This document shows positions 1 through 64,000 of a DNA stretch of 64,000 nucleotides, piece by piece. Below the pieces are notes generated by a model. It saw only the letters and a list, made by a program, of their open reading frames with translations, was not told the origin of the DNA and searched no databases. How positions within the stretch are numbered: position 1 is the first letter of the stretch; the number at the start of each line of letters is the position of its first letter. This DNA comes from Diplolepis rosae (lineage: Eukaryota > Arthropoda > Insecta > Hymenoptera > Diplolepididae): assembly GCA_030998225.1 (NCBI GenBank), contig JAPYXD010000753.1, positions 4,030,001-4,094,000 of the forward strand, written 5' to 3'. Both the position numbers and the translations under genes were made by a program.

Positions 1-625
1 GAATCGCTGAAAATGTTACAGAAGACTTACGGTGAATCGACTTTATCAACAACACGTGCATATGAGTGACACAGTGGATTAAAAAGCGGTCGAGATGTGG
101 TGGAAGATTTGCCTCACTCTGGTCGGCCATCAACGTCTACAACTGAAGTTAAGATCGCTAAAGTAAAGGAAATGGTGACTGAAAATCGTCATTTAAGTTT
201 AAGAGAGATAGCCGCTGAACTTTCTCTGCCTCGCGAATCAATTCGTACCGTTTTAAACGATTGTTTGGACATGAAACTCGTTGCTGCTCGACTAGTTCCC
301 AAAGACCATCTCACAAGGCTATCATTGTGAACGAATTTCTGGCCAAAAACTCAACGAATATCATCGAATACCATAAACCATATTCACCTGATATAGCTCT
401 GGCCGACTTTTCTCTCTATCCAAAACTCAAATTACCACTTCGAGACACCCATTTTCAGTCGATAGAAGACATAAAATAGAATTCGCGGCGAAAACTGAAG
501 TCGATTCCGGAAAATGCGTTTAAAAAATGTTTAGATGATTGGATTATTCGTTGGCATAACGACGACATAAAAGCACATTATTTTTTCTGCTTTCTGGACG
601 AACTTTTTTTCGGTAAGGTTGTATT
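1..625 (+). pseudogene. Decayed mariner-family transposase fragment
   Basis: Remnant of a Tc1/mariner-superfamily transposase lying in the DYNC2H1 intron after exon 7. Frame 1 reads through a TGA at 67-69, where the family has Trp, into HSGLKSGRDVVEDLPHSGRPSTS-like sequence and the helix-turn-helix region up to LVAARLVPK near 300. The frame then changes and continues with the C-terminal block NEFLAKNSTN, YSPDIALADF and FQSIEDIK, followed by a stop at 477-479. The central catalytic core between the two blocks is deleted, so this copy cannot be active. The left end is cut by the window edge. Confidence 0.85.
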
Positions 626-781
626 CACGAAAACGACCAACTACTCAACTTTATTGAACTAAGACTTGACGTAATGAAGCAATTCTGAGGTCGGATTCGG
701 ATTCAGCGCCCAAAAGCCTTTGGAAAAGTATAATCTGGTCCTAGGGTCTAAAAAATGTCGGCCTGTGTAATTGATCATTAC

Positions 782-3700
782 CCAGGAATCCACCAGTTGT
801 TGTCGCTTCGCTTTAGCGTCTTTCGAAGCAGCAATCACCTTTTCAATAACTTCATCATATCCAGGTAAATCAGACAGCAGTTCTTTCCCTAACTTGTGCA
901 AACTATCCAACCTTAATTCAGATGATCTTGCTGCCTGAACTTCCTGTAAAATTAGTGGAGTATCCAAAAGATTATCCGTGTCAGGACCACCTCGGTAGGA
1001 CTCTAAAAACATTCAAACTAATTTTAAAAACTGGCATGAATGAAACTTCATTTAGTTGATGAATTGGAAGGTCTCTTACCAATTAGATAACCAAAAGATG
1101 AAAACAAAACTTCACGTTCGCTTCGAAGTTCTCGCATGATTCGCTCTCGTTTTATCAGGTCTCTGTATCTTATAAATTCGGAAACAATGGAAACTGAATT
1201 TTTGGCATTTGCTAATTGAGTTTTAAGCTTCTCCGCCACCTTTTTCTCAGCGGGAGCCAAACCATCTTCGAATTTTCGTTTAATTCTTTCCCAGTCCAGA
1301 TCCTTTTCATCTTCGGCTAGCCCTAGAAAAATCATTCTTTTAAAATTCTAATAAAATGTTAGTCTTTACTCGAAGACTTTTTCAAACCCACCTTGAAGAT
1401 CATCAAAGCTTTGGAGCAAAGTATCTGTTCCTAGATTGAGTCTCTCTTTAGATGTTAATAGCCTAGTTAACTGCCGATGCTGAGCTCTGAATTCAGAAAT
1501 TTCCCTACAAGAAATCAGAAAATATTATATTTTACGGTTCTAATCATCTTTTTGAAGGATATGGTACAGACTGGTTACGTGACTATCAAGAAAAACTCAT
1601 TTGACAGGGACGTCCCATGTCCCATAACTTCTCATTGAATTGGGTAATCGGCACAAGAATCTTGGACGTCATTGAACGTCTTAAGAAAATCTCACGGACT
1701 TTAATGTCAGATTTTTTGATTTTCTGAGGACGTCTAATATTTCCGAAAAGTCTTTTAAAAATTAGACGTCTGGAAGAAAACAGACACTGAACTTTTTGGG
1801 ACATTATTAAGACGTCTAATGTCTCTATACAGAATGGGTAGCCTTAATGGGAGAAACCTACCTCAATCGCTTGCCCAGTTTTGAACATTTGCTCGGAGTA
1901 AACTTTGAATCTTTCCAAGGGTGAAGGGAATGATGAGGCCAAAACAAACCAGTTAATCGTTCTGATACGGTAATCCATTTCTCACAGGCTGTGGCTCCCA
2001 ACTCTACAGCTTCATCTTTTACTCGACCTTCAGACGTCTTTACCTTAATTTAAAAAAATTTAATTTTATCCATCTTGAAATAAAAGGGTTGATCATTTTC
2101 GAAATTTGGTGCACACCCTTCTTTGAAATCTTTAAATTACATTTCTTGAAATCGTTTCAAAAATTCACCAGTGAATACGAAGAAAGTGGACGTAATTAGG
2201 ACGTCTTAAAAACGTCCCCGTGACCTCTATGTAGAGATTTTTGTTGGCCTGGGGCAGATTGCCCCCGCCCCCTCCAAGCTGCGCCCCTGCTTTCAAAGAT
2301 GAAACATTTTCCGGATAGCGAAAAGCCTTCCAGTGGGCACAGAGACAATGGACATATTTGGGACGATTTAAAAATGTCCCATGGACTTCTATTTCAGACA
2401 TTTTATTGTCTTCTTGACATCTTTTGTTCAAAAGATGTTTTTAAAACACATAATGTCTCCAGGATATCAAAAAATCCTGCCATAGAAGTCTTCAGGACAT
2501 CATTAAGACGTTCTAAAGACGTCAATGTTCCTACGTCTACTGTGTTACCATTAAGCTTCTCAGGACGTTTTCAAGACGATTCAAATGCGTCCCATATCCC
2601 TTCACTTACCGAATTCTTATTATAAAAATATTATATTATCATTAATATTATTGAATTTATTAATTACTTTTCTTCATTAAAAATTCTCAAATTCTCAAAT
2701 TCACAAAATATTTCAAAATAGGGTTTACCCTTGAATTTCGAGTAATGAGCCCCTTGTATCCAACTATATAATTTATTCATAGTATATCATACAACACTAA
2801 TGAGATTCTCGACGAGGATAACAACTTCGTTTCCAATAACGTCTAATAGTGTTTTCATACGATCTTCTGTATAAATTTGGCCTTTTAATTTCCAAAGATC
2901 ATCAACAAATCCTGAAGCTACCTCAAGAGCTTCTTCTACTCCAGCAAGACCCTCTCTATCAAAATCAAGAACATTTCTTTTTATCCTCAATATACAAACA
3001 AGCAAAATGGAAAGTAATTTACTATAATTAATATTACTTACCTTGAAGCAGCTGCGTTTTCAAGTTCGACCCGGATTTTTTTCAAAAAACTTCCAGCTTG
3101 TTGGTAAAGCTTTCTCTCTTCACTTTTTTTCACTTCTTTTAACTTCCGATGCCAATATAATTCCTCTTCCTCAATCGATATGGAGGGCCTTGGACCTAAA
3201 ATATCTTCCTCTAATTTTTTTAAAGAAGAAGCATCAACTCCTGAAGATTTAAGAGTAGGACCCCAAACTTGTCGAAGGGCTTCAACGAGAGCTGATCCAC
3301 CATTTTTACCCGTTGAGGTCACCTGAACAAGATCATGGAAATTTTCTTCCGTCACAGTAGCTGCATTTACCTATTTTTTCGATAAAAATAAGTTATTTAA
3401 CAAAAAAAGATGTCTTGAGGACTGTTTATAGCCAACGGAGAGAAAATTGGATGTCTTCGGAAGGTTTTAAGGACGTTCGAGGTAGTCCAATGTTACCCAG
3501 TATGCACAAGAACATTGAACGTCTTCAGGACGTCTTAAAGATGCCTAGAATAATTCTATGTCAGAATATTTGTGTCCTGAAGACGTCGTATGTCTTAAAG
3601 ACATCTTTTAGAAAAAAGACATCTATTAGACAAAAGACGTCTAGAAGGCAACAGAAATCCCGACACTGAAGTACTCGAGACGTCTTCAAGACGCTCCAAG

Positions 3701-5042
3701 AACGTCCAATGTGCCCGTACCTACTGGGTTAACTTTTTTATTTTGAGAACGTCATATATCTCAAAGACGTCTTTCGGACACGATGCGTCCAGAAAACAGC
3801 AAAAAGTCTGCCCTGGCGAAAGTTTAGAGATAAACCTGAATCAGTGAACGGACACCGATTCACAGTGACTATTCACTGATAGCAGCAGCTATAAGTCTTC
3901 CATTGAGAATCAGTGAAATTCGACTGATGAATCAGTGAAATCATTAGGTGTGAATAATAACATTAGCAATATATTTTAACGATAGATGAACTCGTTTATT
4001 TTAGGTTAAACACTAAAAAGTAATTACGTAATTATTATTATATATTGTAATTATTATTATGTATAATTATATTAAGTATCATTAAAACTTAAAGATCCAT
4101 CGTTATACTTTAATCGTTTTAATCGAATTCAAAAGTTATGTTCACGTGGCGCAGTTCACTGTTTCCTCAGTGAAATCAAAGCAGGGCACTGATTCATCAC
4201 TTGATATATTTTCACTGATATAATCAGTGACTATTTCACTGATTCAGGTTTAGAGAGTTGAGATTAGAATTCAATCCGAACCATTCCGGAATCTGTTTTC
4301 GGCCCGATCCGAAAAACGTTTTGTATCCCGCTTTATGAAAAATGGTCATGAATCAATCCAACTTAATCCGATCATTCCGCTTCAATCTAAGGCATCAATC
4401 CGAATCAATCTGGGCTCGGATTAATCCAACCCAAGTTATCAATCTGAATCATTCCAACCTCGGATTCATTCGGACTGAAATTTTCGTTAGATCCATCCAA
4501 GCTCGGATTGATTCGGATTGGCTCGGATTATAAAATTAGTTTGAATTCATTCGGATTGATGTCTTGGATTAAAGCGGAATGAGTCCGATTAAGTCGGATT
4601 GATTTTTTACCATTTTTATCAAACGAGATACAAAACGTTTGTCGGATTGGTTCGGACACAGATTTTAGAATGGCTTTAATTCGTTCGGATTGAATTCCTT
4701 TTCGAAACTTTCGCCAGGGTAGTATACTCAAGTTAGTGAGACGTTTTTATGACGCCCTGAAGACGTCCAATGTTCTCATGCCCTTTGGGATGCTTCTTAA
4801 AATGTTACCTTGAAAAAAACCAAAGTGTTTTTTCCCACTGGTAGTTCATTTGTTAATTTTAGAAGACTCTTATCCGCATTTTCATTAACTGGGTGTGCAC
4901 ACAAAGTTCTACACGTGGCTTGATCCAAAAACTTTTCAAGGGCACTATCATCTTGCGTATTAAAATCTTCGTTAGTTGAGATTCCAAAAAAATGTCCAGC
5001 AGTGGATAATATTACTCTCCTCCGTCTGTCCGCTACGACCAT
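782..5042 (-). CDS. DYNC2H1: Cytoplasmic dynein 2 heavy chain 1, N-terminal exons (3' end beyond window)
   Basis: Motor heavy chain of dynein-2, which drives retrograde intraflagellar transport in cilia; only the N-terminal tail (dimerisation/intermediate-chain binding) is here. Seven coding exons on the minus strand: 5042-4809, 3370-3042, 2985-2798, 2027-1862, 1504-1392, 1322-1080, 1002-782. They have GT-AG borders and matching phases (0,2,1,2,1,1,0) and sum to 498 codons with no internal stop. Segments recalled as similar to animal DYNC2H1: VTEENFHDL and LRQVWGP (exon 2), CEKWITV and LGKRL (exon 4), LAPAEKKVAEKLK (exon 6), LLSDLPGY (exon 7). The start is the ATG at 5042-5040, just upstream of a typical short N-terminus. 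The exon 7 donor (TGG|GTAATG) and the exon 3 donor (A|GTGTTG) are weak and chosen by phase and homology. Introns carry GACGTC and CGGATT repeats, and a mariner remnant follows exon 7. The insect orthologue is expected in ciliated sensory neurons. Confidence 0.9.
1590..1830. repeat. GACGTC-rich dispersed repeat (DYNC2H1 intron 4)
   Basis: Imperfectly palindromic stretch with many GACGTC hexamers spaced by short A/T tracts. The same family recurs at least a dozen times across the window. It occupies most of the intron 1505-1861. Confidence 0.75.
2170..2610. repeat. GACGTC-rich dispersed repeats (DYNC2H1 intron 3)
   Basis: One or two degenerate copies of the GACGTC family, including GGACGTTTTCAAGACG-like text, interrupted near 2245-2285 by a short GC-rich patch. 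The rest of the intron (2610-2797) is plain AT-rich sequence. Confidence 0.7.
3395..3745. repeat. GACGTC-rich dispersed repeat (DYNC2H1 intron 1)
   Basis: GACGTC-family copy ending in the family terminus CAATGTGCCCGTACCTACTG. A further short fragment of the family lies at 4735-4790. Confidence 0.75.
3811..4719. repeat. CGGATT palindromic element with a nested palindromic MITE
   Basis: Ends are inverted copies: CCCTGGCGAAAGTTT at 3811 and AAACTTTCGCCAGGG ending 4719. Internally it repeats ATCCGAATCAATCCG-type words whose reverse complements fill the second half, so the whole unit can fold back. A second palindrome (about 3826-4256, ends AACCTGAATCAGTGA and TCACTGATTCAGGTT) is inserted in its left arm. 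A relative of the inner element lies at 35712-35925. Confidence 0.75.
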
Positions 5043-5320
5043 TTTTCCCCATTTGAAAAAATGTTTGGAATATTTTTATGATTTGTGGAAGTAACACGTG
5101 TACTGCATTTTGCCACGTGTGTGGAAATTGTGGTCTCGACGGAAACACTATCGACTTACTACCTCGTGTGATCGAAGTGACAGTGACAGTCAGGGTTATC
5201 GTGTCCATGACAACGCAAAAGCAACAAAACTCGCGCAGGTTTGCACTGTACTACATTGCACCTGTCATCTCATCCCACGTGCATTGATAAGAAAAATATT
5301 TATTTTTCCTGACAATTCTC
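5043..5320 (-). promoter_or_regulatory. Putative DYNC2H1 promoter / 5' leader
   Basis: Sequence immediately upstream of the DYNC2H1 ATG. It is less AT-rich than its surroundings and holds several CACGTG hexamers (about 5096, 5115 and 5275) and an X-box-like site at 5201-5214. Open frames here on both strands look fortuitous. Confidence 0.45.
5201..5214. promoter_or_regulatory. X-box-like RFX binding site
   Basis: GTGTCCATGACAAC matches the palindromic X-box GTTGCCATGGCAAC at 11 of 14 positions. It lies 159 bp upstream of the DYNC2H1 start codon. RFX factors are known to drive ciliary and IFT genes, including dynein-2, through such sites close to the start. Confidence 0.5.
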
Positions 5321-5414
5321 ACAATTTTTTATAATTTTTTCGAATAATTTCAGTTAATTTTATTTTTAAAATTGGAAAGTTTGAAAAAATACATCTAAAA
5401 AATGTTAAAAATGA

Positions 5415-5910
5415 ATCCCTGGCGAAATTTTCGAAAAAGAACTCAATCTGAACGAATCCGAGCGATTCCGAAATGTGTTTCTAAACCATTTGAAATTATT
5501 CCAAACCAATCCGACAAACGTTTTGTATCTCATTTGATGAAAATCGGACAAAAATCAATTCGAGTTTATCCGATTCATTCCGCTTTGATCCGAGGCATGA
5601 ATCTGAATGAATCTGAAACAAGTTTCCAATCCGAGTAAATCCGAATCAATCCTAATGAATCCGAGGTCTAAATGATTGGGATTGATTAGGATTGAAAATT
5701 TAGTTTTGGATTAATTCAAGCTCGGATTCATTCGGATTGATGCCTCAGGTTACAGTGAAAAAAATAGGATACAAAACTTCATGCCTCGGATTAAAGTGGA
5801 ATAAATTGGGCTAAGTCGAATTCGTTTTTCATCAAACGAGATACAAAACGCTTGTCAGATTGGTTCGGAATGATTTGGAAATGCTCGGATTCATTCGGAT
5901 TGAATTCTAT
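5415..5910. repeat. CGGATT palindromic element
   Basis: Begins with CCCTGGCGAAATTTTCG and carries the family landmarks, including the internal ACAAACGTTTTGTATCTC and its inverted counterpart. The right end lacks the terminal CCAGGG. Confidence 0.7.
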
Positions 5911-6583
5911 AAAATCATAGGCTTTCTGTCATGAAGCATAAACAGAATTATCAATCGAAATTTTTTTTTATTGATATGGAAAATCTAATATTTCCTTATT
6001 GATTCCAATTTAAATTGTATGCCTTTCATTAAAGAAATTAATAATATATAAGTACGATATATATCAACGCATTAGGTATTTATTTATTGATTTTGAAAAT
6101 AAAATTCATTCAGAAGTAATCACTTGGATTTCAAAAGTTCATTATTATATTTGTATTCTTTCTTTCTAACTCTTGCAGCTTTTAGCACTTATTTGTATAA
6201 ATGAATTAAAATTTTAAATCCATCAACGTAAAGTAATTCCACTGACATATATGAATATTAAAGGTAATTTATTGCCTAACTCATTTTCATTTCGAGCTAT
6301 GATAAAATAAATCTTTCAAAAACAAGCTCTAATCGAAACTAAATATTATGTATATTAAAGAAAAGACATTTAAAGTGAGTATCGCCGTTATTACACGTAA
6401 AATAGAAAAAAATAATTTATAACATTGTATTATCTACATTTCTTCATCATGCATTATTATTACGAACATTTATGAATGATTTTTCACGATTTGAACGTTT
6501 GACGATTGTCAATATTATTCAAAAGTGCATGTCTTCAAGTATCAGAAACATTCAAAACTCCATAATCGATTTTTGGGGCTGTT
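5911..6583. other. AT-rich intergenic sequence, no recognised feature
   Basis: AT-rich DNA between a CGGATT element and a CCAGGTGG element. No convincing coding sequence or repeat was seen. Confidence 0.5.
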
Positions 6584-7276
6584 CCAGGTGGAATAGACGG
6601 GTTCATGGCAGTATTTACAAACGGCACAGTTCCGCGCCAGTTGTAAACAAGGAGCAATGCTTGTACTGGATAGATGGTACGGACCAAGGGTTGGCGCGGT
6701 ACTGGCATAGTACAGATCCAGTCTTGAGACCAAGTGTCGGCTAAAAATCGATTTCGGAGTAATGCCAGTACTGAACCAGTACAGATTTCAGTGCTCGCAT
6801 GGTACCGATGTCCAGTACTTCGCCAGTACCATTTGACAACTTCCAGCCAAGTTACCTTTCGGAGCCGCGCCGTTGGTAGGCCGTGCTTATGCCAACACTG
6901 TGCCAGTACCGCGCCAGTACTGCAAATCCTTCTGATGTACTGTCGCAAGGAGCAATGCCTGTACTTGACAGTTGATACCAGGCCGAGGGTTGGCGCGGTA
7001 CTGGCATAGTACAGACCCAGTCTTGCGACCAAATGTCAGCTAAAAATTGACTTCGGAGTAATGCCAGTACTAAACCAGTACATATTTCAGTGCTAGCATG
7101 GTACCGATGTCCAGTACCACGCCAGTACCAATTAACATCTTCCAGCCAAATTACCTTTCGGAGCCGCGCCGGTGGTAGGCCGTGCTTATGCCAACACTGT
7201 GCCAGTACCACGCCAGTACTACAAATCCTTCTACGGTACTGATGCCGTAGCAAGCCGGTTGTAAATTTCCACCTGG
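6584..7276. repeat. TIR element CCAGGTGG with an internal tandem duplication
   Basis: Inverted ends CCAGGTGGAA (6584) and TTTCCACCTGG (ending 7276). The interior is rich in GCCAGTAC words and contains a tandem duplication with a period near 297 bp (AAGGAGCAATGC at about 6650 and 6947). The long open frames here are on both strands and follow the repeat, so they are not taken as genes. A fragment of the same family is at 13843-13946. Confidence 0.7.
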
Positions 7277-7785
7277 GTTAGGTCGATTTTTGCGTACCAC
7301 TCCACATATTATAAAGATTCTTGGCTTAGCCTATATTTCTAAACTGTAAGCTTATGAGATTTGCTTTTTGTTATTGTAAGGAAAATAAATATTTTTACTT
7401 CGCGAATATTATGCCAATGAGGCCATATGGAACAATCGAACTACGTGACAATTATACTTTAATTCGTTCATGTGAGATAACGTTATCAATTTACAAGACA
7501 TCTTTCTCAAAATTTGGTAAACGTAACAAAAAACAGTAAAGTACGTCTTTTAACTTCATTTTAGTACAAACTTTTAAAAAATTATAAAATTTGTCAATAA
7601 TTAGAGGTAACTAAAAAATTACACAAAATTTTCAATCGAACGAAGTTGACAGACGTTCTATGTCGTCCTCTGTTGCATTTTTCTAATTTTCAGGAAAATA
7701 TTTTGTAAAATAAAAAAGTTATCTTACATGAACTTTTACAGGAATTTAATTGCGTGGCCTGATTGATTTCTAGTCTTGAAGACTG

Positions 7786-8000
7786 AATATCCACGTTTTG
7801 AAGTTCCTAGAATAATTAATTAAGGCGAAAGCAGATCAGAAGCTCATTACTACCAAGTATAAGGTGCTTATCGCAAGTAAAACTGAAGAATGATAAAGCA
7901 AAAATCGCGTAAAGACTGTAGAACTCAATTTCAACAATTTTCCGAAAATGAAGAAATGACCGATCATAAAATCAATTGAAAACGACTTTTTTCAAGAAAA
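7786..8000 (+). pseudogene. Relic of an upstream array copy: end of exon 5 plus 3' UTR
   Basis: From TATCCACGTTTTGAAGTTCC the sequence follows the last exon and 3' UTR of the array genes, including AGTAAAACTGAAGAATGATA and TCATAAAATCAATTGAAAA. The reading frame is broken by a TAG soon after the start. No exons 1-4 are found to its left, so an older copy was truncated near 7786. The preceding stretch 7277-7785 shows nothing recognisable. Confidence 0.7.
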
Positions 8001-8361
8001 AAATTGAATAGTCCATACACGAACACAAATTTCGCCTATTACACTGTTAAAAATATCTGTTTTGCAAACTTCCATTACATGTAATGGAAGTTTCTTTCAG
8101 TAACGTATATTAAATTTAAAATACTTTCATCATAAACAATACAAACTTTTATTTGAATTCTAATATATATATATGTATATATTTTAATAATGTTTGTTAA
8201 TTTTAATATATTTTGATTGAAAAAGTGATTAAATTCAATATAAATGTATATTAAAAAAATGTATGTAAAAATGTATAAAATTTTCTAATCCTTTTTGAAC
8301 AAAAAATTTTATTTACATTTTATAGACCTTGCGTAATAATAACGGCACACTAAATTATACC

Positions 8362-8369
8362 TATATATA
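8362..8369 (+). promoter_or_regulatory. TATA box of array copy 1
   Basis: TATATATA 38 bp before the ATG, inside a block conserved before copies 2 and 3 (TTATACCTATATATAGCTGC). The implied leader is only about 10-20 nt long. Confidence 0.65.
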
Positions 8370-8406
8370 GCTGCAGAAATTTTCCACAGCATAGTTTTGA
8401 AAATCA

Positions 8407-11400
8407 ATGAAGATGAAGACTCTTATCATTCTACTATGTGCGCATATAAGGGTGGGATATTCTTTAGGAGGTAAATACTTGTTTCATTTAAAATTCTAGT
8501 AATTGATCTTAAGTAATCAAGTAAATAAGATGAGATAGATTTTTTTCTAGTTTGCTATACACTGTTAAAGGAATAATTACACAGGTCTGCAAAAAAAAAT
8601 GTTGAATTTGTTCTAGAAAAGATAGGAGTCATTTCCAAAGTAGTTTTTCCCCTAGAATCCAAATCCGGCCTCGGAACTGCTCCAGCACGTCAAGTTTTTG
8701 AGTAATCCTAACCTAAAAGTGAAAAAACACGTTTTTTCGCTTTATTTGAGCACCCATAACTGCGCGAAATTTTATTATTTTTAAAATCTGAAAAAACCAC
8801 CAAAAAGAGCCAATTTTCAGTTTTCCATTTCACTGATTATTTATATGTATGATTTGAACTTTTATAACCAGAGATATCGCCAAATGAAAAAAAAATTGGA
8901 GGTTTTGCAATGAGCGACATATGAAGGAACAAACTTATAGGACGTCAAATTTGTTTTTTATTCTTGTTTCTGCTGAACGAGGCACTACATGGACGACAGA
9001 TCATTAACGGCAGGTGAGGCTCGACTTTTCACACCCCAAGTACGCTGTAACGTCCCTTCATATGTCGCTCATTGCGAAACCTGCAATTATTTTTTCAATT
9101 GTCGATATCTCTGGTTATAAAAGTTCAGATCTTATATATAATTAGTGAAATGGAAAGCTGAAAAGTGGCTCTTTTTGGCGGTTTTTTCAGATTTTAAAAA
9201 TATTAAAAATGTGCGAAGTTATGGGTGCTCAAATAAAGCGGAAAACCGTGTTCTTTGCACATTTAGGTTAGGATTACTCAAAAACCCCGGATCCGGTTTC
9301 TACGCTATAAATTGCTTCGGAAATGATCTTTATCTATTCCAGAACAAAACCATGCAGACCTGTGTTATTATAGCAAATGAATGAACAACAACAAATGAAC
9401 TTTTATGCACGAAGAAAATTGGACAGAAAATCTAGTTTATTTATTTGTTATTCAAGTTCATTTGTATTTAACTTTGCAGATTCATTCTGAAATTTTCGAA
9501 TTATCGTAAACAATATAATCTACTATGATAATTATGGAATTATTCTATACTCGTTTTTTCGTTACAGTTAAGAGTAGCGCAATGTTGTGTATTGCGCTAC
9601 AGAGGAATTTAATGTAAAAATCGAACTGCGTATGCGCCTATAGCCATACAGCATCGGTTAAACCTCGACTACGTCTTGGCTTCGATCTCCTGCGAGCATT
9701 GTCGCTCGTCGCGCAATAACCCTCATTGTGCGCCTAGGCACGTAATATACTATTCTAGTACATGATATGTTATTCTTCTTCCCACGTGAGAAATATTGTG
9801 AAGTTCATGTACATACGCATACATTCCTAACTTCCCATATTTTATTTTAACTGCTGATAATCCTAATAAATTCGAATTGGAAATTCGGTTTAGACTAATC
9901 CATTGTTTTCTTTTCACTTAGGGGTCAGATCAAATGAATTCGAATTTCGAATTTTCAATAGGGATGTTATGACATAGTATATTATGTGCCTAGGCGCATA
10001 ATGAGGGTTATTACGCAACGAGCGACAATGCTCGCAGGAGATCGAAACTAAGGCGTAGTCGAGGCGCGATCAGTCCTACGAGCATTTTAAGCGAGTCTCC
10101 TAATTACCCGAATGGTGTGCATTGGCACATATTCTATTTTATGTGACTTCGGCGCATATACGAATTTTTATGCGTACACTCGAATCCAATCTGAAAAGGT
10201 CGAAATTGCCGTGATTATCGCCCATCTCACTTGACATTTCGCGAATACTTCCGGCCATTTTGATTTTCTCTTTCTTGTGTAGTAGTATCTTCACTCAACG
10301 GTAGCGTATTGTAATAGAGCATGCGCAGTTCAAATGTACAAATCTTTGTCAGTAGGGTGCTAACGCTGTACGAAGAAGAAGAAGAATAAGAAGAAGATTG
10401 TACTCCGCTGTATAACTATAGGCGCATGCGCAGTTCAATTTTTTCATTACATTCCTCTGTAGCGCAATACACAACATTGCGCTACTCTTAACTCTAACGA
10501 AAAAACGAGTTTACGCGCCAGAGGCACATAAAAGTAATTGATTACCTTTGAATCTTTCGTATATAAAAGAAATTTCTTTTTCCTACAAGGTTATCTCAAG
10601 CTCTTTGGTGTTTTAATGCACAACGAGAATATTTTCGGCAGTGTATTCTTATATACACCATATGAAGCTTTAACTTCAATTAATGTAATAAAAAAATACA
10701 AGGAATTTGGATTAAATGAGAACTTTCCGAATAATGTTTTGGTTAAGTTCGGATTGGATACACATGATACAATACAGGCGTATGGTATTGATACTTATAA
10801 ACATTCTTTGATTGAAGGACTTATAATACTTAAAGTGAGTAATTTTACGCTTATCAGACGGTTCATATGTCATCTTACAGAATCTTAAATATTTACATAC
10901 TTCTAATTACAAAAATTAAACATTGCTGTAGTTGAATGGGGAAGTTAAGGAGCCGATAAAGAATGACGTACCGAAAGATTCGTCATTTATTCTGAATGCT
11001 CCTGTTCCTGGAGCTGGTTTCTACCTATTAAAATGGGTTATAAATCATGGAAATCGTAAGTTTGATGTGTTGAGGACATTTTAAATCTTTATTATATTCA
11101 TGCTGGGTTACTATAGAGTGTTGACAGTAGGTTTTTTATTCAATTGTGTTATCGTCAAATAATTTTTTTCAGAAAGAAAGCTAAAATATGAATATCATAG
11201 ATATGGAAAGGATGATCCTAATAAAGTATTTATAATTGCTTCAAAAGAAACCTTTGAAGTAAATATCAAGATTTTTACAGTTAAATTAGAAAAATATATA
11301 TACAGAGTGGGCACGAGTGGGTTGCAGAATAGGGAATATAATTGGGAGTAGTTTAGTATACGAAATACCGCCCAACATGCACTTTCGCTATTCGAAAAGA

Positions 11401-13700
11401 TCTTTTTCAGGGGTTTTTTTGAAATTCGCGCCAGCTCGAAAGAGGTCGTGCATGTCTTGCGCATGTCTGTTCGCTTTTTTCTAGGTCGGTAATAGTGAAA
11501 CCTGTCTATATTTAATTTTAAATATGGTACAGGTTAGGTTTTCAAATGTCATTTTTGAAAAAATAGTAAAAATATTAAAATTAAAAGTGTTATGTTTTAA
11601 AAATATTGTCGAAAGTACGGCAGAATTTTAAACAACAGTGAGTGAATTTATTATTCAGACACACAAGTGTAAATAGTTGAAAATTGGAATCAAGTGTGAC
11701 AGCAAGAAGCTCACCTTTGTAGTGTGTGATAAAAAATATAAATTTTAAACAAATAAAGAGCTTTTTTGCTCTAAAAGATTGATAAATGAGAACAGGAATA
11801 ATTTATGGCATGGAGAATGGTAAGATTTTAAATCTCTATGATAAAAAACATTGAATATATTTTTAATGTAAAATTTTCAATTACAATAATATGTTTGAAA
11901 TTTTCAGAAAAATATCTACTCACTTGAAATGAAGTTAAAAAAAAAAATTAAAAATTTGACGGGAAATTCAGATAAGTATTTTTTTTCACTTACAATGATT
12001 TTCTTGAAAAGAGACGTTTACTTTGTGAAATGTTTTTTTTCTTTTTCAGAAAGAGTCAAAAATGAAGGAAGGGGGAAAACAAAGGATTTAAGAACTAAAA
12101 TTGTGTAGGTATTTATGTTTCTTATAAGTTGCAGTAGCAAAAGTACATAAATAATAATTGTTCCCGGGACTAGAAGAAAGGTTTCAAAATTCTGTAAACT
12201 GGCTCAGGAGTCTATGTTCAAGTATTCTGTTAGTTCTTATACTAAAAAGTTGTAGAAAATTATTTTTACAAATCTTCAGTACTCATAGCGGCCGGTCTAG
12301 AGTGGCCAAGTTCTAAATACACACAAAACATTACCTAAACCTTTGACTGTAGCCAAAATAATATCTATAAATTCTTTCAATTCAGTTCATAAGTAGCTAT
12401 CACTGTCTATTATCAGTTCCCACAGCTAAGCTGTATAATTTGTGATTTAAAAAAAATTTTGAAACATTAAATGGTGTTTTTGGAGTCAAATCATCGATAG
12501 CCAATGATTATTGTAAAAATTGTTCCCGGGACTACAATTAAAGTTTTGAAATTCTGCAAACTGGCTCAGTAGTCCTAATTTACATACTCTATCAGTCCTC
12601 ATAGTAAATAGTTCTGAAAAATCATTTTTTCAAAACTTCAATACTCATAGCTGCCGTTCTAGTGGCGAAGTTCCAAATACACACAAAATATCACATAAAT
12701 CCTTGACTGTAATTAAAATAATTTCTCTAAATTCTTCTAATTTGGTTCTCAAGTAGCTATTCCTGTCTCTCATCAGTTCCTAAAGCTATACTTTATAATT
12801 TGTCATTTTAAAAAAATTTCAAAAACCCTCACTGATGTTTATGTAATCAAATCCTCGATAACCAACGATTATTGTAAAAATTGTTCCCGGGACTAGAATA
12901 AAAGTTTTAAAATTCTGTAAAGTATCTCAGAAGTCTTAATTCTCGTACTCTATCAGTCCTCATAGCAAACAGTTCTGAAAAATCATTTTTACAAAACTTC
13001 AATACTCATAGCTGCCGTTCTAGAGTTTGCTGTTTGCTACTAGGACTGATAGAGTACGAGAATTAAGACTTCTGAGATACTTTACAGAATTTTGAAACAT
13101 TCGACAATATTTTTAAAACATAACACTTTTAATTTTAATATTTTTACTATTTTTTCAAAAATGACATTTGGAAACCTAACCTGTACCATATTTAAAATTA
13201 AATATGGACAGGTTTCACTATTACCGACCTAGAAAAAAGCGAACAGACATGCGCAAGACATGCACGACCTCATTCGAGCTGGCGCGAATTTAAAAAAAAA
13301 CCCTGAAAAAGATCTTTTCGAATAGCGAAAGTGCATGTTGGGCGGTATTTCGTATACTAAACTACTCCCAATTATATTCCCTATTCTGCAACCCACTCGT
13401 GCCCACTCTGTATATAATTGTGTCATCTATTTTTCTTCATCAAGAAAAAATAAAATGTAAATCTTCTTTACTTTACAGGGATTCGTGGGTTGCCCTATAT
13501 TTCAAAGAAGTAAGCTTGTAGCAATTGGTTCTGACTATGATAAAGAGTCAGGACGTCTTTACTTTATACCAATCACAAAATTGAAAAATAAATTGAAATT
13601 AAATTTTGAACCTCCTAAACGGATGAGAATAGATGAAAGCAGTTCAAAAGCTCAAAGTGAAGGAACATCGGCTGGAAATCATAAGCATAGAAGGACATAA
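8407..13700 (+). CDS. Array copy 1: secreted triad-less serine-protease-homologue-like protein
   Basis: Five exons: 8407-8470, 10590-10834, 10932-11055, 11173-11258, 13479-13700 (phases 1,0,1,0; 246 aa, stop TAA). Exon 1 encodes a signal peptide (MKMKTLIILLCAHIRVGYS). I infer a chymotrypsin fold with no catalytic triad. GSVFLYTPYEALTSINVI (38-55) resembles the GGSLI..LTAAHC block with Asn53 at His57. GLIILKL (98-104) resembles DIxLIKL with Gly98 at Asp102, exactly 45 residues later. GFVGCPIF (174-181) resembles GDSGGPL with Val176 at Ser195, and the phase-0 intron lies just before it, as in trypsin genes. The usual disulfide cysteines are missing. The Lys/Ser-rich tail may be disordered. Introns 1 and 4 hold foldback and TIR elements. 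A poly(A) signal AATAAA lies near 13805. It could instead be a novel lineage-specific secreted family; exon structure is firmer than fold assignment. Confidence 0.72.
8580..9364. mobile_element. Foldback element in intron 1 of copy 1
   Basis: Termini CACAGGTCTGCA and TGCAGACCTGTG, arms of about 350 bp complementary to each other, spacer about 8935-9050. Flanked by TTA on both sides. Copies 2 and 4 lack it (their intron reads AGGAATAATTAG or similar), so it inserted after the copies separated. Confidence 0.75.
9545..9754 (+). mobile_element. Short inserted repeat, forward copy
   Basis: Inserted between GAATTATT and CTAGTACATG, which are contiguous in copy 2 (about 18030), with a possible 7-bp duplication TATTCTA. 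Begins ACTCGTTTTTTCG. An inverted, longer relative lies at about 9971-10511. Confidence 0.6.
9971..10511 (-). mobile_element. Inserted repeat, inverted longer copy carrying promoter-like motifs
   Basis: Reverse-complement relative of 9545-9754 extended by about 330 bp. On its minus strand it has an NRF1-like palindrome (GGCGCATGCGCA at 10421-10432), a second half-matching site near 10319, and an adjoining YY1/ETS-like block (AAAATGGCCGGAAGT, 10250-10264). No coding sequence was recognised. Confidence 0.55.
11303..13410. mobile_element. TIR element with three internal tandem units (intron 4 of copy 1)
   Basis: Terminal inverted repeats of about 320 bp starting CAGAGTGGGCAC. Flanks are TATATA on both sides, and copies 2-5 show the unbroken site. 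The centre holds three units with a period of about 361 bp, each containing TTGTTCCCGGGACTA (near 12159, 12521, 12882). Non-autonomous. The CAG start resembles hAT termini, but the target duplication is 6 bp or an imperfect 8 bp, so the class is uncertain. Confidence 0.8.
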
Positions 13701-13842
13701 TCATCACTTCCAAAGATAGAAGGCTTGTCTCTAAGTAAAACTGAAGAGTGATCAAGAAAAAATTGTGTAAAAATTGTAGGACTCAATGTCAACAATTTTT
13801 CGAAAATAAAGAAATGAGAAATCATAAAATCAATTAAAACAT

Positions 13843-13946
13843 TGTATTGACAGGCAGTACTGGCATTACTCCTCGGTTAAAACTGGCACAGTACTGCGCC
13901 AGTTGTAAATACTGTCTGTCTTTCGACTTTTCCACCTGGGATGTAA
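13843..13946. repeat. Fragment of the CCAGGTGG / GCCAGTAC element
   Basis: GGCAGTACTGG...TTCCACCTGG, matching the right part of 6584-7276. It interrupts the 3' UTR of copy 1. Confidence 0.5.
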
Positions 13947-14295
13947 AGGTGGAATTTACTATTCATTCAAAAAATGTACTGAGGTATAAGATTTACCACG
14001 GCATTTGGCGCTACTGCTGTCCCTATAGGTGCAACCGGTGCACCGAAATTTTTACAGTGTTGAAATTAAAAGATCGCATATATGATATAGTCTAATGTAG
14101 GGTGGGCCATCTAACATTTAGAATTTGAACTACCGGTTATTTTGAGTTCGAAAGGTATAATGACATTCACGAATTCACAGAAAATTAGTTTTATGTTTTA
14201 CATTTACGAAATAGGACGCTTTACGCTTCAGAAAAATTGGGAAATATTGAAAACTTACTTCCAAAATGGTGAGTCTTCTACCCAAACTGTAAGAA

Positions 14296-15286
14296 ATTTA
14301 TGAAAAAAATCTTTTTCTATCTCTTAGTCAATCACAATACACGTCTATCTTTTTTAATCTCCCCTTTTCTATCTCATTCTATCCTTCATCTATCAACGCC
14401 AATCTTTTTCTATCTTCTTGCCAATCTAGTCGATGCCTATCTCTCTTTTCAGCCAACTGTAAATTTCTAGCCTTTTTAGTTTCCTAAGGTATCACCCTAC
14501 TAAAAGTAAAAAGATAGAAATCTTATCCTTTTGATTCATTTTGAATCTTTATTATAGAAAAAAATAGAGATGATTTATCCAATTCTATCTATTTTCAATT
14601 TTCAATTCACGTCTATTTTTTCTAATATTTTCTTTTCTATCCATTCCAATCCTTTGTATATCATCCTTAATCTTTTTCTATCTCTTTTTCAATATAAATC
14701 CACGTCTATCTTTTCCAATACTTACTTTCCTATCCCTTGCAGTCCTTCATCAATCCTCCTTAATCTTTTTCTATCTCTTAGTCAATAACTATACACGTCT
14801 ATCTTTTTCAATCTCTCCTTTTCTATCTCATTCTATGCTTTATCTATTCACGTGAATCCTTTTCTATCTTCTTGCTAATCTCGGACTATGGCTATCTTTT
14901 CCAATCACCTGATTTCTATCTCATCCAATCCTTTATCAATCCACCTTAATCTTTTTCTATCTCTTTGTCAATCTAAATTCACGTCTATCTCATTTAATCT
15001 TCCCTTTTCTATCTCATTCTATTCTACATCTATCAACGTCAATCTTTTTCTATCTCCTTGTTAATCCTAATTCACGTCTATCTTCTTCAATCTCCCCTGT
15101 TCTATCTCATTCTATCCTTCATCTATCAACCTCAATCTTTTTCTATCTTCTTGCCAATCAAGTGAATGCCTATCTCTTCCTAGAGAGAGATTAAAATTTG
15201 CACTATCGGAAGATAAATAAGGGCTAGAAAAAGATACAAGCGGTCGATCACTAAAGATAGTGAAAAAGATAGAAAAATATAGATAC
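14296..15286. repeat. Degenerate CTATCTTTTTCAATC minisatellite
   Basis: Roughly 1 kb of imperfect repeats of TCTATCTTTTTCAATC-like units, arranged in longer units with CACGTCTATC. It continues beyond the mariner at about 16750-16960 and splits the outer transposase. Confidence 0.7.
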
Positions 15287-15288
15287 TA

Positions 15289-16747
15289 TTGGATCTATAA
15301 CTTAATTCGTGCGGTTTGCTAAGATATGGCGTAACTTGATTATTATTCCATCGTTCTAATATTCCGAACATGCATTGGATAGCTACTGTCATCGAGCGTC
15401 TTTTTCAGTATATGTCATTCATTTGAAGCGTAAACAACAATAATTTTCTTTCACTCAAATATTTCGAACTTTGCCTGAAAAAGTGTTTTTGTGGGGAGTT
15501 CTTCTTCATTACTTTAATATAAAGAAAACTGCTACTGAAAGCCATCGTATTTTGGTGGAAGTTCATGGTGAACATGTTCTAGCTGATCGAACGTGCCAAA
15601 AGTGGTTTGCACGATTTAAAAGTGGTGATTTTGTCTTGGAAGACGAAGAACGTCCTGGGCAGCCAAAAAAGTTTGAAGATGAAAAACTGGAAGCATTACT
15701 CGATGAAGATTGTTGCCAAACACCAGAAGAGCTCGCAGAATCTTTGGGAGTCACTCAAGCAACCATTTCAAAACGTTCAAAAGCAGTCGGATACATTCAA
15801 AAGCAAGGAAATTGGGTTCCACATGAACTCAAGCCGAGAGACGCAGACGTTGAAAGGCGGTTTTAAAAGTCCGAAATGCTGCTGGAACGCCACAAAAAGA
15901 AGTGATTTTTGCATCGGATTATTACTGGTGATGAAAAATGGATCCATTACGGTAACCCCAAGCGCAAAAAATCATATGTGAAACCCGACCAACCAGACAA
16001 ATCAGCGGCAAGGCCGAATATCCATGGCGCGAAGGTAATGCTCTGTATTTGGTGGGATCAGAAGGCAGTGTTCACAGATTGCGTAAGATTTCTGCTCCCA
16101 TCATGGATCCCACCAGCTCATTGCGTCTTCATCATTCAACCAACTTCTGGCAGTGGAGCGAGGAAGAAACCATGAGCTGGTGGGATCCATGGTGGGAGCA
16201 AAAATCTTACGCAATCTGTGAACACTGTCAGAAGGGTGTGCTGTATTATGAGCTGCTAAAACCGGGTGAAACCATCGATGGAGAACGCTACGAAACACAA
16301 TTAATCCGTTTGAAGAGAGCAATAGCCGAAAAACGCCCGGAATATGCGACCAGACACGAGGCAATAATTTTCCATCATGACAACGCTCGGCCCCATGTTG
16401 CTATTCCGGTTAAGAACTATTTGGGAAACAGTGGATGGGCAGTTTTACCCCATCCGCCTTATAGCCCTGACCTTGCCCCTTCTGACTACCATTTGTTCCG
16501 GCCGATGCAGAACGCCCTCACTGGAATACGGTTCACATCAGAACAGGGTGTTAAAAATTGACTTGATTCATTCTTGGCCGCCAAGCCGGCGCAGTTCTTT
16601 TGGGATGGAATCCACAAATTGACAGAAAGATGGGAAAAAGTCATAGCTTCAGGTGGGCAATACTTTGAATAATACTATTGTACATGTTTTTCTTAAATAA
16701 ACGTTTAAATTTTGAAAAAAACCGCACGAATTAGGTTGCAGATCCAA
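15289..16747 (+). mobile_element. mariner (DD34D-type) transposon, inactivated
   Basis: TTGGATCTRYAACYTAATTC inverted ends, TA on each side (15287-15288, 16748-16749). Without the 170 bp gained by the nested MITE it is 1289 bp, the normal mariner length. The transposase runs from about 15471 (the initiating codon appears to be TTG; a true ATG seems lost). It has the HTH region (LLHYFNIKKTATESHRIL), ITGDEKW with the first catalytic Asp, FHHDNARPH with the second, and YSPDLAPSDYHLF with the third. Stops at 15864-15866, near 15903 and at 16559-16561, plus the insertion, destroy the frame. Confidence 0.9.
16066..16227. mobile_element. hAT-type MITE inserted in the mariner transposase
   Basis: A 162-bp palindrome with about 50-bp inverted repeats beginning CAGTGTTCACAG. 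Perfect 8-bp target duplication TCAGAAGG at 16058-16065 and 16228-16235. Both the duplication length and the CAG-N-G start fit the hAT superfamily. Removing it restores the transposase sequence WWDQK...GVLYYEL. Confidence 0.9.
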
Positions 16748-17804
16748 TACTTCAATCGTCGGATAGACTAACAGATAGGAAAAGATAAATATTACCAGAC
16801 ATAGGGATAGAAAAAGATAGATATTCCCGGTCACTCTAGATAAGTGCAGATTTTAAAAAAAATAGAGTTTTGGGGATGCAAAGTGATGGGTTGAAAGAGA
16901 TAGAAATGTTCTATCTTTTCCAATCCCCCAGTTCCTATCTTTTTCAATCTTTTTACTTCCAACAGGGAAAACAAACCGTTCACGTTCTCGTGCAGTGCGC
17001 TCAGCCGAAAATATTGCTACTGTTGCCCAGAGTGTGCTTGAATATCCATCAACATTAACTCGTCATTGTTCTCAGAAAGTGAACATTCCTGGAAATTCTC
17101 TAAGGAGAATTTTGCATAAAAACCTCGGTATGAAGGCCTATAAAGTTCAAATAGTCCAAGAACTGAAGCCTCATGACCATCCGATGCACCGTTTTCGAAA
17201 ATAGAATAATCAGCTGAAATTCTGATGCTATTTGGACGCCTCAGAACTATGATTTGACCACGTTGGACTATCTTTTGTGGGGAGCCGTTAAGGATAAGTG
17301 TTACGCTAACCATCCAGAGACGATTGAGGCTTTGAAACACGAAATCGAAGTCGTCATTCATGGAATTGAAACCCAAACAATCGAAAATGTACTGAAAAAT
17401 TGGGTTGATCGAATGGGGTACCGTAAGGCCAGCCGTGGCAGTCATTTAAATGATGTTGTGTTTCATTCTTAAATAGAAAGGTTCCATCTTTCTAGAAAAA
17501 ACCATACTTTTGAAAAAATATCCAAAAGTTTTTTTTTTATAGCCGATTCAAATTCCAAATGTTAGATGGTCCACCCTGTAGTTATTGCTTTTTATACAGA
17601 AAAACAAATATCTCATTTCGAAAGCAATTGCAAGTATTTATTATGTACAATAAATTAAGATAAAAAAATCATAAATTTATTAAAAGCTCATAATAGCTTA
17701 AGTTTATTCTTCACAATTTATAGACCTTGCGTAATAATAATGACACAGTAAATTATACCTATATATAGCTGCACAAATTTTTCACAGTATAGTTTTGAAG
17801 ATCA

Positions 17805-20800
17805 ATGAAGATGAAGACTCTTATCGTTCTACTTTGTACACTAATAAAGGTGGAATATTCTTTAGGAGGTAAATACTTACTTCATTAGGATTTCCAGTAA
17901 TTGATCCTGAGTAATGAAGTAAATAAGATGAGAGAGATTTTTTCCTAGTTTTCCATACACTCTTAGAGGAATTCATTTTGAAACTTTTTAATTATCGTAA
18001 ACAATATAATCTACTATCATAATCATGAAATTATTTTTCTAGTACATGATATGTTATTCTTCTTCTCGCGTGAGAAATAGTGTGAAATTCATGTTCATAC
18101 GCATACATTCTTAACTTCCTATATTTTATTTTAACTTCTGATAAACTGAATGAATCTGAATTCTGATTGAAATTCCGGATTAGACTAATCCATGTTCAGA
18201 TTTGTTTTGGATTGATCCGAATTTAAACTTTTGATTGAGGCGGATTAATTATCAAACAGTCGCTTCTGATTATTAGAAGCAAAACTCTGATTATTAGAAG
18301 TTAAAAAACTAGATATTTGTTGAATAGTATATTTCGTGAAAAGGGGGGAAAAACAACGATTTCAATGAGTGTGCAATTAGCTGTTTACCGAAACAAGGCT
18401 AGATCTCACACAAGTTTAAATCTTTACTTTTCTTCTCATCCCAAGTGCGAAATCATAAACGGCCCAACTTTGGCCCAGTAGTGGCAAATATGTTGCCGAG
18501 ACTTGGCCGCCAGTGCTGCGCCATTACCGAAATGATATCTAAGGGCTGCACTTGGCCGCCTTCACTTGCCCGTCACTGACTGCCAGTATTGGCTCGAAAT
18601 CGGCATATGTTAATGGCCCATTACCGAAATGATATCTAAGGGCTCTTCTACGTAAAAGATGGTTTGTTGAACTAATGATGACTTTTAGCCCAGTATAATA
18701 AATTAATAACATGGGTTGCCAAAGTAATGCCGACTTTCAACCCAGTAAATTGCCATTACTGAACCAGACTCTGAGTTTTTGACTTCCAGCACAGTTTGCC
18801 GGAGTAATGCCGACTTTCGGACCTGTGATGGGCCGTTAGTGGGCCGGACACTGGCTTTTTGACATACAACACGGTTTGCCGGAGTAATGCCGACTTTGTA
18901 ACCAGTAAAGTGCCATTGCTGGACCAAGCTTCGGCGCAAGCATGGAAAATTTTGATTTCCAACGTACCGTGCCAGTACTGAGACAACACTGGACCGATTT
19001 TAACGCTGATATTGGTCCAGTAACATTGGCCAACTTATGGCTGCCAAGATTGGTCCATTACTGGACCGTGTTTTCAGTTCCGGCAATTCGCACTTGGGAT
19101 ATCACGCATTAGTATATTGTGCAACTACACGGAGAAAAATGGATATTGAAAAGTAGATATTCAAATAGGAGATATTCATCCATAATATCTAGATATTGAC
19201 ACGTAATATTAAAAAAAAAATTTTCAATATATAAGATTTTTCCGAGAAGTAACATTTGATATTCAAATTCAATAGTTTAGATATTGAAGCATGAAGTGCG
19301 CGCGCATATATATAAAGGTCATGTGATCACTTTTTCGCTCTCATCGAAATCTAAGTGAAACTAAGATTGACATGCTTGCAGCGTTCCGGAATGATAAATT
19401 TTGAAAGTTTATTAAAGTTTCCTTAAATTCTAATAAGTGTTTCTAATGGAATAAAAGTGATCGGGTCTTTAACTTGAGATGCAGTAAATAAAACATATAA
19501 GTTATATATTTTCTCAATATGTGGTTTATAGCCGAGAATGAAATCCAACCTTAGTTTTAAGGTTAAGTTTCTAACAAGAACATTAAATTAATTTTAGACA
19601 TGCCAGATAATGAAAATTTTATTCATACACCTATATTACTTTTACTTTTCTAAAAACTAAATATGTAGTTATTTTATAACCTTGAAAATAATTTTTGCAA
19701 CTTTAGTACCTCAGACATTCAAGTTTACTAACGAGGATATTCAGAAGTTTAGTATCTTGAATATTCATTTTTAATATCTGAGATACTGGTGGTTAATATC
19801 TTTTCTTCAATATCTGCAGGCATTGAAGTAGAATATCTAAATTTTTGTCACATAGTTGAATGCTACTGACGTTGTGCCTCAATATCTAGATATTGTGGGT
19901 CAATATCCACTTTTCTCCGTGTAGGAAAATAGATGTTTTCCCAATGTTGCACGTGATTTTTTTTACTGAGGGGTCAAAAAATAGATTCATTTGTCCCGCA
20001 CGGGACGATAAAATGCACTTTATGACTTGCTAGTACACTGTAAGAAATATCGGTAAATTTTCCTACTATGTATTAGGAAATTTTTCCTAAATCCTTAGGA
20101 AGCATAGATTTTCCTACAGAAAGTGGAAATATTTCATAGATTTGAAAAAAATTAACCGAATTTTCGTACTTATTTCAGAAATATTAGGAAATATATCAAA
20201 AAGGTGAGAACATTTCACAAATCTCCTAAGTTGTAGGAAATTTTTCCCATGAAATGCGGAAATTATTCCACAAAAACGAAAATTTTTTCACTTTTTTTGG
20301 ATCTTTTTCCACATAAATTATGAAATATATCAATTTTTCCTGATAAACTGGATATTTCTTCAACCAAACATTAGGAACTATTTCTGGTTCTCTCGGAAAT
20401 ATTTCCGACTATATCTTTGGAAAAATTTACGACCCATTTGTATTTTAAACTGTCCGACTATTTTCGGAAAAATTTCCGAAAATTTTTTTACTGTGTAGGA
20501 AATAGTATATTATGCAACTAAGGGTAAAAAAGTTTATTTTGCGAGTGTTGAATTCGATGCCCGAACAAAGAAAGAGAAACAATCACATGTGTAAAATATA
20601 GTATATCGTGCAACTAGGGAAAACAAAAATTTATTTTGCGAGTGTAAAGTTTAATGCAGGAGCAAAGCTACGGTAACAACCACACGAGTAGAATAAATGT
20701 TTTTCCCGTGCCGCACACGATTTTTTTTTTTTTACTAAACCGTCAGAAAATGGATTCGTTTGACCCGCAGAATGCAAAAAAATTTACTTTCTGACTCGCT

Positions 20801-22052
20801 AGCAGAAGAACCATTTTTCATAACATTTCTTTTTTTTAAATGTGGGCCATGATGACGTATTGCATTTTATGTTAGCTGTTTTTTACTTTTGTATCAACAT
20901 GATACCTACTTTCTTAATGCCTAGGGTTGAAAGTACTCACAAACGTAAAAACATCTATTTTCACCTCGCTATAGCGATGCATTGAAATCCGAATTTCCAT
21001 AGGGATGTTATGAGAAAGTAATTGATTACCTTTGAATCTTTTGTATATAAAATAAATTTCTTTTTCCAACAAGATTTGTTCAAGCTCTTTGGTGTTTTGG
21101 TGCACAAAGAGAATATTTTTGGCAGTGCATTCTTATATACATCAAAGAAAGCTTTATCTTCTCATAATCTAATAACAAAATACCAGGAATTCGAAAAAAA
21201 CGCAGAATTTCCGAATAATGTTTCGGTTAAGTTAAGACTTGATATATATCATGAAATACAGACGTATAAAATTGCTAGCTATGAAAAATGTTGGATCGAA
21301 GGTCTCATAATCCTTACAGTGAGTAATTTTACACTTATTAGCCGGTTCTCATGTCACACTGCAGAATCTTAAATATTAAGTACATATTTCTAATTACAAA
21401 AATTAAACATTACTGCAGTTGAATAAGAAAGTTGAGGAGCCGATAAAGAATAACTTACCGGAAGATTCATCATTTATTCCGAATCAGTTTGCTTATGAAA
21501 TTGGTTTCCATGTACAAGAATGGGATAAGATTAATGATAATCGTAAGTTTTATGTGTTAAAGACATCTTAAACCTTTATTATATTCATGATGGGTCACTG
21601 TAGAGTGTAGACAGTAGGTTTTTTCCAATTGTTTCATAGTCACATAATTTTTTTCAGGAAAAGGGCTTGAATATGAATATAATAGATTTGAAAAGGATAA
21701 AGTTCTTTATAAAGTATTTATAATTGCTCCAGGAGAGACCTTTGAAGTAAGCATCAACATTTTCACAGTTAAATTTGTAAAAATAAATGTATATCGTTGT
21801 ATCATCTGTTTTTCTTCATCAAGAAAAGGTAAAATGTAAATCTTCTTTACTTTACAGGGATTCGTGGGTTGCCCTATATTCCAAAATAATAAGCTTGTAG
21901 CAATTGCTTCTAGCTATGATAAGGGGTCAGGACGTCTTTACTTTATCCCCATCACGTATTTGAAAAATAAATATCCATGTTTTGAACTTCCTAAAAAGAT
22001 GAAAGTGGGTGGAAGCAGTTCAAAAGCTCAAAGTGAAGGAATTATAATTTAG
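17805..22052 (+). CDS. Array copy 2: secreted triad-less serine-protease-homologue-like protein
   Basis: Five exons with the family phases: 17805-17868, 21074-21318, 21419-21542, 21658-21746, 21858-22052 (238 aa). Signal peptide MKMKTLIVLLCTLIKVEYS. Motif equivalents: FGSAFLYTSKKALSSHNLI, GLIILTL (Gly at the Asp102 position), GFVGCPIF (Val at Ser195). A conserved TATA block precedes the start (TATACCTATATATAGC at about 17755). Exon 4 is one codon longer than in the other copies. The C-terminus ends early, at SEGIII, because a 69-bp hairpin (22048-22116) has been inserted and supplies the stop codon; copy 1 runs on at this point. Intron 1 holds three palindromic MITEs and a satellite-like block. 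Confidence 0.72.
18440..19098. mobile_element. TIR element CCCAAGTGCGAA in intron 1 of copy 2
   Basis: Perfect inverted ends CCCAAGTGCGAA and TTCGCACTTGGG. The interior is full of short GGCC/CCAGTA words (for example GTAATGCCGACTTT three times near 18722-18895), in the style of the CCAGGTGG element at 6584. No transposase. Confidence 0.7.
19128..19921. mobile_element. MITE with CACGGAGAAAA termini
   Basis: Ends CACGGAGAAAAATGGATATT and AATATCCACTTTTCTCCGTG, with TA on both sides. Interior rich in GATATT/AATATC. The uninterrupted site is seen near 36015 (GTAACTAGGGAAA). TA target and palindromic ends suggest a Tc1/mariner-dependent MITE. Confidence 0.75.
20036..20495. mobile_element. MITE with CACTGTAAGAAAT termini
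   Basis: Inverted ends CACTGTAAGAAATAT and ATTTTTTTACTGTG, TA on both sides, interior of alternating TTTCC/GGAAA words. The right half of the same element survives in copy 3 at about 27397-27602, where it marks a deletion breakpoint. Confidence 0.75.
20505..20815. repeat. Intron-1 satellite-like block, copy 2
   Basis: Two units of the GCAACTAGGGA...TTTGCGAGTGTG...GAGCAAAG repeat, followed by the GACCCGCAGAATGCAAAA variant. Expanded versions stand at the same place in copies 4 and 5. Confidence 0.65.
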
Positions 22053-22116
22053 AGAAGAAAATAGGTGGCCTTTTCGGTAGGCCTTACCGGAAAAGCCACC
22101 TATTTACTTCTCTAAA
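22048..22116. mobile_element. 69-bp hairpin MITE truncating copy 2
   Basis: Near-perfect hairpin TTTAGAGAAG...CTTCTCTAAA with arms of about 33 bp around GGCC. It lies at the 3' end of the copy 2 coding sequence, and its first TAG is the stop codon. Confidence 0.75.
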
Positions 22117-22572
22117 TAAAAGACTTATCACCAAGTAAAACTAAAGAGTGATAAAGCAAAAGTTGTCTAAAGATTGTAGGACTCAATGCCAACAATTTTT
22201 CGAAAATAAAGAAATGAGCAATCATAAAATCAATTAAAAACGACTTTTTTTAAGAATAAAATTCATAACCCATTTCCAAAATTACGTCCAACTTTTAAAC
22301 TACATGTGATTTTAAATTGATTTCGATAAAAATTCAAAAAATATTTTTGTTTATCACCAGTGAATATTGTAGACAATTTTTGAAATATATTATATCTTTT
22401 TTATTTTTTAAAGAAACAAATAGCTTAACGTTTGTTTTTGTGATAGATTATAAACTTTAGTCTATAATGCATCTATGTGTTACCTAGAGTCGTTTAAATT
22501 TTTTGTGAAGATAGTAAATATGTACCATGCGTCAAGAAACTTCCTAATTATTGTAATTCGCCCTGATTTTAA
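22117..22572. other. Copy 2 3' UTR and AT-rich flank
   Basis: The family 3' UTR with poly(A) signal AATAAA near 22206, then AT-rich sequence with nothing recognised. Confidence 0.5.
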
Positions 22573-22639
22573 TTATCGCAGAAGCATGAAAACCGAACAA
22601 AGTAGTAAGAAAATTTCATGTATTTTAATAAAATATTGC

Positions 22640-24545
22640 ATGAAAATACTCAACCCATGATATTCTGATCTGATATATTGAAAATTACTATATGGTCTCT
22701 TGGTAAAAAATTCGTCGAAAAAGCTTCTGACCGCATCCTTGACGTCTTCTGCTTCGATAGTGGGTTCCAGGTCGGCGATCTCGACCTCGATCCGGGGGAT
22801 GAGATGTCGGACCGTCCCCCTGGCTCCAATTACCTCTCTAAAGGACCCTCTGTTTTTTGTGGAACATTTAAGTTCCACTAGTAAGTCCTTGAAGCGCGTC
22901 TCCCTGATTCCCTGGACTGTGGCGCCCAGTTCGTCAGGGTTAACACGCTTCTTAAGTTCGCGCAGGATAATAGAGTAGCTCATCCCTTGCGCTGGTTTGA
23001 TAAGCACCACTTCTGGGCGCGCACGGCGAGGTTTCACCGACGTGTTGGAAGGCTTCTTTCCTTTCTTCTTCCGGAGGTCCTTCTTCCTGGGGACAACTAC
23101 CCACTCCTCTTCCTTTTTGGAGGCTTTAGTCCTCTTCTCCATTGGTTTCGTGACCGCAGGCACCTCCGGACTTACAGTCGGCTCTCTACGCCGCTTGCAC
23201 GATGTGCCCACTCCCATGTATTACAAAGGGGTACTTACAGATGGTGGCGGGGCAAATGAATTTATATCAGTGACATCTAGGGGACGTAACAGGAACTAAA
23301 TTTCACGTAAACTACCCCTCCCCCCTCCACTTCAGATACAGAAATGAAGGGTAAGAAATTTTCGCCTTCCCATGCGAAAAAGGAAAAATTAGGATTTTAT
23401 TATATTTGAGGATACTTTACATAGCTTAAATCAGCTTTGAATGGGACTGGAGTTTTATCTTTATCGACACTTGAATCCGGATTAAAAATTGAAGAACGAA
23501 AATACTTTTTAATGCAAACTTTCTTAGCGCGTTTTGCAATATAATACGTAATTAATTTTTATGAACAAAACGAGAAACCAAGCCTTTATGAGTTTTATTT
23601 TAGATTCAAAACAAAATTTATTGGTGACTTACCCGATTTGCAGCTACAACTATTTTCATTTGGAGGGCAAACAGTAAAGTACTGCTGATTGTTGGCACAT
23701 TAGTCCAGGTATTAGCACTTTAAAGATCGAAGTTCATTAAAATCACTTAAAATCGCAATCAATTTTAATCAGTTACAGCATGCAGACAAGTGACAACATG
23801 TCTACCGCGCACGGCGTTCATTTCGATGAACACTAGCACTACACTACACTACACACTAGCGGCGACTAGGGGACGTAGCAATCACTATTTTTCTTTCGCT
23901 ACTTGGCCTATGGGAGTGGGCACACCGTGGCCGCTTGCGTGTGTCCGGCGTGGACCTCGCAGCCGGCTGTGGGAGGGTTTAGCTACCCTCGTCAACAACT
24001 CCCTTGTTTTTGGGTGGTTTCACCTCCTTGATCTTCTTCACCATCAGACCTCGCATCAGGTACTCGAAGGAGTGGAGGTAGCAGACGGTATCATACCGCA
24101 GCGCCCCGAGCTCCTTCTTCGCCTCCTGAATTCCGTCCCTGATAGGAAGGTGCATATTCTTTTTGGTCCTGGAGAAGCTCTCCATCTTCTCTAGGGCCGA
24201 TTCCACCTTCTTCAGGATCTCCAACTGCTTCTCGTTCCTCACGTAAAGCCAGTCCCGGTACTGCCGTACCTGGGATTTATCGATCTCGAACGGATCCAGT
24301 GTCTCCTCCGTCACGTCCAATTCACCTCCAAACATCTCCTCACGCATACTTTTATTTAGTTTTTGAAACTCCATTTTAATTCCCACGATTAGCTAGGGAA
24401 GTATTCGGTCCGCCCCTGCAGAGCCCCGCATGCAGGGGTAAGGCCTCAATACTCTAGGAGGTGGCCTGGTTTCCTAGAGACACCGTGCGAGACACCACTC
24501 CCTGGTGCCATGCAGCTCTCGGCAAGGTAGTTAACACCTTGGCTT
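22640..24545 (-). pseudogene. R1-like non-LTR retrotransposon, 5' UTR and interrupted ORF1
   Basis: Minus-strand fragment. The 5' leader (24545-24390, ending TAGCTAATCGTGGGAATT) precedes an ORF1 start at 24375. The first part (to about 23980) is acidic, rich in Lys/Glu and probably coiled coil (LEILKKVESALEKMES). The second part (about 23217-22640) has the basic linker (KDLRKKKGKK) and the gag-like domain (MSYSIILRELKKRVNPDELG, TRFKDLLVELK, ARGTVRHLIPRIEVEIADLEP) typical of R1-clade ORF1. The domain stops before any CCHC knuckles, and no reverse transcriptase follows. About 690 bp of foreign sequence (23222-23908), edged by the inverted repeat ATGGGAGTGGGCACA, splits the ORF. Confidence 0.7.
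23222..23908. other. Unidentified insert inside the R1-like ORF1
   Basis: Bounded by inverted copies of ATGGGAGTGGGCACA. Contains ACTACACTACACTACAC near 23840 and two similar GGGGACGTARCARGAAC-like words (about 23280 and 23872). No coding sequence recognised. It could be an insertion or the trace of a local rearrangement. Confidence 0.4.
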
Positions 24546-24550
24546 GGGGA

Positions 24551-26210
24551 TTATTCCTTCGGGATTGTCAGGACTTTGAGATCAGACACAATCGGCCATT
24601 GATGTTTGTTGTAATCGATCAATCGTAGAATTTTTTTCATTGTTTGATATGTCTCTTTCATATCAGTAGCGTACGCTACTGGAACTGATGGCAACTGATT
24701 TTCATTATGTAATAATACTGCTTCGAGACCTAAGATATATATAAATCGAACGTGAATCCTAGAATTATGATGTAATTTTTCTCTCACACGTATGGCTTAC
24801 GTAAATTACCCTTAACTTTTTAGGGTTGACCCTCGACTTGAGGGTTCACTCTGAAGTTGAGAATCTTACCCCGAAAATTGCGGTTCAACACCAAAAGTTG
24901 AGGTTTAACCCTGGAAGTTGAGTGTTGATACCGAAAGTTGAGGGTTAACCCTCTAGTTAAGTGACCGAAATAACTCTGAAATTTGAAGCTAAATTTGAAG
25001 GTTAACCCTGAAAAGTTGAGGGTGATTTCAGTAAGGGATGCCGATAAAATACTCAGTTTTACATGAACCATCCATAAATAACCGCCAATCTTTTGGGCAG
25101 TGCTCGTGATTAAGGAAAACGAACAATTCATTTACATCTACGCAATATACAAGCTTGTTGTCGGTATCATGATCTTTGAAAATCTGTTCGAACGAAGTTA
25201 GGTTCCTATGTGGTGCGCATGTCACTTTCCATAAGATTCCATTGCTTCAATCGGGACGATAAAATCTCTGTTTATCTTGATGATAGTCCCAAATCGCGCA
25301 CGAGATCATTATAATCTTGATTTGACATTAAATGTCGTTCCATTGCTCTTGTTCCAGTTGGAATATATGGTTCGTCATATTTCTCACGAGGAGTTTTCAT
25401 CGCTGGATTTAGGAGGATTTTCAGGGTTTTCTGTTGCAGCTGGCTTATCTTGACTCTCCCTTGGGACTGGTTTCGATATAGTTAGCACATTAGCATATTG
25501 TATGCGGTTGAGGGTTTTGTAGTGATGACCAACAATGTTTGTTTGGCAGAAGTAGCAATCCTCCGGCTTAAGATATATTTGACGGTGCCAAACCATAGGA
25601 GTTACAAATGGCAAACGGTTTTTATCGCATTTATCAGGTAACCATTATTTTAGTGTTGTAGAGCACGTCGAACAAACATACTCGGGTTCATACCAAACAC
25701 TTTCAACGTACGAGCGGTTCAAGAACAGATTAAACGCTTCAACAACGGCTTGATTTTTTTTTAAGTCTAAACGGTATTGCTTATCAACGAATAGGCCGCA
25801 AGCGTAACAAAACTGATTGCGCTTATCGCACATATTGCTTTTGTTCGAAATACAGTTTTTTAAGCGTGTAAGAATGAGTGAAATAAAAACTGATGCTTTA
25901 AGATAAAGAGCCCGAGTGACAGCGCGAACATTTTGTTTCTCGAAAATGTTCCATAACTTGTTCAATTAACGATTGATTTTTGATATTAAACACTTATTTC
26001 ACTCGTAATGGTACGTGAATTCCAAATATTAATGTAAACGGCAACATTTTTGACCAAAAAACGTTTTAAAACATCGTCAAAGTTGAAAAAAGTTTTAAAA
26101 TCCGCATTTGCTTGATAAATAGACACAGTAACCGCAAAAATTTCACAAAACAATACATATTGTTCTAAAGGTCTATATTTTCCCTTTCTGAAACCGTTGA
26201 GCAATCGAAA
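24551..26210 (-). pseudogene. Broken ORFs of an unclassified arthropod repeat-encoded protein
   Basis: Minus-strand pieces in order: 25965-25645 (CDKRNQFCYACGLFV, CSTC: paired cysteines), 25614-25384 (MVWHRQIYLKPEDCYFCQTN), a piece near 25330-25230 (MSNQDYNDLVRDLGLSSR), 25225-25040 (NLTSFEQIFKDHDT, DWRLFMDGS) and 24787-24551 (LEAVLLHNENQLPSVPVAYA, WPIVSDLKVL). From memory, proteins of this type are repeated in many arthropod genomes as uncharacterised transposon-derived ORFs. I cannot assign a class. Frameshifts and a MITE at 24797-25037 interrupt it. Confidence 0.55.
24797..25037. mobile_element. MITE of AGGGTTGACCC/AAGTTGAGGGTT words
   Basis: Ends CTTACGTAAATTACCCT and GGGTGATTTCAGTAAGG are roughly inverted. 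The interior repeats AAGTTGAGGGTTAACCCT-like units. It interrupts the preceding ORF between its DWRLFMDGS and LEAVLLHN blocks. Confidence 0.6.
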
Positions 26211-26239
26211 ATCGGTTGAAAATTGAATGAATAACTGAT

Positions 26240-27330
26240 TTATGAGTGTGTGAAAGAACGTAAAAACGGTTTGTTAACAACAGATTAAAATTTTGAGGGT
26301 GTTAGACAACGTTCATACACCGTTTCATGTTATACTAGACGAGACCGAGACCTACAACCTCCACTAGGTCACTTGAAAAGTTCATGCAGTTTTTTTTGTT
26401 TTTGTAGCACCGTGTTATAGAATTATTCTGATTCGCCTTAACTATTATTATCCAGGAAAGCATGAAATTATTTCCATGATTTCCAGTTTAAAAGTAAAAG
26501 ACTTGATTTGCTCCAATATGTTTTTAATAATGAAAATAACCACGACTTCTAGGTAAAAACGGGTTCTTCAGACACTACAGAATGTTGTAAAGGAAGAGTT
26601 AAGGGGGTCCCCTGAGTGATATTTTTTTAAAAATCGATATTATTTTGCAATTCTTGGGCAAGATTGAAAAAAATCTACTGAACATTTCAACTGGAAATCG
26701 TATCTAATTAATCTAACAAGAATACCCAAAGTACCCACGTAGCGGTTTTTTAAAATTTTGTATTTTTTATAGCTCATAACATAACGAGAAAATGCATTAG
26801 AACAATCGATTTTCAGTAAAAAGACCGACACTTTATCAATTTTCAAAATTTTGACCAAGTCCTACGTGGGTGACTCGACCACTACATAGCAAATAAGGAA
26901 ATTTTTTTTTCTACTGGTAACTTGAAAAAACAATTTTTCTAGTAGCGTGTCATAAACTGCATGTTATTGCCACTTTAGTGCAAAGACATCTATTTTTTGA
27001 CCCCGAGCAGGAAGAAATCTTGTGCAACACGGGAAAAACATTCATTTTCTCTAGTTGCACAATACACTATTGTTTGCCCCGTAGGGAGCAATAGAATGCA
27101 TTTTATAACCCGCTAGTAGTTAAACTCTATTAAATTCTGAATCACTTACTGAGCAATTTTTCGAATATCTATTAGTAATAAAATTTTTCTCATTGCCGAA
27201 ACAATCATAATATTTATACTTCTACATATAAAACCCAGACTCGAATTTTGTCTTCGAAGTATCTAAATCGTAAAATATACTTGAAACTTTTTATGTGCTC
27301 AGTAAAACAAATGGTTGAAGTTTATTCCTC
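26240..27330. other. Repeat-derived and AT-rich sequence before copy 3
   Basis: No gene seen. 26995-27115 is a fragment of the intron-1 satellite (GGGGAAAAACATTC..., GGGAGCAATAGAATGCATT). 27130-27330 resembles the upstream flank of copies 4 and 5 (ATTGCCGAAACAATCATAA). Confidence 0.5.
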
Positions 27331-27339
27331 ACATCTAAT

Positions 27340-27396
27340 AGACCTTTCGTAATAATAACGACACAGTAAATTATACCTATATATAGCTGCAAAGAT
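27340..27396 (+). promoter_or_regulatory. Orphan promoter of copy 3
   Basis: The family promoter block (CGTAATAATAACGACACAGT, then TATACCTATATATAGC) is intact up to CTGCAAAGATTTTTTTT. It then jumps straight into the MITE right half, so exon 1 is gone. Confidence 0.75.
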
Positions 27397-27901
27397 TTTT
27401 TTTTGGATCTTTTTCCACATAAATTATGAAATATATCAATTTTTCTTAATAAACTGGATATTTCTTCAACCAAACAGTAGGAACTATTTCCAGTTCTATG
27501 TATGAAATATTTCCGACTATATCTTTGGAAAAATTTACGACCCATTTGTATTTTAAACTGTCCGACTATTTTCGGAAAAATTTCCGAAAATTTTTTTACA
27601 ATGTATGAAATAGTATATTATGCAACTAAGGATAAAAAAGTTTGTTTTGCGAGTGTGAAGTTTAATGCACGAGCAAAGCGACGGTAACAACCACACGAGT
27701 TAGCTGTTTTTTACTTTTATATCAACATGATACCTACTTTCTTAATACCCAGGGTTGAAAGTACGCACAAGCGTAAAATCAATTATTTTCACTTCACTAT
27801 ACAGGCAATGAAATTTGAATTTTTTAGCAAGGATGCTATGAGAAAGTAATTGAATACCTTTGAATTTTTCCTATATGAAATAAATTTCTTTTTCCTACAA
27901 G

Positions 27902-28919
27902 ATAGCATCAGTCTCTTTGGTGTTTTGATACACAAAAAGAATATTTTTGGCAGTGCATTCTTATATGCACCAAAGAAAGCTTTATCTTCTGATAATCTAA
28001 TAACAAATTACCAGGAATTCGAAAAAATCGCAGAATTTCCGAATAATGTTTCGATTCTTTTCGGATTCGGAATAAATGATCAAATACAGAAGTATAAAGT
28101 TGCTACCTATAAAACATGTGTGATTGGAGGACTCATAATCCTTACAGTGAGTAATTTTACACTTATCAGGCGGTTCTCATATCACATTGCAGAATCGTAA
28201 ATATTAAGTACATACTTCTAATTACAAAAATTAAACATTACTGTAGTTGAATAAGAAAGTTGAGGAGCCGATAAAGGATAGCATACCGCAGGATTCGTCA
28301 TTCATTTCCGATAGTCTTTATGGTTCAGGCAGTTTCAATGTACTAAAATGGCCTAATGTTTGTCAAAATCGTAAGTTTGATGTGTTGATGTTATTTAAAA
28401 CCTTTATCATTATTATGCTGGGTCACTATAATGTTTAGACAGTAAGTTTTTTTCAATTGTGTTATGGTCACATCATTTTTTTCAGGAAGAATGATAAAAA
28501 GTGAAATTTATACATGTACACTAGATGAAAATCATAATCAATATCTAGATGCTCCAAAAGAGACCTTTGAAGTAAGTATCAACATTTTTACAGTTAAATT
28601 AGAAAAAATATATGTATATCTTTGTGTTATCTATTTTTCTTGATCAAGAAAAAGTAAAATGTAAATCTTCTACACATTATAGGGAATTGTGGGTTGCCCT
28701 ATATTCCAAGGTGGTAGTCTTGTAGCAATTGCTTCTAGCTATAATAAGGAATCAGGACGTCTTTACATTATATCTGTTTTAAGCTTAAAGTATTTCTATC
28801 CAAATTTTGAAGCTCCACAAAATAGTGGAGAAGTATCGACTGGTAATCGTTGGCTTAGCAGGGATAGATTATTTATGACAATTACAAAATGCTTAATGCC
28901 AAGTAAAAGTGAAGAGTGA
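27902..28919 (+). pseudogene. Array copy 3: exons 2-5 only, signal-peptide exon deleted
   Basis: Exons 27902-28146, 28247-28370, 28486-28571, 28683-28919 keep open frames and family splice sites. Motif equivalents are FGSAFLYAPKKALSSDNLI, VIGGLIILTL and GIVGCPIF. Exon 1 is absent: the promoter joins the MITE at a shared T run (about 27390), matching copy 2 from 17785 to 20296, a loss of about 2.5 kb. A second deletion in the 3' UTR (near 28973) removes the AATAAA signals kept in the other copies. With no signal peptide and no usual poly(A) signal it is probably a recent pseudogene, unless an alternative first exon exists. Confidence 0.75.
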
Positions 28920-28974
28920 TAAAGCAAAAATTGTGTAAAGATTGTAGGACTCAGTGCCAACAAGTTTTCGAAAA

Positions 28975-30570
28975 TTTCCAAAATTACGTTCAACTTATAA
29001 ATTACATGTGATTTTTAACATTTTAATTTTAAATTCGAGAAATGCAATTTTTTTATATTCAACATGTAGTTTTTATTTGGATAACTCCTACACAAAATAT
29101 TAGATACCTTTTTAAAATGTTTTTTTTCATTTAGATAAGTTTCTTGACTTGAGATTATTTCAATTTAATTTGATCTTTGGAGGTAAAAGTCATTTATGGA
29201 TTATAGATGTGCCTAAACATTTTTAAATCGCGTTAATGGCGTGAAGGCATACATTTTTCATTATTGTCAAATAATCATTTCCATATTCAAGTATTTATGT
29301 CTAAAATGTATTTATAATACTATAATTAAATTTGATATTTTATGAACAATCTGTTTCCCAAGTCAATTTACTTCAAACATGCATATGATGCAGAAAATTC
29401 TTTCCTACCTGAAACATTTCATATGTTTGCTATCAAATATTTTATTTCAAAAACTCTGAATATGATTTCCAAATATTTTGAGTATTTATTTTCAGTACTT
29501 CTAATTCGAAAGTATCAATCGTTGATATTTTATTTTACCATTTAACTCATCACAACATCCTAATATATCAAGGAAACACCAAATTTACGTTGTTTAAATA
29601 CTAATTTTGAATTCTCACTCTTAAAGTTCCTGATTTGAAGGCGTAGATTTCCATACTTTATCTTTAAACTTTTTTAATCCACAAATACCAAATTTGTATC
29701 TTTCATGTCTCCAAATTGAAGGATTGCCAGCATGATATGTTTTGAAAATGTTTGTTTTATTTAGTTAAGTTTCTTGACTGGAGATTATTTCAATTTAATT
29801 TTATCTTTGGATGTAAAAGTTATTTATGAATTGTAGATGTGCCTACAAATTTTTAAATCGCGTTAATGGCGTGAAGGCATACATTTTTCATTATTGTCAA
29901 ATAATCTTTTTAAACATCTGTTTTTATCTACCGTGATCTCGGTATTGCGAACTAATGAAATATCCAAATTAAATATTTATTCATCAAATGGTTAATAACT
30001 GTTATATTTATCATGATTAAGCAGTTTTTATCATTATTTTTTCAGCTTCAATAGTCTACGCATTTTCAACAGGAAAAATTTGTATTTTAAAAAAAAATTT
30101 CCATATCAAGTATTTATGTCTAAACTTTATTTACAATACTGTAATTATATTTGATATTTAATGAAGTATCTGTTTCCCAAGGCAATTTACTTTAAACATG
30201 CATATGATGCAGAAAATTCTTTTCTACCTGTTCAAGCAATTATTATAACAAAATCCGATGTTACAAAAAATTGTTGAAAGAATAAAATACTGAATATTAA
30301 AAAAATGTGAATTTTTTTCATTACTGTGAGACCTTACTTTGCATTAGTCAGTTTTTCATCACAATCTGGAATAACCTAAATTTTAATTTAGTTTCTATTA
30401 CAAATTTTTTTTCTTAGTTCTTGAAAAAACAAAGAAAGTATAAGGGGCATAATACACAATATTTACCACCAAAATTTTCTTTCATGTAAAATATTTTTTT
30501 TTTCTATTTTAAGGTAGTGTCGTGCCAAAAATCAGTCTCTGAAAAAAGAAGTTTTTCTATGATTTCAAGA
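28975..30570. repeat. Copy 3 downstream flank with internal tandem duplication
   Basis: The 3' flank of the array unit (AGATAAGTTTCTTGACT..., CGCGTTAATGGCGTGAAGGC) appears twice, near 29142-29290 and 29766-29910. Related flank sequence follows copies 4 (40555-40690) and 5 (47625-47760). No genes seen. Confidence 0.65.
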
Positions 30571-30574
30571 CTGG

Positions 30575-31116
30575 TAATTATATCATCAGCCGTGTCATAT
30601 GTAAGGAAAGACACTCTTTTTAATAAAAAAAATTTAAAAATTACGAAAAATAATATTTTAATAATGTTTTTTGTAATAGGATATTTCCTTATTATCGCTT
30701 CTTACCAATTTTTTGAAAATCAATGAAGTTTCTTAAATCGTAGCTTATTTTTTCGATGAAAATATTCTCTACAACTTAACCGTTTCCAATTTTTGAAAAT
30801 AAATCAATTATTATCAAATTCAGCAATTTGTTTATAAAAATTTCGTTTTGGAAAATTGTTTTTTAATGATTTCAACCATTAAAGAATTTATTTTCAAAAA
30901 TTAGAAACGGTTAAGTTGTAGAGAATATTTTCATCGAAAAAATAAGCTATGATTTAAGAAACTTCAGTAATTTTCAAAAAATTGGTAAGAAGAAATAATA
31001 AGGAAATATCCTAATACAAAAAACATTATTAAAATATTATTTTTCGTAATTTTTAAATTTTTTTTATTAAAAAGAGTGTCTTCCGTTACATATGACACGG
31101 CTGATGATATAATTAT
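30575..31116. mobile_element. Foldback hairpin, arms about 225 bp
   Basis: Left arm 30575-30800 is reverse-complementary to 30890-31116 (ATATCATCAGCCGTGTCATA at the left tip), with a loop of about 90 bp. The short open frame at 30517-30726 is a by-product of the arm. Confidence 0.75.
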
Positions 31117-34100
31117 GGATGAAAGTGTCCGTCTGTCTGAGAGGTTATAAATACTCTTTTAAGGTTTTTCATCTTGAATATGTAATTAACTACAGTTTTC
31201 TAAGTGTTTTATGTAATTACCGCAATTTATGTAATTTTTTTTAACAATAATGTGATATACGAAAAAAACGTAAGAATGCAAATTTGTTCTTTTTAATAAG
31301 GTCTACAAATATTGTCTCACATAGTTTCTGATAAAACATATATTTTTCGTTTCAATTCCAAAAAATACGATTAAAATTCAAAAATTCCATTTCTTAGAAG
31401 AAATATGAGAGATAAAAAAGACGTTTAGATGGAAAATTATTTATGATATAGAAGTTTGAGACGTCTCAAACCCAAACTTGTGACGAATTGTGAGACGGGA
31501 AATTAAGAAATTTAACCCTACATGTGCGAAGTCCGCGAAGATTGCATATGTGCATATATGCTATAGGACGAATCGTCTCACAACTTCTGTCGGCCTGCTT
31601 GAAGTCGAACCCAAAAGCAGGTAGTAGATCATGACAATGAAAGCAATAAACTGTACGCGTGGCGTACTCCTAATTAAATATTAATACTATCCCTCATTAG
31701 CCCAAGAGATTGAAAATCGTAAAGCTTTTTTGCAAAACACATAATATGAGTGTCATGCATCAAATCATAAATATTTGAGAAAATCATGCGTCACTTGCAT
31801 TCAGAAAGTATGGTTTTTCCATTACAATTTCTGAATATGCATTACTGGATTATTCGAAATACTTTCAAACGAGTAACTTTTTGAGATTGAGTTACTTTTT
31901 CGAAATAGTAACATTTCAAACTTATTCATCTAGGGAAGGAATGGGGCAAGCCATCAGTGTTTTGCAAAGGGAACAAGTGTTGGAGCAAACACTAGTGGCA
32001 TAAAACTGATTCCCGATATGATACGAGATATTTCCCAAACTCATGGTCGAAAAAAACTATGACGTCCTCCTATTCTTTAAAGTTTTAAATCTCTAGCTGA
32101 TAGAGAAAACCTTTACGAAACGAGAGAATCGTATTAAAAAGTTCTCGTCGAATGGGAAGTTGGTTTTTTATTCAAAAAAAATATATAAAATTTTCTGGAA
32201 TTTGGGGTCTATTTGAACGCTCAATTGCTCCGAGCTAAACGGCATTTCTGATTCTTAGTTAAGCATGGATGATAAAGCAAAGTTCCAACTTCATATTGCA
32301 GAAAAGTATGTCAAGTAAAAGTGCATAGAACTTGAGATTTTGCTCTTTTCGCAGTTGCATAAATTCGTCTAACTTGCCAAAAATCAAACTTTCTGAATGC
32401 CAGATATGACACGAAAATCGTCTCACAACTTCTGTCGGACCGCTTGAAGTCGAACTCAAAAGCAGGTAGTAGATCATGACAATGGAAGCAATAAACTGTA
32501 CGCGTGGCGTACTCCTAATTGAAAATTAATATTATCCCTCATTAGCCCATGAGATTGAAAATCGTAAAGTTTTCTCGCAAAACACATAATATGAGTGTCA
32601 TGCATCAAATCATAAATATTTGAGAAAATCATGCGTCACTTGCATTCAGAAAGTATGGTTTTTCCATTACAATTTCTGTATATGCACTTCTGGATTATTC
32701 AAATTATTTATCAAACAAGTAACTTTTTGAGATTGCATTACTCTTTGTAAAAGAGTAACATTTCAAGCTCACGTGACTACGGAAGAAATGGGGCAAGCCA
32801 TCAGTGTTTTGCGAAGGGAACAAGTGTTGGAGCAAACACTAGTGGCATAAAACTGACTGCTATATGATACGAGACATTTCCAAAACTCATGCAATAAATT
32901 GACTTCGTAGACGGTCGAAAAAAACTATGACGTCCTCCTATTCTTTAAAGTTTTAAATCTCTAGCTGATAGAGAAAACCTTTACGAAACGAAAGAATCGT
33001 ATTAAAAAGTTCGCGTCGAATGGGAAGTTGGTTTTTTATTAAAAAAAAAAAAATTTTTAATTTCTGGTATTTGGGGTCTATTTGAACGCTCAATTGCTCC
33101 GAGCTAAACGGCATTTCTGATTCGTAGTTTAGCATGGATGATAAAGCAAAGTTCCAACTTCATATTGCAGAAAAGTATGTCAAGTAAAAGTGCATAGAAC
33201 TTGAGATTTTGCTCTTTTCGCAGTTGCACAAATTCGTCTAAATTGCCAAAAATCAAATTTTCTGAATGCCAGATATGAGACGAAAATCGTCTCACAACTT
33301 CTGTCGGACCGCTTGAAGTCGAACTCAAAAGTAGGTAGTAGATCATGACAATGGAAGCAATAAACTGTACGCGTGGCGTACTCCTAATTGAAAATTAATA
33401 TTATCCCTCATTAGCCCATAAGATTGAAAATCGTAAAGTTTTTTTGCAAAACACATAATATGAGTGTCATGCATCAAATCATAAATATTTGAGAAAATCA
33501 TGCGTCAGTTGCATTCAGAAAGTATGGTTTTTCCATTACAATTTCTGAATATGCATTACTGGATTTTTCGAAATACTTTCAAACGAGTAACTTTTTGAGA
33601 TTGAGTTACTTTTCCGAAAAGAGTAACATTTCAAACTTATTCATCTAGGGAAGGAATCGGGCAAGCTATCAGTGTTTTGCAAAGGGAACAAGTGTTGGAG
33701 AAAACACTAGTGGCATAAAACTGACTGCCGATATGATACGAGACATTTCCAAACTTTTGTCTTTTGATTTATAGAGGTATTGTTTATTGCTTCTATTGTA
33801 TTTTTTCGCTACCTGATCTAGGGATAAATTTCCGTCTCTTATGAGAATCTTTCTTCATTTTTCGTCTCAAATTCGTCACAAGTTTGGGTTTGAGACGTCT
33901 CAAACTTCTATATCATAAATTATTTGCCTAAATCAAGTCTACAAATTCTCATCAAGACACTTCTCGACAGAATGTATATTCTATGTTTTGATTATAAGAA
34001 ACACTATTGAAATTCCATTTTTTAACCTAAATATGTGAGATACGAGATAAGTGATGTTCTGGAAAATCGTTTCCTTAAATAAAGTCTAGGATTGTTTTTC

Positions 34101-34470
34101 CTTTTTCAGATATTTGGAAGAAAATAAATTATTTTAATCATGTAATTTGTAAAAAGTTACTGAAATGTATACAAAAAATCGAGCGCGAAGCGCGAGTGTC
34201 ATGATGAGAATGTCTTCCTTAAGGCCGATAGAGTCTTAAGTAAATTGAATTTCCTGTTTCACTTAAATTCAAAAAGAAATTTAGTGACTTTGAGAAAATG
34301 TGTAATTCACATCATCTGTAATATTATAAAGTTAGTTTGAGCTTTAGAATCAAATTATAAGAAATAAACTTAAATGTATGCGAAAAGCATAAGACCGAGC
34401 GCTAAGCGCGAAGTCTAAAAAGAACGGAGCGCGAAGCGCGCAAGGAGAATGTGCCCGCAAAGCGGACAGA
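31117..34470. mobile_element. T-tract element, third copy (truncated left, interrupted)
   Basis: Right end matches the elements at 38158-39448 and 46129-47612, with GAGCGCGAAGCGCG repeats and the terminal hairpin GCCCGCAAAGCGGACAGA followed by a T run. The left end begins only at the GTCTGTCTGA stretch. A MULE-like element is inserted at 31443-33916. Confidence 0.65.
31443..33916. mobile_element. MULE-like element with 9-bp target duplication and internal tandem units
   Basis: Inverted ends ATGATATAGAAGTTTGAGAC and GTCTCAAACTTCTATATCAT extend about 60 bp. Perfect 9-bp duplication AAATTATTT at 31434-31442 and 33917-33925. The related element at about 46940 shows the uninterrupted site. The interior is three tandem units with a period of about 850-870 bp (CGTCTCACAACTTCTGTCGG near 31567, 32417, 33287). 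No transposase seen. Duplication length and long TIRs fit the Mutator group. Confidence 0.8.
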
Positions 34471-35040
34471 TTTTTTTGTTATTTTTTGCACCATCAAGTG
34501 TCGTCATCTAACGGACTAAAAGGTAAGTTCGTTACGAAATATTGAAAGCATTAGCATCCAATTTCATCGTTGTGATAACCTACAATTGATGCAATATTGT
34601 CTTTGTCGAATATTCTGACTGACATTTTTCGAGTGTTTCGTTTCAGGCAAAAAAACTTTTTTTGCCTGAGTGTCTTTTGTTTTTTTTCTTATTTTTTCGC
34701 CCTCGCTTTGCTCGTGCGCAACTTCACACTCGTCAGAATCATCCTTTTCCTCCCTTGTAGCATAAATATCTATTAATATATCTAATGCTTTATTATTTGA
34801 TAAAGTTCTCACTGCTGTTATTTTTATATGGAATTTAAGCTTAAAGTATGTCTTAGAGCAAAAAAACGTTCTTCAAAGATAAGAAAAACTTACTTTATCA
34901 CACAAGATTACATAACATCTTTAGAAATCAAATTTTCCTTATTACCGAAACAATGATGATAACGATTTTTATGCTTCTGCATATAGAATCAAGATAATGT
35001 ATTCATGATTTTTTTTACGCAGACACAAATATATTTATAA
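34471..35040. other. Upstream flank of copy 4
   Basis: Contains a minus-strand open frame at 34812-34564 (acidic and Lys-rich, EEKDDSDECE), which is not recognised and may be a transposon fragment. Parts of the stretch (about 34590-34650 and 34785-35040) recur before copy 5 (42441-42770). Confidence 0.45.
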
Positions 35041-35086
35041 TTTACTGTAAAGATTTTTCAGAGTATAGTTTTGAAAATCAACGAAG

Positions 35087-38000
35087 ATGAAGACTCTTAT
35101 CGTTCTACTTTGTGCGCTTATAAAGGTTGAATATTCTTTAGGAGGTAAATACTTGCTTTATTAAAATTTCCAGTAATTGATCTTAATTAATCAAGTAAAA
35201 AAGATGAGAGAGATTTTTTCCTAGTTTTCCATACACTGTTAGAGGAATAATTAGCATCTTATAATTCTTCACTGAAAACAATAATTTATAAGACAAATGT
35301 ACTTTTATGCACGAAAAAAATTGGATATTAAATAATAAAAAGTTCTAAAAGGAAATGTTTTTGAACCTCCATTTTTCTATTATTAAAAATGATATCGGTT
35401 TCATTTTTATTTAGCTTTGCAGTTTCATTTAAAAAATTTTGAATTATCGTAAACAATATAATCTACTATAATAATCATAAAATTATTTTTCTAGTACATG
35501 ATGTATTATTCCTCTTTCCGCGTGAGAAATACTGTAAAGTACATGTTCATACGCATACATTCTTGCCTTTCCATGTTTTATTTTAACTGATAATAATCCG
35601 ATTGTATATCAATTTTTTTTCGTACTTAGAAAGCCAGCATTTGTTTAATAGTAAATTGCGTGACACGGGGGAAAAAATAAAGATTTCAATGAGTGTGAAG
35701 TTAGCTGTCTACTCTCTAAATTTGAATCAGTTAAAATCTACTGATTATCAGTGAAATTTGACTGACTCAAATAGCTAAAAAGAGTTTACTGTAAATCAGT
35801 CAAATTTCATTGATTAATTCAGTGAAAATTGACTGATTTGACAGTGAGAAATATTTTTTCACTGATGAATCAGTGGAAATTAACTGATTTAACAGTGAAA
35901 AATTGACTGATTCAGATTTAGAGAGTACAGAAACGTGGCTAGATCTCACACAAGTTTAAATCTTTTCTTATCTCCTCATATCACGAATCACGCATTTGTA
36001 TATTGTGTAACTAGGGAAACAGTATAGAGATAAATAGTATAGAAAATAGTATATTATGCAACTATGGAAAACAAAAATTTATTTTGCGAGTGTGAAGTTT
36101 GATGCCTGAGCAAAGCGAGATAATAACGACTCGACTGAAATGAATGTTCTTCCCGTGTCACACACGATTTTTTTTCTACGAGGCGTTCAAAAAATGGATA
36201 TATTTGCCACGCACGGGGAAATTAAATCCACTTTATGACCCGATAGTAGAAAAATGGTAATGCTTGTCCTGCAGGGGGCAATAAAATGCACTCTATGACC
36301 TGCTAATAGGAAAATTTATCTTATGCAACTAGGGAGAAAATGTATAATTTGCGAGTGTGAAATTTGATGCCTGAGCAAAGCAAGAGCAACAATCACACGG
36401 AGTAAAATAAATGTTTTTCACGTTTCTCACACGTTTTTTTTCTACGAGGGGGTCAAAAAGTAGATATATTTGACACGCGAGGGAAAATAAAATCTACTTT
36501 ATGACCCTATTAGTAAAAAAATGGTATTTCTTGTCCCGTAGGGGGCAATAAAGTTCAATTTATGACCCGCTAGTAGAAAAATCGATTTGCTTGTCCTGCA
36601 GGGGTCAATAAAAGCACTTTATGACCCGCTAGTAGGAAAATTTATATTATGCAACTAGGGAGAAAATGTATAATTTGCGAGTTTGACATTTGATGCCTGA
36701 GCAAAGCAAGAGCAACAACCACACGAGTAAAATAAATGTTTTTACGTCTCACACGATTTTTTTCTACGAGGGGGTCAAAAAGTGGATATATTTGACACGC
36801 GCGGGGAAATAAAATCCACTTTATGACCCGCTAGTAGAAAAATGGTATTGCTTGTCCTGCAGTGGGCAATAAAATGCACTTTATGGCCTTCTAGTAGAAA
36901 AATTTCTATTATGCAACTAAGGGAGAAAATGTATAATTTGCGAGTGTGCAATTTGATGCCTGAACAAAGCAAGAGCAACAAGCACACGAGTAAAATAAAT
37001 GTATTTCACGTGTCACACACGATTATTTTTCTACTAGAGCGTTAGAAAATGGATTCATTTGACCCGCAGAGTGCAAAAAAATTGACTTTCTGACCCGCTA
37101 GTTGAAAGACCATTTTTCATAACATTTATTTTTTTTAAACAACATGTTACCTACTTTCTTAATACCCAAGGTTTAAACTACTCACAAGCGTAAAATCAAT
37201 TATTTTCACTTCGCTATACAGGCATTGAAATTTGAATTTTTTAACAAAGATGTTATGAGAAAATAATTGAATACCTTTGAATCTTTCATATATAAAAGAA
37301 ATTTCTTTTTCCTACAAGATAGCATCAGTCTCTTTGGTGTTTTGATGCACAATGGGAATAATATTTTCGGCAGTGCATACTTATATACATCAAACAAAGC
37401 TTTAACTTCTTATAATGTAATAGACAAATATCAGGAATTTGAAAAAAACGGGAAATTTCCGTATAATGTTTCGATACGTTTCGGATTCACACCAAATCTT
37501 GAAGAACAGACGTATGGAATTGTTACCTATAAATATTGTTTGATAAAAGGACTTATAATCCTTACAGTGAGTAATTTTACACTTATCCGACAGCTCTCAT
37601 GTCACATTGCAGAATTTTAAGGGGACTTTTACTTTCTAAATTTAAAAAAAGACAATATTTAAATATTAAAAAAAAAACTATTTTATTTATAATTATAATT
37701 TTTTTCACATACATTGTTAACAATGTTTTAAGGTGTACAAAAAAATTTTTTTGGGCACTTTTAATTACTTTTAACCACTGCAGAGGGCGTCTTTCAAAAG
37801 ATGCATTTTAATTTGCAGGACACATTTCTGCCTTCATGTAAAAAATTTATTTAAAATTGCAACGCGATTCAATTCATGAGACTTGAAACTAAACAATAAA
37901 CCTTTAAAAAGTTAATTTTTTTATATTTGTATGGCCTTTATACGCGATTTTATAAAAAGGCTGTTTTGGGGATGAATTTACCCCTGTACTAAAAATATGG

Positions 38001-40357
38001 GGTGGTATTTTTTAACTTTTTAGAGTTTTATTTACTAGTTGTTTGTATAAAGTATCAAACAATTTTAGTTTACTGAAATTGGTTTGTTAGATTTTGAGAA
38101 AAACGTCTCCCAGATTTAAACAACGTGATTTCGAGAAAAACACGTTTAAAGTTTTTTACATTCTCATCATGGATGAGAAGGTATTGGTTTCATGTGAAAA
38201 ATGACTTTCGAAATTTTCATTAAATCTTTACGTTTTGAGACCCCCTGAGTCAGAAAAAATGGTTTTTACGAGTGTCTGTCTGTCTGTTTGTCTGTAGTAG
38301 GTCGTGTGCGGCATAACTCTCGATAGAATTATCAGATTGAATTGAGCTTTGGTACACTTTATCAGAGCCGAAAAAGTAAGGACAAGTTCGTTAACCAGCC
38401 ACATCCAATCAAAATTGAGGGATTGAGCACTACTTTTGTGTTTTTAAAAATAAATTTTTGAAAAAATCAAAAATTCCGAACCTGGTTTTTGATAGTGCTC
38501 ATAAATCTCTACAAATTATCCTAATAACATTTTTTGATTAAATCAAAATTAGAAATGTTACAGCATATTCAAATTTGAAAAAAGTCAATATCAAAATTCC
38601 ATTTTCCAGCTAAATTATACGAGATACTAAAAAACGTTATGATACAATATTATTGAATACATAAAGACCCACAAATTTTAATTATAACATTTTTTCATAA
38701 GATGCATATTTTTCTTTTTAATTAAAAAAAAAACTATTGAAAATCCAAAATTCAATTTTTTAACAATAATATGTAAAATATGAAAAAAACGTAAGAATAC
38801 AAAGTTGTTAGTTTCAAAAAGATCTACAAGTATTGTCTCACACATTTTTTGATAAAACATATATTTTTCGTTTCAATTCCAAAAAATACGATTAAAATTA
38901 AAAACTTCCATTTTTTAGACAAAATATGTGAAATACAAATAAAACGTTTAGATACGAAATAAGCGTTCTTCTGTAAAATCGTTTCCTTAAATAAGGTCTA
39001 CGATTGTTTTTTTCTTTTTGAGAGATTTGGAAAAAAATAAATTATTTTAATCATGTAATTTATTAAAAAGTTACTGAAATGTATACAGAAAATCAAGCGC
39101 GAAGCGCGAGCGTCATGATGAGAATGTGTTCCTTAAGGCTGATTGAGCCTTAAGTAAATTGAATTTCCTGTTTCACTTAAATTCAAAAAGAAATTCAGTG
39201 ACTTTGAGAAAATGTGTAATTCATATCATCTGTAATATTATTATAAAACATAATCAGTCAAATTAAAAGCTTCAGTATCAAATTATAAGAAATAAACTTA
39301 AATGTATGCGAAGAGCACAAGACCGAACGCGAAGCGCGAGGTCCAGAAAGAACGGAGCGCGAAGCACGACGATCGAATCGCGCGCCGAAGGCGCGCTCAA
39401 ACTTGCGCGCGAAGCGCGCAATGCGAATGTGCCCGCAAAGCGGGCAGATTTTTTACTATAATTTTATTCAATAAAAGGGTCATAATTACATTCTTTCTAT
39501 TTCGAATTTCTTAATAAAATTTTAGGGCAGTATTTCTATGATACTAAGGAACATTTTAACATAAAAAAAATCGAATTTTTGAAAATTTAGAAAGTAAAAG
39601 TCCCCTTAAATATTAAGTACATATTTCTAATTACAAAAATTATACTTTACTGTAGTTGAATGAGGATGTTCAGAATTCTTTAGGGAAAAACCTACCGATA
39701 TATTCGTCATTTATTGCGGAGATGGTTTCTGGTGCACTTGGTTTCAACGTACTAAAATGGCCATATATTAATGAAGATCGTAAGTTTTATGTATTGAGGT
39801 CATTTAATACCTTTATTATTTTTAATCTCGGTCACTTCAGAGTGCTCACAGTAGGTTTTTTTCAATTGCGTTATCGTCACTTGATTTTTTCAGAAAGACG
39901 TCTCACATTTGATTGTCATTTACAAGGAACAGATGAAAATCGTGTATTATTTATATATGCTCCAGAAGTGACCTTTGAAGTAAGGATCAACAATTTTACA
40001 GTTAAATTAGTAAAATTAAATGTATATCTTTGTGTCATCTTGTTTTCTTCATCAAGAAAAGATAAAATGTAAATCTTCTCTATTTTATAGGGATTGTTGG
40101 GTTGCCCCGTATTCCAAAATAATAAGCTTGTAGGAATTACTTCCAACTATTATAAGAACTCAGGACGTCTTTACTTTATACCCGTTATTGACTTAAAAGG
40201 TTATTATCCAAATTTTGAAGCTCCGATAGTTAAGGAAGCCGAGAACAGTTCAGGAGTTCAAAGTGAAGAAACATCGACTACAAATCGTAGGCATAAGGCG
40301 AATAGATCAGGCATACCATTCATAAAATGTTTATCGTTCAGTAAAACTCAAGAGTGA
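35087..40357 (+). CDS. Array copy 4: secreted triad-less serine-protease-homologue-like protein
   Basis: Exons 35087-35144, 37319-37566, 39656-39779, 39894-39979, 40091-40357 (260 aa). The first ATG of copies 1 and 2 is ACG here, so translation should start at the second (MKTLIVLLCALIKVEYS). Motifs: FGSAYLYTSNKALTSYNVI, then GLIILTL exactly 45 residues after the Asn, then GLLGCPVF (Leu at the Ser195 position). One extra Asn codon in exon 2 is shared with copy 5. The C-terminal extension is longer than in copies 1 and 2 and ends IKCLSFSKTQE, similar to the end of copy 3. The promoter differs from copies 1-3: ATATATTTATAATTTACTG lies where TATACCTATATATAGC is expected. Intron 1 holds a satellite array; intron 2 holds a TTAA-flanked element. 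Confidence 0.72.
35712..35925. mobile_element. MITE CTCTCTAAATTTGAATCAG in intron 1 of copy 4
   Basis: A 214-bp element of repeated ACTGATT/AATCAGT words with inverted ends. TA on both sides, and copy 5 shows the empty site (GCTGTCTACCGAAACG near 43390). A diverged relative is nested at about 3826-4256. Confidence 0.8.
36040..37100. repeat. Satellite-like array in intron 1 of copy 4
   Basis: About four units of 260-335 bp, each with GCAACTAGGGAGAAAATG, ATTTGCGAGTGTG, GATGCCTGAGCAAAGC and a sub-repeat ending CACTTTATGACCCGCTAGTAG. Sub-repeat number varies, giving unequal unit lengths. Open frames within are repeat artefacts. Confidence 0.75.
37621..39605. mobile_element. TTAA-flanked TIR element in intron 2 of copy 4
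   Basis: Ends GGGGACTTTTACTTTCTAAA and TTTAGAAAGTAAAAGTCCCC; TTAA on both sides; the empty site is in copies 1-3. The same insertion, 420 bp long, is at 44730-45149 in copy 5, so it predates the split of copies 4 and 5. A T-tract element was later inserted into this copy. Confidence 0.8.
38158..39448. mobile_element. T-tract element with GCGCGAAGCGCG repeats
   Basis: Begins ACATTCTCATCATGGATGAG and ends in the hairpin GCCCGCAAAGCGGGC plus AGA. Six T on each side (38152-38157, 39449-39454). Copy 5 has the uninterrupted T run near 45007. Contains a TCTG microsatellite on the left and AGCGCGAAGCGCGA palindromes on the right. No transposase; class unknown. Confidence 0.75.
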
Positions 40358-40845
40358 TAAAGCAAAAATTGTGTAAAGATTGTAGGACTCAGTGCCAACA
40401 AATTTTCGAAAATAAAGAAATGAGCAATCATAAAATCAATTAAAAGCGACTTTTTTTTAGAATAAAATTCATGACCCATTTCCAAAATTACGTTCAAGTT
40501 TTAAATTAAATGTGATTGCAAGCATGATACGTTTTGAAAATGTTTTTTTCACTTAGATAACTTTCTTGATTTGAGATTTTTTTAATTCAAATTTATCTTT
40601 GGAAGTAAAAGTCATTTATGAATTATAGATGAACCTAAAAATTTTGAAATCGCGTTAATAGCGTGAAGGCATACATTTTCCATTGTCAAAATTTGATGTT
40701 TATTTCTGTAATTTTTATTTACAAGATAATTAAATGCAATCAATACAGTTTTCATGAAAAAATTAATAAAAAAAGATTGAAAATTTATTTTGAAAAACAT
40801 TCTGTAGCAGAGAAAGATTTTTAAATAATGATTTTTAAAATATCC
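40358..40845. other. Copy 4 3' UTR and flank
   Basis: Family 3' UTR with AATAAA (near 40411 and 40461), then the array flank. No gene. Confidence 0.6.
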
Positions 40846-41500
40846 GGGTCAATCCTAATTCGGTTTCATTTGGATTCAGTCGGATTGAAAATTCGGATCT
40901 GACTAATCCGTGTTTGAATTGGTTCGAATTGATCGGATTAAAAATTTGGTTGAGATTTATTCAGATTCTCTGGGATTGACTTGGATTAATTTGAACTAAT
41001 TTGCAACAAACGAGATCAAAACCTTTTTTCGGATTGTCTCCGAATGGTTCGGAATAAATTTCTATCCGAAACTTTCACTAGGGCAAGAATTCGAATACTG
41101 CCTTCGATCTTACGAACGCAAAGTGCTTCTGATAATCAGAAGTAAAAATCTAAGCTGTTCCGAGCCATTCCGGAATCTGTTTCCGAACCATTCCGAGACA
41201 TTCCGAACCAATCCGATAAACGTTTTGTATCTCGTTTGATGAAAAACGGCCAAAAATCAATCCAACTTAATCTGATTCAATCCGAGGCATCAATCCGAAT
41301 GAATCTGAACCAAGTTTTCAATTCGAAATAATCCGAATCAATCCGAGCTCGGATTAATCCAAACCGAATTTTCAATCCGAATGATTCTGAGGTCGGAATA
41401 ATCTAGATTAATTTGGATTGATTCGGATTATTTCGAATTCGGATTGATGCCTCAGATTGAATCAGATTAAGTTGGATTGATTTTTGGCTGTTTTTAATCA
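40846..41500. repeat. CGGATT palindromic element(s)
   Basis: Two abutting halves with the CGGATT-family words and the ACGTTTTGTATCTCGTTTGA landmark. Nearly the same sequence is at 48825-49500, so the segment was duplicated along with the array. Confidence 0.7.
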
Positions 41501-41509
41501 AAGTCGTAT

Positions 41510-42440
41510 TTGGGATGTCCAAAAGACGTCATAAGGATGTCTTTGCTAAGTCGATTTCTTGTGGATTTCCTATGTCCAAAAGACGTCCTTAAAACTTGAT
41601 GTGCCTGAAAGATATTAATTTAACGAACATGAATATGCTAAAGATGTCTTTAGACGCCACCAAGACGTTTCTGAGACGATTTGAAATTCGAATTTATACT
41701 TTTAATACTTTAACTATAGCCAGTAGACACAGAGACATTAGACGTGTTTCGGACGTCCTGCCAATTTCTGTTTAAGGCTTTCTGCTGTTATATGAACTTC
41801 ACAAGTCTGAAAGACGTCGTTCGGACATGATACGATTAAAAGACATCAATTGGACACACATGAAAGTCTTAGAGACGTCTTCAGACGTCTACAAGACGTT
41901 TCTCAGACGATTCAAAATCGTACAATGCCCCTATGCACACTTGAAACATTTGAATTTATACTTTTAATACTTTAACTACAACCAAAAGACGCAGAGACAT
42001 GTGACGTTTTAGGGACGTTCTGCCAATTTCTATTTTAGGCTTTTTGCTGTTATATTAAATTCAGAAGTCTGAAAGACGTCTTTTAGACATGATCCAATTA
42101 AAAGACATCAATTGGACACACATGAAAGTCTTAGAGACGTCTTTAGACGTCACCAAGACGTTTCCCAGACGGTTCAAAATCGTACAATGCCCCTACGCAC
42201 ACTTGAAATATTTGAAGTTATACTTTTAATACTTTAACTACAACCAGAAGACACAGAGACATTAGACGTGTTTCGGACGTCCTGCCAATTTCTGTTTAAG
42301 GCTTTCTGCTGTTATATGAACTTCACAAGTCTGAAAGACGTCGTTCAGACATGATACGATTAAAAGACATCAATTGGACACACATGAAAGTCTTGGAGAC
42401 GTTTTTAAACGTCATCAAGACGTTTCTCAGACGATACAAG
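41510..42440. repeat. GACGTC-family tandem array, about three units
   Basis: Units of about 262 bp with TTTTTGCTGTTATATGAACT, ACATCAATTGGACACACATG and GACGTCTTTAGACGTC. Matches the array at 50345-51640. Confidence 0.75.
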
Positions 42441-42793
42441 ATATTGTCTTTGTCGAATATTCTGACTGACATTATTAGAGTGTTTCGTTTCAGGCGTTAT
42501 TATTTGATAAAGTTCTCACTGCTGTTATTTTTATATTAAACTTAAGCTTAAAGTATGTCTTAGAGCAACAAAACGTTCTTTCAAAGATAAGAAAAACTTA
42601 CTTTATCACACAAGATTACATAACATCTTTAGAAATCAAATTTTCCTTATTACCGAAACAATGATGATAACGATTTTTATGCTTCTGCATATAGAATCGA
42701 AATAATGTATTCATGATTTTTTTACGCAGACACAAATATATTTATAATTTACTGCAAAGATTTTTCAGAGTATAGTTTTGAAAATCAACGAAG
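42441..42793. other. Duplicated upstream flank of copy 5
   Basis: Starts abruptly after the GACGTC array with ATTGTCTTTGTCGAATATTC, then matches the flank of copy 4 (34590-34650 and 34785-35086) almost base for base. This marks one edge of a recent segmental duplication. Confidence 0.7.
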
Positions 42794-45700
42794 ATGAAGA
42801 CTCTTATCGTTCTACTTTGTGCGCTTATAAAGGTTGAATATTCTTTAGGAGGTAAATACTTGCTTTATTAAAATTTCCAGTAATTGATCTTAATTAATCA
42901 AGTAAAAAAGATGAGAGAGATTTTTTCCTAGTTTTCCATGCACTGTTAGAGGAATAATTAGCATCTTGTAATTCTGCACTGAAAACAATAATTTATAAGA
43001 CAAATGAAGTTTTATGCACGAAAAAATTTAGATATTGAATAATAAATAGTTCTAAAAATAAACTTTTTAGAACCCCCGTTTTTCAATAATTAAAAATGAT
43101 ATCGGTTTGATTTTACATAAAATCTAGTTTAATGTTTTTTTATATATGTTTATTTGTATTTAACTATGCAGTTTCATTTAAAAAATTTTGAATTATCGTA
43201 AACAATATATTCTACTATAATAATCATAAAATTATTTTCCTAGTATACTTATGAACTGTATTTTATTTTAACGGATAATAATCCAATGGTATTAATTTTT
43301 TTTCGTTCTGAGGAAGCTAGCATTTGTTTAATAGTATATTGCGTGACACGGAGGAAGAAACAACGATTTCAATGAGTGTGAAGTTAGCTGTCTACCGAAA
43401 CGAGGCTAGATCTCACACAAGTTTAAATCTTTTCTTATCTCCTCATATCGTGAATCACGCATTAATATATTGTGTAACTAAGGAAATAGTATAGAGATAA
43501 ATAGTCTAGAAAATAGTATATTGTGCAACTATGGAAAACAAATATTTATTTTGCGAGTGTGAAGTTTGATGCCTGAGCAAAGCGATTTTTTTTCGACCAC
43601 GATTTTTTTCTACGAGGTGGTCAAAAAATGGATATATTTGCCACGCACGGGGAATAAAATTCACTTTATGACCCGCTAGTAGAAAAATCGAATTGCTTGT
43701 CCCGCAGCGAGCAATAAGATGCACCTTATGACCTGCTAGAAGGAAAATTTATATTATGCAACTAGGGAGAAAATGTATAATTTGCGAGTTTGACATTTGA
43801 TGCCTGAGCAAAGCAAGAACGACAACCACACGAGTAAAATAAATGTTTTTTACGTCACACACGATTTTTTTCTACGAGGGGGTCAAAAAGTGGATATATT
43901 TGAAACGCACGGGGAAATAAAATCCACTTTATGACTCGCTAGTAGAAAAATGGTATTGCTTGCCCTGCAGTGGGCAATAAAATGCACTTTATGACCTTAT
44001 AGTAGGAAAATTTACATTATGCAACTAGGGAGAAAATGTATAATTTGCGAGTGTGGAATTTGATGCCTGAGCAAAGCAAGAGTTAAAAGACCACACGAGT
44101 AAAATAAATGTTTTTCACGTGTCTCACACGATTATTTTTCTACTAGAGCGTAAGAAAATGGATTCGTTCGACCCGCAGAATGCAAAAAAATTGACTTTCT
44201 GACTCGCTAGTAGAAAGACCATTTTTCATAACATTTCTTTTTTTTAAACAACATGTTACCTACTTTCTTAATACCTAGGGTTGAAAGTACTTACAAGCGT
44301 AAAATCAATTATTTTCACTTCACTATACAGGAATTGAAATTTGAAATTTTTAACAAGGATGTTATGAGAAAATAATTGAATACCTTTGAATCTTTCATAT
44401 ATAAAAGAAATTTCTTTTTCCTACCAGATTCGTCCAAGCTCTTTGGTGTTTTAATGCACAATGGGAATAATATTTTCGGCAGTGCATACTTATATACATC
44501 AAAAAAAGCTTTAACTTCTTATAATGTTATAAAAAAGTATCAGGAATTTGATAAAAACATGGAATTTCCGGATAATGTTTTGATTCGTTTCGGACTCAAT
44601 CCAAGTCTTGAAGAACAGACGTATGAAATTGTTACCTATGCATATTGTTTGATAGAAGAACTTATAATCCTTACAGTGAGTAACTTTACACTTATCAGAC
44701 AGCTCTCATGTCACATTGCAGAATCTTAAGGGGACTTTTACTTTCTAAATTTAAAAAAAGACAATATTTAAATATTTAAAAAAAAACTATTTTATTTATA
44801 ATTATAATTTTTTTCATACATTGTTAACAATGTTTAAAGGTGTACAAAACAAAAATTTTGCGCACTTTTAATTACTTCTTACCACTGCAGAGGGCGTCTT
44901 TCAAAAGATGCATTTTAATTTGCGGGACTGAGATTGGTTTAGTAGATTTTGAGAAAAACGTCTCCCAGATTTGAAAAACGCGATTTCGAGAAAAACGCGT
45001 TTAAAGTTTTTTTACTATAATTTTATTCAATAAAGGGGTCATAATTACATTCTTTCTATTTCGAATTTCTTAATAAAATTTTAGGGCTAAGGAACATTTT
45101 AACATAAAAAAAAATCGATTTTTTGAAAATTTAGAAAGTAAAAGTCCCCTTAAATATTAATTACATATTTCTAATTACAAAAATTATACTTTACTGTAGT
45201 TGAATAAGGATGTTCAGAATTCTTTAGATATAAACGTACCGACAGATTCGTCATTTATTCCGAAGAAGTTTTGTAGTGGACTTGGTTTCAACGTACTAAA
45301 ATGGCCATATATTAATAAAGATCGTAAGTTTGATGTATTAAGGTCATTTAAAACCTTTATTATTTTTAATTTCGGTCACTTCAGAGTGTTGACAGTAGGT
45401 TTTTTTCAATTGTGTTATCGTCACTTGATTTTTTCAGAAAGAGATCTCACATGTGATTATCATTCATATGGAACAGATGGTAATGGTAAATTATTTATAT
45501 ATGCTCCAGAAGTGACCTTTGAAGTAAGGATCAACAATTTTACAGTTAAATTAGTAAAATTAAATGTATATCTTTGTGTCATCTTGTTTTCTTCATCAAG
45601 AAAAGATAAAATGTAAATCTTCTCTATTTTATAGGGATTGTTGGGTTGCCCCGTATTCCAAAATTTTCTACTTGTAGGAATTACTTCCAACTATTATAAG

Positions 45701-45937
45701 AACTCAGGACGTCTTTACTTTATACCCGTTATTGACTTAAAAGGTTATTATCCAAATTTTGAAGCTCCGATAGTTAAGGAAGCCGAGAACAGTTTGGGAG
45801 ATCCAATAAATAATGAATCTGGGAGCAGTTCAGGAGTTCAAAGTGAAGAAACATCGACTACAAATCGTAGGCATAAGGCGAATAGATCAGGCATACCATT
45901 CATAAAATGTTTATCGTTCAGTAAAACTCAAGAGTGA
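42794..45937 (+). CDS. Array copy 5: secreted triad-less serine-protease-homologue-like protein
   Basis: Exons 42794-42851, 44428-44675, 45200-45323, 45438-45523, 45635-45937 (272 aa). Signal peptide as in copy 4, again starting at the second ATG. Motifs: FGSAYLYTSKKALTSYNVI, EELIILTL (Glu at the Asp102 position) and GLLGCPVF (Leu at Ser195). Closest to copy 4: exon 5 is nearly identical, with a 12-codon insertion (containing DPINNESGSS) in the Ser-rich tail. Differences concentrate in the middle of exons 3 and 4, while the intervening introns are almost unchanged. Confidence 0.72.
43500..44215. repeat. Satellite-like array in intron 1 of copy 5
   Basis: Same unit as 36040-37100 but fewer copies; likely unequal exchange after the duplication. 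Confidence 0.7.
44730..45149. mobile_element. TTAA-flanked TIR element in intron 2 of copy 5
   Basis: A 420-bp counterpart of 37621-39605 with the same GGGGACTTTTAC ends and TTAA flanks, lacking the nested T-tract element. Confidence 0.8.
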
Positions 45938-46128
45938 TAAAGCAAAAATTGTGTAAAGATTGTAGGACTCAGTGCCAACAAATTTTCGAAAATAAAGAAA
46001 TGAGCAATCATAAAATCAATTAAAAGCGACTTTTTTTTAGAATAAAATTCATGACCCATTTCCAAAATTACGTTCAAGTTTTAAATTAAATGTGATTGCA
46101 AGCATGATACGTTTTGAAAATGTCTTTT

Positions 46129-46245
46129 ACATTCTCATCATGGATGAGAAGGTATTGGTTTTATGTGAAAAATGACTTTCGAAATTTTCATCAAATCTTT
46201 ACGTTTTGAGACCCCCTGAGTCAGAAAAAATGGTTTTTACGAAAG

Positions 46246-46276
<31 letters not shown>

Positions 46277-47612
46277 AGTAGGTCGTGTGCGGCATAACTC
46301 TCGATAGAATTATCAGATTGAATTGAGCTTTGGTACACTTTATCGGAGCCGAAAAAGTAAGGACAAGTTCGTTAACCAGCCACATCCAATCAAAATTGAG
46401 GGATGGAGCACTACTTTTGTGTTTTTGAAAATAATTTTTTGAAAAAATCAAAAATTCCAATCCTAGTTTTTGATAGTGCTCATAAATCTCTACAAATTAT
46501 CCTAATAACATTTTTTGATTAAATCAAAATTAGAAATGTTACAGCATATTCAAATTCGAAAAAAGTCAATATCAAAATTCCATTTTCCAGCTAAATTATA
46601 CGAGATACTAAAAAACGTTATGATACAATATTATTGAATACATAAAGACCCACAAATTTTAATTATAACATTTTTTCATAAGATGCATATTTTTCTTTTT
46701 AATTAAAAAAAAAACTATTGAAAATCCAAAATTCAATTTTTTAACAATAATATTGGAAATACCAAAAAAACGTAAGAATACAAAGTTGTTCGTTTCAAAA
46801 AGATCTACAAATTTTGTCTGACACAGTTTCTGATAAAAGATATATTTTTCGTTTCAATTCCAAAAAATACGATAAAAATTTAAAAATTCCATTTTTTAGA
46901 CAAAATATGTGAGATACAAAAAAAACATTTAGATGGAAAATTGTTTGCCTAAATGAGGTCTACAAATTCTCATAAAGAAATTTCGGGACAGGATGTATAT
47001 TTTATGTTTTGATTTTTAATATTGAAAAAATTCAATTTTTTTCACCAAAATATGTGAGATACGAAATAAGCGTTGTTCTGCAAAATCGTTTCCTTAAATA
47101 AAGTCTACGATTGTTTTTCCTTTTTTAGATATTTGGAAGAAAGTAAATTCTTTTAATCATGTAATTTATTGAAAAGTTATACTGAAATGTATACAGAAAA
47201 TCGAGCGCGAAGTGCGAGTGTCATGATGAGAATGTGTTCCTTAAGGCCGATAGAGCCTCAAGTAAATTGAATTTCCTGTTTCACTTAAATTCAAAAAGAA
47301 ATAGAGTGACTTTGAGAAAATGTGTAATTCACATTATCTGTAATATTATTATAAAATTGGTTTGAGCTTCAGTATCAAAATATAAGAAATAAACTTAAAT
47401 GTATGCGAAGAGCACAAGACCGAGCGCGAAGCGCGAGGTCCAGAATGAACGGAGCGCGAAGCGCGACGTTCAAAAATTCCGGAGCGCGCAGCGCGACGAT
47501 CGAGTATTACGGAGCGCGAAGCGCGACGATCGAATCGCGCGCCCTAGGCGCGCTCAAACTTGCGAACGAAGCGAGCTGCGCGCGATGAGAATGTGCCCGC
47601 GAAGCGGGCAGA
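46129..47612. mobile_element. T-tract element downstream of copy 5
   Basis: Same family as 38158-39448: starts ACATTCTCATCATGG, ends GCCCGCGAAGCGGGCAGA before six T. The empty site is at about 40540 in the copy 4 flank. Carries six TCTG units (about 46247-46270) and five AGCGCGAAGCGCGA-type palindromes (47420-47540). Confidence 0.75.
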
Positions 47613-48700
47613 TTTTTTCACTTAGATAAGTTTCTTGATTTGAGATTTTTTTCAATTTAAATTTATCTTTGGAAGTAAAAGTCATTTATGAATTATAGAT
47701 GAACCTAAAAATTTTGAAATCGCGTTAATAGCGTGAAGGCATACATTTTCCATTGTCAAAATTTTTATGTTTATTTCTGTAATTTTTATTTACAAGATAA
47801 TTAAATGCAATCAATACAGTTTTCATGAAAAAATTAATAAAATAGATAAAAAAAAGATTGAAAATTTATTTTGAAAAACATTCTGTAGCAGAGAAAGATT
47901 TTTAAATAATGATTTTTAAAATATTAGTCTGTAATTTATACATTTAAATGAAACAAAATTAGGTGAAGATGAACTTAATAAAAATTATTTAAATTTTAAT
48001 GAGTGATGATTTAAAACCTGATATTCAAGAGTTTTGTAATAAAGATATCTAATTTACCTGTTGTAATTAAAAAGTTTGCTATCAGAAAAATACATAAATT
48101 GAATATTTATTCATTAAATTGTTGATAACAGTTATATTTATCATGATTAAGCAGTTTTTGTCAATATTTATCTTAGCTTCAATAGTTTCCGCATTTTTAA
48201 CAGAAAATAATTTGTTTTTCTGAACGAATTTCCTTATTCAAGTATTTATATTTAAAATTTATTTATAATATTATAATTAAATTTGATATTTATTAAACTA
48301 TTCTTTTTCCAAGTTCAAGCAATTATGATAATAAAATTCGATGTTACAGAAAATAGTTGATAGAATAAAATACTGAATATTAAAAAAATGGGAATTTTTT
48401 TCATGACTGTGAAACCTTACCTTGCATTAGTCAGTTCTTTATTGCAATTTGGAATAACCTAAATTTTAATTTAGTTTCTGTCCCAAATTTTGTTTATAGT
48501 TCTTGAAGAAACAAGGAAAATATAAGCTTTTAATGGTCTTTATCGGTGACCTTCTACAATAATTACACATTTAGTCTCTGACGTATGTATAAGTATTAAG
48601 AGAATTAAAAAATTTAATTGCTTTTTGTGGGCGACAAACAATCACACTTTTTTCCATAAAACGCTTAAAACTATTTTTAATTATCTCGCAATACGTTCAA
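47613..48700. other. Copy 5 downstream flank
   Basis: AT-rich array flank, similar to 29140-30430 and 40555-40840. No gene. Confidence 0.55.
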
Positions 48701-48708
48701 GTAATAAC

Positions 48709-48790
48709 GATACGATGACTGATAATTATATGTATATATAGCTATATTCAAAGATTTGTTATAATAAGTTTTCAACAATCAATTATCAAT
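48709..48790 (+). promoter_or_regulatory. Relic of a family promoter, downstream edge of the array
   Basis: TAATAACGATACGATGACTG, then TATGTATATATAGCTATATTC and AAAGATTTGTT parallel the promoter blocks of copies 1-3 in order and spacing. No signal-peptide exon follows, so this looks like the remnant of a further copy. Confidence 0.45.
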
Positions 48791-48824
48791 CAAGCAATCA
48801 TTGAATGTAGATTACCTGCTTTCA

Positions 48825-49514
48825 ATCCAAATGAATCCGGGTCAATCCTAATTCGGTTTCATTTGGATTCAGTCGGATTGAAAATTCGGATCTGACTAAT
48901 CCGTGTTTGAATTGGTTCGAATTGATCGGATTGAAAATCTGGTTCAGATTTATTCAGATTCTCTGGGATTGACTTGGATTAATTTGAACTAATTTGCAAC
49001 AAACGAGATCAAAACCTTTTTTCGGATTGTCTCCGAATGGTTCGGAATAAATTTCTATCCGAAACTTCTACTAGGGCAAGAATTCGAATACTGCCTTCGA
49101 TCTTGCGAACGCAAAGTGCTTCTGATAATCAGAAGTAAAAATCTAAGCTGTTCCGAGCCATTCCGGAATCTGTTTCCGAACCATTCCGAGACATTCCGAA
49201 CCAATCCGATAAACGTTTTGTATCTCGTTTGATGAAAAACGGCCAAAAATCAATCCAACTTAATCTGATTCAATCCGAGGCATCAATCCGAATGAATCCG
49301 AACCAAGTTTTCAATTCGAAATAATCCGAATCAATCCGAGCTCGGATTAATCCAAACCGAATTTTCAATTCGAATGAATCTGAGCTCGGAATAATCTAGA
49401 TTAATTCGGATTGGTTCGGAATGACTCGGAATGGTTTGGAAGCAGATTCCGGAATGGCTCGAAATAGCTCTGATTCGCAAGGAATGAATTTCAATCTGAT
49501 ACTTTTACCAGGGT
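48825..49514. repeat. CGGATT palindromic element
   Basis: Duplicate of 40846-41500 with the right end complete (GAAACTTTTACCAGGG). An open frame inside is an artefact of the repeat. Confidence 0.7.
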
Positions 49515-49529
49515 CGGTGACTATCCACT

Positions 49530-49735
49530 GGGTACAAAGATAAAGTCATCTTTAGGACGTCCAAAAAGCGTCCCTAAGACTTTTATATGTTTTTAATTGA
49601 GGTCCGCTAGACTACAATGTCCCAAAGACGTCCCTAAAATATCAAATGTCCGCAAAACGTCAATTGGAAATATATGGACGCACTAAGGACGTTTTTTGGA
49701 CGTTCTAAAGACAATTATGTCCCCGTGTCCACTAA
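49530..49735. repeat. GACGTC-family repeat
   Basis: Single degenerate copy ending near TTATGTCCCCGTGTCCACT. The following 49740-50340 is AT-rich with nothing recognised. Confidence 0.6.
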
Positions 49736-50344
49736 TAAGTAATTTTTATCGAAAAAGATTAATAATGACTAATAACCTCAGCTTTTGTTATTAACACTGA
49801 CAGTGAAATCATTCTTAAAAATTTAAATGCGACCTTGATTATTAAAAAAATCAGTATTCTAGGCATATCTTAATTAAAGAATGTCAGTGTGACATACATA
49901 TTATAAAAATACAAATGCACCATAGTTTATTATGGCGCATCAACGCTCCATTCTAATTGTTATTGTTATTACTATTTGCATGAACATAGCTTAGTACGAG
50001 TGCCAAGCGTACATTCCAATGCATCAAGCATCGAGGCCAATTTGGATGCTTGTGTTTGTGTGCATTCCTGAGAAAATGCGTTTGTGTGTTCATGATAAAC
50101 TTTCCATCATGTCCAAAATCTTAATTACAAATAAAAACATATAATATATACTTTTAAAATTGAAAGAAGGCGCTTAAAAAATGTATCTATACCAAAAATG
50201 GTCAATTTAAAATGGCTTTAAATTCCATAATTATTTTAACTCAGATATAACTATTTAAATTTGAAATTTAAAAATATTTATTGAAATTTCAATATTTTAC
50301 CATTCAAGATTGAAAATTAAAAAACATAAATACTTTTGAATTTG

Positions 50345-51640
50345 AATTCTGAGGACAGAGTCATTGGACGTCTTCGGGACGTCTTAAGAATGTCTCAGGG
50401 ATGTCAATGGCAATCCATCAGGCACGGGGACAAAGTCGTCTTTCGGAAGTCCAAAAGACGTCTTAAGGATGTCTTTGTCTGTTGAGTCGATTTCCTGTGG
50501 ATTTCCTATGTCCAAAAGACGTCCTTAAAACTTGAAGTGCCTGAAAGGTATCAATTTAACGAATATGAATATGCTAAAGATGTCGTTAGACGCCACCAAG
50601 ACGTTTCTGAGACGATTTGAAATTCGAATTTATACTTTTAATACTTTAACTATAGCCAGTAGACACAGAGAGATTGGACGTGTATCGGACGTCCTGCCAA
50701 TTTCTGTTTAAGGCTTTTTGCTGTTATATGAACTTCACAAGTCTGAAAGAGGTCGTTCAGACATGATCCGACTAAAAGACATCAATTGGACACACATTAA
50801 AGTCTTAGAGACGTCTTTAGACGTCACCAAGATGTTTCTCAGACGATTCAAAATCGTCCAATGCCCATATGCACACTTGAAACATTTGAATTTATACTTT
50901 TAATACTTTAACTACAACCAAAAGACACAGAGACATTGGACGTCTTAGGGACGTTCTGCTAATTTCTGTTTAAGGCTTTTTGCTGTTATATGAACTTCAC
51001 AAGTCTGAAAGACGTCTTTCAGGCATGATACGATCAACATACATCAAATGCACAGACATGAAAGTCATAAAGGCGTCTTTAGACGTCACCAAGATGTTTC
51101 TCAGACGATTCAAAATCGTCCAATGCCCCTATGCACACTTGAAACATTTGAATTAATACTTATAATACTTTAACTACAACCAGAAGACATAGAGACATTA
51201 GTCGTTTTAGGGACGTCCTGCCAATTTCTATTTTAGGCTTTTTGCTGTTATATGAACTTCACAAGTCTGAAAGACGTCTTTTAGACATGATCCGATTAAA
51301 AGACATCAATTGGACACACATGAAAGTCTTAGAGACGTCTTTAGACGTCACCAAGATGTTTCCCAGACGATTCAAAATCGTACAATGCCCCTATGCACAC
51401 TTGAAACATTTGAATTAATACTTTTAATATTTTAACTACAACCAGAAGACATAGAGACATTAGACGTTTTAGGGACGTCCTGCCAATTTCTATTTTAGGC
51501 TTTTTGCTGTTATATGAACTTCACAAGTCTGAAAGACGTCTTTCAGGCATGATACGATCAACATACATCAAATGCACAGACATGAAAGTCATAAAGGCGT
51601 CTTTAGGACGCCACAAAAACGTTCAATTTCCCTGCACGTA
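50345..51640. repeat. GACGTC-family tandem array, about four units
   Basis: Units of about 262 bp, homologous to 41510-42440. Ends CAATTTCCCTGCACGTACTG, the family terminus. Confidence 0.75.
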
Positions 51641-52538
51641 CTGGGTATTTACTTTTTTAAATTTGGGAATCATTAATAGAATGTAAAATATTTCTATCAA
51701 AATTCAGCATTCTCTGAAAACTTCTTTAAAACTAATGGCTCATAAACTAAGTTTAAAAAATTGTTTATTTTATTTGTTCTTAATTTTGAAGTTAGTTTTC
51801 GCAATATTTATTATTCTAAGTCCCATCTAAAATATTAGCCTTGAATCAAACGCCTGTTGTTTTTAATAAAAAATTTTTTTTTAAACTGAAATAAATTTGC
51901 TAAATAGTGTATTAAAAAATAAATAAATAAGAAATGCCCAGGCAAGATTTATTTTTATAAATATTTACATCACCAATGTTTTTTTTTCGAATCAGAGCAG
52001 AGAACACTTCATCCTCATTTATTTGAATAAAAGTCGAACTGTATCGTTTTATCCATTAAAATAGAAATTAAAGCTTGACTTCCGCGGCGCACCTAAAAGC
52101 GGACGTAAACATTGGTAGGTTTACATCCGCTGAGAAAAGACTGGGATGTGACCCCTATTCACGGAATTATTTCTATTCTTGGGTCGATGAACGTCTCGAA
52201 AACAAAAAGTAATGTTATCTCTTCTTTCTTATAATTAGACCAGCATGCTTGAAAACTCAGTTAAGTCGATTGAACAAGTTGAGGAATGCGATCACCCACG
52301 CGAGTAATCGACACTCACGAGATCGTATGAGTTGAGAGTAATAAATAATAAATGATATCTTCATAATGACATGAGAAGATTCCTAGTGACAGTTTTCAAA
52401 TCTTAATTGCCTATTTAAATGATCTCTAATCTAAGAGTTAATTACAAAATAAAAATTTTTTATTTCATTTGTGTTTTCGAAGTTCTATTTCATTTTTTTT
52501 TCATCGACTCGTGAAATCAAATGTCTTTGAATTATTGC
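51641..52538. other. AT-rich intergenic sequence
   Basis: No gene or repeat recognised. A slightly GC-richer patch lies at about 52075-52210. Confidence 0.4.
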
Positions 52539-54746
52539 CTGGCAAAAGTTTTTTATCCGATCCAATCCGAATCAATCCGAGCTTGGATTCATTCAGATTG
52601 AAAATTTGGTTTTGGGTTAATCCAGGCTTGGATTGGTTCGGATTAAAAACTTAGTTTGGATTCATTTGGATTGATGCCTGGGATTGAAGTGAAATAAATC
52701 GTATTAAGTCAGATTAACTTTTGATCGTTTATAATCAAACGAGATGAAAAAAATTTTTCGGATTGGTTTGGAATGATTCCGAATGGCTCGGAACAGATTT
52801 CGGAATAGCTCGGATTGAATTACAATCCGAAACTGTGACCAGGGATTTTTTGGTAGGAAAGTTTCGGATTAAATTCGAACAAATTAGAGCAATCCTGAAA
52901 TCTGTGTACGAACCAATTTGAAAAACCTTTTTTATCTTGTTTGATGCAAATCGGTTAGTAATAAATCCGACTCAATCCTATTCATTCTGGTAAAATCCGA
53001 ATGAATCCGAACCAAATTTGGTTTTGAATCAATCCGAGCCCGAATTCATTCGGATTAAAAATTCAGTTTGGATCAATCCGAGCTTAAATTCATTAAAATT
53101 AAATTTTTTTTTTTTTATTAATCCAGGCTTAAATTGGTTCGGATTAAAAGCCTGGTTCAGATTCTCTTGGATTGATGCCTGAGATTGAAGTGGAATGAAT
53201 CGTATTAAGTCAGATTGATTTTTGACCGTTTATCAACAAACGAGATGAAAAACCGTTTTCGAATTGGTTCGGGACACATTTCGTAATGGCTCTAAATAGC
53301 TCGGATTGAATCCGACTCAATCCTATTCATTCTGGTTAAATCCGAATTAATCCGAACCAAATTTGGTTTTGAATCAATCCGAGCCCGAATTAATTCGGAT
53401 TAAAAATTCAGTTTGGATCAATCCGAGCTTAAATTCATTAAAATTAAATTATTTTTTTTTATTAATCCAGGCTTAATTTGGTTCGGATTAAAAACCTTGT
53501 TCAGATTCATTTGGATTGATGTCTGGGATTGAAGTGGAATGAATCGTTTTAAGTCAGATTGATTTTTGACCGTTTATCAACAAACGAGATGAAAAACCTT
53601 TTTCGAATTGGTTCGGAACAGATTTCGGAATGACTCTAAATAGCTCGTATTTAATCCGACTCAAAACAATTTATTCTGGTTAAATCCGAATGAATCCGAA
53701 CAAAGTTTGGCTTTGAATCAATCCGAGCTCGAATTAATTCGGATTAAAAATTCATTTTGGATCGATCCGAGCTTGAATTCATTCAAATTTAAAAATTTTG
53801 TTTTAGATTAATTCAGGCTTGGATTGACTGGGATTGAAAACCTGGTTCAGAATCATTTGGATTGATGCCTGGGATTGAAGTGGAATGAATCGTATCAAGT
53901 CAGATTGATTTTTGATTTTTTATAATCAAACGAGATGAAAAACATTTTGTAGATTGCTTCGGAACAGATTTCGGAATGGCTCGGATTAAATTCCAATCCG
54001 AAACTGTCACCAGGGATGTTTTGGTACGAAAGGTTCGAATTGTGATTAAATTCGAGCAAAAGTGCAATTCCGAGCCATTCCGAAATCTGTTTCCGAACCA
54101 ATTTGAAAAACCTTTTTTATCTTGTTTGATGATGATCGGTTAGAAATCAATCCGACTCAATCCGATTCATTCTGGTTAAATCAGAATAAGTCCGAACCAA
54201 GTTTGGCTTTGAATCAATCCGAGCTTGAATTCATTCAGATTAAAAAATATATTTTTGGATTAATCCAGGCTTGGATTGGTTCGGATTGAAAACCTGGTTC
54301 AGATTCATTTGGATTGATGCCTGGGATTGAAGTGGAATGAATCGTATTAAGTCAGATTGATTTTTTACCGTTTATCATCAAACGAGATGAAAAACTTTTT
54401 TCGGATTGGTTCGGAACAAATTTCGGAATAGCTCTAAATAGCTCGGATTGAATCCGACTCAACCCAATTCATTCTGGTTAAGTCCAAATGAGTCGGAACC
54501 AAGTTTTGCTTTGAATCAATCCGAGACCGAATTCATTCGGATTAAAAATTCAGTTTAAATCAATCTGAGATCGGATTCATTCGAATTATTGCCTCGGATT
54601 GAAGCGGAATGAATTGGAATAAGTTAGATTGATTTTTAACCATTTTTGATTCAAATAGATACAAAACTCTTTTCAGATTGTTTTGGAATGACTCGGACTA
54701 GGTCTGATTCACTCGGATTGAATTCCAATCCGAAACTTTCGCCAGG
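52539..54746. repeat. CGGATT element cluster, tandemly expanded
   Basis: About 2.2 kb of CGGATT-family sequence, from CCTGGCAAAAGTTT to AACTTTCGCCAGG. Internal ends such as ACCAGGGATTTTTTGG (about 52840) and ACCAGGGATGTTTTGG (about 54010) show several merged units. A block of about 370 bp around TGATTTTTGACCGTTTAT repeats at least three times. Confidence 0.75.
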
Positions 54747-54911
54747 TTGGTTTATTAGCTTTTTGAACTAATAACTCTAGGCTAGCAATTTTCTCTCAAG
54801 TAAATTTTCTTGTAAGTAATGGAGTCAATAATAGAGTTCTATGAAGCATTAAATTCACAACACATCCAAGTGGGAAATGTTTAAAATGCAATAAAAGTGA
54901 TGAACAGAAGG

Positions 54912-55100
54912 TTAAACATCATATTCTGTGGCATGTTTATCTTTCATCGTAGCTGGAATGGCATAATTGTTGTATAGTAAGTCGCTAACGAGCGACGCAC
55001 TCGTGGCTTGAGGAGCAATAAAATCCAAAATAGAGGATAATAAACTCCGGAATTTCTCAATCCCAGTTATTTGGAACAAAATATTATTTGCAATTTTCAA
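54912..55100 (-). CDS. Possible terminal exon of an unrecognised gene
   Basis: Minus-strand frame ending TGA/TAA-free to the stop after KHATEYDV, with LLSSILDFIAPQATSASLVS in the middle. It is not repetitive, and codons are less AT-biased than the surroundings (GCC ACG AGT GCG TCG). A possible acceptor precedes AAATTCCGGAG (minus strand). No family recognised and no clear AATAAA on this strand, so it may be chance. Confidence 0.25.
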   Translation of the reverse strand: MKIANNILFQITGIEKFRSLLSSILDFIAPQATSASLVSDLLYNNYAIPATMKDKHATEYDV

Positions 55101-55619
55101 TCTTCACCAAATTATCATTATTTTTTTACAATCTAAATTTGGACAAGAACAAAATACCCTAAAGTAAAAATTTAGAAAATTTTATGTTTTTCAAATTTTC
55201 AATTCTTTAAATTACTTAAGTTTTTTTTTACACAGCCTTCTATTGTTAAGTACCTAGCCTAGTATTTTATTTTTCAGCTATATAAATTTATAAACTTTCA
55301 AATCTTGACAATTTGTAAACTAAAAAATCGAAAATTTTTAAAATCAAAAATAAAAGATTAGAGTTAGACGGAGATAATCAAAATTCAAAGAAAAAATTCA
55401 AAAAATCAAAGAACGTAAAGGTGATGATTTATTAGAAAATATTATAGTTCAAAATTTAAAAGTTTGATCATCTATTTCGAAAATTTCGTTTTGCGAGGGC
55501 GATAATTACTTACTAACAATAATTGAAAATAGTTAAATGTTTTTGAAAACTGTCAGCGAATTTTATTGTACATAAACTGTATCTCGACTACATTTTCATG
55601 AAAAAACTTGAATAATTAA

Positions 55620-55786
55620 AATTTATGTGTTTTGAAAGTTGGCGCCAGATTGTGTCTATAATCGCTGTAATTCCAGGTTAGTGTAGGTAAGATAATAGTC
55701 TTTGATTCTGCCACATTGGCACTTATCGTCAGTGATTCTTCCTCTATGAAATTCATTTAAATAAAAAGTGGATTGAAATCTTAAAA
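55620..55786 (+). promoter_or_regulatory. Putative promoter / 5' leader of the b561 gene
   Basis: Less AT-rich segment directly before the b561 first exon, with a GGCGCC palindrome near 55642. The start site itself cannot be read from sequence. Confidence 0.35.
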
Positions 55787-58700
55787 ATGAGAGAAATAAT
55801 GTCAAGGAACAGATCGAAGGGAAAACTCTGTAAGTTTTGTATTCTGTGTTTACGTAAATGTAATATTCACTGAAAGTTATAAATTCTAAATTTTCTCAGG
55901 ATAAATATAATGAAATAAGGTCGAGCAACTTTATCATGACATTTCTTGAAAGAGAGTAATTATTGCTCAAAAATAATTGTAGGAAAGAAAATTATGAGAA
56001 TGAGTTATTGGGAATCTTGCAAAATGTTATACAACATAATAAAAATATATATTTTAATATTACGTCTGGAATTTTTTCCCTAGAATATGAAAAATAATTT
56101 AAAAACGCTAAAAAAATTTTCTTATTATCTTATCGTGACTGAATATATGAAAATTATAATGGAAAATAATTTTTTTTTAATTTGAGGAAGAATTATAAAA
56201 ATAACAGATAGAGAATATTGAAAGTATGAATGCAAAAAGTGATAAACTATAATTAATGATCATACAAATTACACAGTAGGCACAAAGACATTGGACATCT
56301 TAAAGAGGTTTTGATAATTCCAATATCAGGCTCCTTGTTGACTGCAGACGTCTTTTACCTGAAAAGGTAACATGACAAAAGCCTGACATAGAAATCCGTG
56401 AGACGTCCTTAAGACATCTTAAAGACGTCTTGGGGACTTCAATATCTGACCTACTGTTGCTTCATGGACGTCTTTTGTCTAAAAGATGTCTGCAAGACAT
56501 ATTGCATCCTCAAAACAGCAAAGATTCTGACAAAGAACTCCACAAGACGTCCCGAAGACGTCTAATGCCCCTGTGCCCACTAGGTCTCAAATTTTTTTCT
56601 TTGTCATTTCTTTTTTTTCCAATCAAAAAACTAGTGGAAAGACATTACAGCCCAAAAGGCGATTTTCATTTTTATGACGTCCTAAAGACGTCTTTCGGAC
56701 GTCCATGTTTATCTAAAGAACCCAGTAGGTACGGAGACATGCTCGTCTTTGGCATATTTAAAAAAAGTCTTTAAGGCGTTCCTGTCTGTTAGATTAATGT
56801 TTTGTAGATATCACATACCCTAGAGACGTTATTAGGACATAAAGCGTCTAAAATACGCCAGCTAGACATATGCGGTCATCTTAAAAACGACGATGGCACC
56901 GTGCGCACTTGGAATGTTCTGGGGCTATAAAGTCTCAGAGACGTCTTTAGCATATAAGATGTCCACAAGGCAACAATTTGAAAGACATAAACGTTTATGA
57001 CGTCTTAAAGACGTCTATGTTTGTCTAATTGATGTCTTTCATACTTTTTAAGTCTAAAGGGCGTTTTCTAAACACAGAATATTTACAAAATACAACCAAA
57101 ACGTCTTTTGGATGTCCACTAGCGTAGTAAAAACAGAGATTTCAGACGTTTTCAAAACGTCTGAAAGACGTCTTACGAAGTTCAATGTCATTCTTTTTAC
57201 TATCTTGAGAACTTATTATCTGCTAAAGACGTCTTAAAGACAAAAGACATCCAGAAATTCAAAGAATTCTAAAATGGAAAAAATCTATTAATGTGCAATA
57301 ACATTATTCCCAGAAGCTAATGTGAGTTACCAAACACTAGTGAATAGTACAGATTGTTATAATTAGGAATGTTCTGGGACTACAGAGTCTCACGGACGTC
57401 TTTAGCATATGAGACGTCCGTAAAACATGAATTGGACAGACACAAACGTCCAGAGCACGTTTTTAGGACATTTCAAAGATGAAAATATCACCATTTTTTA
57501 CTGAAACCCGTTCAATAACTTATCTTTACCTATTCATCGTAAACTGGACGTCTAAAAGACGTTATTAGAACGTCTATGACTACCTAATTGATGTCTCTCA
57601 GACTTTTAAAGTCTGAAGGGCGTTTTCTATACACAAAATGTTCACAAGAAAGGTTGACGTCTCATTGGACATGGACGTCCTCAAGACGTCTTTTGGATGT
57701 CCACTTGCGTAGTAAGCACAGGGACATCAGACGTTTCCAAAACGCCTGAAAGACGTCTTACGAAGTTTATTGTCATTCTTTTTACTATCTTAAAAACTTA
57801 TTATATGTTAAAAAGGTCTTAAAGACAAAAGACGTCCAGAAATTCAAAGAATTCTAAAATGGAAAAAATTTATTAATGAGGAATAACATTAATCCCAGAA
57901 GCTAATGTGAGTTACTAAACACTAGTGAATAGTACAGATTGTTATAATTTGGAATGTCCTGGGACTACAGAGTCTCACGGACGTCTTTAGCATATGAGAC
58001 GTCCCTAAAACATCAATTGGACAGACACGAACGTCCAGAGCACGTTTTTAGGACATTTCAAAAATGCCAATGTCACCATTTTTCACTGAAACCCGTTCAA
58101 TAACTTATTTTTACCTATTCTTCGTAAACTGGACGTCTAAACGACGTTATTAGGACGTCTATGACTGCCTAATTGATATCTCTCAGACTTTTAAAGTCTG
58201 AAGGGCGTTTTTTATACACAAGAAGTTCACAAGAAAGGTTGAGTCTCATTGGAGATTGACGTCCTCAAGACGTCTTTTGGATGTACACTCGCGTAGTAAG
58301 CACAGGAACATCAGACGTTTCCAAAACGTCTGAAAGACGTCTTACGAAGTTTATTGTCATTCTTTTTACTATCTTAAAAACTTATTATCTGCTAAAGACG
58401 TCTTAAAGACAAAAAACGCCCAGAAATTGAAAAAATTCTAAAATGGGAAAAATCTATTAATGTGCAATAACATTAATCCTAGAAGCTAATGTGAGTTACT
58501 AAACACTAGTGAATAGTACTGACTGTTGTAAACACACAAGCATGCAGTGTTCTGACTTATAGAAGAATGATTTTATTGTATTGGGATGGGATGGTATGAA
58601 TGTGTTGGATTGTAATGTTGCGCCCACTGTAACACTTGCAGCATGAAAGATCGAGTGGGGAACACGATTATCCGAACCAAGGCCACGTTTTACGCTGGAT

Positions 58701-61700
58701 TTTTCTCCTATAGTCAGTGTACATAGTAAGGGGGATTCAGTGGGATTTAGTTCGTCTTCAGTAGTGAGCCATAATACACGCGCGGCTCTTTTCTTAAACT
58801 CCCATGGCACTATCTTTAATTTTTTAACTCGATTAAGTATTTAAAAGTCGTGGGTAGTTCTATCTCACTCTTATTTTCGATATCCAGGAGTTCCCTGCGT
58901 TACAAGGTCAACAGGCAGTGCATATATTAATAATAATTTACTCTTGATCTCAATAATTATTTTCAAGTTCAAATACTAATTTTAAAATCCAGAAAATAGG
59001 ATTTTTTGATTTTTAAGAAATTTTTTTTAGTAAAAAGTAAAAGTTGATTTTTTAAACTAGTGCTAAAAAGGAGGGGCTGTATAAATTTTAGACAAATAAA
59101 CTCTGTCAATTTAAATAAACATGTCAATTTTATAGTAATTTATTATTCATTTGTAAAAAACTACGTGAATGAATTGAAGATCTGATAGTGAAAAAAAAAA
59201 TTGAAAAAAGTTTATTGATTGTATAATTCAGCCGTTTAGATTCTTTCAAATTCAAATTGCAATAAGTGTTATAATCCACTTGTGTTTATTTTTTGTTTAT
59301 ACAATTTCTTAGTGGGGTTCGAGGGGATTGGACGTCTTCGAAACGTCTTAAGGACGTCTTGCGAACTTCAATGTTATTTTTTGATACCTGAGGACGTCTT
59401 ATACCTTAAAGACGTCTTTTAGAAAAAAAAAAGTTTGGAAGTGACAAAAAGCCTGACATTTAAGTCCCCAAGACGTCTAATATTTCCGTGTGCACTGGGT
59501 AATTAATTAATATTAATAAATTTATACATAAAATGTTTTTTCCAAGAAAAGTTTTCGAGAGTGAATAATAAAATTAGCAGGTGTGATGTTTATTGGTTGA
59601 TAATTTTATAGTGTAAAATGGATTTAAATTTGAAAAATGTAATTGAAAATTAGTGCAAAGTTTCAAAATGCAAAATATGATAATTTTTGCTTTGAATGCA
59701 TGTAGAGATAACTGTGTAGTGTAAAGATAAATAAATAGTAAAGATAACCCGCTTTTCTAATTCATTCTAATAATAAATAAGTGAAAAAATTTCAAAAAGA
59801 AATCAGAGTCTTACTCTAATGACACAGAATGATTGGACGTCTTTGAGACGTCTTAAAGACGTCTTACGGATTTTAATGTCGATTTGATTCCTGTTATAGA
59901 GACGTACTATTCCATAAAGACGTCTTTTAAGTATAAAACGTCTATAAATGAATAAAAAAATTGCATTCCTTGAGACGTTCTTAAGACGTCTCAAAAATCT
60001 CGTACGTCTTTGTGTCTATTAAGTACTCCATGAAAAGCGCCTCACTGATTTTAATTAATTCTATCATTTACTGATTTAGTTGAGAAAGAAATGAAAAATC
60101 TCACGTCAAAATCTTTCAACATTTGAAACTAATTAAAATTTTGCAAAATTGTCGATGTGCAATTGCGCCTACATGGTGTATAATATTCTGCGCGCCTACA
60201 TCGGATGTGTTAAAGAAATCAAGAGTTGAAAGAATTCAAGCGCGCAATAATTATTTGATGAATCACTGTCCGAGTATTCTCTTCTCCTTTGATATTACGC
60301 AAAACTTAAAAGATTATCATTAAGGAGAATTCTATGATTTGACGTTTCAGGGCAAGACTTGGGTGAAAGGAATTCTTTCGATTTTGAAATGAAGTCGGAA
60401 CAAGCGGGTGGAAAAGCATCCCCAGGATCGTTGACTCTTGGAGTTTCAATTTTAACTCATTTACTACTACTGTTACCAATTTTGTACATCTTGATTGTAG
60501 CCTTCCACACTCCAAATCAACTTTTTTCGTGGCATCCAATCTGTATGTCGTTGGGAGTAAGTTTAGCAAAAAAATTATATTCATGGTGAATATTGATTTA
60601 TTTTTCTAGTGGTAGATTAGAGGTCTTCAGAACGTCTCTGGGCCTTGAATTTTTTTTTGTTCGACCTTGGGACGTCTTAGGTCTTGAAGACGTCTTTCGA
60701 ACATGAGACGTCTTCAGAGGGGCAAGAAATCTAATATAGATGTCCATGAAACGTTCTTATGACGTCCAAAAGATGTCCATTGTACCCGTGTTTACTTCCC
60801 TGGCAAAAGTTTCGGATTCAAATCAAATTCGAGCGGATTCTGAGTCTTTCTAAATTATCTATTGGAGGCATTCCGATTTATTACGCACTAATCCGTAAAA
60901 ATGTTTTGAATCTCGAGAGATGCAATTCGGTTGAAATCAATCGGATTCAATTTAAAACTTGAATCCGAATGAATCAGATCCAAGTTTTTAATCCTAATCA
61001 ATCCGATTTTAGATTTATGTAAACCGAATTTCCAATCCGAATCTTTCTGACTTTATTCATTCGAATTCATTTGGATTAATTCTGATTCAAAACTTGGTTT
61101 AGGTCAAGATAAATTCGGATTAAACCAGATTGATTTTAAACTTATTTACGTTAAACAAGATTCAAGAAGTTTTTCGGATTTGTTCGGAATGATTCAGGGA
61201 CAAATTTCGAACTAGTTCGAATTTGCTCGGATTGAATTCCCTTTTAATACGTAAAAAGAAGTCTTTAATACTTGCAAAAGACGTCCTCAGTACGTCTCTA
61301 TGCGTGTCCAGTTGACGTCTAGTGGACGTCTTTCAAAAATGAAAGTCTACACGACGTATTTGTGGCTGCAGTGTATGTTTTGAAGAAACTGTAGATACTT
61401 TTTTTGTTTTTTAAATTCGTTATTACTCATTCATTTGAATTTTAATAAGTATTACTCATATGCTTGGAAAAGATAATTCTCTGCGTTCACACGAACAAAG
61501 GTAAAATAAAATGCCTTTGTCAATTATTGGCAATGTTGTTAGGATTGAAATAAATGGGTATATTCATTATTCATATGACAAATGTGCATCTATAGTAATT
61601 CAAAATCATAATTACTGCTTTTTTGTAAATAATTCATTTATCCACTCTAAAAATTTGCATTTTTAATAAAATAATATTAATAATATATAAAAAATGCTAA

Positions 61701-62947
61701 TTTACAAAACTAGTTTAATTTTTCGTATATTTGGAAAAAAAATTTGGTAATTCATTCAATGTCAATATTTTTTAATTTACTAATTTCTTTTTCTTCTTAT
61801 TTAACAAATTTCAAATTGCTTAATTCTTCACTCGAACAGTTTTTAAATTTTTCTAAATTTCAAAAATCTTCAAATTCATCTTAGATTTTTTTAGATTCCA
61901 TTCTCAGAAAATTTTGCAAATTGCAAAACTTGTTTGACTTTGATTTTTAAAGCAAATAAAAAGACGTCCCCTAAACAAAAGAAGTCCATAAGACACCAAG
62001 AAACCTTGGATCCAAATCCCGGAGACGTCTTTAAAACGTCTTAAAGACGTCCAATGTTTCATGCCTACTCGGTTGTCACAAAGTATCTGAAAAGTATTGT
62101 ATAAAAGTATTTATCTTCATCAATACGAAAAGCAGATATTCTCAAAATGTATTACATCCCAGTGAACAAGGAGACATTAGACGTTGTTAGGACATCTTAA
62201 GGACGTCCCAGGGTTTTTAATATCTGACTTTTTTTTACCCGTTGGACATCTTGGATCCAAAACTTGCTCAACATAGCAAATATTCTGACACTGAAACTTG
62301 ATTGACGTCCTTAACGCGTTCCAAAGACGTCCAATGTCCCCGAAACCACTGAGACGTAACTTAAAATTTTTTTAAAACAGACCCTATATGTTTTTTTCAA
62401 GGTTCTACTAATAGTGGAGGCAGTCTTCAGTGTATCAGGTGAAGCATTTCTTTCGCACAAAATATCTCGCGCCAGTAGAGTGACAATCCACTGGATAATG
62501 CATGCAACAGGATTGTGTCTCATCTTCTCCGGTTTGATCATCATCATCGTCAACAAGAACATGCACTCCGGACATGGACATTTTGAAAGTAACCACGCAA
62601 TATTAGGTCTCACGACCATCATCCTAGCAGCTCTTGTTTCTCTGTTCGGAATCTTAGCTAACAATACAAAATGGCTCTACCCTAAAGTGAGGCCAGTACT
62701 AATTAAAGTCTTCCACGCCTTTGGAGGAATCTCTATTACGATATTGTTCCTCGCAACTGAGATTACAGGAACCTATAAAGGATGGCTTGAAAAGCAACGT
62801 GTTGGTGACCACGAAGTGGGGCGACAACTTGTTTTCGCCTCACTCTTCATTGCAGGTGTCTTGGTACTGTTCAAACCAATCTTGGGAGCTGTTTCCAGAA
62901 CCAAAGTACTGGTCAAAAGTCTCAAGAACCCTCAACCTAGCACGTGA
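55787..62947 (+). CDS. Transmembrane cytochrome b561 domain reductase (CYB561D1/D2-like)
   Basis: Di-heme membrane protein of the b561 family, expected to pass electrons from cytosolic ascorbate across an endomembrane to ferric iron or monodehydroascorbate. Three exons: 55787-55829, 60351-60556, 62402-62947 (phases 1, 0; 795 nt, 264 aa, stop TGA). Exon 1 (MREIMSRNRSKGKL) is inferred from the ATG, a strong GTAAGT donor and an uninterrupted join (Trp across the junction). An alternative start is the ATG at 60389. Six membrane spans follow a cytosolic tail. The four axial-heme His candidates are in LFSWHP, TIHWIM, ESNHAILG and KVFHAFGG. Length and HPICMSLG-type core resemble CYB561D2 rather than the larger vesicle CYB561. 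Both introns are loaded with GACGTC repeats. Confidence 0.88.
56280..58490. repeat. GACGTC-family array in b561 intron 1
   Basis: Single copies (56280-56590) followed by tandem units with a period near 590 bp. GGACTACAGAGTCTCACGGA occurs at about 57371 and 57960, and AACACTAGTGAATAGTAC at about 57342, 57918 and 58503. Confidence 0.7.
58499..58810 (-). CDS. Unrecognised 103-codon open frame
   Basis: Minus-strand frame MPWEFKKRAARVLWLTTEDE... with balanced composition, GC-richer than its surroundings and starting just beyond the GACGTC array. It lies antisense within b561 intron 1. No homology recognised; it could be a fragment of an LTR or other element. Splice signals and a start context are not decisive. 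Confidence 0.25.
   Translation of the reverse strand: MPWEFKKRAARVLWLTTEDELNPTESPLLCTLTIGEKSSVKRGLGSDNRVPHSIFHAASVTVGATLQSNTFIPSHPNTIKSFFYKSEHCMLVCLQQSVLFTSV
59325..60030. repeat. Two GACGTC-family copies in b561 intron 1
   Basis: 59325-59500 and 59825-60030, each with paired GACGTCTTAAAGACGTC words, separated by plain AT-rich sequence. Confidence 0.65.
60605..61370. repeat. CGGATT element nested in a GACGTC copy, b561 intron 2
   Basis: A GACGTC copy (60605-60795) is interrupted by a CGGATT element (about 60797-61245, starting CCCTGGCAAAAGTTTCGG). GACGTC sequence resumes at 61250-61370. Confidence 0.6.
61371..61955. other. AT-rich intron sequence
   Basis: Part of b561 intron 2 with no recognised feature. 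Confidence 0.5.
61960..62350. repeat. Two short GACGTC-family copies before b561 exon 3
   Basis: 61960-62080 and 62155-62350. The second has recognisable inverted ends (CCCAGTGAACAAGGAGACAT; ATGTCCCCGAAACCACTG) and ends about 50 bp before the exon 3 acceptor. Confidence 0.65.
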
Positions 62948-63004
62948 CCTAACCTATAAAAGGATCATTTAATACCACAATCCTGCAAAATTTACCCTGC
63001 TATA

Positions 63005-63430
63005 AGTATCGGTTTGAAATTCATTCCGAGCGAATCAGTATTATTACGAACCATTCCGAGTCATTTCAAATCAATTCAGAAAACGTTTTGTATCTCGTAT
63101 GATGAAAAATCGTCAAAAATCAATTCCAATGAATCTGAACCAATCCCAATCAATCCGAGAACGGATTGATCCAAACCGAATTAATTCGAATTATTCCGAC
63201 TTTGGATTAATTCGGACAAATTTTGATTGGAAATTCGGTTTGGATGAATCCTGATTCCGGATTGATTCGAATTAAAAATTTGGTTCGAATTCATTGGGAT
63301 TGATTCGAATTCAGTCGGATTGGTTTTTGGCCGTTTTTCATCAAACGATATACAAAACGTTTTCGAATTGGTTCAAAATGATTCGGAAAGAAATTCCGGA
63401 ATAGCTCTGATTCGCACGAAATAAATTTCA
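63005..63430. repeat. CGGATT palindromic element downstream of b561
   Basis: Carries the AAACGTTTTGTATCTCGT landmark and its inverted counterpart, with ATTCCGAGCGAATC and TCCGGAATAGCTCTG near the ends. Confidence 0.7.
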
Positions 63431-63534
63431 GTTTTAGAGAAATTTGATGTTAGGTATTCAAAAAATGGCTATTTTGGCTAATTTTAAGAATTTATTGTAA
63501 GGAAATGGATTTTTTTCAGCGTTTTTGTCAACGG

Positions 63535-63815
63535 CATTGTATCCCAGTGGGCAAAAAATATAAAGACATCATAGGAATGTCTATAGGGCGTCTCTTGGAC
63601 GTCTTTTGGTACCTGTCTTTTAAACGTCCGAGGGACTTTTTCAAGACGTTCAATGTCAGTACAGATGACATCCCAGATGTATCTTGTGTTTTAAAGATGT
63701 TTTTAGGACGTCTTTGGGACACTAAACATCTTTGGTACGTCAATTGGACTAACATTAGACATCCTTGTAACGTCTCAAAGTCTTCTCTCAGACGTCCTAA
63801 GTATTGTGCCTACAG
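63535..63815. repeat. GACGTC-family copy
   Basis: Begins TATCCCAGTGGGCAAAAAAT and ends AGACGTCCTAAGTATTGTGC. Open frames on both strands are repeat-derived. The remainder of the window (63816-64000) shows nothing recognisable. Confidence 0.65.
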
Positions 63816-64000
63816 AGATATTACTAGTATTCAGCTTTAAAATTCTTTTTTACTGAATCTTTACGATTTTTTTTCTGATATAACCCTAAAAAACTGTTCA
63901 ACATAGAGAAAACTATTTAAACATAAGTTCTGAAAAATTCTGAAAAGATCTGACATGAAATGTTGCGCTGGTAAAAACTTTTTGCTAGACTACAAAAACA

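Follow-up and report, generated by a model that had tools for sequence, protein, structure and literature searches.

Arthropod serine protease homologues (SPHs; for example, PPAF-II) have an S1 domain without catalysis. In many SPHs just one or two residues of the catalytic triad are lost, the disulfides and the activation site are kept, and a clip domain may also be present. Azurocidin and haptoglobin are a second proposed likeness, in which the S1 fold is kept as a binding scaffold; in both, the disulfides are kept and the kinship with S1 proteases is recognisable by sequence. The gene array described here shares with the S1A proteases themselves (MEROPS S1A; Pfam Trypsin, PF00089) a collinear domain, Trp141, Gly196, a phase-0 intron before the site of the GDSGGP motif and a signal exon. 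In contrast to these proteases, it is without His57, Asp102, Ser195, Asp194, the IVGG start and the conserved disulfide cysteines, its core is about 30 residues shorter and a direct profile match is absent. It also resembles, without being related to them, the bicycle effectors of aphids, a rapidly evolving family of secreted proteins in which, according to an excerpt of PMC9168663, gene structure is better conserved than the protein (a saposin-like fold is given for bicycle proteins in an excerpt of PMC13041983). Among the matches listed in a search of the open-access literature nothing was recognised as the present family, and no open-access paper was found in which both 'serine protease homolog' and 'all three catalytic residues' occur.

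The window, that is, the whole stretch of DNA analysed here, is 64,000 nucleotides long and corresponds to C425:4030001-4094000 in the 757.7 Mb, 428-contig genome of Diplolepis rosae. It includes five paralogues in tandem, all on the plus strand (Table 1). All modelled introns are of the GT-AG type and, in the complete copies 1, 2, 4 and 5 (five exons each), they fall in phases 1, 0, 1 and 0. The original prediction was of five paralogues sharing a five-exon structure; the number stands, and the structure applies to four of them, copy 3 being without exon 1. A signal-peptide-like first exon is present in four of the five copies. In copy 3 this exon was looked for and not found, despite the survival of an upstream remnant. 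A relic sixth copy lies upstream of the array.

Table 1. Coordinates of the array and of other features. Positions are those of the window unless a contig is given
Feature	Position	Strand	Exons	Remarks
Tandem array	8407..45937	+		ATG of copy 1 to last base of copy 5 stop codon
Copy 1, 246 aa	8407..13700	+	8407-8470, 10590-10834, 10932-11055, 11173-11258, 13479-13700	Gene model, GT-AG
Copy 2, 238 aa	17805..22052	+	17805-17868, 21074-21318, 21419-21542, 21658-21746, 21858-22052	Gene model
Copy 2 exon 2, in frame	21076..21318	+		N-terminal barrel equivalent; ALSSHN (His57 site), EGLIIL (Asp102 site)
Copy 2 exon 5	21858..22052	+		GFVGCP at GDSGGP site, phase-0 intron just before
Copy 3 upstream remnant	27318..27400	+		83 bases, 90% identical to 17700-17782 before copy 2
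Copy 3, exons 2-5 only	27902..28919	+	27902-28146, 28247-28370, 28486-28571, 28683-28919	Gene model
Copy 4, 260 aa	35087..40357	+	35087-35144, 37319-37566, 39656-39779, 39894-39979, 40091-40357	Gene model
Copy 5, 272 aa	42794..45937	+	42794-42851, 44428-44675, 45200-45323, 45438-45523, 45635-45937	Gene model
Relic sixth copy, exon 5 end and 3' region	7776..7992	+		blastn to copies 1 and 2
Relic sixth copy, second match	6408-6449			43 bases, to copy 2 intron 4 (blastn)
Gene D	C176	minus		
Less decayed relatives	C426:14434154-14492477			
Further signal exons	C425:5850028 and C425:5860618			L062 2028 and L063 3618
Trypsin gene clusters	C349:12870060-12908833 and C350:17010992-17041376			
Inverted repeat arms	11293-11616 and 13097-13419			Within copy 1 intron 4
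Mos1-like mariner	15444-16672			Downstream of copy 1
Dynein heavy chain-like exons	659-3370	minus		Probable
Cytochrome b561-type open frame	62360-62947			

An unsupervised joint alignment was made of four PDB proteases, four S1 proteins from the same genome (two of which have the same domain and one of which, L073, has Gly at 195), ten members of the family and gene D, a relative on another contig. It sets the three replaced triad sites where the original prediction had placed them: all five window copies have Asn at His57, Gly or Glu at Asp102 and Val or Leu at Ser195. Asn occupies the His57 column in all 11 family rows (D and the ten members); none of these rows has Asp at 102 or at 194, or Ser at 195, and all keep Trp141 and Gly196. 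The Asp194 column of the window copies reads F, F, I, L and L, and the Ser195 column, V or L in these copies, is K or R elsewhere in the family. The IVGG start is absent in the window family. In activated proteases the Ile16 N-terminus pairs with Asp194, and since the two are partners the missing start fits the loss of Asp194. Given homology, triad catalysis would almost certainly be absent. Judged from these columns and from the matches through D, the array proteins are SPHs in the broad sense (S1-derived, with at least one triad residue absent).

The suggested loss of the usual cysteines is borne out by the same alignment: Cys is absent at 42, 58, 168 and 182 from all five window rows, and indeed from all 11 family rows, and by eye the window rows also have none at 136, 191, 201 or 220. 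Mature copy 1 has one Cys in total. The sole Cys common to the five copies sits in the motif G[FIL][VL]GCP, outside the chymotrypsin disulfide columns of the joint alignment, and its position is occupied in relatives by Cys, Ser or Thr. A distance of 45 residues from the Asn to the Gly or Glu had been reported for copies 1 and 4; it is present there but is not limited to them, being the same in all five copies (to Glu in copy 5). We rejected this spacing as proof of chymotrypsin kinship: this region is shorter in the C252 and C296 relatives and longer in D. From the Gly/Glu to the Val/Leu the window copies have 78-79 residues; the matching Asp102-Ser195 distance in chymotrypsin is 93. The Gly/Glu site may be polymorphic within the species, since an ENA open frame nearly identical to copy 5 carries Gly where copy 5 has Glu.

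Simple searches had been expected to miss the array and they do so: at E≤10 Pfam returned no family for any of the five window proteins. PDB sequences gave no match when searched with the window-protein profile and a single match when searched with a ten-member profile (C3HR3_9r_shift4, E 0.94), which was taken as chance and rejected as a relative. With an HMM of 13 trypsin sequences, the scores of the window proteins fall inside the range of their own shuffles. A protein database search returned only three short frames from ENA, each nearly identical to a window copy and probably belonging to the same species or one very close to it; this search requires shared 5-residue words, so that distant relatives in other species may remain. 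Viral contigs gave no match. AlphaFold2, run on the five window exon-2 sequences alone, gave an unusable model (mean pLDDT 42.6).

Profile-profile comparison with trypsins, which had been proposed as a check, was not significant for the window proteins alone (13 trypsins; 10 of 60 shuffles as high). Against the same 13 trypsins, 0 of 60 shuffles were as high for 22 members without D and 1 of 60 for 23 members with D. The ten-member alignment scored 19.5 against six trypsins (shuffles 12.7 ± 2.2, 1 of 60 as high); 0 of 60 shuffles were as high without correlation scoring and 39 of 60 in global mode. The probability given by hhalign itself was at most 1.13% in all profile-profile runs, and we regard the result for the family as marginal; no conclusion is drawn from this comparison by itself.

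The proposed descent from chymotrypsin-fold proteases is supported instead by a chain of matches passing through gene D, together with the joint alignment and a shared intron. The signal exon of D (MKTLINVVLCALINVACSE) resembles that of the window copies. At the place of trypsin NYNPDTLDNDIALL D reads NYDAKTPIFANIAIL; Asn stands at its His57 site, its exon 3 contains GW, and GYRGSP takes the place of GDSGGP. On the side of the array, BLASTP aligns 183 aa of copy 2 and D at 30% (E 3e-16, calculated for this one comparison), and the window HMM scores D at 61.1 bits, the best among 920 reported shuffles being 12.0. On the side of the proteases, Trypsin (PF00089) is the only Pfam family found for D at E≤10 (E 0.0014, 18.9 bits; cut-off 20.6) and the sole PDB sequence at E≤10 is 1m9u (E 1.7e-4), the earthworm fibrinolytic enzyme, a trypsin-like protease. 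Because the window copies match D, and D matches PF00089 and 1m9u, we infer S1A descent; the window family is very probably homologous to the S1A proteases. Only D matches PF00089 among 11 proteins tested over exons 2-5, and D exon 2 alone gives no Pfam family. In the HMMER alignment of D with 1m9u the Asn of D falls in a gap and a nearby His is paired with His57; the window copies are without this His.

Less decayed relatives occur on C426. These keep Asp102, within FADIAIL, and have Gly at the His57 site; their exons also include IHP[NL]YNP. When Pfam was run on 18 family sequences, PF00089 was found in three (D and two C426 exons), all under the cut-off. Four other family sequences drew unrelated Pfam families (E 0.014, 0.022, 0.041 and 0.3), which indicates the level to be expected by chance. 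D stands clear of this level and the two C426 exons (E 0.0076 and 0.21) barely so; the value of 0.0076, from an exon that matches Trypsin alone, would be weak by itself. The top PDB match of one C426 exon is TMPRSS11A (E 0.0034; chance matches from 0.15). The C426 exons score 12.9 and 9.3 bits with a 23-member HMM (0 of 1000 shuffles as high for each); with the five window sequences alone, 15 and 91 of 1000 shuffles are as high. Their apparent kinship to the window family is weak.

The phase-0 intron that the original prediction had noted right before the GDSGGP equivalent is found in all five window copies and is common to all three multi-exon S1 genes read in the same genome. These three S1 genes also have an intron just after GWG/GYG, in phase 1 in L073 and in phase 0 in the two others, which thereby differ in phase from the third intron of the window copies. 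A PF00089 scan of the genome gave at least 18 rows that start at profile position 176 or 177, and the L073 match begins there with GDGGGP. Outside the window, all six complete models (D, three C252 genes and two C296 genes) show the window pattern of phases 0, 1 and 0 for introns 2-4. In D, the only one of them in which intron 1 was read from both sides, this intron is in phase 1; exon 1 was not located for the C252 and C296 genes. An excerpt of PMC3707919, cited with regard to vertebrate trypsin and kallikrein genes, gives boundaries and phases as largely conserved, and moth trypsins show different phase patterns (1-2-0 and 0-1-2) in an excerpt of PMC4676143.

Own-genome searches and an exon-by-exon HMM scan identified a family of at least 25 exon-2 genes, including the five window copies. 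This number was obtained from 28 rows by merging two split matches and dropping one match of E 0.4, and is a lower bound, the genome search scoring the best candidates only. The genes are distributed over C425 (5, the window), C252 (8), C296 (10), C424 (1) and C176 (1). A later search pointed to further relatives on C424 (6.86-6.90 Mb) and C426, from which four exon-2 pieces were read. When the window exon-2 HMM was compared with 12 relatives elsewhere in the genome, none of 1000 shuffles was as high for nine of them, and 1, 15 and 91 of 1000 were as high for the remaining three. Of 23 aligned members, 21 have Asn at the Asn site and the remaining two have Tyr and Thr; by eye, the four later pieces carry Lys, Asn, Gly and Gly there. 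A midpoint-rooted exon-2 tree groups the window copies with the C424 gene and D (support 0.95). Two further signal exons, which share 95% and 86% identity with those of the window, lie about 1.8 Mb away on C425, where two 9 kb stretches show no clear exons 2-5.

Among the window copies dN exceeds dS in all ten pairs, most strongly in the youngest (0.101 versus 0.047), and nonsynonymous divergence exceeds intron divergence in all ten (p 0.0056 to 3.8e-7); owing to their common history the pairs do not count as independent. The excess of N over S reaches significance at 0.05 in only two of the ten. In every pair, synonymous divergence is likewise higher than that of the introns, so that the introns may be under constraint and hence provide no clean neutral yardstick. 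The codon likelihood, calculated on a grid, peaks near omega 1.4 (lnL -2338.23 with omega free and -2340.40 with omega held at 1, on a grid of four kappa values); p is about 0.04, which is slightly too small owing to the coarse kappa grid. By eye, variation is greatest in two stretches, one from the Asp102 site to the GDSGGP site and one immediately ahead of the Asp102 site. The stretches of chymotrypsin that match these variable regions line the cleft.

We consider it likely that the array encodes secreted, non-catalytic binding proteins of chymotrypsin fold, derived from S1A proteases and under diversifying selection. The results above support the amplification of S1A descendants in tandem, with loss of the triad, the Ile16/Asp194 pair and the disulfide cysteines. 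The chain would be exported via the signal-like exon and would retain the two-barrel domain fold, classical triad use and classical activation both being impossible for it. The variable loops would then present a changing surface for binding, shaped by antagonistic selection while the scaffold is kept. The co-evolving partner could be, for example, a host or prey protein (saliva, venom), a protein of the mate or a protease inhibitor; we put the chances of such a co-evolving binding role at about even. A bolder reading, to which we give little weight, is that a trypsin lineage has produced a large, lineage-restricted set of disulfide-free secreted effectors for which the fold is a mere scaffold, maybe acting in the reducing cytoplasm of host cells, with steps from active protease to unrecognisable effector retained in one genome. 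Disulfide loss, unusual in an exported domain, would fit a reducing target compartment such as this cytoplasm.

The array proteins might also be internal SPH cofactors, as in prophenoloxidase activation, with no outside partner. Immune roles are known for S1 pseudoenzymes of insects (described in an excerpt of PMC4676143). Ordinary S1 exons are numerous in the genome (157 PF00089 matches at the level of exons). However, a clip domain is absent and there is no room for one: the mature chain starts at the S1 domain, and no Pfam family is found in the window proteins. In addition, known cofactors keep their disulfides and a cleavable activation site, both absent here, and a gene-wide omega above 1 is, in our judgement, unusual for an endogenous cofactor. 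A role of this kind is rather unlikely. Decay of the copies into pseudogenes would be in keeping with the missing signal exon of copy 3, the relic upstream of the array and the loss of triad, cysteines and activation site alike. In a random-substitution simulation the youngest pair could be free of stop codons by chance (0.074), but in the other three of the four pairs this chance is only 0.003 to 0.009. The signal exon, splice sites and frame are intact in four copies, amino-acid change exceeds both synonymous and intron change, and Asn57, Trp141 and Gly196 are fixed across the 11 aligned family members, all of which makes decay improbable.

That the copies belong to an unrelated beta-rich secreted family, resembling trypsin by chance, is suggested by the lack of a direct trypsin match for the window proteins and by the unusable exon-2 model. 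We find it very improbable given that D, a clear relative, has a trypsin-like family as its only Pfam match and a trypsin-like protease as its only PDB sequence, and that the intron common to the S1 genes of the same genome agrees in place and phase. It is barely credible that a different chemistry is kept, for example with the Cys of G[FIL][VL]GCP as nucleophile: this Cys is present in all five window copies, but relatives have Cys, Ser or Thr at its position, the base site is without His, and both Asp194 and the free N-terminus, which give the oxyanion hole its shape, have been lost.

If the array does encode non-catalytic binding proteins of S1A origin, an S1 protease domain has been carried beyond the reach of Pfam and PDB sequence searches, with intermediates persisting in the same genome. 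This would provide a testable case of the passage from an enzyme to an orphan secreted family. It suggests that other orphan effector families may hide old folds, which could be revealed by gene structure and same-genome intermediates.

Several other features were observed. The trypsin gene clusters on C349 and C350 include, among the matches listed, mostly full-length uninterrupted PF00089 domains. The inverted repeat arms in copy 1 are 97.8% identical and look like a fold-back element. The coding frame of the Mos1-like mariner (HTH_48, E 9.9e-17; Transposase_1, E 9.1e-11) is broken into pieces. Of four frames scanned in the dynein heavy chain-like flank, one matched DHC_N1 (PF08385, E 2.7e-4, under its cut-off), and the cytochrome b561-type open frame matched PF03188 (E 2.2e-16).
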